Shown here: piece by piece, positions 1 through 64,000 of the stretch
Layout of the letters: each line of letters begins with the position of its first letter
Numbering within the stretch: the stretch's first letter is position 1
Assembly (NCBI RefSeq): GCF_011682065.1
Contig: NZ_VUYU01000004.1
Span: forward strand, 1-64,000
Direction: 5' to 3'
DNA from: Massilia rubra
GTDB lineage: Bacteria; Pseudomonadota; Gammaproteobacteria; Burkholderiales; Burkholderiaceae_D
Length of the DNA: 64,000 nt
The notes under the pieces: generated by a model
Told to the model about the DNA's origin: nothing
The model's input: only the letters and a program-made list of their open reading frames with translations
The model's database searches: none
Made by a program: the position numbers and the translations under genes

Positions 1-3000
1 CCGCGCCGCTGCCGCTCTCGTTCGCGCAGCAGCGCCTGTGGTTCCTGGACCAGCTCGACCACGCGGCCGGGGCGGCGTACCACATGCCGGCCGGGCTGCG
101 CCTGTCGGGCCAACTGGACACGGACGCGCTGGTGCGCGCGCTCGACCGTATCGTGGCGCGTCACGAAAGCTTGCGCACCTGCTTTGTCGAGGTCGACGGC
201 ACGCCGTGGCAGCGCATCGGCGCGGCAGGGCAGGGCATGGCGCTGGCGCGCCACGACCTGTCGCATCTGCGCGGGCATGAGCAGGAACAGGCCTTGGCCG
301 CGCAGGCGCAGGATGAAAGCGCGGCGCCGTTCGACCTGGCGCGCGGGCCGCTGATCCGCGCGCGCCTGCTGCGCTTGGGCGAGCGCGAGCATGTGTTGCT
401 GGTGACCCAGCACCACATCGTTTCCGACGGCTGGTCGGTGGGGGTGCTGGTGCGCGAATTCGCGGCGCTGTACACGGCCTTCAGCCAGTCGCTGGACGAT
501 CCGCTGGCGCCGCTGGCGATCCAGTACGCCGATTACGCGCTCTGGCAGCGCGACTATCTGCAGGGCGAAGCACTGGAACGCCAGTGCAGCTTCTGGAGCG
601 CGCACCTGGCCGGCGCGCCGGCGCTGCTGGAACTGCCGACCGATCATCCGCGTCCGGCCCGGCAAAGCCATGCCGGCGCCAGCGTGGCGTTCGCGCTGCC
701 GGCCGCGCTCACGGCGCAGTTGCAGGCGCTCGGCCAGCGCCATGGCGCCACGCTGTTCATGGTGCTGCTGGGGGCGTGGTCGGTGCTGATGAGCCGCTTG
801 AGCGGACAGGACGACGTGGTGATCGGCACCCCGGTGGCGAACCGCCAGCGCGCCGAGGTCGAGCCCCTGATCGGCTTCTTCGTCAATACCCTGGCCGTGC
901 GCGTGCGCCTGGACGCCGATCCGAGCGTGGCGCAGTTGCTCGAACAGGTCAAGGGCACGCTGCTGGACGCGTACGCGCACCAGGACATCCCGTTCGAACA
1001 GGTGGTCGAGGTGGTCAAGCCGGTCAGGAGCCTGGCACACAGTCCCCTGTTCCAGGTGATGCTTACGCTGAACAATACGCCCGAGCGGCGAAGCATCGTT
1101 TTGCCCGGTTTGTCGTTGAACGGCATCGAGAGCGACGTCACGAGCGCGCAGTGTGACTTGACGATGTCGCTCACCGAGGTCGATGGTGTTCTCGCGGGTG
1201 AGCTTACGTATGCCAGTTCATTGTTCGAACAGGGCACGATCTTGCGCCTGATCAGCGCATGGGAAACTGTGTTGACAGCCATGGCCGGTGACGACCAGCA
1301 AACAAGCAGCCGCGTACCGCTGCTGTCCGCATCCGAGCGCCACCGTGTGCTGGAGACCTTCAATACCACGCGGCAGGGCGAACCTGCGGAACGCACGATC
1401 CATCGCATCGTCGAGAAACAGGCCGAAAACCATCCTAAGGCGGTGGCGCTGCGCTGCGATGGACAAGCGCTTAGCTATTCCGAACTGAACCGGAAGGCCA
1501 ACCAGCTCGCCCATTACCTGATCGGGCTCGGGATTGAACCCGATCAGCGCGTTGCCATTTGCATGGACCGGTCGCTCGATATGTTCGTCGGCCTGCTTGC
1601 GGTTCTGAAGGCCGGTGCGGCCTACGTGCCGCTCGACCCGGGCTATCCGCTTGCGCGCCTGCGTTATATGATCGAGGACAGCGCCCCGCGCGTCTTGCTG
1701 ACCCGGCAGGACTTTGCAAGCGTCGTGCCCCAGCCCGGCCTGCCGGTGCTGGCCATTGACGGCAAGGAGGAAGCGGCGATCGCTGCCGCGTCGGCCGCCA
1801 ATCCGCAAGTCGACGCTCTCACGGCGGGCCATTTGGCCTATGTGATCTATACCTCGGGCTCGACCGGCACGCCCAAGGGTGTGATGATCGATCATGCGGC
1901 GGCGTGCAACCTGGCGATGGCGCAGCGGCAGCTGCTTGGACTGACCGCAACAGCCCAGGTGTTGCAGTTTGCCTCGTTCAGTTTCGACGCTTGCGTGTGG
2001 GAGATCCTGATGGCCTGGGGGGCGGGCGCCACCTTGCACGTGGCTCAGCGCGATGCGCTGCTGCCGGGCTCCTCTCTATGCGGCACGATGCGAGATCTCG
2101 GCATTACGCATGCGACCTTGCCATCGGCCGTACTCGCACTGAGCCCCGACATCGCAATGCTGCCCCGCTTGCACCTGATTGCGGCGGGCGAAGTCTTGCA
2201 GACCCAGCTGGCAGAGCGCCTGCGCAGCAGGCATGTCCTCATGAATGCCTATGGTCCGACCGAAGCAACAGTGTGTGCGACAGCTTATCTGGTGCGCGAC
2301 GACAGCCCGAACCGGGTCCCTATCGGCAAACCGCTGGCCAATATGCGCGTCTATATTCTCGATCGCCATGGCGCGCCTGTTCCGGTTGGCGTGCGTGGCG
2401 AAATGTATATCGGCGGCGCCGGTATCGGGCGCGGTTACCTCGGGCGCGCCGACTTGACGGCGGAGCGCTTCGTGGCCGATCCGTTCAGTGACAAGCCCGG
2501 CGCGCGCATGTACAAGACCGGCGACATCGGCCGTTGGCTCGATGATGGCAATGTGGACTATGTGGGGCGCAACGATACCCAGGTCAAGCTGCGCGGGTTC
2601 CGGATAGAGCCCGGCGAGATCGAAAGCCGGCTGCGCGAATGCGCCGGCGTGCGCGAAGCGGTCGTCGTGGTGCGCGCCCAGGCGGCCGCCGCGGACACGC
2701 TGGTGGCCTATCTGACCTGCGACACTGAAGATGGGGGCAACAGCGCGCACTGGCGCCGCCACTTGTCGGAGCTCTTGCCCGACTATATGGTTCCGGCGCA
2801 CTTTGTGGTCCTGGCGGCGATGCCGCTCACGCCAAATGGCAAGATCGATGTCGGAAACCTGCCGGCCCCGCAACGCGCGGCCCTGGCGCTGGCAGCTGTT
2901 GAAGAACCCGATGGCCCGGTGGAAACGGTGCTGGCGGCGCTATGGTGCGAGTTGCTGGGCCTGGCGCGGGTCGGCAGAAACGACAACTTCTTCGAGCTGG

Positions 3001-3236
3001 GCGGGCACTCGCTCCAGGTGGTCCGGCTGATCGGACGTATCCGCGAGCAGTTCGATGTCGAGCTCTCGCCCAAGGCCGTGTTCCAGAGCCCGGTTCTCGT
3101 CGATCTCTCCGAGACCATCATCGAGGCGAAACTCGCTGCCTTCTCCGACGAGGAGCTTGCCGCCATGGACGCCGAATTAAACGTGCTTTCTGAACGAGAG
3201 CTACTTAACCTGATTTCCGAGAGCAAAGATGACTGA
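1..3236 (+). CDS. Non-ribosomal peptide synthetase, C-A-T module, 5' truncated
   Basis: The reading frame is open from base 3, so the true start lies outside the window. The domain order is condensation (SFAQQRLWFLDQL near base 21; active-site HHIVSDG near 411-431), adenylation (YTSGSTGTPKG near 1849; NAYGPTE near 2245) and thiolation (FFELGGHSL near 2989, with the Ser that carries phosphopantetheine). The ten A-domain pocket residues read by alignment to GrsA are D-A-W-T-I-A-A-V-C-K, which matches the phenylalanine code almost exactly, so Phe is the likely substrate. There is no thioesterase. After the T domain comes a charged tail of about 45 residues, probably a docking segment for the next synthetase, whose start codon overlaps this stop by 8 bases. 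Upstream modules may exist outside the window. The module assignment is secure; the substrate is a by-eye prediction. Confidence 0.95.
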   Translation, partial: APLPLSFAQQRLWFLDQLDHAAGAAYHMPAGLRLSGQLDTDALVRALDRIVARHESLRTCFVEVDGTPWQRIGAAGQGMALARHDLSHLRGHEQEQALAAQAQDESAAPFDLARGPLIRARLLRLGEREHVLLVTQHHIVSDGWSVGVLVREFAALYTAFSQSLDDPLAPLAIQYADYALWQRDYLQGEALERQCSFWSAHLAGAPALLELPTDHPRPARQSHAGASVAFALPAALTAQLQALGQRHGATLFMVLLGAWSVLMSRLSGQDDVVIGTPVANRQRAEVEPLIGFFVNTLAVRVRLDADPSVAQLLEQVKGTLLDAYAHQDIPFEQVVEVVKPVRSLAHSPLFQVMLTLNNTPERRSIVLPGLSLNGIESDVTSAQCDLTMSLTEVDGVLAGELTYASSLFEQGTILRLISAWETVLTAMAGDDQQTSSRVPLLSASERHRVLETFNTTRQGEPAERTIHRIVEKQAENHPKAVALRCDGQALSYSELNRKANQLAHYLIGLGIEPDQRVAICMDRSLDMFVGLLAVLKAGAAYVPLDPGYPLARLRYMIEDSAPRVLLTRQDFASVVPQPGLPVLAIDGKEEAAIAAASAANPQVDALTAGHLAYVIYTSGSTGTPKGVMIDHAAACNLAMAQRQLLGLTATAQVLQFASFSFDACVWEILMAWGAGATLHVAQRDALLPGSSLCGTMRDLGITHATLPSAVLALSPDIAMLPRLHLIAAGEVLQTQLAERLRSRHVLMNAYGPTEATVCATAYLVRDDSPNRVPIGKPLANMRVYILDRHGAPVPVGVRGEMYIGGAGIGRGYLGRADLTAERFVADPFSDKPGARMYKTGDIGRWLDDGNVDYVGRNDTQVKLRGFRIEPGEIESRLRECAGVREAVVVVRAQAAAADTLVAYLTCDTEDGGNSAHWRRHLSELLPDYMVPAHFVVLAAMPLTPNGKIDVGNLPAPQRAALALAAVEEPDGPVETVLAALWCELLGLARVGRNDNFFELGGHSLQVVRLIGRIREQFDVELSPKAVFQSPVLVDLSETIIEAKLAAFSDEELAAMDAELNVLSERELLNLISESKDD
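11..1085 (+). repeat. Condensation-domain DNA repeat, copy A
   Basis: This stretch encodes the first C domain and is nearly identical at the DNA level to 3352-4424 and 9814-10886. For example, the blocks around the second conserved motif and the QYADYA region agree almost base for base. Similarity falls off sharply at the C-terminal end of the C domain (after the HSPLFQ motif), which points to gene conversion or domain shuffling limited to this domain. Confidence 0.8.
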
Positions 3237-6200
3237 AGAGCTTGATGCCCATGCGCGCCTTAAACGCCACGCACTCCTGCAAAAAATGATGCAGCGGCGT
3301 ACCAGCGAGAGCGGCCATGCGATTCCCCGCGCCGACCGTCACGCCAGCTTGCCGTTATCGTTCGCGCAGCAACGCCTGTGGTTCCTGGACCAGCTCGACG
3401 ACGCGGCCGGGGCGGCGTACCACATGCCGGCCGGGTTGCGCCTGTCGGGCGAACTGGACACGGAGGCGCTGGTGCGCGCGCTGGACCGCATCGTGGCGCG
3501 CCACGAGAACTTGCGCACCAGCTTTCCCAGTCGCGATGGCGCGCCGCTGCAGCATATTGGCGCGCCGAACCAGGGCTTCGCGCTCGCCAGGCACGACTTG
3601 TGTCATTTGCATGGCGCGGCGCAGGAGGCGGCGGTCCATGCGCTGATCGGCGCGGACAGCGACGCGCCATTCGCCCTGGCCGATGGCCCGCTGATCCGCG
3701 GCAGCCTGCTGCGCCTGGGCGAGCGCGAGCACGTGCTGCTGGTGACCCAGCACCACATCATTTCCGACGGCTGGTCGGTGGCGGTGCTGGTGCGCGAACT
3801 GACGGCGCTGTACACGGCCTTCAGCCAGTCGCTGGACGATCCGCTGGCGCCGCTGGCGATCCAGTATGCCGATTACGCGGCCTGGCAGCGCGACTATCTG
3901 CAGGGCGAACGACTGGAACGCCAGGGCAGCTTCTGGAGCGCGCACCTGGCCGGCGCGCCGGCGCTGCTGGAACTGCCGACCGACCATCCGCGTCCGGCCC
4001 GCCAAAGCTACGCCGGCGCCAGCGTGGCGTTCGCGCTGCCGGCCGCGCTCACCGCGCAGCTGCAGGCACTCGGCCAGCGCCACGGCGCCACCCTGTTCAT
4101 GGTGCTGCTGGGGGCGTGGTCGGTGTTGATGAGCCGCTTGAGCGGTCAGGACGATGTGGTGATCGGCACCCCGGTGGCAAACCGCCAGCGCGCCGAGGTC
4201 GAACCCCTGATCGGCTTCTTCGTCAATACCCTGGCCGTGCGCGTGCGCCTGGACGCCGATCCGAGCGTGGCGCAATTGATCGAACAGGTCAAGGGCACCA
4301 TGCTGGACGCGTACGCGCACCAGGACATCCCGTTCGAACAGGTGGTCGAGGCGCTCAGGCCAGCGAGGAGCTTGAGCCACAGTCCCTTGTTTCAAGTCAT
4401 GCTCACGCTGAACAACACTCCCGAGGCAAAGGCCATCGCGCTGCCCGGACTCACACTGGAGGGGTTGGGATCGCGCGACAATACGTCGAAGGTCGATCTG
4501 TCGATGGCGCTCACCGAAGTGGGGGGCGGCTTGCAAGGTTCGTTGACATATGCCACCGATTTGTTTGAAGGGGCCAGCATCGGCCGCCTGATCGATTGCT
4601 GGCGTTGCCTGCTCGACGCCATGGCAGGCGATGAGCATGCGCGCACAGGGCGCTTGCCGCTGTTGACCTCGCCAATGCGCAAGCAACTGCTGTCCGACTT
4701 TAACGCGACCCGCGCATCTTTTCCAGCAGAAAAGCTGATCCACCAACTGTTCGAGGAACAAGTCGTCCTGCAAGCGGCGACGCGCGCCGTGACGTATGAG
4801 GGATCGCATTTATCCTACGGCGAACTGAACGACCGTGCAAACCAGTTAGCGCATTACCTGATCGGGCTGGGCGTGGGGCCTGACGTGCGGGTGGCGATTT
4901 GCCTGGAGCGCTCGCTGGACCTGGTGGTTGGCCTGCTGGGCATCCTGAAGGCAGGTGGCGCTTACGTCCCGCTCGATCCCACCTACCCGCGCGAACGGCT
5001 GGCCGACATGCTGGCCGATTGCGCGCCCCGGCTTGTGCTCACGCTTGGCGCGTTGGCGCCGCTGCTGCCGCCGCTCGGCACGGCCGTGGTGTGCCTGGAT
5101 GCCATACAGCCGGTTCTGTGCGCTCAAGCGCTGGGCAATCCTGTGCTGCCGGAACTCCATGCCCGACACCTGGCCTACGTGATCTATACCTCGGGATCGA
5201 CGGGGAGACCCAAAGGCGCCATGAACGAGCACCGCAGCGTGGTTAACCGCTTGCTCTGGGCACGCGAGGAATACGCGATTGGGCCGCACGACAAGATATT
5301 GCAAAAAACGCCATTCGGGTTCGATGTCTCGGTATGGGAGTTTTTCCTGCCCTTGCTCGCTGGCGCCACGCTGGTGCTGGCACGGCCCGGGCAACAAGGC
5401 GACGCGGCCTATCTGGTCGAGCTGATCGCCGAACAAGACATCACGGTCCTCCACTTTGTGCCATCGATGCTGCAAGTGTTCCTGGACCAGGCCGCCCCGC
5501 TCAGGACGTCGCGCCTGCGCGATATCTTGTGCAGTGGCGAAGCCTTGCCCTACGCACTGCAGCGCATGTCGCACAGCGTGCTGCCACAGGTGCGCCTGCA
5601 CAATCTGTACGGACCGACCGAAGCGGCCATCGACGTCACTTACTGGCGTTGCAGCGCCACCGCCCATGCCGGCATCGTCCCGATAGGACGACCGATCTGG
5701 AATACCAGCATGTATGTGCTGGACCGGTATCTGCAGCCCGTGCCGCTTGGCGTGCGCGGGGAATTGTACATTGGCGGCATTGGTGTCGCACGCGGCTACC
5801 TGAACCGGCCGGAATTGACGGCCGAGCGCTTCGTGGCCGATCCATTTAGTCTTGAGCCCGATGCGCGCATGTACAAGACGGGCGACGTGGGGCGCTGGCT
5901 GGACGACGGTCAACTCGAGTATCTGGGGCGCAACGACTTCCAGGTCAAGCTGCGCGGCTTCCGCATCGAGCTCGGCGAAATCGAGGCGCGCCTGTTGGCG
6001 TGCGAGGGCGTGCGCGAAGCGGTGGTGCTGGCGCTGGCGCCGCCGCAAGGGCAGGGCCAGGGAGACGCGCGCCTGGTCGCGTACCTGACGGCCACGCCGG
6101 AAAGCGACCCGGCCGCGCTCGAGCCGGGCGCGCTGCGCCAGGCCTTGCTGGCCTACCTGCCCGAGTACATGGTGCCAGGCGCGTTCGTGACGCTGGCGGC

Positions 6201-9200
6201 GCTGCCGCTCACGCCGAACGGCAAGCTGGACCGCAAGGCCTTGCCGGCGCCGGATGGCGCGGCGATGTCCCAGGCCGACTATACAGCGCCGCAAGGCGCC
6301 GCCGAGCAGGCCATGGCGGCCATCTGGCAAGAGCTGCTCGGCGTGGAACGGGTGGGACGCGACGACCATTTCTTCGAGCTCGGCGGACATTCCCTCCTCG
6401 CCGTGACCCTGGTTCAGCGCTTGCGCTTGATCAAGCTGCAGGTTGATGTGAGGAATCTGTTCGCGACGCCCGTGTTGTGGATGCTGTGTGCCTCCTGCAC
6501 AGGCTGGAGCGAAACGCCCGCGCACGCGCCTGGCGATGCGCAGGCCAATCCCGCGCTGGTGACGCTGAGCGAGGACGAGATGGCGCAGATCGGCGCGATC
6601 GTGGCTGGCGGCTTGGGCAATGTACAGGACATCTATCCCCTCGCACCTTTGCAGGAAGGAATTCTGTTTCATCACATGCTGGGTGGCCAGGGGGACGCCT
6701 ATCTGACTTCCGTGTTGACCAGCTTTGCCAGCCGGGCCACGCTGGACGGCGCGATTGCCGGCTTGCGCAGGACGATCGCGCGACACGACATATTGCGCAC
6801 GGCGATCCTGTGGGAAGGATTGTCCGAGCCGGTGCAAGTGGTGTGCCGCGAGGTCGAGTTACATGTCGAGGAGGTGGTGTTTGACGCGGCTGAAGGCGAG
6901 ATCATGGAACAATTGCGCACGCGCTTCGATCCTCGCCGCAATCGGCTTGCCGTCAGTTCCGCGCCCTTGATGCGCCTGCACGTATGCCATGATGCGCCGC
7001 GCGCGCGCTGGCTGATGCTGATGTGGGTGCATCACCTGATCGCCGACCACGTTGCGATCAAGTTGATGTACCAGGAGGTGGGCGCTTATCTGGCCGACGC
7101 CGGCGCGCAGCTGGCGCCGAGCGTGCCCTACCGGGACTATATCGCGCAGACCAGGCGGCCCGGAGCGCGCGAAGAGCAAGAGCGCTTTTTCCGTACCATG
7201 CTCGACGGCGTGACTGAACCGGCCACGCCCTTTGGCCTGCTCGACGTCCATGGCGATGGCAGCGACATCCAAGAAGCGCACCTGGCCATCGACGCCATCC
7301 TCGGTGCGCGCCTGCGCGCCTGCGCGCGCCGCCTGGGCGTGGCAAGTGCGACCTTGTTTCACCTTGCATGGGCGCAGGTCCTGGGCCGTAGCTCTGGCCA
7401 GCATGACGTCGTGTTTGGTACCGTGCTGTTGGGGCGGATGCATGCGGGCGCCGACGCTGAGCGCGCCCTCGGCCTGTTCATCAACACGCTGCCGATCCGC
7501 ATTGATATCGGCGCTGGCAGTGCCGCCACGCTGGCGCGCGAAACCCATGCACGCCTGGCCGAATTACTGCGCCATGAGCATGCGCCGCTGAGCCTGGCCT
7601 ACCGCTGTAGCGCGGTGCAGGCACCGGCGCCGCTGTTCGTCGCGCTGCTCAATTACCGGCATGGTACGGCGGACGCGGTGGCGCCCGCCGCCGTGCTTGA
7701 AGGTATCCACGCCTTGTCGAGTGAAGAGCGGACGAATTATCCGCTGACCCTGGGCGTTGACGATCTCGTCGATCGCTTCGCCTTGACTGTGCAGGCGAGC
7801 AGTGCCTGCGCGTGCGCGCCGGTCTGCGCGCTGATGGAGACCGCACTGGAATCGCTGGTCACCGCTCTTGAAAGCGGCTCGGACCAGGCGTTGGCAACGC
7901 TCGACATTCTGCCCGCCGCCGAGCGGCGCCGCCTGATCGTCGAATTCAATGCCAATAGCGCGCCAATTCCGGCCGTGGCGCTGGCGCACGCGGCATTCGA
8001 ACGGCAGGTTAAGGCGCAGCCGGACGCGATCGCCTTGCGCTATGAGGGACTCGACCGATTCGAATCACTGAGCTACGACGCGCTGAACCGGCGCGCCAAC
8101 CGCCTGGCGCACTGCCTGATCGCGCACGGCGTGAAGGCCGACGACCGGGTTGCGCTGTGCATGGCGCGCGGCCCGGACCTGGTTGTGGCGATGCTGGCCA
8201 TTCTCAAGGCCGGCGCCGGCTACGTGCCGCTCGACCCGGCCTATCCGGAGCAACGGCTGGCCTGGATGCTCGACGACAGCGCCCCGAGCGCGCTGGTCAC
8301 CGACGCCGATGGCGCCGCGCGCTGGGCCGGACGCTTGCCCGCCTGTCCGGTGATCGCCCTGGCCGGCCCTGGCAGCGGCGCGCTGGCGGACCAGCCGGAC
8401 GGCAATCCGGACCCGTCCAGCCTGGGACTGGGGCCGTCCCATCTTGCCTACGTCATCTATACCTCCGGCACTTCCGGCCAGCCCAAGGGGGTGATGGTCA
8501 CGCACCGCAATATCGCGCAGCATATCGCGGCCTCGATCGCGCACTACGGCATCGGCGCCGGCGATTGCGTGCTGCAATTCACCTCGATCAGCTTCGACCC
8601 GTCGGCCGAACAGATCCTGTGCGCGCTGGGCGCAGGCGTGCGCCTGCTGCTGCGCGGGGAACACGTATGGACACCGGAGGAACTGGGAACGCTGCTGCGC
8701 ACCCATGCGGTGAGCGTGGCCAACATCGCGCCGGCCTACTTCGCCAGCCTGGGCGACACCCTGGCCCAGGCCGATTCGCTGCGGCTGCTCATTGTCGGGG
8801 GCGACAAGCTGGGGCAGGCCGCGCTGGAGAGCTTGCCGCCTGGCTGCACGCTGCTCAACGCCTACGGCCCGACCGAAACGACGGTCACCGCGACCACGTT
8901 CGCGCTCGCGGCGGGCGGGCCGGTACCCGCCGCCATCCCGATCGGTAAGCCATACGGCAATACCCGCGTCTACGTGCTGGACGCGCATCTGCAGCCGGTG
9001 CCGCTGGGCGTCAGCGGCGAGATCCACATCGGCGGCGCCGGCGTGGCGCGCGGCTACCTGAACCGGCCGGAACTGACGGCCGAGCGCTTCGTGGTCGATC
9101 CGTTCAGTCCCGCGCCTGATGCGCGCATGTACAAGACGGGCGACCTGGGGCGCTGGCGCACCGACGGCCAGCTCGAGTACCTTGGGCGCAACGACTTCCA

Positions 9201-12200
9201 GGTGAAGGTGCGCGGCTTCCGCATCGAACTGGGCGAAATCGAGGCGCGCCTGGTGGCGTGCGCGGGCGTGCGCGAAGCGGTGGTGCTGGCGCTGGCGCCG
9301 CCACAAGGGAAGGGCGACGCGCGCCTGGTCGCGTACCTGACGGCGACGCCGGAAGGCGACGCCTCCGCGCTCGAGCCGGGCGCGCTGCGCCAGGCGTTGC
9401 TGGCGCACCTGCCCGAATACATGGTGCCAGGCGCGTTCGTGACGCTGGCGGCGCTGCCGCTCACGCCGAACGGCAAGCTGGACCGCAAGGCGCTGCCGGC
9501 GCCGGATGGCGCGGCACTGGCGCTGGCGCGCTACGCGGCGCCGCAAGGGGCCACCGAACAAGCGCTGGCCGCCATCTGGCAAGAACTGCTGGGGGTTGAG
9601 CGGGTCGGCCGCGAAGACCATTTCTTCGATCTCGGCGGGCACTCGCTGCTGGCGGTGCAACTGGCGTCGCGGGTGCGCCAGCGCATGGGGGCCGAGCTGC
9701 CGCTGCGCACCCTGTTCGCGCGCCCGCTGCTGCGCGAGCTCGCTGGCAGCCTGGCGCAGCTGGCGTGCGCGCCGCTGGCGCCGATTGCGGCGGCCAGCCG
9801 CGCCGCACCGCTGCCGCTCTCGTTCGCGCAGCAGCGCCTGTGGTTCCTGGACCAGCTCGACCACGCAGCTGCGGCGGCGTACCACATGCCGGCCGGGCTG
9901 CGCCTGTCGGGTGAACTGGATGCGGACGCGCTGGTGCGCGCGCTGGACCGTATCGTGGCGCGCCACGAAAGCCTGCGCACCTGCTTTGTCGAGGTCGACG
10001 GCATGCCGTGGCAGCGCATCGGGTCGGCGGGGCAGGGCATGGCGCTGGCGCGCCACGACCTGTCGCATTTGCGCGGTCATGAGCAGGAACAGGCCCTGGC
10101 GGCGCAGGCGCAGGATGAGAGCGCGGCGCCGTTCGACCTGGCGCGCGGGCCGCTGATCCGCGCGCGCCTGCTGCGCCTGGGCGAGCGCGAGCACGTGTTG
10201 CTGGTCACCCAGCACCACATCGTTTCCGACGGCTGGTCGGTGGGGGTGCTGGTGCGCGAATTCGCGGCGCTGTACACCGCCTTCAGCCAGGCGCTGGAAG
10301 ATCCGCTGGCGCCGCTGGCGATCCAGTACGCCGATTACGCGCTCTGGCAGCGCGACTATCTGCAGGGCGAACGACTGGAACGCCAGCGCAGCTTCTGGAG
10401 CGCGCACCTGGCGGGCGCGCCGGCGCTGCTGGAACTGCCGACCGACCATCCGCGTCCGGCCCGGCAAAGCCATGCCGGCGCCAGCGTGGCGTTCGCGCTG
10501 CCGGCCGCGCTCACCGCGCAGCTGCAGGCGCTCGGCCAGCGCCACGGCGCCACCCTGTTCATGGTGTTGTTGGGGGCGTGGTCGGTGTTGATGAGCCGCT
10601 TGAGCGGACAGGACGATGTGGTGATCGGCACCCCGGTGGCGAACCGCCAGCGCGCCGAGGTCGAGCCCCTGATCGGCTTCTTCGTCAATACCCTGGCCGT
10701 GCGCGTGCGCCTGGACGCCGATCCGAGCGTGGCGCAGTTGCTCGAACAGGTCAAGGGCACGCTGCTGGACGCGTACGCTCACCAGGATATCCCGTTCGAA
10801 CAAGTGGTGGAAGCGGTCAAGCCGGTGCGTAGTGCCAGCCACAGTCCCCTGTTCCAGACAGTCATCACGCTCGACAATACTCCCGCCAGCGCCACGCTCT
10901 CCTTGCCGAATCTGCAGCTGGCGCCGTTGGAAATGCCCGGGCTCAATACAAAATTCGACTTGACGCTCTCGCTGCGCCTGAGCGAAGGCAGGCTTCATGC
11001 GGAACTTGCCTATGCGACGTCTTTGTACTTGCCGGACCGGATTGAAGGTCTGCTCGCTTGCTGGCGCAACCTGCTTGATGCGATGGTGCGCGACGACGCG
11101 CAACCGGTCGCGCGCCTGGCGTTGATGAGCGCCGACGAACGCCGGCGCGTGCTGGTGGGCTTGAATGCCGCGCGCGCCACGTCCTCCTGCGAGCAACTGA
11201 TCCATCGCGTTTTCGAAGAGCTGGCTGAACGCCAGGCCGACGCTGTCGCCGTGCAATGCGCCGGTCAGGTGATGCATTACGGCGAGCTCAATCGCCAAGC
11301 CAACCAACTGGCGCATCACTTGATCGCGCTGGGCGTTACGGCCGAACAGACGGTCGTGATTTGCATGGACCGGACGCCGCAACTGGTGGTCGCGATGCTG
11401 GCGATCCTCAAGGCGGGAGGAGCGTATGTGCCACTCGACCCGAGCTATCCCCCGCAACGGCTGCATCAACTTTTCCGCGACAGCGGCGCCAACATCGTCC
11501 TGATGTTGACCGGGCAGGAACCCGCCGGTGCTTGCGCCGGCCTGGTGCCGGTGTATCTGGACGGCGAGGCCGCTGCGATCGCGGCGCGTCCCGCGCACAA
11601 TCCGGACCTGGCCCTGTCGCCGCGCCATCTGGCGTACGTGATGTACACGTCCGGCTCGACCGGCGCACCGAAAGGGGTGATGATTGAGCACCGCAGCGTG
11701 ATCAGGCTGGCCCTTGACGGCGGCTATGCTCCCCTTGCGCCAAGCGATTGCGTTGCCCATTGCGCGAACCCAGCCTTCGATGCCGCTACCTGGGAAGTAT
11801 GGGGAGCGCTCCTGAACGGCGCCAGGTTGCTGGTCGTGCCGGCGGCGCTGGTATTGATGCCGGCGGAGTTTGCCGAAGCATTGCTTGAGGGCGGCGTGAG
11901 CGCCATGTGGTTGACGGCGGGGCTGTTCAATCACTATATCGACACGCTGGCGCCGGTGTTCGCACGGCTGCGCTACCTGCTCATCGGTGGTGACGTGCTC
12001 GATCCCGCCGTGGTCGCGCGCCTGCTCGGCAGAAGCGAACGGCCAGCCGTCGTATTGAATGGATACGGACCGACGGAAACCACCACCTTCGCCGCAACGT
12101 ATGCAATCGTGCCGGGTAGCGAACCGATGGGGCAGATTCCACTCGGACGTCCGATTGGTCACACCACCATCTATGTGCTCGATGCCTGCCTGACGCCGGT

Positions 12201-15200
12201 GCCGGTCGGTGTGACGGGCGAGATCTACATCGGCGGCGCAGGGGTTGCGCGCGGCTACCTGAATCAGTTGGAATTGAGCGCGGAGCGCTTTAGCGCGGAC
12301 CCCTTCGACGCTGGCGGCGACGCGCGCATGTACCGCACGGGTGACCTGGGCCGCTGGCGCGCCGACGGCAATCTTGAGTACCTCGGCCGCAACGATATGC
12401 AGATCAAACTGCGCGGTTTCCGCATCGAGCCAGGGGAGATCGAAGCGCAACTGGCGCGCTGCGCCGGCGTGCGCGCCGCTGTCGTGCTCGCGCGTGAGGA
12501 CCAGCCGGGCGACAAGCGGCTCGTTGCCTATCTCGTCACGCAGGACGATCATGCGCTCGACCTGAACGCCGTGCGGGACGCGCTTGCCAAGGTACTGCCG
12601 AGCTATTTGTTGCCCAGCGCCTATGTCAGCATGGTGGCATTGCCGCTGACGCCGAACGGCAAGGTCGATCGCAAAGCGCTGCCGGCTCCGGAGGGGGCGG
12701 GCGTCGCACACGCCGCGTACGCTGCGCCCGAAGGCGCCAGCGAGCAAGCCATGGCGCTCATTTGGCAAGCGTTGCTGGGCATTGAACAGGTCGGCCGTGA
12801 CGATGACTTCTTTGCCTTGGGAGGGCACTCTCTGCTCGCCGTGCAGCTTGGTTCACGGGTGCGCGCGGCCATGGGCGTCGACTTGCCGCTGCGTCAATTG
12901 TTCGCCACTCCCGTTTTGCGCCACCTGGCGGCCGCGCTGGCCGGGGCGCAGGAAACCCGGGTTGACGTCATCGTGCCGGCTGCACGGGACCGGCGTTTGC
13001 CTCTCTCGTTCGCGCAGCAACGCCTGTGGTTTCTCGACCGCCTCAATAGCGCCGCAAGCGTGGCGTATCACATACCGGTGGCCTTGCGCTTGCGTGGCGT
13101 GCTGCGGCGCGATGCCGTGCAAGGCGCGCTCGATGGCCTCGTTGCGCGGCATGAATCGCTGCGCACCTGTTTTGTGGAGCATGACGGCGTGCCTTACCAG
13201 TCGATTGGCGAGGCGGCACAAGGGCTTACCCTGACCGAGCGCGACCTGTCCCATCTGCGCGGCAAGGAACTCGACAATGCCGTGCGCCTGTTCGCCACCG
13301 ATGAGGCCAGCGCGCCATTCGACCTGGCGCGCGGCCCACTCATCCGCGCCAGCCTGTTGCGCCTTGCCGGGGATGACCATGTGCTGCTGGTGACGCAGCA
13401 TCACATTATTTCGGATGGCTGGTCGATGGGCATCCTTGTGCGCGAATTTGGGCGCTTGTACAGCGCCTGGTGCCAGGGACAGCGCGATCCTTTGCCAGCG
13501 CTGACGCTGCAATATGCCGACTACGCGGTGTGGCAGAGGGACTGGCTGCAGGGCGAACGCCTGGAGTTGCAAAAGCAATTCTGGCGCACCCGGTTGAGCG
13601 GCGCGCCAGCCTTGCTCGCGCTGCCGCTGGACCGCCCGCGTCCCGCCGTGCAAGGACATGAGGGGGCCAGTATGGCGTTCACCCTGGCGCCGGAGGTGGC
13701 GGCGGGTGTGCGTCAACTCGCCCAGCGCCATGGCGCGACCCTGTTCATGGTGTTGCTTGGCGCATGGGCGGCGTTGATGAGCCGCCTGAGCGGCCAGGAC
13801 GACGTGGTGATCGGCACGCCTGTGGCGAATCGCCAACGCGCGGAAGTCGAACCCATGATCGGCTTTTTCGCCAATACGCTGGCGATCCGCGTGCAGTTCG
13901 ATGGCGACCCGGATGTGGACGCCCTGGTTGCGCAGGTCAAGCGGGTCACGCTCGATGCCTACGAACACCAAGATATTCCGTTCGAACAGGTGGTCGAAGC
14001 ACTCGCGCCCGCGCGCAGCGTCAGCCACAGTCCCCTGTTCCAGGTGGTGTTCAGCCTGGAGACGGGCGCGCCTGCCGCACCCGACCTGCCTGGACTGACG
14101 CTCGCGCCGCTGAGCGCGCAGCGCACCACGACGCAGTTCGACCTGGCGCTGTCGATGTCGGCGTCCGGCGATACGCTTGAGGGCAACCTGAGCTATTCAA
14201 CCGCGCTGTTCGACGCGGACAGCATTGCGCGCATGGTGGCGGCCTGGCGCCGCTTGTTGACGTCGATGCTGGCGCCGGCCACGGGCGCGGCCGAGCCGGT
14301 CGGCCGCCTGGCCTTGCTGGACCCGGACCAGCGGCATCAATTGCTGGAAGGGTTCAACGCGAGCGCTCGCCCGTATGCCTGCGGGATGACGCTGCACGGG
14401 CTGGTCGAGGCGCAGGCGCGCAACAGTCCCGATGGGTGCGCCGTCATGTTTGGCGCGCAGCGCCTGAGCTACGGGGAATTGAACCGGCGCGCCAATCAAC
14501 TGGCCCATTACCTGATCGGCCTGGGCGTGCGCCTTGAACAGCCGGTGGCGATTTGCATGGAACGCTCGCCCGAGCTGCTGGTGGCCATGCTGGGGATCCT
14601 GAAAGCCGGCGCGGCGTATCTTCCCATCGACCCGGGCTATCCGGCCGACCGGATCGCGGCGATACTTGACGATAGCGCGCCGCTGGCATTGCTTACCCAC
14701 GCGCATGCGCACCCGGACGCCGGCTGGTCGGGTGTGCGGGTGTTGCGCGTGGATGGCGCCGACGGCGCCGCCATCGCGAGCCAGTCCGATGCCGATCCGT
14801 CGGTGGCGGGGCTTGACGCGCGCAGCCTGGCCTACATCATCTACACATCCGGTTCGAGCGGCCGCCCCAAGGGGGCGCTGCTGGAGCACCGTAGCGTGGT
14901 GCGCCTGGTGCACCAGCCAAGGTATATGCGCATCGGTCAGTCCGATTGCCTGGTCCATTGCGCCAATCCCGGCTTTGACGCGGCCGCCTGGGAAATCTGG
15001 AGCGCGCTGGTCAATGGCGCCAGCCTGTTGATCGTTCCCGCCGATACCTTGCTCGACGCCAGCCGTTTGCTGCAACTATTACAGGCCCATCCAGTGAGCA
15101 TCCTGCACCTGACTGTCGGCTTGTTCAATCAGTATGCCGACCTGCTGGCGCCCGTGTTTTCGCGGCTGGCCTACCTGCTCTTCGGCGGTGAACGCAGCGA

Positions 15201-16989
15201 TATCGGCACGGTGATGCGGGTCGTGCGCAACTGCCCGCCGGCCAATCTGGTGCATTGCTACGGTCCCACCGAGGCAAGCACGTTCTCGACGACGTACCTG
15301 GTCGCGCCATCGGCCGGCTTATCGCTTGACGCCGCGCTGCCCATCGGCAGGCCGGTTGCCAACACGCGCGTGTATCTGCTTGACCGGCACGGCGAACCGG
15401 TACCGCTCGGCGTCACCGGCGAAATCCATATCGGCGGCGACGGCGTGGGGCGCGGCTACCTGAACCAGCCCGGGCTGACGGCGGAGCGTTTCGTGCCCGA
15501 TCCGTTCGTCGGGGATGGCGCTGCGCGCATGTACAAGACGGGCGACCTCGGACGTTGGCTGGCCGACGGGAATGTGGCGTATCTCGGTCGCAACGATGCA
15601 CAGGTCAAGATCCGTGGCTTCCGCATCGAACCGGGGGAAATCGAGAGTGGCCTGGCGCAGTGCGACGGTGTGCTGGAGGCGGTCGTCATGGCGCGTGCCG
15701 ACGCGCGCGGCGCCTTGCGCCTGGTGGCCTACGTGGTCGGACAAGCGGGGCAGGCCCCGACCGGGCCGGTGCTGCGCGCCGCACTCGCAAAGCGCTTTCC
15801 GGACTATATGGTGCCGGCGGCCTTCGTGGTGTTGCCGGCCTTTCCTCTCACACCCAACGGCAAGCTGGACCGGCGCGCGTTGCCCGAGCCAGACGCCTGC
15901 AGCGCGGCGCCGTACGCCGCCCCGCGCGGGCACATCGAGGAAAGCGTGGCTGCGCTCTGGCGCGAATTGCTCGGCGTCGACAGGGTAGGGCGCGACGACC
16001 ATTTCTTCGAGCTGGGCGGACACTCGCTGATGGCCGTGCAACTGGCGTCCCGATTGCACGCCTTGCTCGGCGTGGATGTGCCTTTGCGGCATCTGTTCGC
16101 CCATCCTACCCTGGCGCAGTTCGCGGCGGCATATGCTCACGGCGCAGCGCCTGCCTATTCGCTGCTGGCGCCGATACGGACATCGGGAACGGCCCCACCG
16201 TTGTTCCTGATCCATCCGGGCGAGGGCGACGTCGATTATGCGCGCACGCTCGCCGCCCGGATCGACAGCAGTATTCCGGTGTACGGCGTCAGCGCCAGTG
16301 GATTCCAGGAGGGCGAAACGCTGCATCGCACGGTGGAGGACATGGCCGCATGCTATGTGCACGCGATACGCCAGCTTTTTCCGCAAGGCCCGTATTGCAT
16401 TGCCGGCTATTCGTTCGGCGGCGTGGTCGCGTTCGAGATGGCGCGCCAGCTCCAGGCCAGCGGGCAGTCGATCGGCTATCTGGGCTTGATTGATACGCCG
16501 GCGCGGCTGGACGCGACGCCATGCTCCATTGACGAAACGCCCGCTATGTATCTGTTGCGTAGCTTGCGCGCGGCGTTTGCGCACATTCCTTCGGAACTTG
16601 ACGGCGTATTGCAGTCATTGGCGCAGTCGGACCAGCTGGACGCGATGTGCCTTGCCGCGCAGGAGAAGCAACTCTTACCGGGTGGCGTGGATGGGGCGAC
16701 CCTGAAGCGCCACCTGGCGGTGCGCCACACCATCGACAAGGCGGCGCGGACCTACCGTGTACAAGAGGCGGATCTGGCGGCGACGCTGTACTGCGCCAGT
16801 GCGGTGCACGGCGCCGCCTATGCGGCGGACTGGCAGATGGTGCTGGGCTCCGTGCGGGTGGTGTCCATCGGCGGAAACCATCAAACGATTTTGCACGAGC
16901 CCCACTTGGCGCGGCTGGGCGCCGCCATTACGGCGGACCTGCTGGAGACGGTGTTCCAGGACAATCGTATGACTGCCCAGTCACCCTGA
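3229..16989 (+). CDS. Non-ribosomal peptide synthetase, four C-A-T modules plus thioesterase
   Basis: This 4586-residue terminal synthetase has four modules. Module 1: C from about residue 40, A core YTSGSTGRPKG near 652, T GGHSLL near 1052. Module 2: a different C domain starting IYPLAPLQEGILFHH near 1135 with HHLIADH near 1268, A near 1744, T near 2136. Module 3: C near 2195, A near 2806, T near 3198. Module 4: C near 3257, A near 3872, T near 4263. A type I thioesterase follows (GYSFGG, Ser near 4393) and releases the chain by hydrolysis or cyclisation. Pocket residues by eye: module 1 D-V-W-H-L-S-L-I-D-K (serine); module 2 D-P-E-N-I-G-A-V-T-K (unclear; acidic 239 hints at a basic side chain); module 3 D-A-W-W-L-G-G-T-F-K (Val-like second half); module 4 D-A-W-H-L-G-C-T-F-K (unclear). 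No separate epimerase domain is present, but the module 2 C domain belongs to the LAPLQEG class that includes dual epimerising domains. Confidence 0.96.
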   Translation: MTEELDAHARLKRHALLQKMMQRRTSESGHAIPRADRHASLPLSFAQQRLWFLDQLDDAAGAAYHMPAGLRLSGELDTEALVRALDRIVARHENLRTSFPSRDGAPLQHIGAPNQGFALARHDLCHLHGAAQEAAVHALIGADSDAPFALADGPLIRGSLLRLGEREHVLLVTQHHIISDGWSVAVLVRELTALYTAFSQSLDDPLAPLAIQYADYAAWQRDYLQGERLERQGSFWSAHLAGAPALLELPTDHPRPARQSYAGASVAFALPAALTAQLQALGQRHGATLFMVLLGAWSVLMSRLSGQDDVVIGTPVANRQRAEVEPLIGFFVNTLAVRVRLDADPSVAQLIEQVKGTMLDAYAHQDIPFEQVVEALRPARSLSHSPLFQVMLTLNNTPEAKAIALPGLTLEGLGSRDNTSKVDLSMALTEVGGGLQGSLTYATDLFEGASIGRLIDCWRCLLDAMAGDEHARTGRLPLLTSPMRKQLLSDFNATRASFPAEKLIHQLFEEQVVLQAATRAVTYEGSHLSYGELNDRANQLAHYLIGLGVGPDVRVAICLERSLDLVVGLLGILKAGGAYVPLDPTYPRERLADMLADCAPRLVLTLGALAPLLPPLGTAVVCLDAIQPVLCAQALGNPVLPELHARHLAYVIYTSGSTGRPKGAMNEHRSVVNRLLWAREEYAIGPHDKILQKTPFGFDVSVWEFFLPLLAGATLVLARPGQQGDAAYLVELIAEQDITVLHFVPSMLQVFLDQAAPLRTSRLRDILCSGEALPYALQRMSHSVLPQVRLHNLYGPTEAAIDVTYWRCSATAHAGIVPIGRPIWNTSMYVLDRYLQPVPLGVRGELYIGGIGVARGYLNRPELTAERFVADPFSLEPDARMYKTGDVGRWLDDGQLEYLGRNDFQVKLRGFRIELGEIEARLLACEGVREAVVLALAPPQGQGQGDARLVAYLTATPESDPAALEPGALRQALLAYLPEYMVPGAFVTLAALPLTPNGKLDRKALPAPDGAAMSQADYTAPQGAAEQAMAAIWQELLGVERVGRDDHFFELGGHSLLAVTLVQRLRLIKLQVDVRNLFATPVLWMLCASCTGWSETPAHAPGDAQANPALVTLSEDEMAQIGAIVAGGLGNVQDIYPLAPLQEGILFHHMLGGQGDAYLTSVLTSFASRATLDGAIAGLRRTIARHDILRTAILWEGLSEPVQVVCREVELHVEEVVFDAAEGEIMEQLRTRFDPRRNRLAVSSAPLMRLHVCHDAPRARWLMLMWVHHLIADHVAIKLMYQEVGAYLADAGAQLAPSVPYRDYIAQTRRPGAREEQERFFRTMLDGVTEPATPFGLLDVHGDGSDIQEAHLAIDAILGARLRACARRLGVASATLFHLAWAQVLGRSSGQHDVVFGTVLLGRMHAGADAERALGLFINTLPIRIDIGAGSAATLARETHARLAELLRHEHAPLSLAYRCSAVQAPAPLFVALLNYRHGTADAVAPAAVLEGIHALSSEERTNYPLTLGVDDLVDRFALTVQASSACACAPVCALMETALESLVTALESGSDQALATLDILPAAERRRLIVEFNANSAPIPAVALAHAAFERQVKAQPDAIALRYEGLDRFESLSYDALNRRANRLAHCLIAHGVKADDRVALCMARGPDLVVAMLAILKAGAGYVPLDPAYPEQRLAWMLDDSAPSALVTDADGAARWAGRLPACPVIALAGPGSGALADQPDGNPDPSSLGLGPSHLAYVIYTSGTSGQPKGVMVTHRNIAQHIAASIAHYGIGAGDCVLQFTSISFDPSAEQILCALGAGVRLLLRGEHVWTPEELGTLLRTHAVSVANIAPAYFASLGDTLAQADSLRLLIVGGDKLGQAALESLPPGCTLLNAYGPTETTVTATTFALAAGGPVPAAIPIGKPYGNTRVYVLDAHLQPVPLGVSGEIHIGGAGVARGYLNRPELTAERFVVDPFSPAPDARMYKTGDLGRWRTDGQLEYLGRNDFQVKVRGFRIELGEIEARLVACAGVREAVVLALAPPQGKGDARLVAYLTATPEGDASALEPGALRQALLAHLPEYMVPGAFVTLAALPLTPNGKLDRKALPAPDGAALALARYAAPQGATEQALAAIWQELLGVERVGREDHFFDLGGHSLLAVQLASRVRQRMGAELPLRTLFARPLLRELAGSLAQLACAPLAPIAAASRAAPLPLSFAQQRLWFLDQLDHAAAAAYHMPAGLRLSGELDADALVRALDRIVARHESLRTCFVEVDGMPWQRIGSAGQGMALARHDLSHLRGHEQEQALAAQAQDESAAPFDLARGPLIRARLLRLGEREHVLLVTQHHIVSDGWSVGVLVREFAALYTAFSQALEDPLAPLAIQYADYALWQRDYLQGERLERQRSFWSAHLAGAPALLELPTDHPRPARQSHAGASVAFALPAALTAQLQALGQRHGATLFMVLLGAWSVLMSRLSGQDDVVIGTPVANRQRAEVEPLIGFFVNTLAVRVRLDADPSVAQLLEQVKGTLLDAYAHQDIPFEQVVEAVKPVRSASHSPLFQTVITLDNTPASATLSLPNLQLAPLEMPGLNTKFDLTLSLRLSEGRLHAELAYATSLYLPDRIEGLLACWRNLLDAMVRDDAQPVARLALMSADERRRVLVGLNAARATSSCEQLIHRVFEELAERQADAVAVQCAGQVMHYGELNRQANQLAHHLIALGVTAEQTVVICMDRTPQLVVAMLAILKAGGAYVPLDPSYPPQRLHQLFRDSGANIVLMLTGQEPAGACAGLVPVYLDGEAAAIAARPAHNPDLALSPRHLAYVMYTSGSTGAPKGVMIEHRSVIRLALDGGYAPLAPSDCVAHCANPAFDAATWEVWGALLNGARLLVVPAALVLMPAEFAEALLEGGVSAMWLTAGLFNHYIDTLAPVFARLRYLLIGGDVLDPAVVARLLGRSERPAVVLNGYGPTETTTFAATYAIVPGSEPMGQIPLGRPIGHTTIYVLDACLTPVPVGVTGEIYIGGAGVARGYLNQLELSAERFSADPFDAGGDARMYRTGDLGRWRADGNLEYLGRNDMQIKLRGFRIEPGEIEAQLARCAGVRAAVVLAREDQPGDKRLVAYLVTQDDHALDLNAVRDALAKVLPSYLLPSAYVSMVALPLTPNGKVDRKALPAPEGAGVAHAAYAAPEGASEQAMALIWQALLGIEQVGRDDDFFALGGHSLLAVQLGSRVRAAMGVDLPLRQLFATPVLRHLAAALAGAQETRVDVIVPAARDRRLPLSFAQQRLWFLDRLNSAASVAYHIPVALRLRGVLRRDAVQGALDGLVARHESLRTCFVEHDGVPYQSIGEAAQGLTLTERDLSHLRGKELDNAVRLFATDEASAPFDLARGPLIRASLLRLAGDDHVLLVTQHHIISDGWSMGILVREFGRLYSAWCQGQRDPLPALTLQYADYAVWQRDWLQGERLELQKQFWRTRLSGAPALLALPLDRPRPAVQGHEGASMAFTLAPEVAAGVRQLAQRHGATLFMVLLGAWAALMSRLSGQDDVVIGTPVANRQRAEVEPMIGFFANTLAIRVQFDGDPDVDALVAQVKRVTLDAYEHQDIPFEQVVEALAPARSVSHSPLFQVVFSLETGAPAAPDLPGLTLAPLSAQRTTTQFDLALSMSASGDTLEGNLSYSTALFDADSIARMVAAWRRLLTSMLAPATGAAEPVGRLALLDPDQRHQLLEGFNASARPYACGMTLHGLVEAQARNSPDGCAVMFGAQRLSYGELNRRANQLAHYLIGLGVRLEQPVAICMERSPELLVAMLGILKAGAAYLPIDPGYPADRIAAILDDSAPLALLTHAHAHPDAGWSGVRVLRVDGADGAAIASQSDADPSVAGLDARSLAYIIYTSGSSGRPKGALLEHRSVVRLVHQPRYMRIGQSDCLVHCANPGFDAAAWEIWSALVNGASLLIVPADTLLDASRLLQLLQAHPVSILHLTVGLFNQYADLLAPVFSRLAYLLFGGERSDIGTVMRVVRNCPPANLVHCYGPTEASTFSTTYLVAPSAGLSLDAALPIGRPVANTRVYLLDRHGEPVPLGVTGEIHIGGDGVGRGYLNQPGLTAERFVPDPFVGDGAARMYKTGDLGRWLADGNVAYLGRNDAQVKIRGFRIEPGEIESGLAQCDGVLEAVVMARADARGALRLVAYVVGQAGQAPTGPVLRAALAKRFPDYMVPAAFVVLPAFPLTPNGKLDRRALPEPDACSAAPYAAPRGHIEESVAALWRELLGVDRVGRDDHFFELGGHSLMAVQLASRLHALLGVDVPLRHLFAHPTLAQFAAAYAHGAAPAYSLLAPIRTSGTAPPLFLIHPGEGDVDYARTLAARIDSSIPVYGVSASGFQEGETLHRTVEDMAACYVHAIRQLFPQGPYCIAGYSFGGVVAFEMARQLQASGQSIGYLGLIDTPARLDATPCSIDETPAMYLLRSLRAAFAHIPSELDGVLQSLAQSDQLDAMCLAAQEKQLLPGGVDGATLKRHLAVRHTIDKAARTYRVQEADLAATLYCASAVHGAAYAADWQMVLGSVRVVSIGGNHQTILHEPHLARLGAAITADLLETVFQDNRMTAQSP
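3352..4424 (+). repeat. Condensation-domain DNA repeat, copy B
   Basis: Second copy of the near-identical C-domain block, in module 1 of the large synthetase. An internal stretch (about 3530-3700, coding for the part around HDLCHLHG) has drifted from copies A and C, while the flanks remain nearly identical. This mosaic pattern fits partial recombination. Confidence 0.78.
9814..10886 (+). repeat. Condensation-domain DNA repeat, copy C
   Basis: Third copy, in module 3 of the large synthetase. It is closest to copy A. The module 4 C domain (about 12999-14060) is homologous but clearly diverged, and the module 2 C domain is of another class. Confidence 0.78.
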
Positions 16990-17073
16990 AGCCTGCCGCA
17001 GCCGGATCGCGTGGTCTGGCGCATTGCATTTATTGGAAACATCAGCCGAAAGATCGGAACGAAAGAGTGCACC

Positions 17074-18372
17074 ATGCAAATTGCTAACACCAAACTAAAC
17101 CTCGCGCTTGGCGATGCCAAGGTCGAAGTGATGAATTTTCTCAATGAGATTGCGATGCGTTATCCCGACTGCATCTCGTTCGCGCCTGGCCGACCGCGCG
17201 AAGAATTCTTCGATGTTGCCGCCGCGCTTGGCTATGTCCAGGATTTTGTCGATTACCGGGGTACGGGTGACGAGGCCGGCTACGCCGAGCTGGGCCAATA
17301 CGGCCGCACCAACGGCATGCTCGGTCAACTGATTGCAACCCTGCTCGAGCGCGACGAGTCGGTATCGGTGGAGCCGCAAGACATCGTCGTGACGGTCGGC
17401 TGCCAGGAGGCCATGTGCATCTGCCTGATCGCCTTGTGCGGCAACCCCGGCGATGTCGCACTGGTGGCCGATCCGGCCTACATCGGCATTTCCGGCGCGG
17501 CCAGTCTGCTTGGCATCGAGGTGGCAGCCGTGGCGACGGATAGCCAAGGCGTCCATCCGGCAGGGCTGGAAGCGCAGCTGGCGGCGCTGCGGGCGGCGGG
17601 CAAGACGCCCCGTATCCTGTATCTGTCGCCGGATTTCGCCAATCCCACAGGGGCAAGCACGCCGTCCGAACGACGCGCGCAGTTGTTGGACTTGACACGC
17701 CGCCATGGCGTGCTGGTACTCGAAGATCATGCGTATAACTATTTTTGCTATGACGAACAGAAATTGCCTTGTCTGAAGAGCACGCCGGAAGCCGACCATG
17801 TGCTCTTTCTGGGGAGTTTTTCGAAGAGTATTTTTCCCGGTCTGCGGCTGGGTTTTATCGCCGCCGGCCAAGTCGTGACCTGGGCGGATGGACGGACTTG
17901 CCGCCTGGCCGATGAACTATCGAAGGTGAAAAGTTTGCTGACGGTGAATACGTCACCAATCAATCAAGCGATTGTTGGGGGAATCCTGCTTCGTAACGCG
18001 TGTAGCCTGCACGGTTTTGTCGCCCCGCGCCGGGCGGCCCTGCTTGCCAGCCGGGACAGCATGCTGGCCGCCCTGCGTACGCATTTCCCGCCAGATGCGG
18101 CGTGGACGGCAGGCGTTTCATGGACGGCCCCGTCGGGCGGATTCTTCCTGAGCATGACGCTGCCGTTTATCGTCACGAGTGAGGATCTGCTTCTTTCGGC
18201 GCGGGAATACGGTGTGCTGTGGACGCCGATGAGCTATTTCTATCTGGACCAGCGGGCGACCAGGGAGATCCGCTTGAGCTTCAGCTATGTCACCCCGGCG
18301 CAGATCGACAAGGGTATCGCAGCGCTGGCGCGGCAGGTCATGCAGCAAGTTCACATGCGCGAGGCGGCATGA
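17074..18372 (+). CDS. PLP-dependent class I/II aminotransferase, HpgT/DpgT-like
   Basis: 432 residues, fold-type I aminotransferase. The PLP lysine lies in SFSKSIFPGLRLGF, and NPTG and the aspartate of LEDHAYNYF are present. The stretches SFAPGRP, QYGRT and VTVGCQEAM resemble the hydroxyphenylglycine/dihydroxyphenylglycine transaminases (HpgT/DpgT) of glycopeptide pathways, which move an amino group onto an arylglyoxylate. The start was set at ATG 17074 because it aligns with the family N-terminus; an upstream in-frame start at 17011 would add an unlikely tail. The gene lies 84 bases after the synthetase and its stop overlaps the next start (ATGA). It probably provides an unusual amino acid for the peptide. 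No 4-hydroxymandelate synthase or type III PKS is present here, so Hpg/Dpg itself is not proven. Confidence 0.85.
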   Translation: MQIANTKLNLALGDAKVEVMNFLNEIAMRYPDCISFAPGRPREEFFDVAAALGYVQDFVDYRGTGDEAGYAELGQYGRTNGMLGQLIATLLERDESVSVEPQDIVVTVGCQEAMCICLIALCGNPGDVALVADPAYIGISGAASLLGIEVAAVATDSQGVHPAGLEAQLAALRAAGKTPRILYLSPDFANPTGASTPSERRAQLLDLTRRHGVLVLEDHAYNYFCYDEQKLPCLKSTPEADHVLFLGSFSKSIFPGLRLGFIAAGQVVTWADGRTCRLADELSKVKSLLTVNTSPINQAIVGGILLRNACSLHGFVAPRRAALLASRDSMLAALRTHFPPDAAWTAGVSWTAPSGGFFLSMTLPFIVTSEDLLLSAREYGVLWTPMSYFYLDQRATREIRLSFSYVTPAQIDKGIAALARQVMQQVHMREAA

Positions 18373-19406
18373 GCGCACCGGTTCTAAAACGGATCAGCGC
18401 CGCGCATGCCGCGCAGCGTTGCGACGAGCTCCTGGCACTGAGGGGTGTTGGCACAGCGTCGCGCAAGGCGGTGGTCGACTGCCTGATCTACGCGTCGTTG
18501 CGCGCAATCGATACGCACGGTATCGCCCTGCTACCGACCTATCTGAACCTGCTCGATGGCGGGCGTGCAAAGGCTGCGGCTGTTCCGGAAACGCCCGCGC
18601 TCGACATGTCGACAGCGCGCTTTGACGCGGCCGGCGCACTGGGCCCCGTGGCCGGGCAGATCGCCTGCGACTGGCTGGTGCGCAGCGCCAGGGTGCATGG
18701 TATCGCGGCGGCGGGTGTCTATAATTCCAACCATTTTGGCGCGGCCGGGTATTACAGCGAGCTGCTGGCGAGTGGCGTCGGCCTGGGTATCGCTTGCTGC
18801 AATTCCGATGCCCTGGTTGTGCCGGCGGGGGGCGCGCTGCCACTGTTTGGCACCAATCCATTGTCGATCGCCGCCGATGCGGGCGGCGGCCATTTTTTTA
18901 ACCTGGACATGGCGACGTCGCAAACGTCGTTCTCGCGCCTGACGCGCCATCGGCAGCAGGGCACGCCGTTGGAAGCGGGATGGGCCGTCGATGGGGCCGG
19001 GACGCCGACCACTGATCCGGCCGAGGCTGCATGGCTGACGCCCTTGGGCGGATACAAGGGGCAGGGCCTGGCCATGGCGGTCGAGATCCTTTCATCGGTA
19101 CTGACCGGGGCCGACCTTGACCATGAACTTCACCATGTTTTCGATCCCAAGCCACAAGCCATGGCGCAAGGCGTGGGGCATTTTTTCATAGCGATCGACG
19201 TCGCCCGCTTCTTGCCGCGCAATGTGTTTGCCGCCCAGCTGCGGCGCTTGATGGGTGTTGTAGCGCAGCAGTCGGTCGACGAAGAGGGCAATTTCGCCTT
19301 CAGTCCAGGCGACCGCGAGCGTGCGATGCTGGCCGAGCGCAGCGTACTGGGCATTCCTGTTCCGGAGCACTGGGCTTGCTTCGCCGATGTGCCGGCGGCG
19401 GCCTGA
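18369..19406 (+). CDS. Ldh2/malate dehydrogenase-family NAD(P)H oxidoreductase
   Basis: 345 residues of the Ldh2 (malate/L-sulfolactate/delta1-piperideine-2-carboxylate reductase) family. Diagnostic stretches are DTHGIALLPTYL, the substrate-binding VYNSNHFGAAGYY and GTNPLSIAA followed by LDMATS. The family reduces 2-oxo acids or cyclic imines with NAD(P)H. It starts at ATG 18369, overlapping the aminotransferase stop by four bases, so the two are translationally coupled. Placed behind an NRPS, it could reduce a keto acid or a cyclic imine to a proline/pipecolate-like residue; that is inference. The gene ends 23 bases before the convergent hydrolase, and I see no clear hairpin in that gap. Confidence 0.85.
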   Translation: MSAPVLKRISAAHAAQRCDELLALRGVGTASRKAVVDCLIYASLRAIDTHGIALLPTYLNLLDGGRAKAAAVPETPALDMSTARFDAAGALGPVAGQIACDWLVRSARVHGIAAAGVYNSNHFGAAGYYSELLASGVGLGIACCNSDALVVPAGGALPLFGTNPLSIAADAGGGHFFNLDMATSQTSFSRLTRHRQQGTPLEAGWAVDGAGTPTTDPAEAAWLTPLGGYKGQGLAMAVEILSSVLTGADLDHELHHVFDPKPQAMAQGVGHFFIAIDVARFLPRNVFAAQLRRLMGVVAQQSVDEEGNFAFSPGDRERAMLAERSVLGIPVPEHWACFADVPAAA

Positions 19407-19429
19407 CCCGATTTGCGCGAAAATTCCCG

Positions 19430-20527
19430 CTAGCGACGACCTTGCTGCGCAGCAGTCCAGCGCCGCACCAGCTCCAGCACATCGGGCGAGAACGTTTCTT
19501 CGATCTCGGCCACCTCCGCAAACGACCCTGTGGGCGCATGCTGGAAAAAGTGATTGAGGCCCGGCAGGCGCCGCACGCTTGCGGCGGCGTTTGCACGCAA
19601 GGCGTGCGCGAGAGCGGGCGCATTGGTCGATGCAAGCACGACCTGGTCCTTTTCGCCGATCAAGGCGAGCACCGGACAGTGAACCTTGCCCAGCACGACC
19701 TGTGGATCGGTACGAAGAAAAGCGCGCATCCACGGTGTCGACAAGGTGGTCAGTTCAGTGTCGGAAAAGGGACGGCCGTGGTCGCTCCGGGCTTGCACCA
19801 ATAGTTGACGCAGCTTCTCACTTCTTTGCGCGGGATCGGCCGTGTCGACGATGTGCGCGAACAGCGCGTGCTGCAGCGCCAGTTCACGGTCCACCATGGC
19901 CGGTGGCTTGCCCGCCATGGTCACTTTGCTCAAACGATCGAGCAACAGCCGCTCGCCGCTGACACCATTGCCGCCCAACATGACGACGAAGGCAATCGCG
20001 CTATCGTCGCCGGCGGCCATCGCGGCAATCATCGCCCCCTCGCTGTGCCCGATCAAGCCGATGCGTTGCGGCGCGATGTCGCCGCGGCCGCGCAGAAGCG
20101 CGACGGCGGCTTTCAGATCGGAGGCAAAATCGGCGCCGGTTGCGACATTGTAGTTGCCGCCCGATGCGCCGAGGCCACGTTTGTCGGTGCGCAACACGGC
20201 GTAGCCTTGGCGGGTAAAGTAGTCGGCGAGCACCAAATAGAACTTATGTCCGAACAATTCGCCGTCGCGCTCCACTTCTCCAGCGCCGGGCACCAGGATA
20301 ATTGCCGGAAATGGCCCGCTTCCTTGAGGAAGGGAGAGGGTGCCTGCCAATTGGACCGACGCCGCCGCATTGTCGATCAGGACCGTACGTTCCTGGTATG
20401 GCGGAAAAAACGCTGGCAATTGCGGGCGCGCGGGTCGCAGATGCAAGTACGCCGCGCCGACGATCAGGGAAATCAGGATGACGGCGCCGATCAGGCGGAC
20501 GCTGCCTTTCGGCAGATGTGCTTGCAT
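19430..20527 (-). CDS. Membrane-anchored or secreted alpha/beta hydrolase
   Basis: About 365 residues. A hydrophobic segment near the N-terminus (VRLIGAVILISLIVGAAYL) is a signal anchor, followed by an alpha/beta-hydrolase domain. The nucleophile elbow is GHSEGA (family GxSxG), with an earlier oxyanion-side stretch ILVPGAGEVERDG and a late histidine in LPGLNHFF. This is the dienelactone hydrolase/BAAT-like esterase type that often acts in the periplasm. ATG 20527 was chosen because a GGAG lies about 9 bases upstream; the TTG 15 bases further upstream is less likely. It is convergent with the NRPS operon and not obviously part of it. Confidence 0.85.
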   Translation of the reverse strand: MQAHLPKGSVRLIGAVILISLIVGAAYLHLRPARPQLPAFFPPYQERTVLIDNAAASVQLAGTLSLPQGSGPFPAIILVPGAGEVERDGELFGHKFYLVLADYFTRQGYAVLRTDKRGLGASGGNYNVATGADFASDLKAAVALLRGRGDIAPQRIGLIGHSEGAMIAAMAAGDDSAIAFVVMLGGNGVSGERLLLDRLSKVTMAGKPPAMVDRELALQHALFAHIVDTADPAQRSEKLRQLLVQARSDHGRPFSDTELTTLSTPWMRAFLRTDPQVVLGKVHCPVLALIGEKDQVVLASTNAPALAHALRANAAASVRRLPGLNHFFQHAPTGSFAEVAEIEETFSPDVLELVRRWTAAQQGRR

Positions 20528-20778
20528 ACCAGGGGTCTCCAAAACCAGGACGTGCGCGCGCTGGTCCTCAGCGTGAGCAGCTGATTATACGGGAACATTG
20601 AGTGACCAGCGCGTGGCTTGAAGTCCTCTGGTTTGCTCGTGATCGAACCCCTTTTGAGAATGGCGGCGCTGTGACTGGCCTGGAATGGAAGAAGGGATGT
20701 GGCGCCCGCATGACTGGCGGCCGGCCGCCCCAGGCCGATGAATATATGTATCGATGCCTGGGGGCGGGACGGCGGACC

Positions 20779-21207
20779 TCAGCGTCGGGTCAGTACGCCC
20801 GCCAGCTTACTGGCCTTGCCCGACACAAGGCAGTGCAGCGGGTTGCCGGTCTTGGGATCGGATTTGACTTTACCGCTATTTTTTTCCACTGCGGCCAAGG
20901 TGCCGACGCAGTAGTTTGGCCCGGGAATGCCTGCGGTATACGCGGCGAACTTGGTCTTGTCATTGGTGGCGCTGGTGCAGTTGGCGCTCAGGTTGGTAAT
21001 GGTGTCGTCCTGGGACAGTTCGGCGCCTTTCTTGAAAGCGTCGGCCGAACAAGTCCCTCCACGAATGACAAGACCGTCGGCCATGCTTGGACCAGCCGCC
21101 ATCACGCACAGCGCGAATGCCAGCGCCCGCTTGTTGAAAAACGTGTGCGTGCGCGAATTGTCTTCAAAAGAATGTTGAGCTTGAATGTGGTGGTGTTTGG
21201 TATTCAT
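20779..21207 (-). CDS. Small secreted protein of unknown function
   Basis: 142 residues. A His-rich N-terminus precedes an apparent signal peptide (RALAFALCVMAAGPSMA, cleavage after SMA near residue 44). The mature part has four cysteines (in GGTCSAD, SANCTSA, GPNYCVG, LHCLVSG), suggesting two disulfides in the periplasm or outside. The N-region is unusually long for a signal peptide, so a later start is possible, but the GAGGAA ribosome site sits just upstream of ATG 21207. I do not recognise the family. The flanking gaps (20543-20778 and 21208-21349) show no gene. Confidence 0.65.
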   Translation of the reverse strand: MNTKHHHIQAQHSFEDNSRTHTFFNKRALAFALCVMAAGPSMADGLVIRGGTCSADAFKKGAELSQDDTITNLSANCTSATNDKTKFAAYTAGIPGPNYCVGTLAAVEKNSGKVKSDPKTGNPLHCLVSGKASKLAGVLTRR

Positions 21208-21349
21208 GATATTCCTCTATGTGATCAGAATGCTCCGTGAAAGCGGAGGCGGGCGGCCCAGTGTCGTATTCATGTGACGGTAGTTCTCTTGCAATAAAAC
21301 GATCAGCATCCTTGCGTTACAGCGTGCATTTACGCTAAGTAAGTGCGCA

Positions 21350-21979
21350 TCAGGTAAGGTTCCATTGGCGCATGATCGCGATCAGCTTGGGACCATACTC
21401 GGGGTCCGTCGCATAGCCCAGTTGATGCAAGCCCTCAGCCCAGACATGCGGGTCGCTTGAATTGAACAGCGTGTGGTAGCGCGGGTTGGCGGTCAAGAAC
21501 GTCGCGTGCGCATCGAGCGACTGCTGAAAGCTGTCGTAGGCCGCGAAGTTGCATTCCTTGCGTTCGGAAATGCCTTTGACTACTTCGTGCGTCCAGATCG
21601 TCACGTACCGCTGCTGCGGATGCGACTTGATGCCGAACAGGTTGTAGCTGTAGATCCCGCTGTTGATGTCGGTCGGCACGCTGCGTCCGTAGCTCGTTTC
21701 GAGGATGGCTTGCGCCGTCGTGAGCGCAGCCGGGACGCGGGTCGTGGCTTGACTGGCGCGGGCGTCCGCATAGGTTGCCGTGACAAACGAGATTTTCAAG
21801 GCGTGCTCGGTGGCCGGACCACACACGCCATCTGGCGCGACACCCAACAGCGATTGGAGTTGCGTTACTTTGGCGCCGCGGCTGCCTGGCTGCAAACCGG
21901 CAGCCAGGCGTCCAATGGTCGACCAGCATGGCGTTGCGCCGGGGTCGGGCGCCACAGGGGTGTTTGCGTTATTGATCAT
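21350..21979 (-). CDS. Peptidoglycan-binding plus glucosaminidase-type hydrolase
   Basis: 209 residues. Residues ~20-60 resemble a peptidoglycan-binding helical domain (GSRGAKVTQLQSLLG followed by DGVCGPATEHAL). The rest is a glucosaminidase/FlgJ-type lysozyme domain: AQAILETSYGRS carries the presumed catalytic glutamate, followed by YNLFGIKSH and FAAYDSFQQSLDAHATFL. It cleaves glycan strands of peptidoglycan. ATG 21979 is preceded by AAGGAG, so the longer in-frame start at 22063 is rejected. No signal peptide is evident, which is unusual for a wall hydrolase unless it is exported by another route or delivered as an effector. It leads into a run of minus-strand genes for a lipoprotein and small membrane proteins. 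Confidence 0.85.
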   Translation of the reverse strand: MINNANTPVAPDPGATPCWSTIGRLAAGLQPGSRGAKVTQLQSLLGVAPDGVCGPATEHALKISFVTATYADARASQATTRVPAALTTAQAILETSYGRSVPTDINSGIYSYNLFGIKSHPQQRYVTIWTHEVVKGISERKECNFAAYDSFQQSLDAHATFLTANPRYHTLFNSSDPHVWAEGLHQLGYATDPEYGPKLIAIMRQWNLT

Positions 21980-22063
21980 GGAAGGCTCCTTGCGAATCGA
22001 AAAGTACGCCGCTGCCGCTGGCGCGTTGTAAGAACGAGGACGGCGCAGGCGCGTCGGGGTCAA

Positions 22064-22369
22064 CTACAATATCGCCGCCAGTGATGGAACCAGCTTGGCG
22101 ATCGCCATCGCGGACTGCCCCAAGGAGCTAATCCGCGTACCGAGCTCGGCCTGCTGCATATTGTGTTCGGTGGCTTCCTCGAGGAGGCGAACCAGGTCGG
22201 CATGGGCGGCCGTCCCGCCACCGTCGGGAATGGCATCGGCAATGTCGTCCAGGGACAGGGATGAGACGTTCTTCAAATGCTTGTCGTTGCCATCGCCATT
22301 CTCGAACGCCGCTTGATCCTGGGCCAAGCTGTCTTCCAGTGCATGCTGGAAATCGTCGTTATCACTCAT
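22064..22369 (-). CDS. Small acidic protein of unknown function
   Basis: 101 residues with an acidic N-terminal half (MSDNDDFQHALEDSL) and a helical, more hydrophobic C-terminal end (SAMAIAKLVPSLAAIL). An AGGAG ribosome site lies just ahead of ATG 22369. It sits 9 bases downstream of the lipoprotein gene, in the same minus-strand operon. No recognised family; its size and position suggest a partner of the neighbouring hydrolase or lipoprotein. Confidence 0.6.
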   Translation of the reverse strand: MSDNDDFQHALEDSLAQDQAAFENGDGNDKHLKNVSSLSLDDIADAIPDGGGTAAHADLVRLLEEATEHNMQQAELGTRISSLGQSAMAIAKLVPSLAAIL

Positions 22370-22378
22370 GCGTTGCTC

Positions 22379-23059
22379 CTAATGTGCCGTGCCAAGTTGC
22401 ATTAACATTTCGAATTGATGGACGATGTTGCTCACGTCGTTTCGTCCGTTGGCTATTTCCTTGTGGGCGTCCTTGTGCAGGGTGTCGATCTTTTCAGACA
22501 CCTCGGCGAGCGACCTGGACGCCTCTTCCTGCCGGGCCGCAGGCACCATGTTCTTCAGCACCTTGTCCTGTTCATTTTTCAGCTTCGCGAGGGACGATAA
22601 ATAGGCGGTGACAGCGGTATTGGCCTGCAGCATATGTTCGTACGACTCGGTGATCCTGGTGGTGACGAGCCTTTGCTGTTCGCGTATCGGCGCCAGATTT
22701 TTCTTGCGAAAATCTTCGATGTTATTTCGGACCGCAATCAAATACACCTTGAGGAAATCAAGGTCGGCCTGGCGATCCTGGTCGACACCCATCGGACTTG
22801 CCGACCGGCCTGTCGCGCTCGCGATTTTCGGGTATTGCTTCCAGGTGGAGTTGAGTTGATGGGGCGCATAGACGTCATCGACGAAACGGTTGGCGTCGGC
22901 CTCGACCCTGGCGTAATACAGCTCGACCAGTTTCAGATGGGCGCGCTGCGTCTGCATCAGGTCTTGTCCCAATACGGTGGACAATTGCGCCGATTGCGTG
23001 GGGACTTCGGCACAGCCGGCGAGCGATAAGCTCAACAGCAGAATCGGCAACAAGTTCAT
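22379..23059 (-). CDS. Putative lipoprotein with coiled-coil region
   Basis: 226 residues. The N-terminus has a lipoprotein signal peptide with lipobox LAGC (Cys near residue 16), so the protein should be lipid-anchored in the envelope. The remainder is highly helical and charged, with heptad-like stretches (AYLSSLAKLKNEQDKVLKNM and KIDTLHKDAHKEIANG). Function unknown. It is the middle gene of a compact minus-strand set with two small membrane proteins upstream and the small acidic protein and glucosaminidase downstream, which suggests one envelope-associated unit. Confidence 0.75.
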   Translation of the reverse strand: MNLLPILLLSLSLAGCAEVPTQSAQLSTVLGQDLMQTQRAHLKLVELYYARVEADANRFVDDVYAPHQLNSTWKQYPKIASATGRSASPMGVDQDRQADLDFLKVYLIAVRNNIEDFRKKNLAPIREQQRLVTTRITESYEHMLQANTAVTAYLSSLAKLKNEQDKVLKNMVPAARQEEASRSLAEVSEKIDTLHKDAHKEIANGRNDVSNIVHQFEMLMQLGTAH

Positions 23060-23082
23060 TTAACTTCCCCTTATCAAAAAGC

Positions 23083-23592
23083 TCAGGAATTCTTGAGGAC
23101 AGTACGTATTCTCTGTATTGCTGCCTGGACTTTGGCCGGATCGCCGCTGGCGTCGCGCAGATCCGGCAAGATGTTCTCGACGGCCGCCCGCGTGTCGGCC
23201 TGTGTCGCCGTCATCTTTGCCTGCGCCTGGTCGCTGCCATCACCGCGTATCGTCGCCAGCATGACTTCGACGATGCGTTGCATGATCGATTCAACGGCTT
23301 CCGCGGCGTAACCTCCCAGGATGGCCAACACGCCTGAAGAGCTGAGCGCAATGCCCGGGACCGCCTCCAGCGCTTGTTTCAATGCCGGGCCCAGGGCCGT
23401 CGCCAGGATCACGCCGCCGATCACCCCCGTAATGAAGCGCGCGATGTAGACCGCGTTATACCTGGGATCGTAGGAACGCTTGACCAGGTAAGGTTGGGTT
23501 TTGACCAGCACATAGAATGCCGCGCCCAATGCCGCGCCGGAAAAAATATGCAATGCCAACAACACCATGCCATCGAAGCCGACGCCGTTCAT
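23083..23592 (-). CDS. Small integral membrane protein
   Basis: 169 residues. Two clear hydrophobic segments lie near the N-terminus (MVLLALHIFSGAALGAAFYVL; FITGVIGGVILATALG), with a third possible one around SSSGVLAILGGYAAEAVESI. A soluble charged tail follows (DPAKVQAAIQRIRTVLKNS). Its start overlaps the stop of the upstream gene (ATGA), so the two are coupled. No family recognised; probably an inner-membrane component of the same envelope operon. Confidence 0.7.
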   Translation of the reverse strand: MNGVGFDGMVLLALHIFSGAALGAAFYVLVKTQPYLVKRSYDPRYNAVYIARFITGVIGGVILATALGPALKQALEAVPGIALSSSGVLAILGGYAAEAVESIMQRIVEVMLATIRGDGSDQAQAKMTATQADTRAAVENILPDLRDASGDPAKVQAAIQRIRTVLKNS

Positions 23593-24173
23593 GGGTGCGC
23601 TCCTTTGGCGTCGCCCTGCGCTGTGTCAGCAATGTTGTCGGTCGTGGCCAGTAAATGCGCGGTTGTCATGAACAGTAGCGCGCAGATGACGGCCACCAGC
23701 GCCGCGCCCTTGACCACCAGCGGTACCCCTCCCATCAGTCGATGCTTGCCAGGCGACGGTTCCGACACCGCCAGCGTGAGCGCGGTGGCCGGGGTGATCA
23801 AGGCCGACAGCTCCTGGTGCACCATCAGCAGCAGCACTTGCGCATTGACCGGTCCGGGCGTCGTCCGGCCGGCATCGGCGCTCCCGGCGTCGGCTGCGCC
23901 GGACCAGGGCGCCACCAGGGCCTGGGCGACGTCGGACACCGGCTCCATGCGCTTGTCTACCAGGATGGAGTCGAGCTTCGCGATATCGTTGACCAGTTGC
24001 TCAACGAGCAGCATGCCGTTCTTGCTGGCGTAGCGCAACATGCGGCGGCAGTCGCATACCAGGTCTGGCGTGGCGACATTGAGCGCGTCCATGTTTGTGG
24101 CCGGGAACGGGTCCGGCAGCGCTTGCGGGAGCGATTTTCCGGTGTCCTGCTGAAGTGCGCTTTCGGTCATCAT
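23589..24173 (-). CDS. Single-pass membrane protein of unknown function
   Basis: 194 residues from ATG 24173, chosen because AAGGA precedes it; an in-frame start at 24227 has no ribosome site. The long N-terminal region is soluble, with a proline-rich start and helices around NGMLLVEQLVNDIAKLD. One transmembrane helix lies near the C-terminus (AALVAVICALLFMTTAHLLA). It is translationally coupled to the membrane protein downstream. No family recognised. Confidence 0.65.
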   Translation of the reverse strand: MMTESALQQDTGKSLPQALPDPFPATNMDALNVATPDLVCDCRRMLRYASKNGMLLVEQLVNDIAKLDSILVDKRMEPVSDVAQALVAPWSGAADAGSADAGRTTPGPVNAQVLLLMVHQELSALITPATALTLAVSEPSPGKHRLMGGVPLVVKGAALVAVICALLFMTTAHLLATTDNIADTAQGDAKGAHP

Positions 24174-24323
24174 GAGCGATCCTTGGGCAATGGCGGGCGT
24201 GGGTGGCGGCACATGTCGCGCCGCCACTTGAAGTCAGGTTCCACGATAACTTTTTCATTGCGCCGGCATCAGTATCTGAAGGTAACAGTTACGGTAGCGG
24301 CGCCTCTGGCGCAACACGGATGC

Positions 24324-25184
24324 TCAGACCGCTCGCACTTGACGGGCGGAAAAGTAATCCTGCAATTCGCAGCACACGGCCGTGGCTAGTTGTTCCTGTA
24401 AAAGGAGGGTGGCCGAGGCGTGGCGATCAAACTGCCTGGACCAGGTGATACTGCCATTGCACAGGTCGAGCAGGCGAAAACTGGCGCGCATCCGGTCGTT
24501 TTCGAAACGCACGCTGCCTTCTATTCGATAGTGCAGATGCGGACGTGGCGGCGCATGCGCGGCGTGCGTGCCCGGCATGGACTGTACAAACATGTCGTGC
24601 TGGACCACGCTGCTGCCGAATTGCTGGTACATGCGGTCCGACAGTTCTTCGCTCAGCCCGAGAGAAAAATAGCGCGCCGATGCGTCGGTCGTGATCGACT
24701 GCACGGGTCCGATGGCCAGCGTGTAGCATGTTTTTGCCGTCCCGGCGTGGCTCCCGGCGCGCTCGATTGCCGGAGCATAGCTGCCTAGTGGCACCGAAAA
24801 CATCACGTCCGCATGGCTGCCTTCAAGTGCGTAGTACGTGCGCAAGCGGTTGCGCAAGCGACCCACTTGCACCCGCACGATGGGGTCGTCGGCGGGATCG
24901 TAGCGCGCCGGATCGCGGTCGAACACTTCGATCCCGATAATGACTTCCTTGAAGCTCTGCGCCGGGCACGCCATGCGACGCTCGACGAGAAACCGCAGCA
25001 GGCGGCGCATGCGATGGGCCTTGGCGAAGTGTGCGCTGGCCAATAGCCGGCCCAGCGCGGCTTCGATTTCCGCGCCCTCGATGGGGCGCTCCATGACGTC
25101 ACGCACGGTGTCGTCAAGGTTGAACAAGGGCGCGCCGGGCGCCAACCCGGACTTGGTAATGTGCTCGCTGATGATCGCTTCCAT
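24324..25184 (-). CDS. Regulator-like protein with winged-helix-type N-terminal domain and TolB-like C-terminal half
   Basis: 286 residues. The N-terminal ~150 residues contain the block found in many adenylate-cyclase-like and transcriptional-activator-like proteins: MRRLLRFLVE, FKEVIIGIEVFDRDP, DPIVRVQVGRLRNRLRTYY, then VPLGSYAP. The C-terminal half (LAIGPVQSI to the end) resembles the domain that often follows and looks for a partner or nucleotide, but no cyclase catalytic signature is visible. It lies between the membrane-protein operon and the kinase gene, all on the minus strand, so it is probably a local regulator. Family assignment is by motif only. Confidence 0.6.
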   Translation of the reverse strand: MEAIISEHITKSGLAPGAPLFNLDDTVRDVMERPIEGAEIEAALGRLLASAHFAKAHRMRRLLRFLVERRMACPAQSFKEVIIGIEVFDRDPARYDPADDPIVRVQVGRLRNRLRTYYALEGSHADVMFSVPLGSYAPAIERAGSHAGTAKTCYTLAIGPVQSITTDASARYFSLGLSEELSDRMYQQFGSSVVQHDMFVQSMPGTHAAHAPPRPHLHYRIEGSVRFENDRMRASFRLLDLCNGSITWSRQFDRHASATLLLQEQLATAVCCELQDYFSARQVRAV

Positions 25185-25298
25185 GGATGCCTGCTTTCAT
25201 GTTGGGGAAATAGCTGGTTCGGGACGGCGCTTGTCTCGTTGGCAGGACAACAATACCGCGCGGCATCGTTATCAACGACCACGCCCGATATCACCCGA

Positions 25299-26297
25299 TC
25301 ACACCCTATAACGGCATCCCGTGAAGGGACGCGATTGCGTCGGCGCGTCGTCACACTTATCCGCCACCGCTTGTTGCCGCAGGCCTGGCCCGACATCGTG
25401 CATGCCAGCCAGATCGATCAGCAACAATTGCCGCTGTAACTGTGCGGAGTCGCCGATGCGTCGTTGCGCGTTCTTGTGTGTTACCTGTCGCAGCAGTGCG
25501 CCCAGTGGATGCGCGGCAAGTTGCACCGGTATGGGGATCAGCTCATCGCTGACTTGCTGTTCAATAATGTGTCGCATGCTGCGGCCGGACACGATGGCCT
25601 GGCCACTCAGGCATTCGAGCAGCACCAGGCCCCACGCATAGATGTCGACACCCGGGGTCGGGACCGCGCCGCGTAATTGTTCCGGTGCGCTGTAGGCCGG
25701 CGAGCAGGCGGTGCGTGCGCCGGACTGCGAGAAGGGATCGACGGGAAGCCGGACTGCGCTGCCGAAATCAATGATTTTTGCGCGCCGTAATGCCGGCGTG
25801 AGCGGATCAGCCGGCAGCAACATGATATTGTGCGGCTTGATGTCGCAATGGACGATCCCTTGCGCATGCAGATAGACGAGCGCCGCCAGCACCTGGGCCA
25901 TTAACGACACCGCGGAGCGGCCATCCATGCCACCGCGCAGCAACAGGCGCTCGCGCAGCGTCTCGCCGGGCACATAGTCGAAGACGGCGAACACTTGGCC
26001 GTCGGCGGTCTCGCCCCAATCATGCAAGATGGCGAGGTTGGGGTGGCATAGCCCGGCGCCCAGTGTGATTTCGTGGCGCAGGTGCCGGATTTGCTGCAGT
26101 GGCGTGGCGCCATTGCCGGATGGGTAAGCTGGATCGGGCGGGTTGATCAATTTGATGGCCACCGTGTCCAGCGTGTCGAGCCGCAAGGCCTTGAACACGG
26201 CGCCGTAGCCGCCACGGCCGAGCAATGTCACTAACCGGTAGCGATGACGCGCACTGTCGAAAGTGGTGGTTTGCAGGCGGCGCTCGCTTGGGATCAA
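25299..26297 (-). CDS. Hanks-type serine/threonine protein kinase
   Basis: 332 residues with a complete eukaryote-like kinase domain: glycine loop GRGGYGAVF near residue 27, the lysine in VAIKLIN, a catalytic loop reading HCDIKPHNIML (HRD replaced by HCD), DFG in KIIDFGSAV, an activation segment ending SAPEQLRG and VDIYAWGLVLLE. HCD in place of HRD is typical of non-RD kinases, so activation-loop phosphorylation may not be needed. There is no transmembrane or sensor domain after the kinase. The first codon appears to be TTG at 26297 with a weak GGA upstream; no ATG fits before the glycine loop. It is paired with an FHA protein encoded upstream, the usual phosphothreonine reader, so the two likely form a phospho-signalling module. 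Confidence 0.88.
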   Translation of the reverse strand: MIPSERRLQTTTFDSARHRYRLVTLLGRGGYGAVFKALRLDTLDTVAIKLINPPDPAYPSGNGATPLQQIRHLRHEITLGAGLCHPNLAILHDWGETADGQVFAVFDYVPGETLRERLLLRGGMDGRSAVSLMAQVLAALVYLHAQGIVHCDIKPHNIMLLPADPLTPALRRAKIIDFGSAVRLPVDPFSQSGARTACSPAYSAPEQLRGAVPTPGVDIYAWGLVLLECLSGQAIVSGRSMRHIIEQQVSDELIPIPVQLAAHPLGALLRQVTHKNAQRRIGDSAQLQRQLLLIDLAGMHDVGPGLRQQAVADKCDDAPTQSRPFTGCRYRV

Positions 26298-26359
26298 TTT
26301 TTCCGATATCGGTGCCGTTAAATATATTGACTGTACAAGCGCGGACGCCGCCGCTCAAT

Positions 26360-26386
26360 CACGCAGACTGATCGTCAATCAGCGTG
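26360..26386. promoter_or_regulatory. Hairpin-forming inverted repeat between FHA and kinase genes
   Basis: CACG and CTGAT on one arm pair with ATCAG and CGTG on the other around a short loop. It lies downstream of the FHA stop codon and about 60 bases upstream of the kinase start. It could be a weak terminator of the FHA transcript or an operator for the kinase. There is no T-tract. The rest of 26298-26558 has no gene; an AT-rich stretch just upstream of the kinase start (around 26310-26330) may hold its promoter. Confidence 0.35.
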
Positions 26387-26558
26387 GATAACCAGGTGTG
26401 TAAGGCCGATGGCAGCGTGCATGGGGACCTGATGCGGCTGCGGGGGATGGCGCCCGGTGCCGGGCATGGAGCAACAACGCGCATGATGGGGGCGGTGGCC
26501 TCAACCCGGCAGCACTATGCGCACTGGCTCGGCGTGCGCAGCAATGGGGGTGGCGACC

Positions 26559-27551
26559 TCAGCGCGCGGCGCTGGCGTGCGTGGCGGACTGCGCATGCGT
26601 CCTGCTGGGATCGAAGACGGCTTCCAGGCGGGCTCCCACGCGAATCTCGAAAGCGAAATTTCCAAATCGCAATTCGCCACGGCGGCGTTCGATGAAATTG
26701 ACCAGCATCGGATCTCCACCCACGGCGTCGCTGATCTGGTGTCGGGCGCGGTGCAGCTGCATGTTGAGGTGCTTGGTGTCGATGCGCAGCATATCGGCTA
26801 ATTGCCCGGCGCCGAGCCAGCCCTGGCTGTAGCGATCGAAACCGCGCTGCGCGTCGAACACGCGTTGCCGCGCCAGGATCAACAAGGCGTAATGGTGGCT
26901 GCGCTCGCCCAGGTCGGCGAGCGATGGCCCGAGCGCGAGCCGCAACTGAACATGCTCTTCATTCTGGCTGACGGTGAACGTAAACTTGATGACGCCCCCC
27001 CGGGTGTTGCGCAGCACAGCGAGGGGCGCGGTCGCCTCGATCGGCATGCAGGCGAAATAGTGCCAGGTCTGCTGATTGACGCACAAGGTATCGCCATCGT
27101 TGAGCAGATGGCAGCCGTCGGCATCTTCATGCAGCCATTGGCCGTGTTGATCCTGATAGACTGCCGCTTCGGGCGAATGCTGGTCCGGCAATAAATGCAG
27201 CCCCGTCAGTGCGATGGCTGGCTGGGCTGGATCGGACGGCAGCAAGAGCGGGAGCGGCGGATCGAGATCGAGCACGCGCCACTGCCTGGCGGCGCCGGCG
27301 AAGCGAATGGTGTCGCCGGGCGCCAGCACATGCCCGGCGCGCGCGCCGACGGCTTGCCCATTGATGTAAGTGCCGTTGCGGCTGTGGTCGCACAATAGCC
27401 AGTTGCCGCCATCCCAGCGTATCGACGCGTGCACTTGCGACACGTCCGCGCTGTCGACCAAGGTGTCGACCTTGTTTTGATTACGCCCAAATACATGCAA
27501 GGAGCGCAAATGGAGGCACTCCTGGGTGTGTTGTCCTTGTAGTGTAGCCAT
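26559..27551 (-). CDS. FHA-domain protein with C-terminal DNA-binding-like region
   Basis: About 330 residues from ATG 27551. Residues ~15-85 form a forkhead-associated domain that binds phosphothreonine: GRNQNKVDTLV, SQVHASIRW with the conserved Ser/His, and RNGTYINGQAV. The middle (~90-230) has a further beta-rich segment. The C-terminal part (LGAGQLADMLRIDTKHLNMQ, then QISDAVGGD and FEIRVG) resembles a winged-helix or activator-type DNA-binding region. The protein may therefore link kinase output to transcription. A perfect inverted repeat sits 17 bases upstream of the start codon and may be the operator of this gene. A TTG start at 27566 is possible. Confidence 0.8.
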   Translation of the reverse strand: MATLQGQHTQECLHLRSLHVFGRNQNKVDTLVDSADVSQVHASIRWDGGNWLLCDHSRNGTYINGQAVGARAGHVLAPGDTIRFAGAARQWRVLDLDPPLPLLLPSDPAQPAIALTGLHLLPDQHSPEAAVYQDQHGQWLHEDADGCHLLNDGDTLCVNQQTWHYFACMPIEATAPLAVLRNTRGGVIKFTFTVSQNEEHVQLRLALGPSLADLGERSHHYALLILARQRVFDAQRGFDRYSQGWLGAGQLADMLRIDTKHLNMQLHRARHQISDAVGGDPMLVNFIERRRGELRFGNFAFEIRVGARLEAVFDPSRTHAQSATHASAAR

Positions 27552-27567
27552 GCCCGCTTCTGTCAAA

Positions 27568-27596
27568 GCAATTTGACGTCAAGCAAGTCAAATTGC
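27568..27596. promoter_or_regulatory. Perfect 10-bp inverted repeat, candidate operator
   Basis: The arms GCAATTTGAC and GTCAAATTGC are exact reverse complements separated by nine bases. The element lies in the divergent region directly ahead of the FHA gene and is AT-rich in a GC-rich genome. This is the layout expected for a dimeric repressor or activator site overlapping the promoter. Confidence 0.6.
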
Positions 27597-27989
27597 TAAA
27601 TCAAAATACTGCGCAAGTCACTATGCACGCATAGCCGCAGCGCCAGTTCACCGAGCAATCTGCAAAATTCCCCGTCGAAATCGACCGAAGCATTACGCAA
27701 CTTGCAACAACGATTATATCTCCAGGGTGATGATTTGATGTCAAGTATTCATCATTACCCATTGTGCATGCGCGCACGCCAGGCGGACGGTCATGACGAA
27801 GGCCCACGGTCCGCGCCGACGTGCGGCATGTAACATGCGCGGCGTTACCGTAGTGATACTTATTTCTTTTCACTCCACATCGTATCGTCTGTTACGCGCG
27901 GGCCGAAACGCCCGTGCGGCCCAGCGCGGCCGATGTTCGTCGCCGCTCCATACCGCCAGTAATGGTGCTTCAACTACGAGGAGTTTTCC
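27597..27989. other. Divergent intergenic region, FHA gene to Stv-like gene
   Basis: About 390 bases with no convincing gene. The first half is AT-richer than the surroundings and has short imperfect inverted repeats (TGATGA...TCATCA near 27730-27755; GTAAC...GTTAC at 27830-27848). A strong ribosome site (CGAGGAG) lies just before the ATG at 27990. The promoters of both flanking genes should be here, but I cannot call -35/-10 boxes with confidence. Confidence 0.5.
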
Positions 27990-28694
27990 ATGCCTATCAC
28001 CACCAGTTCTACCGACCTCATTCTCGCCGGCCACGGCAGTTATGAAGGGGGCGCCGACAATTTCGTCATGCCTGCCAACGTGGATTTTTACTTGTTGCAG
28101 CCCGTAGGAACGGGTTTGACCGACGGCCCGGCGCTGGCGCTGGTCGGCAACAAGCCGATCGACCGGCTGGTATTGAGGACCTCGATCACGGCGGTGACGG
28201 ACTTGCAGCCGATGGGCATGCCGAAGGTCTTCAAGGCAGGAGAAATGGCGCCCAACCTGGTGCTGCACGATTTGGCCGACTTGAAAACAGCGGTACAGGC
28301 CGCCATACCAAAAGGCGCGACCAACGTCATCATGGTCGGCAAGGATACCAAACTGCAGGACTTGCTCAAAACCGACGCGGTGCAGAAACTGATCAAAGCC
28401 AATACGGCCAGGCAGCCGGGTAGCAAGACGCGTGTTTTTTGGGCCGCGTGCGCCAACCAGGGCACCAATCCCGATGCCGGCTCGTTTGTATGGAGTAACG
28501 CTAACGCCGTGGCCCATGCGGCAGTCGCTTACGTCAAGAGCCTGAAGCCAAGCGCACCCAATTATGACAAGGCAATCAAGGCGGCCGGTGCGGCGCTGGA
28601 TGCTGCGAAAATAGATCCACTCAACAGTGCCGCGGCGGTCAAGGCGGCCAAGGTCTTTGACGCGGCAACGGCGGACGTTCTGAAAGCGCTGTGA
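27990..28694 (+). CDS. Unknown protein, possible Stv-type adhesin domain
   Basis: 234 residues, the only + strand gene between 19.4 and 41.5 kb. The N-terminus has LILAGHGSYEGG and NFVMPANVDFYLL, a pattern I associate with the putative adhesin Stv domain (GHGS plus a short beta-strand before a tyrosine/phenylalanine). A cysteine in VFWAACANQG follows a hydrophobic strand, as in hydrolase-like folds where GHG and a late Cys lie together; this also loosely recalls caspase-like folds. The C-terminal third is Ala/Lys-rich and helical. No signal peptide. The family call is tentative. It is isolated by its own promoter region and a hairpin downstream. Confidence 0.6.
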   Translation: MPITTSSTDLILAGHGSYEGGADNFVMPANVDFYLLQPVGTGLTDGPALALVGNKPIDRLVLRTSITAVTDLQPMGMPKVFKAGEMAPNLVLHDLADLKTAVQAAIPKGATNVIMVGKDTKLQDLLKTDAVQKLIKANTARQPGSKTRVFWAACANQGTNPDAGSFVWSNANAVAHAAVAYVKSLKPSAPNYDKAIKAAGAALDAAKIDPLNSAAAVKAAKVFDAATADVLKAL

Positions 28695-28733
28695 AGCCGG
28701 TCCTGGCGCACCTTGCGCCAGGCGCTGGCAGTA

Positions 28734-28770
28734 GGGCAGGGAACGCCCGCTCAGCGGGCGCTTCCTGCCC
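28734..28770. terminator. Strong hairpin between convergent genes, likely bidirectional terminator
   Basis: The stem pairs GGGCAGG with CCTGCCC and CGCCCGC with GCGGGCG around a TCA loop, with a small internal mismatch. It is placed between the + strand gene ending at 28694 and the minus-strand gene ending at 28782, so it can serve both. There is no long T-tract. Confidence 0.65.
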
Positions 28771-28781
28771 GCCATTGCGCG

Positions 28782-29111
28782 CTACACCTGGCGCGTGCTG
28801 ATCGAGTAGCCCAGGTTCTCGCCGATGAAGTCGACGGCATTGAACATGTTGAGCTGGTTGTCCAGCGGTGAACCGCGTACCACGACGATATCCTGCTGCC
28901 CGATGAGCGCGCCGTTTTGGCTGGCGACCAGTTTGAAGCCGTTGAGGTAAATGTCGCTGTCGTTGCCGTAGTCTTGCCACTGCGATTCAGAGGGCGCGAG
29001 CGTAAATTGCTTGGTGCCAGCCAGATTGTTCGGGTTGTCACTGCGGCGGATCTGCAGTGTGACCGCCAGTGCGTAGGCGCTTTGATTGGTGAACAGCTTT
29101 CTTCCTGCCAT
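28782..29111 (-). CDS. Small unknown protein, last gene of the minus-strand array
   Basis: 109 residues, predicted mostly beta-strand (LFTNQSAYALAVTLQIRRSD; FTLAPSESQWQDYG). AAAGGAG precedes ATG 29111. No signal peptide and no recognised family. It is the final gene of the eight-gene minus-strand run 40891-28782 and ends at the shared hairpin. Its beta-rich nature matches the larger array proteins. Confidence 0.65.
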   Translation of the reverse strand: MAGRKLFTNQSAYALAVTLQIRRSDNPNNLAGTKQFTLAPSESQWQDYGNDSDIYLNGFKLVASQNGALIGQQDIVVVRGSPLDNQLNMFNAVDFIGENLGYSISTRQV

Positions 29112-29153
29112 GATTACTCTCCTTTACTGTCGTTGGTTTGTTGGGGCCGGCGC

Positions 29154-30776
29154 TTAGGCGTCATCTGTGCACGCATCGATCATGCTTTGCTTGATCCATA
29201 AGCTCGGCACGGCGCAATCGGTCGAAAAATTGCCGTGACGTTCGGCGCCATCGTCGCGCACGACGCGCATCTGGTAGGGGTGCTCATTGGCCGCACCCTG
29301 GCCCAGGATGATGTCGCGGATCGGGCGTTCCAGGCGGACAGTCGCCTTTGGCGTGGCGGGGTCGAGCAGCACCGGTTTGTTGCCGGCAAATGTCAGTGCG
29401 ATTTCAAGCAGCTCCGGATGGTCCTTGAACACGGCGGGCACGGTATTGATGTTGAAGTCGGTGGCATAGGTGTTGCTGGTGGAGACATCCAGAATATCAT
29501 CGAGGAAGCTGGTTCGATTGCCCGCCGCCAAGCGGCCGTTGAAGTCGATCCGGTCGGCATACCTGCCGGCCGACAGTTCGATGTCGACCCAGCCGCGAAA
29601 CAGCGTCTTCTCGGGAGCGTCGCTACAGATCGCCGCCCACAGGGCGCGGAACTGGGTCAGGTTCAAGTCAAGCTGATTGCTCAATCCCTGGGCCAGGTTG
29701 ACGTCGGCCTGCGGCTGCACCATCAGATTGCCGCTCTCGCTGCTCGCTTCACTATTGGGCAGGTACTGGCTGAACGTCTTTTTGACATCGTGGCCATCCT
29801 CGATACTGATCATCTGCACCGCCACGCCCAGCCTCTCTTGCAGCGCGCGCGCGGCCTGGTCTATCCTGGTGGGCTCGACCACGGGATTGCCGAAATAGCG
29901 GAAGCTGGCGCGGGTTTGCTCGATCGACGTCGCGCCTTCGGGCACGGAAAATTGCAGCAGTGAGATGGTGGGTTCGCCGGTGGGGCCGCGCGCGAATTCA
30001 AACCGGTCCGGCAGGAAAAACACGTGCGTGTGCTCGCGGTTGTCCTGGTAATAGTTATACGCCCGTCCATTCCAGCTCACTTGCCACTGCAGGTAGCCGG
30101 GCAGCGGCGGCACCCCCACCGATGCGCTGTAGACGCAGGCCAACAGCAGATACTGTTGCGGAAAATCGGGATCGGTGTCGCTGGCCATCTGAAAATAGGT
30201 GGACGCCGCGTCGAATGGAATACCGCCAAACAGGTCCAGCAAACCCGTTCGCACCGCGTCGTCAGCCCAATTGCGCTCGATGAAAGCGCTGCTCTGCGGC
30301 GCGGCCACGAGCACGGTGTGCAGCACCTCGACGGCCACGTTCGGCGTGGCGTCGAACAGGGCGGTGCGCACCATGTCGCGCTGGGCACCGGCCAGTTGCA
30401 CCGATAACTGCAGCATGGCGCCCTGGGGCGTGACGCGCAGCGGGAAGCGCGCCCCGTTGGCCGGCAGCACCAGCGTGAAGGCGGCGCCGTCCATGAGCGG
30501 CGCCGCGCCATTGCGTTCGCCGGCGAGGTCGTCGGGCATGCCGGCTTCAAGAAACAGGGTCAGCGTGCCATCCGCGCCCAGGGTGGTCGCAAACGCCTCG
30601 TGGCCGCCCTGTTGTTGGGCGGCCGGACGGTAGCTCGGCAGGTAGAAGCTGGCGCCGGCCGCGTCGCTCAGCGTGACGGGCGCGGTGAGGTCGGCCGACA
30701 GGTTGGTCAGGGCGGCGCCGAGATCGGCTTTCGCCGCGCGTCCCCGTTGTACGGTGATCGATGACATGGTTAACAT
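29154..30776 (-). CDS. Large unknown protein of the paralogous array
   Basis: About 540 residues, soluble, beta-rich, no signal peptide or membrane segment. The start was set at the ATG for MLTMSSITV because AGGAG lies upstream; an ATG two codons earlier is possible. Near residue 250 the segment HVFFLPDRFEFARG followed by GEPTISLLQF matches the pattern seen at the N-termini of the neighbouring large proteins (aromatic, P-D, then a G-x-P-x-x-x-L stretch), so it probably shares that module in an internal position. Function unknown. It lies directly downstream of the prenyltransferase-like gene. Confidence 0.7.
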   Translation of the reverse strand: MLTMSSITVQRGRAAKADLGAALTNLSADLTAPVTLSDAAGASFYLPSYRPAAQQQGGHEAFATTLGADGTLTLFLEAGMPDDLAGERNGAAPLMDGAAFTLVLPANGARFPLRVTPQGAMLQLSVQLAGAQRDMVRTALFDATPNVAVEVLHTVLVAAPQSSAFIERNWADDAVRTGLLDLFGGIPFDAASTYFQMASDTDPDFPQQYLLLACVYSASVGVPPLPGYLQWQVSWNGRAYNYYQDNREHTHVFFLPDRFEFARGPTGEPTISLLQFSVPEGATSIEQTRASFRYFGNPVVEPTRIDQAARALQERLGVAVQMISIEDGHDVKKTFSQYLPNSEASSESGNLMVQPQADVNLAQGLSNQLDLNLTQFRALWAAICSDAPEKTLFRGWVDIELSAGRYADRIDFNGRLAAGNRTSFLDDILDVSTSNTYATDFNINTVPAVFKDHPELLEIALTFAGNKPVLLDPATPKATVRLERPIRDIILGQGAANEHPYQMRVVRDDGAERHGNFSTDCAVPSLWIKQSMIDACTDDA

Positions 30777-30781
30777 TTGCA

Positions 30782-31933
30782 CTAGCTCCTTTGGTTAAGT
30801 ACGGATTGCGGAAAGTGGCGCGCAGCGCGAGCCGGCAGCGATGTGTCGCACTGTCGGCCTGCGCGCTTCGCCGCACGGGCCGTGCGGTGGCTTGCTTCGG
30901 CTGACGCCGGTGCTTGGGATACATGGACACCGGGTGGCGGACTGACGGAAATCTGCCATCCGGGCGGCGCCCGCTCGCCGACGGAAAACGTGATCATGTT
31001 GTGGAACCTGGCTCCCGCATGAGGCTGCGCGAGCGGCGCGGTGAGGGCGCCGTAGAGAGCCAGGTCCAGCCCGCGCTGGCCGGCCACGGCGAGCACCTGC
31101 TGGCGCACCCAGGCTTCGCCGCCGGCCAGGTCGGCGGCAAACGCGAGCAGTGAGAACTCCGCTTCCCGCCCGTCCGGCAAGACCGAGTAACTCAAGCCGT
31201 ACTGGGCTTGCGGCAAGCCGTCCGCGCTGCGCCCGCGCCGGAAATCGAAGCGCCCCACCAGCGCGGCGAGTTCATCGCGCAAGTGCGCCAGGCCGACGTG
31301 CGCGAGCAGCTCACGCAGGCAATCGAAGCTCAGCTCGCGGCTACCGAGTTCGAAGTAAAATTCGCAGCGCTGCGAGCCGGGGGCCGCGCCGAGCATGACC
31401 AGTTGGGCGTGCGGCGCCGCCGCCAACGGCGCCGGCCCCAGATACCGCCGCAGCAAGGTCATGGCGGCGTCGTGCGGACCGGCCGGCACTTCCGCATAAA
31501 TCTTGTAGCGGGTAGGCTCAGGCTCGCGCTGGCCTGGGGCGCGCGGCTGGCGCGCCGCCAGCCAGGCGCCCCAGGCCAAGGTGGCATGGCGCTGCAACGC
31601 CGGGAAAGAGCGCGCCACGCCATCCCAGTCCGCATCAAGGCCCAGTTCGGTCAGCAAGGCGTTGACGATGGCCAGCCGTGACCCCGGCGCGCTGGCGCGC
31701 CCGCCCACTTCCATGGTGTAGCGCAAGTCGCGGCAGGCCGTGCTGAAACTAAATTCCAGCGGCGCGTCGTTCTGGTTCAGGCAATCTCCCACCCATGCGC
31801 CGCCGCAGGCTGCGGCGGCGGCGCCTGTGACGCGCGCAAATTCGCGCCCCGCGCCGGGGTCGCGCGCGGCAATGATGGCGCGCGCCCGTTCCACCCCGGC
31901 GTGTGCCTGGCGCGCCGCCCCCAGGCTCGTCAT
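30782..31933 (-). CDS. Possible DMATS/ABBA-fold aromatic prenyltransferase
   Basis: 383 residues from ATG 31933, which overlaps the upstream stop by four bases; a longer start at 32125 would run inside the neighbour and is rejected. The N-terminal stretch APLEFSFSTACRDLRYTMEV resembles the PxEfS...lRy..E signature of bacterial DMATS-type indole prenyltransferases. It is followed by ALLTELGLDADW and then TRYKIYAEVP, like the (K/R)xKxY strand that binds diphosphate in this fold. Later strands (CEFYFELG; AQYGLSYSVLPDG) continue an alternating aromatic pattern. The family would transfer a prenyl group to an aromatic substrate, often tryptophan or an indole. No other tailoring gene is next to it. 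This is motif resemblance only; a plain unknown protein is the alternative. Confidence 0.5.
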   Translation of the reverse strand: MTSLGAARQAHAGVERARAIIAARDPGAGREFARVTGAAAAACGGAWVGDCLNQNDAPLEFSFSTACRDLRYTMEVGGRASAPGSRLAIVNALLTELGLDADWDGVARSFPALQRHATLAWGAWLAARQPRAPGQREPEPTRYKIYAEVPAGPHDAAMTLLRRYLGPAPLAAAPHAQLVMLGAAPGSQRCEFYFELGSRELSFDCLRELLAHVGLAHLRDELAALVGRFDFRRGRSADGLPQAQYGLSYSVLPDGREAEFSLLAFAADLAGGEAWVRQQVLAVAGQRGLDLALYGALTAPLAQPHAGARFHNMITFSVGERAPPGWQISVSPPPGVHVSQAPASAEASHRTARAAKRAGRQCDTSLPARAARHFPQSVLNQRS

Positions 31934-34023
31934 GAGGTCGCACCGGTAGCGGCGCGGATCGTCGCGCTCTGGCCGCCCTTGACCGTGCCGCGGGCCGTGG
32001 CGCCCGAGGCGTAAAGGATGTCGTACTGCGCTTCGAGCGTGCTTTTTTGCGCGATGGACTTCATCGCCGGAACGATGCGCGCGACTCTCGTCTGCCCGGC
32101 GTCCAGTGAAAACTGGTCTTCCCATACGACGTCGCCATCGTCATACGTCAAGGTGACATCGACGCTGTCGTCCTCGAAACGGGCATTGAAATAGACCGGA
32201 ATATGTTCGGCGTATTGGTCGAGCACGATGATATGTTTGTCCTGCATCGGCAGCGGCCCGTAGGCATACACCGTTTTGTTGCCCTTGGACAGTTCGACCC
32301 GGTAGCTGACCGCTTCGGCGCGGAACTTGGCGTCGCTGCGGATGCGCAACACTTGCGGCGCTTCCTTCCCTTTCTGAATGACGACGCGCTTGTCGCCATT
32401 CCACTTTTTGCTCGAGAGGATGACCAGCGCCTGCTCGGCGTCGTCCCAGACGAAGTCGGCGCGCAGTTCGATGTTGATGGTAAGGAATTCCGCCACCGAC
32501 TCCGCCATGGTGGCGACCACGCCCGTTTCACTGACGCCGGTCAAGGTGTATTGGTAGGTATCGCTGTCCCAGCCGGCGTCGGGCGCGAACACGAAGTCGG
32601 CGCTGTATTCGACGCCGGCGTTGCCCTTGGCGTCGTATTGGAACGGCAAGGGATTGGTCCCGCTGGTCTGGCCGCCATTGATGCTCAGGCTGTATGACGC
32701 CTGCTTGTCCTTCGGGCTGCCGGCCGGATAGCGCGCCTGCACGTTCAGCGTTTGCAGGCCCAGCCTGGCCTGGCTGTCGGCGCCCGGGACCGACAGGGCG
32801 ACGTTGTAGCGTCGCCCGAACGGGTCCTGGGCCCGGTTCAGCGTGGTGATGTGGTCGGCGGCCTGCTCGTCCGGCCCCAGCCCGACCAGCGCCTGCGGCA
32901 ACACGACCATGGTTGTCGCGTTTTGTTCCGAGTACAGGAAGTCGATCGAGTTGACCTGGCTGCCGTGGTAGTAGGAAGCGCGGATATTCACTTTCGGTAT
33001 CATCAGCGTCGCCGCCTTGACGATTTCCTTGACGGCCGCCGCCGACTGCTCGCTCTTTTCCGGGCTGTCGGCCTCGCCAGCCGTGTCTTGTTCGACCTTG
33101 TCGGCGGCCGCCACTTCGGTCGCTTTCGAGCGCTGCACGGCTTCGTCGACCTTCGGTTCGTCCTTCAAGGGACTCCAGGCGTTCGGGTCGTTGCCGAGCT
33201 GGACTTCAAAAAAGTTCTTGAGCACGTAGTCGAGCAAGAGCTGGCGCGCCCACTTGAGGCCCTCGAGCTCGGCATCGCCTTTGCCCGTGTAGTTCACCAC
33301 CTCGATCTTCAGGTCGGTGTTTTGCATGATTTTCTGCCAGCGGGCGTTGATGCCCAGGTCGAGCACGAACGCTTCGAGCGGAATCTGGGTGCCGATGCTG
33401 GCCTGGAAATCCTCGATCGTCTTCTTGAACTCGCCCGTGACCTTGAACGACACGGACGGCCGCATGGCAAGAAATTCCAGGCGATACACGGCGGCGATGT
33501 GCTGGCCTTTGCTCTGCAGCGCTGCCTTCATGGCCGCCGCCAGCTTGCCTTCCTTCCTGAAGGTGACCGAACACACGGCGGCGTTGTCGCCCACCAGCGA
33601 GGAGGAGCCCGCACGCCACACCAGTTGCTCCGCGCTTTGATAGACCACGGTGTCGTCCTTGCTGGCATCGGCAGCCTGCGCCGCCATCGGCCCGAGCACG
33701 GAAAAATTGACGCTGCCCGTTTGGTAGGGCACGGTGGAGAGGCGGATGCTGGCGCGATCTGTTCCCGCTGGCAAGTCCAGCTGCGCCTTGATCTTGTCCA
33801 GCGTGGCTTGCGGCACGCTGGTGTTGACCTCGAAATTGAGGAAGCCGGTGCCATCGGTGTCGTTTTCCGAGTCGGTGTACCAGAAGTACGACAGCACGCT
33901 CTTGCCGGCCCGCTGCGCCAGTGCGATCGTGCCCGGGATATACCAGAACTGGGTCGGCGAGGCGTGGTCCGGGTAGACGTCGACGCCGTCGACGGTGAGC
34001 TTGTTCTTGTCAATGTAAATCAT
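31930..34023 (-). CDS. Large unknown protein of the paralogous array
   Basis: 697 residues, no signal peptide. The N-terminus (VYPDHASPTQFWYIPG, residues 16-31) and the pair VPYQTGSV (98-105) and SSLVGDNAAV (141-150) match equivalents in the 724- and 604-residue neighbours in the same order, indicating common origin. The middle (~290-330) is a lysine/glutamate/alanine-rich linker, and the second half consists of repeated beta-strand units. GGAGAAG precedes ATG 34023. Its stop overlaps the start of the prenyltransferase-like gene. Function unknown; a structural or scaffold-type role is as likely as an enzymatic one. Confidence 0.7.
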   Translation of the reverse strand: MIYIDKNKLTVDGVDVYPDHASPTQFWYIPGTIALAQRAGKSVLSYFWYTDSENDTDGTGFLNFEVNTSVPQATLDKIKAQLDLPAGTDRASIRLSTVPYQTGSVNFSVLGPMAAQAADASKDDTVVYQSAEQLVWRAGSSSLVGDNAAVCSVTFRKEGKLAAAMKAALQSKGQHIAAVYRLEFLAMRPSVSFKVTGEFKKTIEDFQASIGTQIPLEAFVLDLGINARWQKIMQNTDLKIEVVNYTGKGDAELEGLKWARQLLLDYVLKNFFEVQLGNDPNAWSPLKDEPKVDEAVQRSKATEVAAADKVEQDTAGEADSPEKSEQSAAAVKEIVKAATLMIPKVNIRASYYHGSQVNSIDFLYSEQNATTMVVLPQALVGLGPDEQAADHITTLNRAQDPFGRRYNVALSVPGADSQARLGLQTLNVQARYPAGSPKDKQASYSLSINGGQTSGTNPLPFQYDAKGNAGVEYSADFVFAPDAGWDSDTYQYTLTGVSETGVVATMAESVAEFLTINIELRADFVWDDAEQALVILSSKKWNGDKRVVIQKGKEAPQVLRIRSDAKFRAEAVSYRVELSKGNKTVYAYGPLPMQDKHIIVLDQYAEHIPVYFNARFEDDSVDVTLTYDDGDVVWEDQFSLDAGQTRVARIVPAMKSIAQKSTLEAQYDILYASGATARGTVKGGQSATIRAATGATS

Positions 34024-34039
34024 GCGCTTCTCCGGTGGG

Positions 34040-35854
34040 TTAAGGGACTGCTGGTGGTTGCGGGAAAATCACTTCGAGGGCGCTTGACGTCGTCAATATC
34101 TGCGCCGAGGCGGCGCCGGCGGCGTCGCGCAAGCGCCACCGAAAGCTCAGCGTTTTGTCGAACGCGTACCAATAGATAAATTCGCGCTGCGGCTGCGCCG
34201 GCGTCAGGCATAGCTTGCCGTCGACCCACAACTGCGGGTTGTCGGCAGCGCCGGCGACGACCACCTCGATCGCACTCGTGGCTTGCCAGTGGTACCCTGC
34301 GGCGACCCGAAAGGTCACCCTGCGCCGGCGCAGGGGATTCAAGAAAATGGCGGCCCCGGCTGGCTGGCCTGGGATGCTGAACTTCGCGCCCAGGCGCGGG
34401 GTATAGGTGGCGGTATAGCCCACGGCGTCGAGGTCGACCCTCGTTGGCGCAAACGCATCGATCGCCAGCGCCGCCGTGGTTTTGTCGATGTCCAGCACGG
34501 CCGGCGTGCAGGCCAGCGCGGCCGGCCCGTTCAGTTCCAGCCGCACCGAGCGCACCAGCTCCCACGGAAAATCGTCGGCCACGCTGGCCAGGTACTGGCG
34601 ATAGGTGTACCAGAGCGCTGGCACGACGTCGAGATAGGCCTGGCCGGGCGCGATGGCGATGGCGCCCGACTGGCATGGCGCGGCGTCGGCCGTCGCGCCG
34701 GCGCCAAAGTACAGCGTGCAGTCGTAGGTGGTGGGCGCGGTGTTGCCCGACGCACGCGTGAGCTGCAGCGTCGCCGCGTCGGTCGGCTGGGTAAAGCCGA
34801 CAACGTTCGTGTCCCTGGCCGACGGCGCCGGCGTGATCCGCACGTCGGCGCGCCGCAGCGGCCGGCCGCCGAAGCGGTCGTGGCAGCGCACCGTCAATGA
34901 CTGGGTGAAGCTGGCGCTGGTGGACAGTTCGATGTCGGGGCGCTGCGCCAGCGCCTCGGCCAGGCCGCCCGGCGCGCCCTGCAGCACCGCCGTGCGCGCC
35001 ACCACGCCCGTGACCTGCATATCGGTGTCGAGCCGCCTGGACATGTTTTGCACGTCGTGCACGGTGGCGCAGTCAAAACCGACGAGCCAGTTTCCGGTGT
35101 TCGCTTCGGGCGCCGGGGCGAAGCGCGGCAGCGGCGTCAGGATGCTTTGCAGGCTCTTGAGGAAGGCGTCGCGCAAGCCGGGCGGCGCGTCGCCACCGGT
35201 CTGGTTGACCGACTCCACGCGCAGGACGCCGTCCTGGCGCAGCTGTTCGAAGGTGTCGGTCTTTTCGACGCTGATGACGACGAAGTTGGCCGAACACTTT
35301 TTTTGCACCCAGTCGCGGAATTTGGATTCGTCGAAATGGATCGTTGCGCCATACATGGGTCGCAAGGCCGCGTACGATAGCGAGTAGACGATCTGGATGG
35401 GCGCCGCCGCCGGCGCCCCGGCGCTCCCCCTGAGCAACACATACTGATCGGTCGTCAAGCCGATCGCCAGCGCGGCCGAATTCTGGCCGAGCAGCGACGG
35501 CGTGGCGGTCACGGCGCCGCCACCGATGATGGCGGCGGCCACCGTGCCGTCGCTCCAGGCGATCGGCTCGAACTGCAGGTCGGCGCCCGGGTAGCGCGCC
35601 GCCAGTTCGCGCTCCATATTGTCCATCTCTACCGGGTCGGGCTGCAGGTCGACCACGAACGACAGCATGCCGGCGAGGCCGTCGATGGGTCGGTCGTAAT
35701 GGACCAGGGTGAGCTGGTAGTTGCCATCGTCGCCGCGTGCGATAGCGGGACGGGTCGCGGCATAGTAGAACAGCGTCGTGGGGAGCGCGGCATCGCGGTA
35801 CACCAGCATGCCGCGCGCGGTTTCCAGGTCCACTTTTTGGTCGTCTGCAAGCAT
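34040..35854 (-). CDS. Large unknown protein of the paralogous array
   Basis: 604 residues, soluble, beta-rich. It shares with its neighbours the N-terminal VYRDAALPTTLFYYAATRP block (18-36), a strand around IAWSDGTVAAAII (98-110) and PSLLGQNSAALA (119-130). A further shared segment is FPWELVRSVRLEL, like PWDVISSAHVVL in the 724-residue protein. GGGAAGG lies ahead of ATG 35854. No catalytic motif, cofactor site or export signal was found. Confidence 0.7.
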   Translation of the reverse strand: MLADDQKVDLETARGMLVYRDAALPTTLFYYAATRPAIARGDDGNYQLTLVHYDRPIDGLAGMLSFVVDLQPDPVEMDNMERELAARYPGADLQFEPIAWSDGTVAAAIIGGGAVTATPSLLGQNSAALAIGLTTDQYVLLRGSAGAPAAAPIQIVYSLSYAALRPMYGATIHFDESKFRDWVQKKCSANFVVISVEKTDTFEQLRQDGVLRVESVNQTGGDAPPGLRDAFLKSLQSILTPLPRFAPAPEANTGNWLVGFDCATVHDVQNMSRRLDTDMQVTGVVARTAVLQGAPGGLAEALAQRPDIELSTSASFTQSLTVRCHDRFGGRPLRRADVRITPAPSARDTNVVGFTQPTDAATLQLTRASGNTAPTTYDCTLYFGAGATADAAPCQSGAIAIAPGQAYLDVVPALWYTYRQYLASVADDFPWELVRSVRLELNGPAALACTPAVLDIDKTTAALAIDAFAPTRVDLDAVGYTATYTPRLGAKFSIPGQPAGAAIFLNPLRRRRVTFRVAAGYHWQATSAIEVVVAGAADNPQLWVDGKLCLTPAQPQREFIYWYAFDKTLSFRWRLRDAAGAASAQILTTSSALEVIFPQPPAVP

Positions 35855-35883
35855 CGGTCAGCCTTCCCGCGCGCCGCGCGTGA

Positions 35884-38058
35884 TTAAAATGAATCGACCC
35901 GGTCGGGATACACGGTGATGCTCAGCTGCTGCTCGACGGGATCGATCTTGCCTGCGGCCAGATCGGTCAGATCGGTGGTGCCGGTCTTGGTCGTCACGCG
36001 CGCTTTGACGATGCGCAAGGCGCATGCCTTGCCACTGTCGGCCGGCACCTTCCACACCACCTGGCCGCCATCCTTGGCGCTGTCGAGTTGTATCGCCTGG
36101 TTGAAGGTGCGATCCGCATCGCTGCTGCGGAAGGTGTATTCCACCCGTAGTTGCGCCTTGAGCACATCGGGGTCGAGTTGAAAAGCGATCGGGTTGACCA
36201 TGTCGCCGAGCGGGGAGGCGAAGGTGATCTCGCCCTGGCCATTTTTCAGTGTCACCGTCGTGGCCTTGCCCACGACGGACGACCCGGCCGTCAGGTTCAA
36301 GGTCAGTTGATAGCTGAGCTGCTTGTCCATGGCCTGGCCGAAGGCCTGGCTGATCGAGGCCGGCGTCTGGTCGCGGCTGAGCGCCACGCTCTTTTGCCAG
36401 TCGCCATACGTGAGCACCACGTGGGCGCTGCTGATCACATCCCATGGCAAGTCGACCGCGTTGAGTTTGACGCTGAGCACGCCGATGTCGATGCCCGAGA
36501 AGTCAAGATAGTTATTCCCGCTCTGGCTCGTGGCGGACGCCTTGTACGCCGGCGTGCCATCGGAATACGCCACCAGGTAGCTGTAGCGCACGTGCGTGTC
36601 CTTGCTGGTCTTGCCGAACGTGCCCTTATACTGTTTGCTGACCGGCTGCGGCTCGGCCGTCCGAAACTCGATGCTGGAGACATCATTGCCGGTCTCGTCG
36701 CGCAGTTTCTGGCCCGCGTAAGTGAGCTCCGTCACCACAAAACGGTCGACCATGCGGTTTTTCAGGCCGGCCACGTCGGGCGCCGCTACAGCGAGGTCGA
36801 CCTTGACGTAAGGAACGGCGTTCAGATCGATCAACTGGAACAGCTGCTTGGTGTCGCCCTTCACCAGGCCATTAAGTTTGGGCAACAGCGCCTGCGGATT
36901 CTTGGGCAGCGAGACGGCCTGGGTCAGCGTCATCACCCGCTTCTGCTCCATCTGCTGGTTGATCTGGCGCGCGCCGTTCACGTCCAGGTCGTTGAGGCTG
37001 ACATCGGGCAGCTTGGCCTTGAGCATGTCCTCAAGTTGCTTGCCGGCCCATTCGGTCAGCAGCTTTTGCACGCTGTCCTTGTCGTCTTTCGAGGCAACGG
37101 CAGGCAACACAATGTCGGTGCAACTGTTGACCGCATCGTTGTACTCCTTGCCGCGTACCACGTCCTCGCTGTAAGTCCGGCCCCACGAGCCGTTTCTGAC
37201 CTGGGTTTCGATGTCGAGCTTGGCGATGACGTCGTGTTTGAGCGTGACGGTGGCCTTGGCCTCCGGCAGCATGCCGTCGAACGTCACCTGGTAAGTCACG
37301 CTGATGACGCTGCTGCCGCCTTTGCTTTTGTCGTAGCCATCCGGTTTCGGGCTGCTGTCGTCGAGTTCCCAGCCGCCCAACGCTTGCCAGAACAGGGGCG
37401 CGCCCACCTCTTTGAGGTTGAACGTGACCACAGCCGCATTGCTGTTGAACAGCGACGGGGTGGTTTTCAGCAGGCCCGAACTAAAGGCCGGGTCGGATGC
37501 GGCATACGCTTGCGGGGTGTTGAATGCCTGCACCAGCACGGTTCCCGAGGTATACGGGACTGGCTTGATCTGGATGTTAATGTCGGGTAAGAACTGCGCC
37601 CAATCCTTGCTATCTTTGTTCCATACGGCCTTTTTCTTGTCTGCCGCATCAGCGGTCAAACCGAGTTCCGCTTTCAGCGCCGCCGCCTTCGCCACGCTTG
37701 CCGCGTCCGAAGAGTCCATCGCGACGCACAATTCCAAGGTCTTCTTGGCGATGTTGGAGGTGCTTTGGTCGCCCTTGATGGCATTGAGCAATATTGCCGT
37801 CACCTTAGGATCATCCACGTTCGGCATGGGCAGGCCGACCGTCATGCTGCAAATGCCGCCAGTCATGTCGGCGCCAAAAAACCAGGTCATGTTAAAGCTT
37901 GGAGCGCCTTGCCCATCCGGCAAGAACGTCGGTTTCTCGGCCATGGCATAAAACACGTTCTTGTCTTCGCTGTCCGGGTACAGGATATAGTCATTGAAGG
38001 TATTGTCGAAATCCCCGGGAACCTGTTTGACTGTGACTGCTGGCGAAATTGTTAACAT
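35884..38058 (-). CDS. Large unknown protein of the paralogous array
   Basis: 724 residues, the longest of the set. The N-terminal ILYPDSEDKNVFYAMAEKP (25-43), then GAPSFNMTWFFG (51-62), VPYTSGTV (167-174) and PSLFNSNAAV (201-210) define the motif series shared with the 697- and 604-residue proteins. The spacing between the first and last motif is larger here because of an Ala/Lys-rich helical insertion (~85-155). The ribosome site is a clear GGAGAG before ATG 38058. No signal peptide; function unknown. Confidence 0.7.
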   Translation of the reverse strand: MLTISPAVTVKQVPGDFDNTFNDYILYPDSEDKNVFYAMAEKPTFLPDGQGAPSFNMTWFFGADMTGGICSMTVGLPMPNVDDPKVTAILLNAIKGDQSTSNIAKKTLELCVAMDSSDAASVAKAAALKAELGLTADAADKKKAVWNKDSKDWAQFLPDINIQIKPVPYTSGTVLVQAFNTPQAYAASDPAFSSGLLKTTPSLFNSNAAVVTFNLKEVGAPLFWQALGGWELDDSSPKPDGYDKSKGGSSVISVTYQVTFDGMLPEAKATVTLKHDVIAKLDIETQVRNGSWGRTYSEDVVRGKEYNDAVNSCTDIVLPAVASKDDKDSVQKLLTEWAGKQLEDMLKAKLPDVSLNDLDVNGARQINQQMEQKRVMTLTQAVSLPKNPQALLPKLNGLVKGDTKQLFQLIDLNAVPYVKVDLAVAAPDVAGLKNRMVDRFVVTELTYAGQKLRDETGNDVSSIEFRTAEPQPVSKQYKGTFGKTSKDTHVRYSYLVAYSDGTPAYKASATSQSGNNYLDFSGIDIGVLSVKLNAVDLPWDVISSAHVVLTYGDWQKSVALSRDQTPASISQAFGQAMDKQLSYQLTLNLTAGSSVVGKATTVTLKNGQGEITFASPLGDMVNPIAFQLDPDVLKAQLRVEYTFRSSDADRTFNQAIQLDSAKDGGQVVWKVPADSGKACALRIVKARVTTKTGTTDLTDLAAGKIDPVEQQLSITVYPDRVDSF

Positions 38059-38105
38059 GCGCTACTCTCCTTCGGTTGGATGTGACATGGGTGAAAAACT
38101 GCCTC

Positions 38106-39050
38106 TTAGCGGCGCGGTTCGGGAATCGAACTTGCCGTTTCGGTGATCATGCGGGCGCCGTCATGGTCGGCAAACCATTGGCCAAGGTCGGCCGAGCCGC
38201 CGACCAGGAAGGTCGCGCGTTCCAGTCCCTGTTTGCCGACCTTGACCGGGAACGACTTCATGTAGATGGCGTCGGCGCCCATCTGCTGGACCTTGGCGAG
38301 CAGCGTGTCGGCCAGCGTGGCAAACAGCGCCGACGTGGCGTCGTCGCGCGCTTCCTGCGAGACGTTGGGCGTGTCGTGGTTGGCCACGGACAGTTGGCCG
38401 GCCGCGACGGCGGCCCGCACGGCGGCGCCGCACGCGGCCAGGGTGGGTGGCGCCGGCGGCGGGCTTTCCTTTTTCTTGCCGAACAAGCCGCCGGACGCTG
38501 GCGCTGCCTTCGGCGCCAGGGACTGCAGCGCGGCCGCCAGGTCGCCGCTGATCTCCACGCGGGCCACCTCGTCGAGGGTCAGCGTGCCCTCGTACTTCAG
38601 CGTCAGCACGCCCGCTTCGCCGCGAAAGGCACGCAGCGCCGCAGCCTTTTCGCTCGTGGTCAGCGTCTCGCTGAAGACCGCGCGATTGGCCGCCGTTGCC
38701 GACGCCGGCTGCGGGCCGATGGCATGCGCCGCCTGCGCGTCGGCGTGCAGCGTGAGCGTGGCCGTCACATCGGACAACTCGGCACTGGTCAGCGTGACTG
38801 CGCCGAGCTTTGGATAGCGCTGTGCGATGCTGGCCAGAACCGCATCCAGATCGCTCGCCTCGGCGCGCCAGACGCTTTGCAGCGACAACACGGCGCCGTT
38901 GGCGCTGGCGAGCAGCGCTGGCTTGGCGCTGTCCTGGCTGGTTTCAATGGTTGGCGGTCCGGGGAGGACGGCGAAGTTGCCGCCGCCGTCCGGACCGACG
39001 GGAAAGCAATACAGTGCGTCGACATAAAAGCCTTGCGGTAGCTGGTTCAT
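38106..39050 (-). CDS. Unknown protein of the minus-strand array
   Basis: 314 residues. The N-terminus (FYVDALYCFPVGPDGGGNFAVLPG) begins with the same kind of aromatic/Pro/Gly pattern as the larger array proteins, but the later motifs are absent. The centre has helical Ala-rich segments and a short proline-rich break (ESPPPAPPTLA). Its ATG overlaps the stop of the upstream 614-residue gene, with AAGGAG as ribosome site. No signal peptide; not recognised. Confidence 0.65.
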   Translation of the reverse strand: MNQLPQGFYVDALYCFPVGPDGGGNFAVLPGPPTIETSQDSAKPALLASANGAVLSLQSVWRAEASDLDAVLASIAQRYPKLGAVTLTSAELSDVTATLTLHADAQAAHAIGPQPASATAANRAVFSETLTTSEKAAALRAFRGEAGVLTLKYEGTLTLDEVARVEISGDLAAALQSLAPKAAPASGGLFGKKKESPPPAPPTLAACGAAVRAAVAAGQLSVANHDTPNVSQEARDDATSALFATLADTLLAKVQQMGADAIYMKSFPVKVGKQGLERATFLVGGSADLGQWFADHDGARMITETASSIPEPRR

Positions 39051-40891
39051 GAGGCGAGTTCTCCTTGGGGTGAGGGCATTGCTTCGGCGCGGGCGCCATC
39101 GTCATACATGCCGATGACCAGTGCGCACTCTGGCGGGAGGAAGGCGGACCATGGCGCCGGTGCGTCTTCCTGATCGCTGTACACGCGAAAGCGATAGCGG
39201 TTGTTGAACATGCTGCTGGCGAAATAATTCAATTGGCTGGTGGGCATGGCCGTCGAAAATTCCAGCAATACGGAATTGGCGTCGGCGCTTTCTGGCAAAA
39301 ATTCCAGCTGCACGCAGGTGGTGCCGGCGTGAAAGCGCACTTCGACCGGCACCGCCTGCGGTCCGTACTGACTGAACGCCGTCGGTTCCAGCGTCACCGA
39401 GTGGCATGGCAGGTCGAGCGTGATGGTGTGCGCGGGGTTGGTTCTGTTGTGCGCGACGACGCACAGGCGCGCCGCGTCGGCCGTGGCGCAGACGAGGAAG
39501 GAGGCGCTGGGGCAGTTGCGCTCCAGGGTCGCCGCCAGGCGGCCCGGGTCCGCCGCCACGCCGCGCAATCCGACTGTCACGACGGCTTCTTCCAGCAGGG
39601 CCGCCGTGGCGCTCACCGTCACGATGCGCATCGGCGAGGGGAGCGCGCCGGCGTCGATGAACAGGTAGTCGTCGCTGCCATCGCGCCAAGGCCCATCGAT
39701 GACGTCGTCGTACTGGACCACCGTCAGGCTGACGCGATACGGTTGCTTCGATTCCACGCGGGCATAGCGCAAGTCGAGGCATGCGGCTTGCGGCTGTGAC
39801 GGATACAGGTCAAGCGAGTACGGGGTTGCTGTGCCGGAGGCGGCTTCGGCGGCGGCCACTTGCAGGTTGACGGTAATCTGTTCGCAATTGCGCAACTGCT
39901 CGGGTATTCCAGAAGCGAGCGTCACCCGCCGCGTCAGCAGTTGATCGGGTAGCCGTGGAATGCGCGTAAACGTGGTCACCTTATCGCGCGTCACGCTGCT
40001 CTTGAGAACACTGAACGGGTCGTAGCGCAGCGCTACCGGCACGGCGGCGAGGCACGGTGTGCGCAGGTCCCAATGCGTGCTAGCGGCCACGCCGGGGGCG
40101 GGCAGGTCAAGGCTGATATACGGCCCGTCGTCGATACGGCGGCAAGGCATATAGCGGCCGAACGCCAGGCGCAGGCGCGCCGCCAGTGCCAGCGCGAGCT
40201 GCGGCGCGGCCGCGCCCCCAACGGCGGCGCTGAAGGTGAACAGGCCACTGGGCGGGGCGGTCAGATACCTGATCAACGCGGCAAACGGCATGCCCGCGCC
40301 GTTGCCGTCCAGGGCCTGTCGCAATGCCCGCAGCGTGGCTCCGGTGTCGAAGCGCACCTGGAGATCGAGGCGCGGGAGCACGGCGGCCACTTCGCATTCG
40401 ATGGCGGCGCGCACCACGGTCAGGTTGCCTTGGTCCAGGGCACCGTAAAACAAGAGCGCGGTGTCCGCCGGGAGGCGGGCATTGAGCGTGGCGCGCCCGG
40501 CGTCTTGCCACGCGAACGGGGCCGAGACATGGGTGTCGTTCAGTTCAAAGTGCACATGGCAGCCAGTGGTGAATGTGCACGGCAGCAGCGCCGCGCCGCT
40601 GCCGGCCGCCTTGAGCGCCTCGCAGGCCGGGGCCAGGTCGCAGCTCTTTTCCAGGCCCATGGTCAGCATGGCGTACTGGCACTCGTCCGCACTTTCAATA
40701 TTTTGATCGGAAATGAATTCGAGGTGGAAGTCGGGCGTGCCGTCCAACTTGCTCGCCAGGCGAGCCGCCTTTGGCACGGCAAAACGCAGGCCCGGATTGT
40801 CATAGGCGCCCAGCAAATCAAAGTTTTCCGTCCTGATGATGCTTTGCCAGTCGGGCATCCCTTGGGCGGCAGTCATTATTGGTGAGTCCAT
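39047..40891 (-). CDS. Large unknown protein, first gene of the minus-strand array
   Basis: 614 residues, soluble and beta-rich. The segment NPGLRFAVPKAARLASKLDG followed by TPDFHLEFISDQ corresponds to the FYxxPxxPxxA...G-x-P module of the other array members. A later stretch resembles them only in composition. It is the 5' gene of the run, so its promoter should lie in 40892-41476, facing away from the radical-SAM operon. AGGAAC precedes ATG 40891. No function can be assigned. Confidence 0.68.
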   Translation of the reverse strand: MDSPIMTAAQGMPDWQSIIRTENFDLLGAYDNPGLRFAVPKAARLASKLDGTPDFHLEFISDQNIESADECQYAMLTMGLEKSCDLAPACEALKAAGSGAALLPCTFTTGCHVHFELNDTHVSAPFAWQDAGRATLNARLPADTALLFYGALDQGNLTVVRAAIECEVAAVLPRLDLQVRFDTGATLRALRQALDGNGAGMPFAALIRYLTAPPSGLFTFSAAVGGAAAPQLALALAARLRLAFGRYMPCRRIDDGPYISLDLPAPGVAASTHWDLRTPCLAAVPVALRYDPFSVLKSSVTRDKVTTFTRIPRLPDQLLTRRVTLASGIPEQLRNCEQITVNLQVAAAEAASGTATPYSLDLYPSQPQAACLDLRYARVESKQPYRVSLTVVQYDDVIDGPWRDGSDDYLFIDAGALPSPMRIVTVSATAALLEEAVVTVGLRGVAADPGRLAATLERNCPSASFLVCATADAARLCVVAHNRTNPAHTITLDLPCHSVTLEPTAFSQYGPQAVPVEVRFHAGTTCVQLEFLPESADANSVLLEFSTAMPTSQLNYFASSMFNNRYRFRVYSDQEDAPAPWSAFLPPECALVIGMYDDGARAEAMPSPQGELAS

Positions 40892-41476
40892 GGTCGTTCC
40901 TGCCGCGTGAGCGGGGTGAGTGACATCAGCGGATGCCGGGCGTGGGTCGGAAGGTCGTTGACTACGGTGCGTAACTGGTGATGAAGCGGACCCGGCCTAT
41001 GCCATGGGTGACGTGTTCATTCACTGTACGGAGGCGACGCCGGGCGGATAAGTATCAGGCTGTTACATGTGGGGACGGGGCGCGCCGGGCGCATGAGCGG
41101 CAACCGCTTCCTGCCGCGGCGCCGCTCGACCCTGACAGATCGGATGCTGGCCACGCGCTGGCCTGGAACGGTCGCGCGCCGGGCAAAGGGGGCAGTTAGC
41201 CGAATTGCCCATTGCGCATAAATGGCCGTCAATTATCGGCGGGAGAAAATGTAGCGCCGCCACCCTGATTTTTTGGAAACCCTACTACAACGCTTGGCCA
41301 TCGAAATATTTTTTAAACAGGCAAGATTTTTATGTTCTAATATTTACAAGGAGACATTCAAAGAACAGGCGCACGTTTCAACGGCGATGCCTGTCGCGGA
41401 TGTGCTGGATCGTCTATTCAATTTGCCGGGGATCTTATGCATCGTGTATTCGTATACTTCGTGCCAGGATGCAGCC
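40892..41476. other. Divergent intergenic region between the unknown array and the radical-SAM operon
   Basis: About 585 bases, with no gene that I would keep. The left 370 bases are GC-rich; from about 41265 the sequence turns AT-rich (runs of T around 41267 and 41313-41335, then a TAATAT-like box near 41339), typical of a promoter in this genome. An AAGGAG near 41349 is not followed by a close ATG. It probably drives the + strand operon starting at 41477, and its other side the minus-strand array. I could not fix -35/-10 boxes. Confidence 0.45.
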
Positions 41477-42340
41477 ATGAATAAGATCCGGGGAATATTC
41501 TCCGGACCGGCAGTCAAAGTCGCGGTGATCCAGCTATGCATACTTCATAATCAAACCGAAAAGAACCTGGAAGCCGCGGTCAAGCTGATCCACGAAGCCA
41601 AACTGGCCTCGCCCGACATCGTCTGCCTGCCCGCCGCATTCGCCACCGGCTTGAACTTTCCCTCCTTGAAACGCGATGCGCAAACCATCGACGGCCCTAT
41701 CGTCACCACCCTGCGGGCGCTGGCGGCGTCGCTCGGCATTGCGCTGGTGTTCGGCTTGCTCGAACGCGACGGCAACGATATTTACGATGCGGCCGTGTAT
41801 ATAGACGAATCCGGCACAATTGCCGGGAGCTATAGAAGAAACAGTATCTGGGATGGCGAGCGCGATTATATTTCGCGCGGCGATCCGGCCCCGCTTATCG
41901 ATAGCAAGCATGGCAAGATCGGATTACTGGTAAGTTATGATGTACGTTTCCCGGAGGCATCAAGGGGGTATTTCACAGAGAATGTCGATATCATTATCTG
42001 TGTCGCCAGCCTGTTCCATATTTATGGTTTTGCAGTCGAATCTTTATGCCGCGCCAGGGCCGCCGATAATGCCTGCTATTTCGTCTTTTGCAGTTGTGTT
42101 GGTGAAAATGGTTTTGCCATGCTGGAATATATGGGTGGCAGCCTGATCGCCGATGGAACGGTGATGAAAGTCGACGAGAATCGCGAACTCGACTTGCTCG
42201 CCCGCGCAGGCCAAAGGCAGCAAATCGTGCATGCCGACCTCTTGATCCGCCGCAAAAACAAGATCGGCAAGGAACTTCCCTACAAAGCCGACTATCTCGA
42301 CAATTGGCAGCGGCCCGCGCACGGGGAATTGCAGGCATGA
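41477..42340 (+). CDS. Nitrilase-fold protein lacking the catalytic triad
   Basis: 287 residues of the carbon-nitrogen hydrolase fold, recognisable from VKVAVIQL at the start, DIVCLPAAFATG, and GLLVSYDVRFPE. All three catalytic positions differ from active nitrilases: the Glu of LPE is Ala (LPAAF), the Lys of YRK is Arg (YRRNSIW), and the Cys of CYD is Ser (VSYD). It is therefore unlikely to hydrolyse nitriles or amides by the usual mechanism. The start was placed at ATG 41477 to match the 288-residue paralogue at 46398; in-frame starts upstream to 41273 are possible. Its stop overlaps the ABC permease start. It may be a structural partner or a transferase using the fold for amide chemistry. 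Confidence 0.8.
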   Translation: MNKIRGIFSGPAVKVAVIQLCILHNQTEKNLEAAVKLIHEAKLASPDIVCLPAAFATGLNFPSLKRDAQTIDGPIVTTLRALAASLGIALVFGLLERDGNDIYDAAVYIDESGTIAGSYRRNSIWDGERDYISRGDPAPLIDSKHGKIGLLVSYDVRFPEASRGYFTENVDIIICVASLFHIYGFAVESLCRARAADNACYFVFCSCVGENGFAMLEYMGGSLIADGTVMKVDENRELDLLARAGQRQQIVHADLLIRRKNKIGKELPYKADYLDNWQRPAHGELQA

Positions 42341-43128
42341 ACGAGTTCGCGCCAAGCCGCGCCATGTCGTGCCGCTTATGGCTGATCGACCTGTACCGCC
42401 AGATCTATTGGGACATGGTGCAGTTCTTCCGCTATCGCCTGATCGTCGTCTCCACCATGCTGACCTCGGTCTCCATGGTCCTGTCCTTCGGCTTCGGCAC
42501 CTCGCACGTGCAGGCCATGGGGCAGGGCGGATCGAGCTACTTCGCCTTTGCCCTGCCCGGCATCGTGGGGGTCGGCATCATGTTCAGCTGCACCTACACC
42601 ATCGGCTACGCCTTCATCGTCGACCACAACCGCCGCGCGATGGAAGATATCGTCCTCTCGCCGCTGTCGTATGGCGGCTTTCTGCTGGGCCGCCTGATCG
42701 GGATGATGCTCAAATGCTCCCTGCAGTTCATCGCGGTCTTGCTGCTGGCGTCATGGATGTTCGGCGTCCACGTGGGCTTGCCGTGGCGCCTGCTGCTTGG
42801 CTTTGTCAGCGCCTGCCTGTTCTTCGGGGGCTTCGGCATCGTCGTGGCCTGCTTTACCAATGAAGTCTCGTTTGCCAGCGTGGTCAACCTGGTGCTGATA
42901 CCGCTGACCTATATGTGCGGCGTGTTCTTCCCGCTCGAAAATTTCGGCTCGGCCCAATCGCTGATTTCGTGGCTGCCGCTCTCGGCCCAGGTCGACGTGC
43001 TGCGCTCGGCCATTTCGGGGGCGGCCGCCACCAGTTTCGCCCATAGCGCCGGCTTGTCGCTCGTGTACGCCGTGCTCATGATGGGAGGGGCGCTGTATGT
43101 TTTCAAGCACCGTGTCACCCGCCGCTAG
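42337..43128 (+). CDS. ABC-2 type transporter permease
   Basis: 263 residues, six predicted membrane helices (e.g. LIVVSTMLTSVSMVLSFGFG; FALPGIVGVGIMFSCTYTIG; SVVNLVLIPLTYMCGVFFPL). The sequence LTYMCGVFFPLENF and the overall layout are those of the ABC-2/NodJ-DrrB class that exports drugs or polysaccharides. The start at 42337 was chosen from the four-base overlap with the upstream gene. It is followed by its ATPase, whose start lies 32 bases inside this gene, so a DrrAB-like two-component exporter is formed. It likely exports the product of this locus across the inner membrane. Confidence 0.9.
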   Translation: MNEFAPSRAMSCRLWLIDLYRQIYWDMVQFFRYRLIVVSTMLTSVSMVLSFGFGTSHVQAMGQGGSSYFAFALPGIVGVGIMFSCTYTIGYAFIVDHNRRAMEDIVLSPLSYGGFLLGRLIGMMLKCSLQFIAVLLLASWMFGVHVGLPWRLLLGFVSACLFFGGFGIVVACFTNEVSFASVVNLVLIPLTYMCGVFFPLENFGSAQSLISWLPLSAQVDVLRSAISGAAATSFAHSAGLSLVYAVLMMGGALYVFKHRVTRR

Positions 43129-44101
43129 CCTGCCAGCCGCCGTTCCGGCAGCGGGCGTGGCGCCTGTGCTGGAGGTGTGCGGCTTGCGCGCGGCGATCAA
43201 CCAGCGCTTCGCCATCGCGGGCGTCGACTTTAGCCTGGGCCGCGGCGAGACCATCGCCATCATCGGCCGCAACGGTTCGGGAAAATCGTCGCTGCTGCGT
43301 TTGCTGTCCGGCCTGGCAAGTCCGGACGCGGGAACGGTGCGCATCGCCGGCCATGCCAGCACCGACTGGAACAAGACCGCGCGCCATCTGGGACTGGTGC
43401 AGCAATCGAAGGAAATGCCGGCCCACACCACGGTCGGCGAGTATGTCTTGCAGCAGATCGACCTGCGCCGCGCGCGTCGCGACAGCGCACCGCGCTTGCT
43501 GGCCATGGCCGGCCTGAGCGATTTTCTCAAGCACGATGTGGCGGCTTTGTCAGGCGGCAACCGGCGCAAGCTGCACATCCTGTGCGCGCTGGCACACGGT
43601 CCCGACCTGCTGTTGGCCGACGAGCCTTGCGCCGGCCTCGATGCGCAGTTCCAGAGCGACGTGATCGACTATTTGAACGAGCTCAAACAGCAACTGGGCA
43701 TGAGCATGGTGATCGCCACCCATCAGCTGGAAGAAGTCGAGGCGCTGGCCGACCTGGTCGGCGTGATGGAGGGCGGGCGCCTGGTGCGCCTCGAACGGCG
43801 CAACCGGGAACACAGCGCGGACAGCCCCGCGAGCGACACATTGGCGCTCGACTTCGCCGACCGCACGCTGGTGGCGCAGCAGTGGACCCGCCTGGCCAGC
43901 CTGTTGCACGCGCTGCCTTACGTGGTCGATGCCACGCGCGAGGGCGAACGGGTGGCACTACGCTGCCGCAGCGGCGACGTGGCGCTGCTGTCGAGGACGG
44001 TCGGCGCGCTCGCCGAGCACGAAATTCATCTTCGCAACATCAAGTGGGCCGAGCCCGGAATGAAGGAATTGATTCAGGGGCGTGGCATGGGCGATCGCTA
44101 G
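43097..44101 (+). CDS. ABC transporter ATP-binding protein, DrrA-like
   Basis: 334 residues. Walker A GRNGSGKSS, Q-loop LVQQSKEM, signature LSGGNRRKL, Walker B LLLADEP, and the H-loop in VIATHQLEEV are all present. The last ~100 residues form the C-terminal extension common in drug-exporting ATPases of the DrrA/CcmA group. The N-terminal Ala/Pro-rich leader before the first strand is long, so the start may be a few codons later. It powers the ABC-2 permease encoded immediately upstream. Confidence 0.92.
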   Translation: MFSSTVSPAASLPAAVPAAGVAPVLEVCGLRAAINQRFAIAGVDFSLGRGETIAIIGRNGSGKSSLLRLLSGLASPDAGTVRIAGHASTDWNKTARHLGLVQQSKEMPAHTTVGEYVLQQIDLRRARRDSAPRLLAMAGLSDFLKHDVAALSGGNRRKLHILCALAHGPDLLLADEPCAGLDAQFQSDVIDYLNELKQQLGMSMVIATHQLEEVEALADLVGVMEGGRLVRLERRNREHSADSPASDTLALDFADRTLVAQQWTRLASLLHALPYVVDATREGERVALRCRSGDVALLSRTVGALAEHEIHLRNIKWAEPGMKELIQGRGMGDR

Positions 44102-44160
44102 CAGAGAGCAGTGCGGTCGGAATAGTGGACGGTCGTGTAGCAAACAACGAGGAGAGGCCT

Positions 44161-45480
44161 GTGATCAGCAATAACCGGGATTTGCCGTTTTGGAAAGAAT
44201 ATCCAGAGCGGGACAGCGAATGGGTTCGGCAATATCCGACCAAGCACGTTGCGGTTTCCGAAGAAGATGTGTTTCGCAAAGAGCCGATGGGCTTTTATGT
44301 CCATATCCCGTTTTGCAACCGGCTCTGTTTCAGCTGCCCCTACATCAAGCACCAGACCGACAAGAGCGTCACCCAGCGCTACGTCGATGCCTTGAAAAAG
44401 GAAATGTCGAACTATGCCGCGCGGCCGTATGTGAAAGAGCACCAGCTGACGGTCGGCTACATCGGCGGCGGCACCCCGACCGCGCTCAGCACCGAGCAAC
44501 TGGTCGACCTGCTGACCCATATGAAGGCCGAGTTCGACATGAAGCCGGGCCTGGAAATCTCCACCGAATCGACCCCGCTCGATATCTCGGAACAAAAGGC
44601 CAGCGCGCTGCTCGAGCATGGCGTGAACCGCATCAGCCTGGGCGTGCAAACCTTCATCGACCAGGAACTCGAAGACCTCGGCAGGGCCGGCAACGCGGCC
44701 ATGATCATCGATGCGATCAAGATGCTGCAACGGATCGGCGTGCCGCGCATCAATATCGACCTGATGCATGGCCTGAACGGGCAAACCATGGAAAGCTGGC
44801 ATCAAAGCCTGCAGACCGCGGTCGACCTGGGCGTCTCCAGCGTGTCCTTCTATACCTATATGGAGTTCGCCCAGATCAGCACCAAGCGGCGCAAGCTGCC
44901 GCCCGTGCCGCCGCGCGAAACAGTCGACGAGATGTTCATCTACGCCGCCGAATTCCTGACCAGGAATGGCTACGAAGGCTACTTCGGCGACTGCTTCGCC
45001 TTGCCGGGCCAGCGGCCGGCCTACGGCAGCGTCACCTGGACCGAGGAATTCCCGATCATCCCGATGGGTCCCACCGCGACCGGGCACTTGAAGGATTACT
45101 GGTATTTCAACGAACCGAGCATCGAGCTGTATATCGAGGCCGTCAATGCCGGCCGCCTGCCGATCGCCATGGGCAAGCAGATCAGCGCGGAAGAATCGCT
45201 GCGTCGCGCCGTGATGCTGGGCATCAAATCGTCGCGCCTGGACCGCCAGCGTTTTCGCGAGCTGCACGGGGTCGACTTCGCCCACCTGTTCCCGGAAGAA
45301 ATCGCCGACCTGCAAGCGAAGGGCCTGGTGCGCCTGACCGATGAGGCCATGGAAGTGGTGGGGCCGAAGGGCTGGTACTACATGGACAACATTTCCAAGG
45401 CGTTCTATTCGAAGGAATTCCGGCGCTACCCGCAACACCTGGGCGCCAATATTTCTCCCTTCATCATCAAGGCCGCCTGA
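44161..45480 (+). CDS. HemN-like radical SAM enzyme, candidate cyclopropane/methylene-forming
   Basis: 439 residues. The radical SAM cluster site is CNRLCFSC (CxxxCxxC), followed by the GGGTP motif in GYIGGGTPTAL, and the C-terminal HemN domain (ESLRRAVMLGIK, then LVRLTDEAMEVVG). True HemN proteins have a fourth cysteine after CxxC; here that position is a Pro-Tyr pair. HemN-like enzymes bind two SAM molecules and can produce a SAM-methylene radical. In CC-1065 biosynthesis C10P does so together with methyltransferase C10Q to close a cyclopropane ring, and YtkT is the yatakemycin counterpart. Here a methyltransferase gene follows after 21 bases. The GTG start at 44161 is preceded by GAGGAG. 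Coproporphyrinogen oxidation is very unlikely given the context. Confidence 0.88.
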   Translation: MISNNRDLPFWKEYPERDSEWVRQYPTKHVAVSEEDVFRKEPMGFYVHIPFCNRLCFSCPYIKHQTDKSVTQRYVDALKKEMSNYAARPYVKEHQLTVGYIGGGTPTALSTEQLVDLLTHMKAEFDMKPGLEISTESTPLDISEQKASALLEHGVNRISLGVQTFIDQELEDLGRAGNAAMIIDAIKMLQRIGVPRINIDLMHGLNGQTMESWHQSLQTAVDLGVSSVSFYTYMEFAQISTKRRKLPPVPPRETVDEMFIYAAEFLTRNGYEGYFGDCFALPGQRPAYGSVTWTEEFPIIPMGPTATGHLKDYWYFNEPSIELYIEAVNAGRLPIAMGKQISAEESLRRAVMLGIKSSRLDRQRFRELHGVDFAHLFPEEIADLQAKGLVRLTDEAMEVVGPKGWYYMDNISKAFYSKEFRRYPQHLGANISPFIIKAA

Positions 45481-45501
45481 TTCCACAAGGAGCACACCAA
45501 C

Positions 45502-46209
45502 ATGATCAATGCAACCCTCTTTGATTTGGAAAACCGTGTCCCGCAGGTCAAGCCGTTTTCATCGATCGATGAAGTCCGCAGCTACGACCTGGGCATGCGC
45601 AAGTCGGCGCTGGTGGCCTACCTGAAGCCGGCCAAGCGCATCTTGAGCTACTGCAATGACACCAACCGCGACCTGTTCGAGGTGGGTACCGGCACCGGCC
45701 TGCTGTCGCTGTATGTGGGGGGCAAGCGGCCCGAGCACATCATCTCGAGCGTCGAAGAAAACGTCACCCTGCTGGAGGTGGCGGAAGAAAACCTGAGCCT
45801 GAGCGTCTGGTGCACCGCGCCGAGCAATATCGAGTTCGAGCTGTGCAAACTGCACAAGTTTCCCTTTGCGAATGCGAGCGCCGATATCGTCTACTCGTTT
45901 TCTTCCATGCATTTGTGGAAAAAGCCGGTCGAGACCCTCAAGGAGATCAGCCGCATCTGCAAGCCGGGCGGCGTGGTGCTGCTGTTCGACACCAACCGCC
46001 ATGCGGAAGAGGGGCATATCACCTTCGTGCTGCAATTCGTCAAGGAAGGCGCGAACGAGTTCATGGATTCGCTGCGCGCCTCCTACAGCCCGCGCGAGGT
46101 CAAGGACTTGCTGGCCCAGGCCGGGCTGTCCGAGTGGCGCGTGTATGAGGACGAACTGGGCCTGGTGGTGTCCTCGGTGGTGCTGGACGACCTGGAGGAA
46201 TGCCCGTGA
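45502..46209 (+). CDS. Class I SAM-dependent methyltransferase, partner of the HemN-like enzyme
   Basis: 235 residues with a Rossmann methyltransferase core: motif I LFEVGTGTGLLSLYVG, an acidic loop at the next strand (SSVEEN), and a post-motif ISRICKPGGVVLLFDTN typical of small-molecule methyltransferases. The GTGTG glycine loop should bind SAM. It is encoded 21 bases after the HemN-like enzyme and ahead of a 62-codon gene whose start overlaps its stop. By analogy with C10Q in CC-1065 biosynthesis, it may resolve a SAM-methylene adduct made by the radical SAM enzyme into a cyclopropane. Ordinary O-, N- or C-methylation of a pathway intermediate is the alternative. Confidence 0.87.
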   Translation: MINATLFDLENRVPQVKPFSSIDEVRSYDLGMRKSALVAYLKPAKRILSYCNDTNRDLFEVGTGTGLLSLYVGGKRPEHIISSVEENVTLLEVAEENLSLSVWCTAPSNIEFELCKLHKFPFANASADIVYSFSSMHLWKKPVETLKEISRICKPGGVVLLFDTNRHAEEGHITFVLQFVKEGANEFMDSLRASYSPREVKDLLAQAGLSEWRVYEDELGLVVSSVVLDDLEECP

Positions 46210-46388
46210 ACGACCGCGCCCAGACCGTGGAGCAAGCCATCGTCGCTTGCTTCGAGAAAGTCCTGGCGGCGTTCGGATCGAGCTTCGCCCTGATGTACTT
46301 CGGACCGGAATGGTTCTACACCGATGACGACGGGCGCGACCCGCCGCCGCCTGTGGCCCCCGTTCCGCACGACAACCGCCTACACTGA
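46200..46388 (+). CDS. Small 62-residue protein, unknown
   Basis: The start ATG 46200 overlaps the methyltransferase stop by ten bases; a GTG at 46206 is an alternative. The sequence has an N-terminal amphipathic helix (QAIVACFEKVLAAFGSSFA), an aromatic segment (YFGPEWFY), an acidic patch (DDDGRD) and a proline-rich, His-ended tail. It ends 9 bases before the next start. Codon use and position support a real gene, perhaps an accessory subunit. A ribosomal peptide precursor is conceivable because two radical SAM genes are near, but there is no leader/core motif or protease to support it. Confidence 0.6.
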   Translation: MPVNDRAQTVEQAIVACFEKVLAAFGSSFALMYFGPEWFYTDDDGRDPPPPVAPVPHDNRLH

Positions 46389-46397
46389 GACCGCCCT

Positions 46398-47264
<867 letters not shown>

Positions 47265-47275
47265 CCAGGCCCATC

Positions 47276-48799
47276 ATGCGAATTCTCTTGATCTCAACCA
47301 ACAAGATCCGTGTGCCGCGGCCTGCGCTCCCGATCGGGGTCGCCTACATCAGCGCGGCCCTGAAGGCGGCCGGCCACGAGGTCCACATGCTCGACTTGCT
47401 GTGGGAGCCGCGCGAACTGAAGGCGGTGCTGTCGACCTTGCAGGAAATCAAGCCCGACGTGGTCGGCATCGCCATCCGCAATCTCGACAACCTCACCTTC
47501 ATCGATCCGGTGTTCTTCGGCCCGATCACGCACAAGATCGTGCAGTGCGTGCGCAAGTACTCGACGGCCTACGTGGTCATGGGCGGCAGCGGCTTTTCGG
47601 TCGAGCCGAAAGACATGTTCCAGTACGCGCGTCCCGATTTCGGCATCGCGGGGGAGGGCGAGGATGCGATTGTCGAATTGCTGGACTATCTGCAGACCGG
47701 CAAAGGCAGCCTGACCACCATCTCCGGGCTGTGCTACATCGATCCGACCACCGGCTACTTCCACCAGAACCCGACCCTGGGCAAGGTCAATGTCAAGCTG
47801 CTCGTACCCGACCGCAGCATCTACGATCCGCGCTACTTCGAGGAAACGGTGGCCGCCGCCACCGATCTCACCCGCGACTACCAGCCGGCCATCGAAACCC
47901 TGCAAACCAAGCGCGGCTGCAAGCTGCATTGCTCGTACTGCATCATCAAGAAGACCGAGGGGCGCGGCAACCGCTTCAAGGACCCGCGCGAAGTGGTGGA
48001 AGAAATCCGCATTGCAATGGTGACCAACCCGATGGTGCGCGAATTCGAAATCGTCGACGCCACCTTCAACTATCCGCTCGACTATGCCATGGAAGTGTGC
48101 GAAGAAATCGTGCGCGCCGAGCTGAACGTGCCCTGGTACTGCCAGCTCACCCCGAATGCGATCACGCCCGAGTTCGTCAACCTGCTGGAACGGGCCGGCT
48201 GCATCCGGGTCGACCTGGGCACCGATTCGTTCTCGGACGCCTCGCTGGAACAGTTGATGAAGGGCTTCGACATGGCCAAGGTGGTCGAAGTCGACCAGCT
48301 TTTGCAAAAAAGCAAGGTTGAATTCACCCATTGCGTGTTCCTCGGCGGCCCCGGCGAGGGCTCGCGCGAATTGCGCGAGTCGGTGCTGGCCCCGACCAAG
48401 TACCTCAAGCCGAACCAGATCTACGCCAACCTGGGCATCCGCATCCTCAGCGACACCAAGCTGCAGCGTATCGCGGTGAAGAATGGCTTGATCGAAGAAG
48501 ACCACAATATGTTCATTCCCACCTTCTACGTCGAGCCGGAGTTGCTGGAAGACCCGGCCACCCTCACGTTTGTCCGCGATATGTACTTGCAAAACAAGAA
48601 CTGGTATCTGTGGTGGGGCTTGAAGGGCCAGGATCTGTACCAGCGCAGCAGGGAAACCATCAAGCGCGTCGACGACATGCACAAGGAATACCGGCACGCG
48701 ATGCAGGGCGTCGAGCCGCTGATCCTGCCGCCGGTCAAGGCGCCGATCGCGACCCAGGTGCGCTTCATGCCGATGCCCCAGCAGGCGCCGGCGGCATGA
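47276..48799 (+). CDS. Cobalamin-binding-type radical SAM protein
   Basis: 507 residues. The N-terminal ~140 residues form a B12-binding-like Rossmann domain (MRILLISTNK; PDVVGIAIRN; YVVMGGSGFSV) and are followed by a radical SAM domain with KRGCKLHCSYC (CxxxCxxC) near residue 215. The DxHxxG cobalamin motif is not seen, so the cofactor may be bound base-off without it or be absent. This class performs C-methylation at unactivated carbon, ring contraction or similar chemistry. The gene's stop overlaps the glycosylase start. It probably tailors an aromatic or peptide intermediate made in this operon. Confidence 0.85.
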   Translation: MRILLISTNKIRVPRPALPIGVAYISAALKAAGHEVHMLDLLWEPRELKAVLSTLQEIKPDVVGIAIRNLDNLTFIDPVFFGPITHKIVQCVRKYSTAYVVMGGSGFSVEPKDMFQYARPDFGIAGEGEDAIVELLDYLQTGKGSLTTISGLCYIDPTTGYFHQNPTLGKVNVKLLVPDRSIYDPRYFEETVAAATDLTRDYQPAIETLQTKRGCKLHCSYCIIKKTEGRGNRFKDPREVVEEIRIAMVTNPMVREFEIVDATFNYPLDYAMEVCEEIVRAELNVPWYCQLTPNAITPEFVNLLERAGCIRVDLGTDSFSDASLEQLMKGFDMAKVVEVDQLLQKSKVEFTHCVFLGGPGEGSRELRESVLAPTKYLKPNQIYANLGIRILSDTKLQRIAVKNGLIEEDHNMFIPTFYVEPELLEDPATLTFVRDMYLQNKNWYLWWGLKGQDLYQRSRETIKRVDDMHKEYRHAMQGVEPLILPPVKAPIATQVRFMPMPQQAPAA

Positions 48800-49524
48800 G
48801 GCACGCGGCCATCATCGCCGAGCTGGAAAGCGCACTGCAGGCGAACGCGTCGGCGCAGCTGGCGCTCTCCCTGCAGCGCTACTTTCCCGAGCCGATCAGC
48901 GCGCTGGGCGTATCGAACACCGAGGTGGTGAAAATCGCCGCCCAGGCGTTCGCGCGCCATGCCGCGCTCTCGCCCGACGAATGGCTGGCGCTGGCCGATC
49001 ATTTCGCGCACTCGCATGCGTATCACGAGCATTTCATCCTGGCCTCGGCGCTGGTGGCGAAAGTGGCGCCCGGCCTGGACGACGAAGGACGGCTGCTGGA
49101 CCGCTTCCAGGCCTGGCTGGAGGCCGACGTGAGCAACTGGGCGCAGTGCGACGACCTGTGCATCAAGCCGCTCTACGTTTACCTCAAGCGCCGTCCGCAC
49201 TTGCTGGAACGGATTTACGCCTGGGGCCAGTCCGACAGCCCGTGGTGCCGCCGGGCGTCGAACGTGGCCCTGGTCAAATTCGTGGGCCGCAGCGAGAATT
49301 TTGATCTTGAACAGATGTTCGCCAACTGCAAGCGCCTGCTGGCCGATGGCGACCCCTACGTGCAAAAAGGGATCGGCTGGATGCTGAAGGTGGCCAGCCA
49401 GTACGAATTGCAGCCGGTACTGGCCTTCGTGCGCAAGCACTTGTCGCTGATGGAGCGCCCGACCCTGCGCTATGCCATCGAAAAGCTGCCGGCCGAGATG
49501 CGGCGCACCTTCACCCAAGCTTGA
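48796..49524 (+). CDS. AlkD-family DNA glycosylase, predicted self-resistance
   Basis: 242 residues, all-helical HEAT-like fold. By alignment to Bacillus AlkD the three catalytic residues are kept: Trp115 and Asp119 in NWAQCD (AlkD W109/D113) and Trp195 in YVQKGIGW (AlkD W187). Other family blocks are PWCRRASNVAL and the final arginine/lysine-rich helix. AlkD removes bulky or cationic alkyl-purines without base flipping. In the CC-1065 and yatakemycin producers the AlkD-type glycosylases C10R5 and YtkR2 protect the host by excising the drug-adenine adduct. The ATG at 48796 overlaps the radical SAM stop by four bases. Its place inside the operon argues for dedicated self-protection and not general repair. 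Confidence 0.9.
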   Translation: MRHAAIIAELESALQANASAQLALSLQRYFPEPISALGVSNTEVVKIAAQAFARHAALSPDEWLALADHFAHSHAYHEHFILASALVAKVAPGLDDEGRLLDRFQAWLEADVSNWAQCDDLCIKPLYVYLKRRPHLLERIYAWGQSDSPWCRRASNVALVKFVGRSENFDLEQMFANCKRLLADGDPYVQKGIGWMLKVASQYELQPVLAFVRKHLSLMERPTLRYAIEKLPAEMRRTFTQA

Positions 49525-49551
49525 CCAGTCACAGAATTGAAAGGGTAACAA

Positions 49552-50649
49552 ATGCACATACATGCCTATCAGCACCGGGCCGGTTTGAATTGCGAGACAA
49601 CGTGCATGCGCAACGTGCTGGCCGTGCACGGGGTGGAGTTTTCGGAAGAAGTCTTGCTCGGCCTCGATGGCGGCTTCGGCTTCGGCTACTTCGAGCGGCG
49701 CGACAACGGGCCCGATATCGTCATCGGCCGCCAGCAGATCTTTTCCGGGCAGGCGCTGCGCCTGCTCGGCGTGCGGGCCAGGAGTTTGCAGGGCAGCGGC
49801 GCGGCCATCCTGCTCGATCAACTCAAGCTGGAGCGCCCGGTCATCGCGCGTGTCGACCTGAGCGAACTGCCGTTCTGGAACAGTCACGGGGGCGCGCCAT
49901 TCGGCGGCTATTTCATCAACCTGGTGGGCCACGACGACGGCCAGTTCACGGTGTCGGACGCCGGCTTCCCGGACCTGCAATCCATCAGCGAAGACGCATT
50001 GAACCGGGCGCGCACCAGCAAGCGTTCGCCGCCGATCAATCCGGAGCGCTGGTGCCACGTCATCGAATCGGTGTGCGGCACGCCCGACCTGGCCCGGGTC
50101 GGCTACTTCGCGGTCGAAAATTGCGTGCGCGATGTGCTCAAGCCCAGCATCGGCAATCTCGGCCTGCCAGGCCTGAAGCAGTTCGCCGCCGGGGTGCGCA
50201 ACTGGTCGCGCACCAAGACCGGCACGGTGAAGATGCAATTGTGGTCCGACGGCGGCGTCCACGAAGTGTCGGCGCTGGCTTGCCAGCTGCAGAGCCTGGG
50301 CCGGGCGATCGAAGTGTTCGGCACCGGCGGCGGCTTGTTCCGGCCCATGTGGAGCCGCTTCCTGCATACCTTCGGCGACCTGGTCGGCGACGAGCGCCTG
50401 CTCGACGCGGCCCAGACCATGACGTCCAGCGCCCACCTGTGGACCATGCTCGGCCGCAACCTGCTCGAGGTCGCCCCGGATAGCAGCCAGGCCGCGCTGG
50501 ATCAGCAGCTGGCCGGGCTGGTCGAGACGATCGATCGCATCTACCAGCTCGAGCGCAAGGCCATGGACGGCCTGCGCTCGATCCGGCCGCTGGCCACGCG
50601 GGTGCCGCCCGCCGCCGCCCACCTCAACACCACTTCCAACTTCGCCTGA
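49552..50649 (+). CDS. BtrH-type acyltransferase-like protein 1 (BtrH_N plus C-terminal domain)
   Basis: 365 residues. The N-terminus contains the BtrH_N motif with NCETTCMRNVL (Cys14) and GGFGFGYF; the rest corresponds to the DUF4872-type region. BtrH moves the AHBA side chain from its carrier to the aminoglycoside in butirosin synthesis, forming an amide bond with a cysteine enzyme. In most homologues the first residue of the motif is His before Cys; here it is Asn (NC), and the second copy at 53854 keeps HC. The start at 49552 has AAAGGG upstream. It likely couples an activated acid to an amine in the product. Confidence 0.75.
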   Translation: MHIHAYQHRAGLNCETTCMRNVLAVHGVEFSEEVLLGLDGGFGFGYFERRDNGPDIVIGRQQIFSGQALRLLGVRARSLQGSGAAILLDQLKLERPVIARVDLSELPFWNSHGGAPFGGYFINLVGHDDGQFTVSDAGFPDLQSISEDALNRARTSKRSPPINPERWCHVIESVCGTPDLARVGYFAVENCVRDVLKPSIGNLGLPGLKQFAAGVRNWSRTKTGTVKMQLWSDGGVHEVSALACQLQSLGRAIEVFGTGGGLFRPMWSRFLHTFGDLVGDERLLDAAQTMTSSAHLWTMLGRNLLEVAPDSSQAALDQQLAGLVETIDRIYQLERKAMDGLRSIRPLATRVPPAAAHLNTTSNFA

Positions 50650-50663
50650 GAAAGCAAGCTGCC

Positions 50664-53600
50664 ATGGCCAAAGATTACATCCGCCTGGACGGCGTGCGCA
50701 CCCACAACCTGAAAGGGGTGAGCCTGCGCATCCCGAAAAATCAGTTGGTGGTCGTGACCGGCGTGTCGGGCTCCGGCAAGTCCTCGCTGATCTTCGACAC
50801 CTTGTACAAGTACGCCAAGGCGCTCTACCTGGGCGCGCTCGGCAGCGCCAATATGGATGCCGGCGAGAGCGACTACCAGGTCGAGCAGATCGGCGGGGTG
50901 CAGGCGCCGGTGGCGCTGGAACAATCGACCCGGCGCCTGTCCAACCCGCGCTCCACGGTCGGGACCCTGCTCGGCATCGAGCGCTCGCTGCGGGTCCTGT
51001 TTGCCCGCTGCGGCGCGCCGGCCTGCCCGGCTTGCCTCGGAGCGGTCGATGCGCGCCTGCAGTGCGGCGCTTGCGGCTGCATTGCCGAGCCGCTTACGCC
51101 CAGCCACTTCAGCGCCAACCGCAAGGAGGGCATGTGCCTCGAATGCAATGGCATGGGACGGGTGACGGCGTTCAGCGAAGAGAAGGTGGTGCCGGACCGC
51201 GCGCGCAGCCTGACCTGGATCTGGGACAATGCGGTCGGCGGCACCTACAGCATTCCCAACGTGCGCAAGGTGTTCGAGGCCATGTGCGCCGACAAGGGCA
51301 TTGCGCTGGACGTGCCCTACGACAGCTTGAGCGAGGCGCAGCGCGCGATGGTGCTGCATGGTTGCGAGGATACCTACTTCGTCTCGGTCGGCAAGGTGTC
51401 GAACAATATGCGCTTTGACGGCATTCTCGGCTACCTCGACAAGCAGTACCGCAATACCTCGTCCGCCACCCGCCGCGTGGCGCTCGAATCCTACCTGGGC
51501 GAATCGCATTGCACGGCCTGCGGCGGCGCCCGCCTGCGGCCGGAGTCGCTGGCCGTCAGGATCGCCGGCTACACCATCGCCGAGCTGCAGCAAGTGTCGG
51601 CCCGCCAGCTGGGCGAGACCTTGCAGGCGCTGGCCGGGAGCCTGGCGCTGTCGCCGGCCGCCGCCGAAGTGTTGCGCCTGTGCCTGACACAGTGCCGCAA
51701 CCTAAGCGATGTGGGCCTGCCTTACCTGACCCTGGCGCGCAAGGTCACCTCCCTGTCCGATGGCGAGCTGCAGCGCATCCTGCTGGCCCAGCATGTCGCC
51801 TCCGACCTGAGCGGCGTGATGTATATATTGGATGAGCCGTCCATCGGCCTGCACGAACGCGATACCCGCAAGCTGTTGTCGGTGCTGACCCAACTGCGCG
51901 ACATGGGCAACAGCGTGATCGTCATCGAGCACGACGAGACCATCATCCGCGCCGCCGACTGGCTGATCGAGATCGGACCGGGCGCGGGGCAGGATGGCGG
52001 CCAGGTGGTGTTCGAGGGCAGCTTTGCCGACATGCGCGCCAGCGCCGCCAGCCTCACCGCGCGCTGCCTGGCGCAGCCCCTTGGCCAGCGCCCCCGGCGC
52101 GACCTGTCGGGCGCGCCATGGTTCACTGTCGCGCCCAGCAACCGCAACAACCTGAAGGCCGCCAGCGCCAGCTTCCCGTTCAATGCGCTCACCTGCGTGA
52201 CGGGCGTGTCGGGGGCCGGCAAAAGCAGCCTGGTGCGCAGTGTCTACGAGCAGGCCGTGCGCGCCATGGACGAGGCGCCGGCCGGCGAGTCCAAGCCATC
52301 CAAGGCCGCCAAGGGCGCCAGGGGCGCGGCCAGGACGGCCGGGCGCTTCGACAGTGTCGTCAACGTCGAGCAAAAGCCGATCGGCCGCTCCACCCGCAGC
52401 ACCATCGCCACCTATATCGGCATCAGCGACGATATCCGCGACCTGTTCGCCGCCCATCCGCAAGCGGCGGCCGCCGACCTCGGGCGCGCGCACTTCAGCA
52501 CCAATGTCGCGGGCGGGCGCTGCGAAACCTGCAAAGGCCAGGGCGAGGTGGAAGTCGATATGCACTTCCTCAAGAGCGACTACGTGGAATGCCCGGAATG
52601 CAATGGCATGCAATTCCATGAGGACGTGCTGGCGATCCGTTGGGAAGGCAAGAATATCCATGAACTGCTGGCCCTGTCGGCCAATGAGGCGCTCGGCTTT
52701 TTCGCCGGACACGACCAGCCCCAGTGCGAGCGCATCGGCAAGGCGCTCGGCCTGTTGACGGAATTCGGCATCGCCTACCTGACGCTGGGGCAGTCGACCA
52801 CGAGCCTGTCCGGGGGCGAGGCGCAGCGCATCAACCTGGTCGCCGAACTGGCCGCCAAGAAGGCCGGGCACACCCTGTACATCTTCGACGAACCGACGCG
52901 CGGCCTGCACATGGCCGACCTGGCGCACCTGACGCGCATGGTCGATGGCTTGCTGGCCCAGGGACATACGGTACTGATGATCGAACACAATATGGACATG
53001 ATCTGGCTGGCCGATCACGTCATCGATGTCGGTCCGGAGGGCGGGGAGCAGGGCGGCAACGTGCTCTACAGCGGCAGCATCGATGGCTTGCTCGAATGCG
53101 CGGCCAGCTATACGGGACGCTACCTGGCCCAGTACCGGGACCAGCGCAGCGGGGCGGCGCCGGCGCCGACGGCGTCTTCCGCAGCGCGCGATGGCTTGCC
53201 GGCCCGCACCAGCGCCACGCTGGCCCAGGCCGGCGCGCTGCATTTCCCCGCGCCGGCACAATTCCAGCACACCTGGGATGCGGTCACGACCCTGGCCGAT
53301 TCGGTGCGCGACAGCGACAGCGCCGCGCTGCTGACCGAGTTCCTGGGCGCGGATGCCGGCAGCGAGCAACTCAGCGGCCTGAACCGGGTGCACCACGCGG
53401 CCATCTATCTCGGCGACTATGAGAACGACCAGGACGTGTTCGCCTGGTTCGCCTTCCTCGACCAGCTGGCCCACGCCGGGCTGGTGCGCGGCGTCGAGCA
53501 CGGCCCGTCCTACATCGCGCCCAAGCAATACGGCACTCCCGGCTGGTGGGCATCGCTGGAACGGGCGGACGGCTTCGTGATCGAGATGTTCTGCTGCCGT

Positions 53601-53861
53601 GCCTTCGGCCCGTGGCTGGAACGCACCCCCGTCCAGCGCGCCCGCCTGATGTCGCACGCCGCACTGGCCGTCAACGAGCGCGAGCAAGTGCTGCCGACCC
53701 TGCAAGCGCTGGCGCGCTCCCAGCCGCAGGTGGAACTGATCGCCTTCACCGAAGGCGATGAGCTCGGTCACTGCTACGGACACTTACGCAACAACCACAA
53801 CAATTTTGTCATTGAGCTGGTCCATAGCCATGGGGCGGCACGGGAGAACATTCATGTCTGA
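50664..53861 (+). CDS. UvrA-like drug-resistance ATPase without UvrB-binding domain, fused to a C-terminal VOC-like domain
   Basis: 1065 residues. Two ABC ATPase halves: Walker A GVSGSGKSS near 35, signature LSDGELQRI near 363 with ILDEPS; second half GVSGAGKSS near 515, LSGGEAQRINL near 715 and IFDEPTRGLH. Zinc-finger cysteines occur in CGAPACPACL, CTACGGARL and CETCKGQGE. Unlike UvrA, the first zinc block follows the first ATPase core directly, so the ~120-residue UvrB-binding domain is missing, as in DrrC-type proteins. From about residue 840 an Ala-rich linker leads to ~160 residues (HHAAIYLGDY, DGFVIEMFCC, CYGHLRNN, FVIELVHSHG) that resemble a vicinal-oxygen-chelate fold with H/E/H/E-like metal ligands. 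It should remove or sequester drug bound to DNA. The VOC call is by pattern only. Confidence 0.88.
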   Translation: MAKDYIRLDGVRTHNLKGVSLRIPKNQLVVVTGVSGSGKSSLIFDTLYKYAKALYLGALGSANMDAGESDYQVEQIGGVQAPVALEQSTRRLSNPRSTVGTLLGIERSLRVLFARCGAPACPACLGAVDARLQCGACGCIAEPLTPSHFSANRKEGMCLECNGMGRVTAFSEEKVVPDRARSLTWIWDNAVGGTYSIPNVRKVFEAMCADKGIALDVPYDSLSEAQRAMVLHGCEDTYFVSVGKVSNNMRFDGILGYLDKQYRNTSSATRRVALESYLGESHCTACGGARLRPESLAVRIAGYTIAELQQVSARQLGETLQALAGSLALSPAAAEVLRLCLTQCRNLSDVGLPYLTLARKVTSLSDGELQRILLAQHVASDLSGVMYILDEPSIGLHERDTRKLLSVLTQLRDMGNSVIVIEHDETIIRAADWLIEIGPGAGQDGGQVVFEGSFADMRASAASLTARCLAQPLGQRPRRDLSGAPWFTVAPSNRNNLKAASASFPFNALTCVTGVSGAGKSSLVRSVYEQAVRAMDEAPAGESKPSKAAKGARGAARTAGRFDSVVNVEQKPIGRSTRSTIATYIGISDDIRDLFAAHPQAAAADLGRAHFSTNVAGGRCETCKGQGEVEVDMHFLKSDYVECPECNGMQFHEDVLAIRWEGKNIHELLALSANEALGFFAGHDQPQCERIGKALGLLTEFGIAYLTLGQSTTSLSGGEAQRINLVAELAAKKAGHTLYIFDEPTRGLHMADLAHLTRMVDGLLAQGHTVLMIEHNMDMIWLADHVIDVGPEGGEQGGNVLYSGSIDGLLECAASYTGRYLAQYRDQRSGAAPAPTASSAARDGLPARTSATLAQAGALHFPAPAQFQHTWDAVTTLADSVRDSDSAALLTEFLGADAGSEQLSGLNRVHHAAIYLGDYENDQDVFAWFAFLDQLAHAGLVRGVEHGPSYIAPKQYGTPGWWASLERADGFVIEMFCCRAFGPWLERTPVQRARLMSHAALAVNEREQVLPTLQALARSQPQVELIAFTEGDELGHCYGHLRNNHNNFVIELVHSHGAARENIHV

Positions 53862-54909
53862 AGTTAAGTTCAAGCCCTTCTCGGGCGTGCATTGCGAATC
53901 GACCATGCTGGTCAACCTGCTGGGGCAGCAAGGCATCGCGCTGTCCGAAGACATGGTGTTCGGGCTTGGCATGGGCCTGTCCTACATCCACTGGCAATCG
54001 AGCGGCATGCCCTATCCCTTCATCGGCGGGCGGGTCAAGCCCGATCTGCTGGCGGAAAACCTGTCCGCCGTGCTGGGCGTGAAGTTCGATGTGCGCGAGT
54101 CGTCCTCGGACTCGCGCGCCATGAACAATGCGCTCGGCGCACTTGAAGAAGGCAAGCTGGTCGGACTCAAGCTCGATCACTACTACCTGGAGTATTTCCA
54201 GGAAAAGGCGGTGCATTTCCACGCCCACTACGCCACCATGTACAAGGCCGACGAGCAGGGCGCCTGGCTGGTCGACACCGAGGATGCCAAAGGCGGCGGC
54301 TATACCAGTTTCGACAGCCTGACCGAAGCGCGCTCCGCCAAGGGACCGATGAGCTCGAAAAGCCTGTCGGTGACCGTGGCCGACGGCCCCTGGCTGGCTG
54401 AACTGCGCGAGCACCTGGCGGACAGGCTGCCGACCGCCTTCTTTATTGCGCTGGCCGCCAACGCGCATACCTACCTCCATCCGCCCATCAAGAACATGGG
54501 GTACAAGGGCATCCTGACGACCAGCGAAAAGATCACGAGCTGGCTCGACGAGATCGACAACCCGGGCGAATCGCTGCCGATCATCGCCATGTTGATGGAG
54601 CGCGCCGGTACCGGCGGGGGCATGTTCCGGAAAATCTATGCGCGCTTCCTCCAGCAGGGCAGCAAACTGACCGGCGTCAAGGCGCTGGCCCCCGCGGCCA
54701 AGGAGTTCGAGGCCATCGCCGGCCTCTGGACCGAGGTGGCGCAATTGATCGAGCGCGCAGGCAAGAGCGGCAGCAAGGATGCCCTGGCCAGCGCCAGCAA
54801 GCTGCTGGCCGAGATTTCCGGGCGCGAGCAGGCCCAGTTCACGGTGCTCGAAGCGCTGGCGCGCGAGGCCATCGACAAGGCCCCGTCGACTGAAGGAGCG
54901 CGGCAATGA
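53854..54909 (+). CDS. BtrH-type acyltransferase-like protein 2 (BtrH_N plus DUF4872)
   Basis: 351 residues. The canonical motif is VHCESTMLVNLL (Cys14), followed by GLGMGLSYIHW. The C-terminal half includes LWTEVAQLIERAGKS and a helical end. The start was set at ATG 53854, inside the end of the UvrA-like gene, with GGGAGA upstream; the longer in-frame start at 53758 is rejected. With the first BtrH-like protein and the PaaK-like ligase it suggests two successive amide couplings of aryl acids. The stop overlaps the ligase start by four bases. Confidence 0.8.
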   Translation: MSEVKFKPFSGVHCESTMLVNLLGQQGIALSEDMVFGLGMGLSYIHWQSSGMPYPFIGGRVKPDLLAENLSAVLGVKFDVRESSSDSRAMNNALGALEEGKLVGLKLDHYYLEYFQEKAVHFHAHYATMYKADEQGAWLVDTEDAKGGGYTSFDSLTEARSAKGPMSSKSLSVTVADGPWLAELREHLADRLPTAFFIALAANAHTYLHPPIKNMGYKGILTTSEKITSWLDEIDNPGESLPIIAMLMERAGTGGGMFRKIYARFLQQGSKLTGVKALAPAAKEFEAIAGLWTEVAQLIERAGKSGSKDALASASKLLAEISGREQAQFTVLEALAREAIDKAPSTEGARQ

Positions 54910-56258
54910 ACAAGCCGGTCAACCGCACGCCGGCCGATGGCGCGGCCCGCATCCTCGACACGCTGCGCATGCGTGAGCGCATCGCGGCCCAGGTCGATGC
55001 GCTATTCACGATGCAGAGCGCGCCGTTTCGCCAGTGGCAGGGCGAGGCCCTGCATGCCGCCGTCGCCCACGCGGCCGACGCCTCGCCGTTCTATCGCAGC
55101 CATCTGGCGAGCAGCGCGCCAGCCTTCTTGCGCTCCGGCCAGGTCAAGGACTTCACCGCTTTGCCTTTCACCACCCGCCAGCATTTGCACGACGCTTATC
55201 CCTTCGGCATGCTGGCAGTGAGCCAAGATGCGCTGGTGCGCTTCGGCGAAAGCTCGGGCACCAGCAGCGGCACCTCGATCGCGGCCTTCTTCACCGCCGA
55301 GGATTGGTTCACCAATAACTGCACCGTGGCGCACATGCTGCAGCAGGTATTGACGCCGCACGACGTGGTGGCGGTCGCCGTGCCCTATGAACTGGCCGGC
55401 GTGGGCCAGGACCTGGACCGCGCGCTGGAACTGATCGGCTGCACCGTGGTGGCGCTGGGCGCGTCGCCCCAGTTCTGCCCGCCCGAGCGCATGGTGCGCA
55501 TCCTGCGCGACGCCGGCGTGACGGCGCTGATCTGTTCCGGCACGCGCGCGCTGCACCTGTCCGAAGTGGCGCAGCAACTGGGGATCGATCCGCGCCGGGA
55601 CCTGAAAGTGAGCAAGCTCTTGTGCGCGGGCGAGGGCTCCTCGCCAGCCAAGCAAGTCATCCTGCGCGAAACCTGGGGAGCGGAAACCTTCGCCATGTTC
55701 GGCATGACCGAGACCAATACCCTCGGCATGTTTTGCAGCGCCAATCAACTGCACCTGATCGAAAACCGCTCCTACTTCGAACTGATCGATCCGGCCAGCG
55801 GAGCACCGTGCGCGCCCGGCGTGGCCGGCGAGCTGGTGGTGACGACCCTCAGTTCGCGCGCCTTGCCCCTGATCCGCTACCGTACCGGCGACCTGGTGCA
55901 TATCGAGCAGGCGCCGTGCACCTGCGGTTCGCCCTTCCACACCATGCGCCACATGGGCCGGGTGGCCGACCACATCGTGGTGCAGGGCCGCAGCATGAGC
56001 ATGCTCGCGCTGGAACAGGATGTGCTGAGCGAGCTGACCAGCGCCCCGTATCACTTCGGGGTCAAGGTGGTTGACGAGAAACTGCATATTGGCTTGACCG
56101 AGAACAACTACGGCGAAGAGGTGCGCGCGCGCGTCGCGGCCCGCTTCGTCGCCCAGCACGGCCTGGAAGTCAATTTCTTGCTGATGGACAAGGACAAAGT
56201 CGACAAGGCGGTGCGCAACGCCGTCAAGCCGACGATGCAGAGTATCTATCTCAACTGA
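54906..56258 (+). CDS. Phenylacetate-CoA ligase (PaaK)-like acyl-activating enzyme
   Basis: 450 residues of the ANL superfamily, PaaK subgroup. The P-loop-like stretch is RFGESSGTSSGT near residue 115, followed by AMFGMTETNTLGMF, and the RYRTGDLV motif near 320. The enzyme forms an acyl-adenylate and passes the acyl group to CoA or another thiol. A stand-alone ligase next to BtrH-type acyltransferases is what is needed to join aryl-acid units by amide bonds without NRPS modules. The final conserved lysine lies in the short C-terminal domain (VDKAVRNAVKP). Substrate unknown; an aromatic carboxylic acid is most likely. Confidence 0.9.
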   Translation: MNKPVNRTPADGAARILDTLRMRERIAAQVDALFTMQSAPFRQWQGEALHAAVAHAADASPFYRSHLASSAPAFLRSGQVKDFTALPFTTRQHLHDAYPFGMLAVSQDALVRFGESSGTSSGTSIAAFFTAEDWFTNNCTVAHMLQQVLTPHDVVAVAVPYELAGVGQDLDRALELIGCTVVALGASPQFCPPERMVRILRDAGVTALICSGTRALHLSEVAQQLGIDPRRDLKVSKLLCAGEGSSPAKQVILRETWGAETFAMFGMTETNTLGMFCSANQLHLIENRSYFELIDPASGAPCAPGVAGELVVTTLSSRALPLIRYRTGDLVHIEQAPCTCGSPFHTMRHMGRVADHIVVQGRSMSMLALEQDVLSELTSAPYHFGVKVVDEKLHIGLTENNYGEEVRARVAARFVAQHGLEVNFLLMDKDKVDKAVRNAVKPTMQSIYLN

Positions 56259-56284
56259 CGTGACACCCCGATGGAGAGAGCGAC

Positions 56285-56527
56285 ATGGCCACGATTGAAC
56301 TACGTACCGCAATGAACGCCGCCGGCAAATTCTATGTCGACGATTCCTGTATCGACTGCATGGTTTGCAAGGACATGGCGCCGAACAACTTCGCTCTCGA
56401 CACTGCCAGCGAGACGTATTACGTCTCGCGCCAGCCGGAAACGGAGCAGGAGCTCGACGATGTGACCGACGCCATGGATTCCTGTCCGTGCGCCGCGATC
56501 GGGGACGATGGCCCGGCGCCGGCCTGA
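56285..56527 (+). CDS. Small 4Fe-4S ferredoxin
   Basis: 80 residues. CIDCMVCKDMAPNNF provides three closely spaced cysteines (CxxCxxC) and DSCPCAAIG the fourth. This is the pattern of a single-cluster [4Fe-4S] ferredoxin. GGAGAGA lies ahead of ATG 56285. It probably donates electrons to the two radical SAM enzymes or to the TDO-like/HpaB-type oxygenases in the operon. Confidence 0.9.
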   Translation: MATIELRTAMNAAGKFYVDDSCIDCMVCKDMAPNNFALDTASETYYVSRQPETEQELDDVTDAMDSCPCAAIGDDGPAPA

Positions 56528-56548
56528 TGGCCGGCGCGGGCAGGGACC

Positions 56549-56584
56549 CGGGTAGCGACACGGGTAGCGACGCGGGTCGCGATG
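56549..56584 (+). repeat. Three 12-bp tandem repeats downstream of the ferredoxin gene
   Basis: The unit CGGGTAGCGACA occurs three times in a row with small changes (last copy CGGGTCGCGATG). It lies in the 104-base gap between the ferredoxin and the TDO-like gene, the largest gap inside the second half of the operon. It could affect mRNA processing or be a slippage relic. Confidence 0.6.
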
Positions 56585-56631
56585 AAGTGGCGCCAGGCGG
56601 GCGCGATTGATGTGAAACCGGGAGAGTAGCG

Positions 56632-58095
56632 ATGATGGAAACGAATACCAGCTTTGCCAACGGCGCCGCGCAGGCGAATGCACTCGGGGCGATCGCCGAG
56701 AGCTACGATGTGCTGCATAATCTTGCCACCCTGTCGCAGGCGCGCCACGTCAGCGACGTCGTGGCCGGCACGCGCAACTCCGCGCTGCATGCGGTGTTCC
56801 AGGCGGCCGAGATCGCGCTGCTGAACCTGGTGCGCCTGACCCGGCGCGCCACCAAAGCCTTGCAGGAAGACGACTTGCAGCGCGCTACCGAAGTGATGCG
56901 CTGGGTGCATGGCTTTCACCTGGTCATGCGCCGCCTGGGCGACGTGCCCAAGCAGATTCATCTGATGTGCCGCGATCCGGCGGCGACGCGCAAGATCGGT
57001 ATCGCCGAGTCGCCCGCCATGGCCGAGTTCCTGGCGGCGTCCGAAGCGCTGGAGCTGCAAGTGAACCGCTTTTTCGACGAGCGCGGCGCCGCACCGGGCG
57101 GACGCGGCATGACGCAAACGGTGGGTCTCGGCCGCCATACCGATCTCGACTATGCCTTGCTGAACCTGGCGCGCTCCTCGGCCCACGAGATGGTGTACTG
57201 GGAAGCGAACCTGAACGAGGTCGTGGTCGAGCTCGACGATCGCGACTTCGACCAGTTCGTGGCGTCCGGCTTGCTGGGCAAGGCGGTCATGGAGTCGCAA
57301 TTGCAGGCCGAAACCTGCTACACCGAGTTCGTCGCCCTGCACCAGGTGCCCGAAATCCTCAGTTGCGAGGCGAACGACCATATCGACCATGCGGTGCGCG
57401 ATATCCGCGCCGGGCGCTATTCGCAGGCGACCGAACGGCTGCAGGTGGCCAGCACGCTGTTGCCGGCCATGGTGCAGGCGCAGCAAGTGATGGGCGATTG
57501 CCTGTCGGCCAACGACTACCATATCTTCCGCGACAACCTGGGCCCGGCCAGCGGCATGCATTCGCTGTCGATCCGCTATCACATGCTGCGCGACCTGTTC
57601 ACCTCGCTCTGGGGCGAGCTGGAAACCCACTTCAGCGGGTCCGGCTTCGCCTCGCTCGAGGCCGCCGTCGAACATGTGGACCTGGGGCGTCATGACAGCG
57701 CCCACAACTGGCAGTTGCACAACCTGCTCAACGCGGCGTTTCGCCTGTACGACCTGATCGAGGCCTGGCGCCATGAGCACCTGCACATGCCGCGCAACTG
57801 TCTGGGCGGGGGCGGCACCAAGTCCATGATCGGCGTGCCGGATGGCCTCTTGACGGTCAAGCGCATGCGCGAGGGCGCCAACGCCCTGGCCTCGCTCAAC
57901 CGCCTGCACCGCGCGCGCGGCGTGGTGGCCGGACCCGGTGCGGGCGGCGTGCTGTCCAGGCATGTCGGTCGCGCCGATTCGCTCGACCAGCGCCTGCTGC
58001 GCGCGACCGGGGCCTTTACGCGCGACCAGTTTCCTCATGTACAAGAAAAGGAAACCTGCCCGTTCAGCCGCAAGGACCCCGCGCGCCGTCCTTAG
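56632..58095 (+). CDS. Tryptophan 2,3-dioxygenase-superfamily heme protein
   Basis: 487 residues of the TDO superfamily. The C-terminal signature AWRHEHLHMPRNCLGGGGTK aligns with the FRHxxxVxRxIGxxxGTGG of TDO, placing the proximal heme ligand at His383. Another shared block is FRDNLGPASGMHSL, matching the FRxxLxPxSGxxS substrate region. The catalytic-site His of HQAYELW is a Phe in FQAAEIA (Phe56), so classic ring-opening of tryptophan is not assured. Related enzymes include PrnB and heme-dependent aromatic hydroxylases. It lies with a TrpB2 gene at the window edge and an HpaB-type hydroxylase next door. It probably oxidises an indole, tryptophan or tyrosine-derived intermediate. Confidence 0.78.
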   Translation: MMETNTSFANGAAQANALGAIAESYDVLHNLATLSQARHVSDVVAGTRNSALHAVFQAAEIALLNLVRLTRRATKALQEDDLQRATEVMRWVHGFHLVMRRLGDVPKQIHLMCRDPAATRKIGIAESPAMAEFLAASEALELQVNRFFDERGAAPGGRGMTQTVGLGRHTDLDYALLNLARSSAHEMVYWEANLNEVVVELDDRDFDQFVASGLLGKAVMESQLQAETCYTEFVALHQVPEILSCEANDHIDHAVRDIRAGRYSQATERLQVASTLLPAMVQAQQVMGDCLSANDYHIFRDNLGPASGMHSLSIRYHMLRDLFTSLWGELETHFSGSGFASLEAAVEHVDLGRHDSAHNWQLHNLLNAAFRLYDLIEAWRHEHLHMPRNCLGGGGTKSMIGVPDGLLTVKRMREGANALASLNRLHRARGVVAGPGAGGVLSRHVGRADSLDQRLLRATGAFTRDQFPHVQEKETCPFSRKDPARRP

Positions 58096-58121
58096 GCCAG
58101 GAGTCCAAGGCCGCAGCTCCG

Positions 58122-59711
58122 ATGTCAAACAACGCGATCAGCAAAGACAACATGACAGCCAACTTATCGGATTACCGCGTCGACTACCGCGCCGGCGGGA
58201 GCAATATGGAGTACCGGCACAATCTGCACATGCACAAGGCTGCGGGCGTACACAGCGGCGCGTCCTTCGTTGCCAGCCTGGGCGACGAGCGCGAGGTCTG
58301 GTATGACGGCCAGCGGGTCGATGTGCGCACCCACCCGGCCTTTGCCGGCGTGTTGCGCGAGCTGGGACGCCTGTACGACCTGCAGCACAGCGACGCCCAT
58401 CACAAGGATATGACCTGGACTTCCCCCCAGACGGGTCATCCGGTCAGCCTGTCCTACCTGGCGCCGAGCACGCCTGCCCAGTTTGCGGCCAAAACCCGCA
58501 ACAGCCATCTGTGGATGGAGCACAGCCACGGCCAGTTGCCGCGCATTCCAGACTTTGTCGCCAATGTCGTGGTCGGCTTGTACGATTACCGCCACGAGCT
58601 GGGCAAGGTCGATCCGCAATTCGCGCGCAACGCCGAAAACTACTATCTGTACTGCCGCGAGCACGATATCGCGCTCACCCATGCCATCGGCGACCCGCAG
58701 ATCGACCGCTCGGCCTCGCTGGCCGAGCATCCGGACAATGCCTTGCGCATCGTCGAACGGCGCGCCGACGGGGTGGTGGTGCGTGGCGCCAAGCAGTTGG
58801 CCACGCTGGCGCCGTACTGCCATGAAGTGATGGTCTACCTGTCGCCCGCCTTCTTCATGCGCAGCGCGCCCGAGTATGTGATCTGGTTCGCGCTGCCGAT
58901 CGCCACGCCGAACCTGCGCCTGATGTGCCGCGAATCGCAAACCGAGCACCGCAACAGCTTCCGCCACGACCTGTCGTCGCGCTATGACGAGCAGGACGCC
59001 ATGCTGTTCTTCGACGATGTGTTCATCCCCAACCACCGCATCTTCCTGCTCGACGATTGCCAGGCGGCGGCGGCCGGCTTTGCGCGCATCAGCGCCTGGG
59101 CCTTGTACGTGGGGCAGATCCGCTTCTACCATCGGCTGCGCACCTTCCTCGGCGTGGCCGCGCTGGCCAGCAAAGCCATCGGGGTCAAGGATTTCCGCGA
59201 GATCGGCGACCAGCTCGGCGAACTGACCTCGTACGTGGAAATGGTCCGGCTGGCCATCGTCGGCCTGCAAAACGAGCTCAGGCCGACCAGTGGCGGCCAC
59301 CTCGCACCCGGCGTCACCCTGGCGCTGGACGCCTTTGCGGCCCAGGTCTCGGCGCGCGTGGCCCAGATCGTGCGCGTGGTGTGCGGTTCCGGCCTGGTGA
59401 TGCAGCCGAGCGAGGCCGACCTGGCCAATCCGGTGCTGCGCCCGCTGCTCGAACGCTACATGGGCGGCAAGGATGTGGACGTCGTGTTCAAGTCGCGCCT
59501 GTTCCGCCTGGCCACCGAACTGGTGAGCGACCGCTACGGGATGCGCCAGGAATTGTACGAAATGTGGAACCGCGGCGACATCGTGCGCAACCGGATTGCC
59601 CTGTTCGAGAGCTATCCCGGGCGCGCCGGCATCGAAGCGAACATCGTCGCGCTGCTCGACGGCGCCAGCGCCGCCCTGCAAGCGGCCCACCCCGTCCCGG
59701 AGTCCACATGA
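58122..59711 (+). CDS. HpaB-type FADH2-dependent aromatic hydroxylase
   Basis: 529 residues, 4-hydroxyphenylacetate 3-hydroxylase family. The N-terminal block is DMTWTSPQTGHPVSLSYL, followed by HSHGQLPRIPDF, the substrate-loop stretch DNALRIVERRADGVVV and the acyl-CoA dehydrogenase-like C-terminal helices. These enzymes hydroxylate phenols ortho to an existing OH using FADH2 and O2, so a reductase partner (HpaC-like) is expected; none is in the window. It would set up an ortho-dihydroxy or quinone-type ring on the product. Its ATG is 26 bases past the previous stop, and its stop overlaps the ABC ATPase start. Confidence 0.88.
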   Translation: MSNNAISKDNMTANLSDYRVDYRAGGSNMEYRHNLHMHKAAGVHSGASFVASLGDEREVWYDGQRVDVRTHPAFAGVLRELGRLYDLQHSDAHHKDMTWTSPQTGHPVSLSYLAPSTPAQFAAKTRNSHLWMEHSHGQLPRIPDFVANVVVGLYDYRHELGKVDPQFARNAENYYLYCREHDIALTHAIGDPQIDRSASLAEHPDNALRIVERRADGVVVRGAKQLATLAPYCHEVMVYLSPAFFMRSAPEYVIWFALPIATPNLRLMCRESQTEHRNSFRHDLSSRYDEQDAMLFFDDVFIPNHRIFLLDDCQAAAAGFARISAWALYVGQIRFYHRLRTFLGVAALASKAIGVKDFREIGDQLGELTSYVEMVRLAIVGLQNELRPTSGGHLAPGVTLALDAFAAQVSARVAQIVRVVCGSGLVMQPSEADLANPVLRPLLERYMGGKDVDVVFKSRLFRLATELVSDRYGMRQELYEMWNRGDIVRNRIALFESYPGRAGIEANIVALLDGASAALQAAHPVPEST

Positions 59712-60412
59712 CCATTCTCAACGTGCGCGATGTCAGCAAATGCTACCGTCTCGGCCGGGTGCCGGTGCCAGCCGTGCGCAACGTCAGCTTCAGTATTGCC
59801 GACGCCAGCTTCAGCGTGCTGACCGGACCTTCCGGCTCCGGCAAGACCAGCTTGCTCAACCTGATCGGCTGCCTGGACCGGCCCGACAGCGGCAGCATCG
59901 AGATTGCCGGCACGCAGGTCGGCAAGCTGGCCGAAAAGGCGCTGACCACCTTCCGCCGCCAGCATCTTGGCTTCGTGTTCCAGAACTTTAACCTGCTGGC
60001 GGCCCTGACGGTGGCGGAGAACATCGCCTATCCGCTGCAACTGGCAAAACAGGGCGCCGCCGCGCGCAAGGAGCGGGTCGCCTTCCTGCTCGACGCGGTG
60101 GGCCTGAACGGCAAGGATGGGCGCCGGCCGCACGAACTGTCGGGCGGCGAACGCCAGCGCGTGGCGATCGCGCGCGCCCTGGCGGCGCGTCCGCGCCTGG
60201 TGCTGGCGGACGAACCCACCGCCAGCCTGGACCGCGCTACCGGCGCCCAGATCGTCGCGCTCATGCGCAGGCTGCAGCGCGAGCACGGCGTGTCGTTCCT
60301 GTTCGCCTCGCACGACACATCGCTCATCGCCGGGGCCGATACGGTGATCAATCTGCGCGACGGCGCCTTGCAGGCGCGCGCCGCCGGCATCGACCAACTG
60401 GTGGAAGCATGA
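59708..60412 (+). CDS. ABC transporter ATP-binding protein, MacB/LolD-like
   Basis: 234 residues. Walker A GPSGSGKTS, Q-loop FVFQNFNLL, signature LSGGERQRVAIARAL, Walker B LVLADEPTASLD and the H-loop ASHDTSL are all intact. This is the ATPase of the FtsX-type transport class (MacB, LolD), which drives mechanotransmission rather than a channel. ATG 59708 overlaps the hydroxylase stop. Together with the next three genes it forms an envelope-spanning set distinct from the ABC-2 exporter at 42337-44101. Confidence 0.93.
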   Translation: MTILNVRDVSKCYRLGRVPVPAVRNVSFSIADASFSVLTGPSGSGKTSLLNLIGCLDRPDSGSIEIAGTQVGKLAEKALTTFRRQHLGFVFQNFNLLAALTVAENIAYPLQLAKQGAAARKERVAFLLDAVGLNGKDGRRPHELSGGERQRVAIARALAARPRLVLADEPTASLDRATGAQIVALMRRLQREHGVSFLFASHDTSLIAGADTVINLRDGALQARAAGIDQLVEA

Positions 60413-61806
60413 GCGCGCTGGCTTTGGCGGCGCGCAATGTCTGGCGCAACGGGCGGCGTTCGCTGTCCACCTTCCTCACCATGACGGTCGGGGTCTGTGC
60501 GCTGCTGTTGCTGGGCGCCTATGTGCAAACGGTGGACCAGGGCTTGCAGACGAACTTCGTGCGCCATGGCGGCCACCTGGAGATCCAGCACCGCGACTTC
60601 CTGCTGTACGGCGACGGCAACCCGGCCGCCTATGGACTGGCCGATTACCAGCGCATCATCGATGCGGTGCGCAGCGACCCCCAGTTGCGCGCCCAGGTGC
60701 TGGTGATTACGCCATCGCTCAGGCTGGGCGGCATTGCGGGCAACGCCAGCGCCAACGTGTCGCGCACGGTGTTCGGGCGCGGCACCCTGGTGGACGACCA
60801 GAACCGCATGCGCGCCTGGAATGCCTACGGCTTGCCGATCAAGCCGGGCAACCTGGCCCTGCAAGGATCGCCGCCGAACGCGGCTGTGATCGGCACCGGC
60901 GTGGCGCGCGTGCTGCGCCTGTGCGGAGCGCTGGCGGTGCCGGACTGTCCGCCCCCGGTCGAGGCGGGCGCGGCCGGCGGCGCGGCGCAGCCGGCCGGAC
61001 TGGCCGCACTGAGCGAACTGAGCCAGCCGGCCAAGCGCACGGCGATGGACGCCGCAGTCCCCGTCATCCAGTTGCTGACGGCGGGCGAGACGGGCGCGCC
61101 GAACGTGGCCGACCTGAACGTGGTCAAGGCGCAGAGCCAGGGCGTCAAGGAGCTCGACGATGGCTGGATCGAACTGCACCTGGCGCGCGCCCAGCGCCTG
61201 GTGTACGGCGAGGCGGCGCCACGGGCCACCTCGCTGGTGGTGCAGCTCGACACGACCGCCAACCTGGCAGCGGCGCGCGAACGGATCGCCGCCATCCTCG
61301 CACGCGACTTCAAGGGCGAGCAGCTCACCGTGCTCGGCTTCGACACGATCAACCCTTCGTACGGGCAAATACTGGGCATGTTCGGGGCGCTGTTCGGTTT
61401 CGTCGCCTTGCTGTTCAGTTGCGTCGTGCTGTTCTCGGTCGCCAATTCGGTGAACATGGCGGTGGCCGAGCGTACGGTCGAAATCGGCACCTTGCGCGCC
61501 ATCGGCATGCAGCGCGGCGCGATTGCCGCCGTCTTCGTGTGGGAGGCACTGCTGCTGGGCCTGGCCTGCGCGGTGGCCGGGCTGCTGCTCGCGCTGGGGA
61601 TCGCCTACGCGGTCAATCATGCGGGCATGAGCTGGCTGCCGCCGGGCACGGTCGAGCCGCAAGTGATTTCGGTCGGCTTGTGGGGCGAGTACAAGATCAT
61701 CGCCAACGCGGTACTGACCTTGCTCATCGTGTCGCTGCTGGCCGCATGGTGGCCCGCGCGCCGCGCCGGGCGCCTGCCCATCGTCGATTCGCTGCGCCAT
61801 GTGTGA
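60409..61806 (+). CDS. FtsX-family ABC permease
   Basis: 465 residues. One helix near the N-terminus (FLTMTVGVCALLLLGAYVQ), a large periplasmic domain, and three helices at the C-terminal end (MFGALFGFVALLFSCVVLFS; AAVFVWEALLLGLACAVAGL; ANAVLTLLIVSLLAAW) match the MacB/LolCE topology. The C-terminal motif ERTVEIGTLRAIGMQRG is characteristic. It works with the preceding ATPase on a periplasmic substrate such as a lipoprotein, a hydrophobic drug or an outer-membrane component. Confidence 0.92.
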   Translation: MSALALAARNVWRNGRRSLSTFLTMTVGVCALLLLGAYVQTVDQGLQTNFVRHGGHLEIQHRDFLLYGDGNPAAYGLADYQRIIDAVRSDPQLRAQVLVITPSLRLGGIAGNASANVSRTVFGRGTLVDDQNRMRAWNAYGLPIKPGNLALQGSPPNAAVIGTGVARVLRLCGALAVPDCPPPVEAGAAGGAAQPAGLAALSELSQPAKRTAMDAAVPVIQLLTAGETGAPNVADLNVVKAQSQGVKELDDGWIELHLARAQRLVYGEAAPRATSLVVQLDTTANLAAARERIAAILARDFKGEQLTVLGFDTINPSYGQILGMFGALFGFVALLFSCVVLFSVANSVNMAVAERTVEIGTLRAIGMQRGAIAAVFVWEALLLGLACAVAGLLLALGIAYAVNHAGMSWLPPGTVEPQVISVGLWGEYKIIANAVLTLLIVSLLAAWWPARRAGRLPIVDSLRHV

Positions 61807-62584
61807 GCGACGCACCGTCTTGGCCTGGGCGCTGCTGGCCGCGTGCGCACCGGCGCGGGCCGGCGCGCCGGACGCCAACCTGCTGCTGGCCCAGAGCGAC
61901 GCGATCCGCAACCCGGTCCAGCCGTTTGCCGTCGATGTGCGCCTGACCGAGTACCGTGCCGGCAAGCAGACCGATGAAAGCAGCCTGAACATCTACGCCA
62001 AGATCGATGGCGCAAGCGGCCAGTACCGCAACCTGGTGCGCTTCGCGCGCCCGCTGCGCGACGCCAACAAGCTGATGCTGGTCAATGGCAGCGACATGTG
62101 GTTTTTCGACCCGTCGAGCCGGGCCGCGGTGCGCATCTCGCCGCAGCAACGCTTGCTTGGCAGGGCGTCCAGCGGCGACGTGGTCACGGCCAACCTGGCG
62201 CGCGACTACCGTGCGGAGCTCGTTGGCGACGAACAGATCCAGGACGGCGATGTGCAGGCGCGCCAGTGCACCTTGCTGAACCTGGCCGCGCATACCAGAC
62301 AGGCCAACTATCACCGGGTGCGACTGTGGCTCGACAGTGCCAGCCGCCATCCGGTCAAGGCCGAGTACTACAGCGGCAGCGGGCATTTGCTCAAGACCGT
62401 GTTCTACCGGCGTGCCCAGCGCGTGCTCGGCGAGCTGCGCCCGACCGAAGCGGTGATCATCGATGGCGCGGACACCAGCTGGATCACGGTGATGGATTTT
62501 TCCGGCTACGTGGGGCGCGAGATTCCCGATTCCTGGTTCCAGCGCGACTACCTGCCGCGTTTCAGGCTGGAGCGCGATACGTGA
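61799..62584 (+). CDS. LolA-like outer-membrane lipoprotein-sorting family protein
   Basis: 261 residues. A signal peptide (VLAWALLAACAPARA) is followed by a domain with LNIYAKIDGASGQYRNLVRF and KLMLVNGSDMWFFDPSS, the beta-sheet pattern of the LolA-like outer-membrane lipoprotein-sorting family. The start overlaps the permease end by 8 bases. It is presumably a periplasmic carrier that takes substrate from the FtsX-type transporter to the outer membrane. I cannot say whether it carries lipoprotein or the natural product. Confidence 0.82.
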   Translation: MCERRTVLAWALLAACAPARAGAPDANLLLAQSDAIRNPVQPFAVDVRLTEYRAGKQTDESSLNIYAKIDGASGQYRNLVRFARPLRDANKLMLVNGSDMWFFDPSSRAAVRISPQQRLLGRASSGDVVTANLARDYRAELVGDEQIQDGDVQARQCTLLNLAAHTRQANYHRVRLWLDSASRHPVKAEYYSGSGHLLKTVFYRRAQRVLGELRPTEAVIIDGADTSWITVMDFSGYVGREIPDSWFQRDYLPRFRLERDT

Positions 62585-63747
62585 TGCGGCGCGCTTGCGC
62601 CCTGGCGCCCGCCATGCTGGCGTGCTGCGCCGCCTCGCACGCTGGCCAGGCCGGTGCGCCATGGGCCACCTCGCTCGAACTCGAAGCGGGCTTGCGCGCA
62701 GCGCAGCCGGGCGCCCGGCGCACTACGCGCCTGTCGGTCGACGTGAGCGGGGAGCACCAGTTCAGCCCCGACTGGCGCTTCAAGCTGGCCGACCGCTTCG
62801 AGCACTTCGGGGGGACGGAACGGCGCTCGGTCAATACAGTCAAGGATGCCTACCTGAGCTGGAACGCGAGCGCCGAAAGCGCCATCGATCTCGGGCGCGT
62901 CAACCTGCGCCAGGGTGTCGCCGCCGGCTACAACCCGAGCGACTACTTTCGCGCGCGGGCGGTGCGCTCGGTGGTCTCGGTCGACCCGGAGACGCTGCGC
63001 CGCAGCCGCAGTGGCACCTATCTGGTGCAGGGGCAGCGCGTGTGGGATGGCGGCTCGGTGAGCGCGGTGCTGGCGCCGCGCATCGGTGACGACGACGGCG
63101 GCAACACCAACGCCCGCGGCCGCGCGATGCTCGTTGGCAGCGTGCGGCTGGCGCCCGACTTCCAGCCGCAGGCGCTGCTGTTGCTGGAAGAGGGCGAAGC
63201 GCCGCAGCTTGGCCTGAATCTGTCGACCCTGCTCGGTGACGCCCTGACCGCGCATGCGGAATGGTCGGGCGGGCGGCAGCGCGACTTGTTGTCGCGCGCG
63301 CTGGGCGGGCAGGGTGGGCGGGCCTGGCGCAACCGCCTGGCGGCGGGCGCTACCTATACCGCCGGCAACCGGATGTCGTTCACGGCCGAGGTCCACTGGT
63401 GCGGGGCCGCGCTCGACAGGGAGCAGTGGGCCGGCCTGGCACGCCAGCCCGCACAGTATTGGGCGTATCGCGATTTCGTGCGGCGCGAGCAGGAGCCGCC
63501 GACCCGCAAGGGCCTGTTCGCCATGCTGGTCTGGCCCGATGCGCTGCGCCCGAGGCTGGACCTGAGCGCGGTGGCGAAACACGACTTGCAGGATGGCAGT
63601 TCGCTGCTGTGGTCGGAAGCACGCTGGCGGCTCGATGAAGTCGACGTCGCCTTGCAATGGACGCATGTGCGCGGCGGCGCCTGGGACCAGTACGCGGCCC
63701 ACGGCGAACGCAATAGCTGGCGCCTGCTGGCGCAATGGTATTTATAG
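62584..63747 (+). CDS. Predicted outer-membrane beta-barrel protein
   Basis: 387 residues from ATG 62584. After a signal peptide (ALAPAMLACCAASHA) the sequence alternates aromatic and polar residues in short strands (WRFKLADRFEHFG; AAGYNPSDYFRARAVRSVV; GRAMLVGSVRLAPDF; RWRLDEVDVALQWTHVRGG), ending in a terminal strand with the final aromatic/hydrophobic pattern (SWRLLAQWYL) of barrels. The family is often encoded beside MacB-like ABC and LolA-like genes. It likely completes an export or membrane-maintenance route for this locus. A porin or siderophore-receptor-like role is possible, but no plug domain is seen. Confidence 0.7.
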   Translation: MRRACALAPAMLACCAASHAGQAGAPWATSLELEAGLRAAQPGARRTTRLSVDVSGEHQFSPDWRFKLADRFEHFGGTERRSVNTVKDAYLSWNASAESAIDLGRVNLRQGVAAGYNPSDYFRARAVRSVVSVDPETLRRSRSGTYLVQGQRVWDGGSVSAVLAPRIGDDDGGNTNARGRAMLVGSVRLAPDFQPQALLLLEEGEAPQLGLNLSTLLGDALTAHAEWSGGRQRDLLSRALGGQGGRAWRNRLAAGATYTAGNRMSFTAEVHWCGAALDREQWAGLARQPAQYWAYRDFVRREQEPPTRKGLFAMLVWPDALRPRLDLSAVAKHDLQDGSSLLWSEARWRLDEVDVALQWTHVRGGAWDQYAAHGERNSWRLLAQWYL

Positions 63748-63764
63748 CTGACAAGGGGAAGGTG

Positions 63765-64000
63765 ATGAGCGTAAAACAGTGCCTGGAATACCGGTTGACC
63801 GAGGAGCAGCTTCCTGCGCAGTGGTACAACTTTCTGCTGGACTTGCCGAAGGCCTTGCCGCCGGTCGAGGATGTGCACGTGCCGCCCTCGGCCGAGATCA
63901 TGGCCAGGATCCGGCCGGCGGAACTGTTGCGCCAGAATGCGCCGAGCGAGCAGTGGGTGGATATTCCGGCGCCAGTGCGCCAGCGCCTGCTGCAAGTGGG
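63765..64000 (+). CDS. trpB2: TrpB2-type tryptophan synthase beta chain, 3' end outside the window
   Basis: The first ~78 residues are present. LPAQWYNFLLDLPKALPP, then PAELLRQNAPSEQWVDIP and VRQRLLQVG, match the N-terminus of the TrpB2 family (PLP-dependent, converts indole and serine to tryptophan, TIGR01415 type) rather than standard TrpB. AAGGGGA precedes ATG 63765, 17 bases after the previous stop. As the last gene seen in the operon it points to an indole- or tryptophan-related precursor, or a beta-substitution reaction with another nucleophile. The catalytic lysine lies beyond the window. Confidence 0.85.
   Translation, partial: MSVKQCLEYRLTEEQLPAQWYNFLLDLPKALPPVEDVHVPPSAEIMARIRPAELLRQNAPSEQWVDIPAPVRQRLLQV

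Follow-up and report, generated by a model that had tools for sequence, protein, structure and literature searches.

Gene content and extent of the locus

In the window, i.e., the whole stretch of 64,000 nucleotides that was analysed, a run of genes starts at position 41477, passes the window's end at 64000 by 11 kb and closes with metK at contig position 75175, window and contig bases being identical so that coordinates above 64000 are contig numbering. This cluster comprises 28 genes, all on the + strand and all with open reading frames (28/28); with the starts as chosen here, 14 of the 27 adjacent gene pairs overlap and the widest gap amounts to 373 bp. PKS or NRPS genes are not part of it. 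Every gene of the set that a sequence-only reading of this DNA had placed in one run, namely those for a HemN-like radical SAM enzyme with a methyltransferase, an AlkD-type glycosylase, a UvrA-like protein, a PaaK-like ligase, two BtrH-type acyltransferases, an HpaB hydroxylase and two exporters, was recovered by profile matches on the + strand. The run also holds two CN-hydrolases, a B12-binding radical SAM enzyme and a tryptophan-dioxygenase-like protein which had gone unmentioned there. Up to the window's end the features are as follows.

41477..42340, +, CN-hydrolase 1 (nit1), opening the cluster; also the first gene to be matched in G002 and G467 (PF00795, E 1.8e-36)
42337..43128, +, ABC-2 type exporter membrane subunit (PF01061, E 3.2e-15)
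43097..44101, +, ABC exporter ATPase (PF00005, E 5.1e-30)
44161..45480, +, HemN-like radical SAM enzyme, candidate C10P equivalent (Radical_SAM, E 8.3e-20; HemN_C)
45502..46209, +, SAM methyltransferase (mt1), candidate C10Q equivalent (E60/H137 spaced as in C10Q)
46398..47264, +, CN-hydrolase 2 (nit2; PF00795, E 4.9e-41)
47276..48799, +, B12-binding radical SAM enzyme, candidate C-methyltransferase (PF02310 and PF04055)
48796..49524, +, AlkD-type DNA glycosylase with W115/D119/W195 (PF08713, E 2.9e-44)
49552..50649, +, BtrH-type acyltransferase 1 (PF14399, PF16169)
50664-53861, +, UvrA-like protein, whole ORF including the fused domain
50664..53243, +, UvrA-like part, class II-like, lacking about 124 residues (alignment with the genome's own housekeeping UvrA)
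53244..53858, +, orphan domain fused to UvrA, conserved H-E-H-E (no Pfam match)
53854..54909, +, BtrH-type acyltransferase 2 (PF14399, E 2.8e-32)
54906..56258, +, PaaK-like adenylating ligase 1
56632..58095, +, tryptophan-dioxygenase-like protein (TIGR03036, E 2.2e-11; PF03301, E 3.3e-7; each under its own cut-off)
58122..59711, +, HpaB-type flavin hydroxylase, candidate for Tyr to DOPA (PF11794, E 2.8e-79; TIGR02309, E 7.1e-93, under cut-off)
59708..60412, +, ABC exporter ATPase (PF00005, E 2.9e-32)
60409..61806, +, FtsX/MacB-like permease (PF02687, E 1e-15)
61799..62584, +, LolA-like outer-membrane lipoprotein-sorting protein (PF17131, E 5.2e-33)
62584..63747, +, protein whose start resembles a signal peptide, judged outer-membrane-like by eye (enclosing ORF 62098-63747 without Pfam match)

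Extending the sequence past 64000, as that reading had advised, yielded the remaining genes.

63765 to contig 65057, +, TrpB-like PLP enzyme, running over the window's end at 64000 (NF009057, 541.6 bits, cut-off 366; related TIGR01415, 481.5, under its cut-off of 518.85)
65054-66112, +, BtrH-type protein 3 (btrH3)
66091 or 66109-68199, +, Mo enzyme (molybdopterin oxidoreductase; best among solved structures acetylene hydratase 2e7z, E 2e-79)
68147-68878, +, second methyltransferase (mt2)
68888-70198, +, PaaK-like ligase 2 (paaK2)
70195-71121, +, CN-hydrolase (nit3)
71141-71932, +, CN-hydrolase (nit4)
71925-73079, +, MfnA-type decarboxylase (TIGR03812, 382.8, cut-off 299.4)
73135-73938, +, fatty-acid-hydroxylase-like gene
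73970-75175, +, SAM synthetase (metK)

Aligned with the housekeeping UvrA that the host genome encodes separately, the UvrA-like protein shows 40% identity over 807 aligned positions and lacks about 124 residues, in a place which we take to be that of the UvrB-binding domain. By this alignment it is class II-like, apparently having lost the UvrB-binding region and kept the remaining UvrA.

Relatives of the cluster in three phyla

Homologous clusters were assigned to family A where the HemN-like protein was about 63% or more identical, and to family B, from Streptomyces, at 38-40% (G644, G610 and G588 as well as G572 and G586). Besides the window's own cluster, family A has members in two further Massilia, in Myxococcus dinghuensis and in seven named Streptomyces, and a fragment of one lies in a Nocardioidaceae MAG; the earlier view of a set confined to one betaproteobacterium has therefore to be abandoned. 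The named hits, together with the same-genus relative G002, suggest that the host itself belongs to the Massilia group. Six family A clusters, from three phyla, were read over their length, and all six share 21 genes and the orphan domain, so that this grouping can hardly be due to chance. Outside Massilia the cluster proteins are about 33-74% identical to those of the window, and in the two other Massilia clusters the matches reach 76-99.8% identity with the order kept, which suggests selection. A plasmid collection contained no close relative (3 records, best 31% identity).

Counting its own genome each time, the HemN type of the window is present in 2 of 17 genomes within the genus, in 1 of 369 within the class and in 1 of 398 within the phylum Pseudomonadota. 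This runs counter to the earlier doubt that the gene set might be a widespread housekeeping block, a reading of negligible probability because in class and phylum the type was encountered only in the genome itself, which moreover keeps separate copies of UvrA and, elsewhere, of AlkD. The patchy distribution within the genus would also be compatible with an inherited island that is silent or degenerate and yields no working product, as would two negative results: no regulator was recognised among the 28 genes, and 40800-42000 yielded no sigma-70-like promoter. However, the uninterrupted frames and the high identity and conserved order in the two other Massilia genomes make such an island highly unlikely.

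Ten gene families are shared with three 40-kb family B stretches and form a core of hemN, mt1, nitrilase, paaK, btrH, decarboxylase, trpB-like, Mo enzyme, orphan and alkD. The dioxygenase-like gene, hpaB and the ABC-2 exporter found no match in these stretches, nor did the B12 radical SAM gene in that of G644. Genes of the family A branch would be hpaB, the dioxygenase-like gene, uvrA and the ABC-2 exporter, and host additions would be the further export genes and metK; of the six family A clusters read, those of Massilia alone have counterparts of the four genes from 59708..60412 to 62584..63747. Comparison of the Massilia, Myxococcus and Streptomyces clusters in this way separates core, family A-branch and host-added genes, and also highlights the orphan protein, which is kept with an invariant H-E-H-E in 9/9 clusters compared and for six copies of which Pfam gave no match at E ≤ 1. 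In Massilia it is fused to UvrA; in the clusters read from Myxococcus, Streptomyces and family B it forms an ORF of its own. For a VOC/glyoxalase protein, as hinted at by the H-E-H-E, profile comparison gave an hhalign probability of at most 13% (seven of eight VOC proteins from the host genome, L100 being left out).

A GyrI-like gene is present in all five family B stretches and in none of six family A clusters; in the window's cluster a GyrI-like hydrolase was not found, the sole match of the genome lying on another contig. The c10 and ytk clusters of CC-1065 and yatakemycin each hold a GyrI-like cyclopropane hydrolase (C10R6 and YtkR7, respectively), a feature of resistance and not of biosynthesis. 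Tentatively, family A might be a branch of its own among spirocyclopropane alkylators, in which GyrI hydrolysis was replaced by AlkD and a UvrB-independent UvrA, fused in Massilia to the orphan. The orphan would then be a metal-dependent protein for binding the alkylator or for closing or opening it, and the fusion would assign it to drug handling and not to scaffold building.

Residues of the putative cyclopropane-forming pair and the glycosylase

The HemN-like gene adjoins that of the SAM methyltransferase and codes for 439 aa from the chosen GTG, with CNRLCFSC at residues 52-59 and 63-68% identity to the Streptomyces and Myxococcus cluster homologues. From the C10P amplicon of 1.37 kb (PMC6050322) a length of about 457 aa follows for C10P; with script-picked starts, the proteins measure 457-460 aa in Streptomyces family A (n = 8) and 499-506 aa in family B (n = 5), and at 439 aa that of the window is shorter than C10P, as are those of Massilia BJB1822 and Myxococcus with the same length. 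The expected kinship with C10P and YtkT was addressed in part: in a tree built without these two, family A groups with the GyrI-bearing Streptomyces clusters apart from coproporphyrinogen-oxidase-like rows, at a weak support of 70/90, with long branches and an unrelated-looking row (G604) on the cluster side. For C10Q, the residues D61, DxGxNxG and H138 have been described (PMC6050322), and E60 and H137 of mt1 have the same spacing of 77 residues. An acidic residue followed by a His 77 positions further on is found in 5/5 family A methyltransferase rows, and A or P takes the place of the C10Q His in 5/5 family B rows; the D61 position is E in four of the five family A rows, and the N of DxGxNxG is G in both Massilia rows.

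Since HemN-like enzymes elsewhere act as methylases, and since HemN and the methyltransferase NocN were the two matches among solved structures, the pair might merely methylate an aromatic ring, with AlkD and UvrA guarding against some other alkylating or intercalating product, as UvrA-like proteins such as DrrC also protect intercalator producers. This is quite improbable, however, because the methyltransferase retains the His to which ring closure has been ascribed, and because the CC-1065 scaffold route is matched by the TrpB-like and MfnA-like proteins jointly with the Mo enzyme.

All three catalytic residues claimed for the glycosylase are in place, W115/D119/W195 aligning with W109/D113/W187 of Bacillus cereus AlkD (PMC8626424); against the PDB, a single-sequence search gave no match at E 1e-3, and a profile search did. 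Compared with the published C10R5 residues F22, S25, A40, K159 and R205, the aligned positions of the window's AlkD read L22, S25, S40, K161 and Q202, leaving R205 unmatched, and in Streptomyces family A the S25 position is R or N. The published YtkR2 signature of T, G and Arg42 is absent from it, and appears as T/G/R at 24/27/42 (counted from the GTG/ATG start) in the AlkD of the family B genomes G644, where the gene lies inside the cluster, and G610, where it lies on another contig than hemN. By these residues G644 seems yatakemycin-like. No AlkD match was obtained in the family B genome G588, and alkD is missing from one family A cluster (NRRL B-1347). The supposed affinity with C10R5 and YtkR2 was likewise addressed in part: family A stands apart from five chromosomal AlkDs, nearest to one family B AlkD type (89/91); in this tree, which was computed without C10R5 and YtkR2 themselves, YtkR2-like AlkDs do not group with it.

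A product of yatakemycin or duocarmycin type, with another subunit order and no pyrrole C-methyl, would be in line with the ten gene families shared with the family B stretches, including the yatakemycin-like G644. It is nevertheless unlikely in view of the missing T/G/R signature, of the methyltransferase His that family B lacks, and of the G644 stretch having no match for the B12 radical SAM enzyme.

Proposed product and comparison with known systems

We therefore favour, with a probability of roughly 0.84 and on the strength of the sequence comparisons, a complete and probably working cluster for a spirocyclopropane (cyclopropylcyclohexadienone) DNA alkylator of CC-1065 type. The alkylator chemistry proposed earlier is supported by the TrpB-like, MfnA-type and Mo enzymes beyond 64000, and of the CC-1065/yatakemycin logic the former type fits better and the latter less well. 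According to a review, the CC-1065 route includes serine coupling and decarboxylation (PMC9570651), steps to which we assign the TrpB-like and MfnA-like candidates, both above curated cut-offs. The Mo enzyme is probably of catechol dehydroxylase type, acetylene hydratase being described as the closest relative of catechol dehydroxylases among characterised enzymes; one such dehydroxylase is essential for CC-1065 (PMC7028382). Together with HpaB, the HemN/methyltransferase pair, BtrH and PaaK, these enzymes match the published route.

From gene content, homology, conserved catalytic residues and conservation across three phyla, we infer all reactions, their order and the product. HpaB would convert tyrosine to DOPA, which might cyclise to a dihydroxyindole-type acid, perhaps with help of the dioxygenase-like protein; the TrpB-like enzyme would add serine carbons to the ring, and the MfnA-type enzyme would decarboxylate before the second pyrrole closes. 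The acetylene-hydratase-like Mo enzyme could then remove one catechol hydroxyl, and C- and O-methyl groups could come from the B12 radical SAM enzyme and methyltransferase 2. PaaK-like ligases would activate the tricyclic units and BtrH-type proteins join them as amides, without NRPS modules. In the final step the HemN-like enzyme would add a SAM methylene and methyltransferase 1 close the cyclopropane via its conserved histidine. Self-protection might rest on AlkD, which would excise alkylated adenine, on the UvrA without a UvrB-binding region and on the two ABC exporters. No report of a product from family A or B strains was found in the literature searched.

CC-1065 is an antitumour DNA-alkylating antibiotic from Streptomyces, and its c10 cluster is that of Streptomyces zelensis NRRL 11183. 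The compounds of this group alkylate DNA with potent antitumour action, and several of their scaffold-building steps remain proposals; duocarmycin-based antibody-drug conjugates have reached clinical trials according to the same review (PMC9570651). A Gram-negative host, which had been highlighted earlier, is not new, as a cryptic cluster highly homologous to c10 was published in 2018 for Shewanella woodyi ATCC 51908; both in vivo and in vitro, its Swoo_2002 can stand in for C10P (PMC6050322). The OmcA/MtrC family was encountered in 9 of 369 genomes of the class, and none of five of these that were compared with solved structures resembled Shewanella. This cluster was not among the 11 loci from a scan of six 8-residue patterns; if the S. 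woodyi genome lay within the scan, missing all six would be a weak sign that it is no near relative. The Massilia and Myxococcus clusters offer Gram-negative hosts for genetics.

Likeness to C10P and YtkT was judged from published lengths and residues alone, the c10, ytk and Swoo sequences lying outside the comparison. Like c10, the window's cluster has a HemN-like enzyme and a methyltransferase with the catalytic His, an AlkD with C10R5-like numbering at 22/25/40, a Mo dehydroxylase-type enzyme and a scaffold logic starting from tyrosine and serine. Unlike c10, it has no GyrI-like gene and resides in a different host; further differences would be its extra ABC/FtsX/LolA-like export genes, metK and the UvrA-orphan fusion, although c10 may hold some of these as well. 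Family B differs by its GyrI-like genes, the longer HemN and the methyltransferase without His; it had first been taken as CC-1065 type for the GyrI genes, an assignment that was reversed once the length of C10P, the His of C10Q and the residues of AlkD had been compared. The window's UvrA presumably resembles DrrC of daunorubicin in retaining the UvrA core without the UvrB-binding region, but it carries the C-terminal orphan fusion and adjoins AlkD in a cluster free of PKS or NRPS. The CC-1065 type is thus preferred for this locus, since family A agrees better, if not at every residue, with what has been published on the lengths and residues of C10P, C10Q and C10R5.

Extent and surroundings of the cluster

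Judged from its genes, the locus beginning at position 41477 is very probably a CC-1065-type spirocyclopropane alkylator cluster of a betaproteobacterium, conserved among relatives and probably functional, with a product that is predicted only. All genes named in the sequence-only reading were found in the window, and reading past base 64000 to base 80000, the extension it had proposed, places the end of the run at 75175 on a contig of 404,518 bases (genome 7.57 Mb). All 28 genes of the run read from the + strand; given the starts chosen, 14 of the 27 adjacent pairs overlap and the widest gap measures 373 bp.

On its left the cluster is adjoined by a minus-strand block. The chiefly minus-strand stretch at ~20602-40891, which looks type VI secretion-like by eye, encodes a Ser/Thr kinase at 25299-26297 and, at 26559-27566, a protein with an FHA domain; of 11 ORFs scanned there, 9 were without a Pfam match. 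A separate NRPS locus (84-19406) comprises a C-A-T protein (84-3236) and a 4586-aa ORF (3229-16989), followed by an aminotransferase and an Ldh_2-type dehydrogenase.

On the right, metK was taken as the border because the gene beyond it (contig 75232-76377; L009:15232-16377) is unmatched in the cluster-flanking stretches of two other Massilia genomes (G002, G467). It encodes a TP_methylase-fold protein with a C-terminal tail, which by eye we take to resemble the borosin alpha-N-methyltransferases, and the protein encoded at contig 76390-78093 (L009:16390-18093) ends in a TTDV repeat run. As far as comparison with relatives shows, the cluster appears complete.

Relatives and distribution

The HemN protein was scanned against the genome_contigs collection (84,980 species) in a way that registers a sequence only where at least one of six 8-residue patterns occurs unchanged, and thus recovers near relatives only. 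It yielded 11 loci (family A), with Massilia as the nearest cluster-bearing relatives:

Massilia mucilaginosa: 100% HemN identity in the scan (99.8% in a second comparison)
Massilia sp. BJB1822: 95%
Myxococcus dinghuensis: 68%
seven Streptomyces: 63-65%
Nocardioidaceae MAG: 63%, cluster fragment

Six family A clusters were compared over their full length (window, G002, G467, G468, G469, G475). Common to all are an orphan domain, corresponding to the C-terminal part of the cluster UvrA, and 21 genes: nit1, abcM, abcA, hemN, mt1, nit2, a B12 radical SAM gene, btrH1, uvrA, btrH2, paaK1, a dioxygenase-like gene, hpaB, a trpB-like gene, btrH3, the Mo enzyme gene, mt2, paaK2, nit3, nit4 and the decarboxylase gene. 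The alkD gene is present in five of the six and absent from G469 (Streptomyces sp. NRRL B-1347), where on contig C53 (L024) the B12 radical SAM gene is directly followed by btrH1 and uvrA is retained. Matches to the second ABC ATPase, FtsX-like permease, LolA-like protein, outer-membrane-like protein, FA-hydroxylase-like gene and metK were confined to the three Massilia clusters.

A HemN search of 392 Streptomyces genomes (E <= 1e-50) gave matches in 11, namely five of family A (G469, G472, G473, G475, G824), the five that make up family B, a set further removed (G572, G586, G644, G610, G588), and G604, which belongs to neither (31% identity). The family B stretches span 40 kb in G572, G586 and G644, 15 kb in G610 (its whole contig) and 21.5 kb in G588, whose contig ends beside its hemN. 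Ten gene families are common to family A and the 40-kb stretches (hemN, mt1, nitrilase, paaK, btrH, decarboxylase, trpB-like, Mo, orphan, alkD), the Mo gene of G572 being truncated by the stretch end. At E 1e-4 neither the dioxygenase-like gene nor hpaB nor the ABC-2 exporter has a match in these three stretches; for the B12 radical SAM gene there is one in G572 and G586 and none in G644. Genes resembling 3-dehydroquinate synthase (L045:8320-9429), TatD/amidohydrolase (L045:10981-11898) and xylose-isomerase-like TIM barrels (L044:9760-10632) occur in family B and are absent among the annotated genes of family A, going by annotation.

In the HemN tree, family A (100/100) and family B (94/99) each form one clade, and both lie apart from eight coproporphyrinogen-oxidase-like sequences, with G604 on the cluster side of this weakly supported, long-branched split (70/90). 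In the AlkD tree, family A likewise falls into a single clade (100/99), whose closest neighbours are one AlkD type from G572 and G586, genomes with two copies each (89/91); the remaining family B AlkDs, including YtkR2-like ones, are placed elsewhere, and five chromosomal AlkDs form a separate clade (97/94).

A widespread housekeeping block, the counter-reading considered from sequence alone, is not what the distribution shows: HemN of the cluster type occurs in 1/398 genomes of the phylum (E 1e-70), 1/369 of the class (E 1e-60) and 2/17 of the genus (E 1e-70), the own genome included each time. The patchy spread across three phyla points to horizontal transfer. Relatives also exist in Streptomyces and Myxococcus, and a CC-1065-like cryptic cluster was previously described from Shewanella woodyi, with 'several other cryptic BGCs' listed in a supplementary table (PMC6050322). 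For the Massilia or Myxococcus clusters no publication was found among the open-access papers searched.

Resistance genes

The resistance layout is particular to this cluster. Its UvrA shares 40% identity over 807 aligned positions with the genome's own housekeeping UvrA but is missing ~124 residues at the place of the UvrB-binding domain, which separates the first ATP-binding part from a cysteine-rich stretch. In the clusters examined from Myxococcus, Streptomyces and family B, the counterpart of its C-terminal 205 residues is encoded by an ORF of its own. This orphan domain keeps an H-E-H-E set in all nine aligned copies, and had no Pfam match at E <= 1 (six copies scanned); profile comparison did not establish a similarity to VOC proteins.

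Comparison with CC-1065 and yatakemycin

The case for CC-1065 logic, already proposed from the window, is made by genes past it:

63765-65057, + strand, TrpB-like PLP enzyme (NF009057, 541.6 bits, cut-off 366; TIGR01415, 481.5 bits, below the cut-off of 518.85)
66091 or 66109 to 68199, + strand, bis-MGD molybdenum enzyme (best solved relative acetylene hydratase, E 2e-79)
71925-73079, + strand, MfnA-type tyrosine decarboxylase (TIGR03812, 382.8 bits, cut-off 299.4)

The literature basis consists of PMC6050322, PMC8626424, PMC5684135, PMC7028382 and PMC9570651. Acetylene hydratase is the nearest relative of catechol dehydroxylases, a putative member of which is found in both the ytk (yatakemycin) and c10 (CC-1065) clusters and is essential for CC-1065 (PMC7028382). 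The proposed CC-1065 route leads from tyrosine via DOPA, cyclisation and serine coupling to decarboxylation and cyclisation, unit assembly and HemN/methyltransferase cyclopropanation (PMC9570651). HpaB, the TrpB-like, MfnA-like and Mo enzymes, PaaK/BtrH and HemN/methyltransferase fit these steps, the assignment of enzyme to step being ours.

C10P, C10Q, C10R5, YtkT, YtkR2 and the Shewanella HemN-like protein Swoo_2002 were compared by published lengths and residues, not sequences. The 1.37-kb c10P fragment (PMC6050322) corresponds to ~457 aa; with script-picked starts, HemN measures 457-460 aa in eight Streptomyces of family A, 499-506 aa in five of family B and 439 aa in Massilia BJB1822 and Myxococcus, as in the window (chosen start). 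C10Q carries D61 within DxGxNxG, plus H138 (PMC6050322). All five family A methyltransferases compared have an acidic residue and a His 77 residues on (E61/H138 in both Streptomyces, D58/H135 in Myxococcus, E60/H137 in two Massilia), although the Massilia proteins have G at the N of the motif; in all five of family B the His position is A or P.

C10R5 has F22, S25 and A40, where YtkR2 has T, G and R, including Arg42 (PMC8626424). The corresponding residues are L22, S25 and S40 in the window AlkD, V, S and T in Myxococcus, and F, R or N, and G or A in family A Streptomyces where the sequences cover them. In G644 and G610 the AlkD residues are T, G and R, script-numbered 37/40/55 and equal to 24/27/42 from a GTG (G644) or ATG (G610) 13 codons on; in G610, AlkD and hemN lie on different contigs, and G588, grouped with G610 in the HemN tree, gave no AlkD match. 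G586 (L045/L046) and G572 (L043/L044) each have two AlkD genes from different clades, together with GyrI-like genes.

Against a CC-1065 type for family A stand C10R5 R205, unmatched in the window AlkD, Lys159, only approximately matched (K161), and the GyrI-like gene, which is present in both c10 and ytk and in all five family B stretches, yet in no family A cluster. Taken together, HemN length, the methyltransferase His and the AlkD residues nevertheless indicate that family B includes the yatakemycin type, and that CC-1065 would fit family A better.
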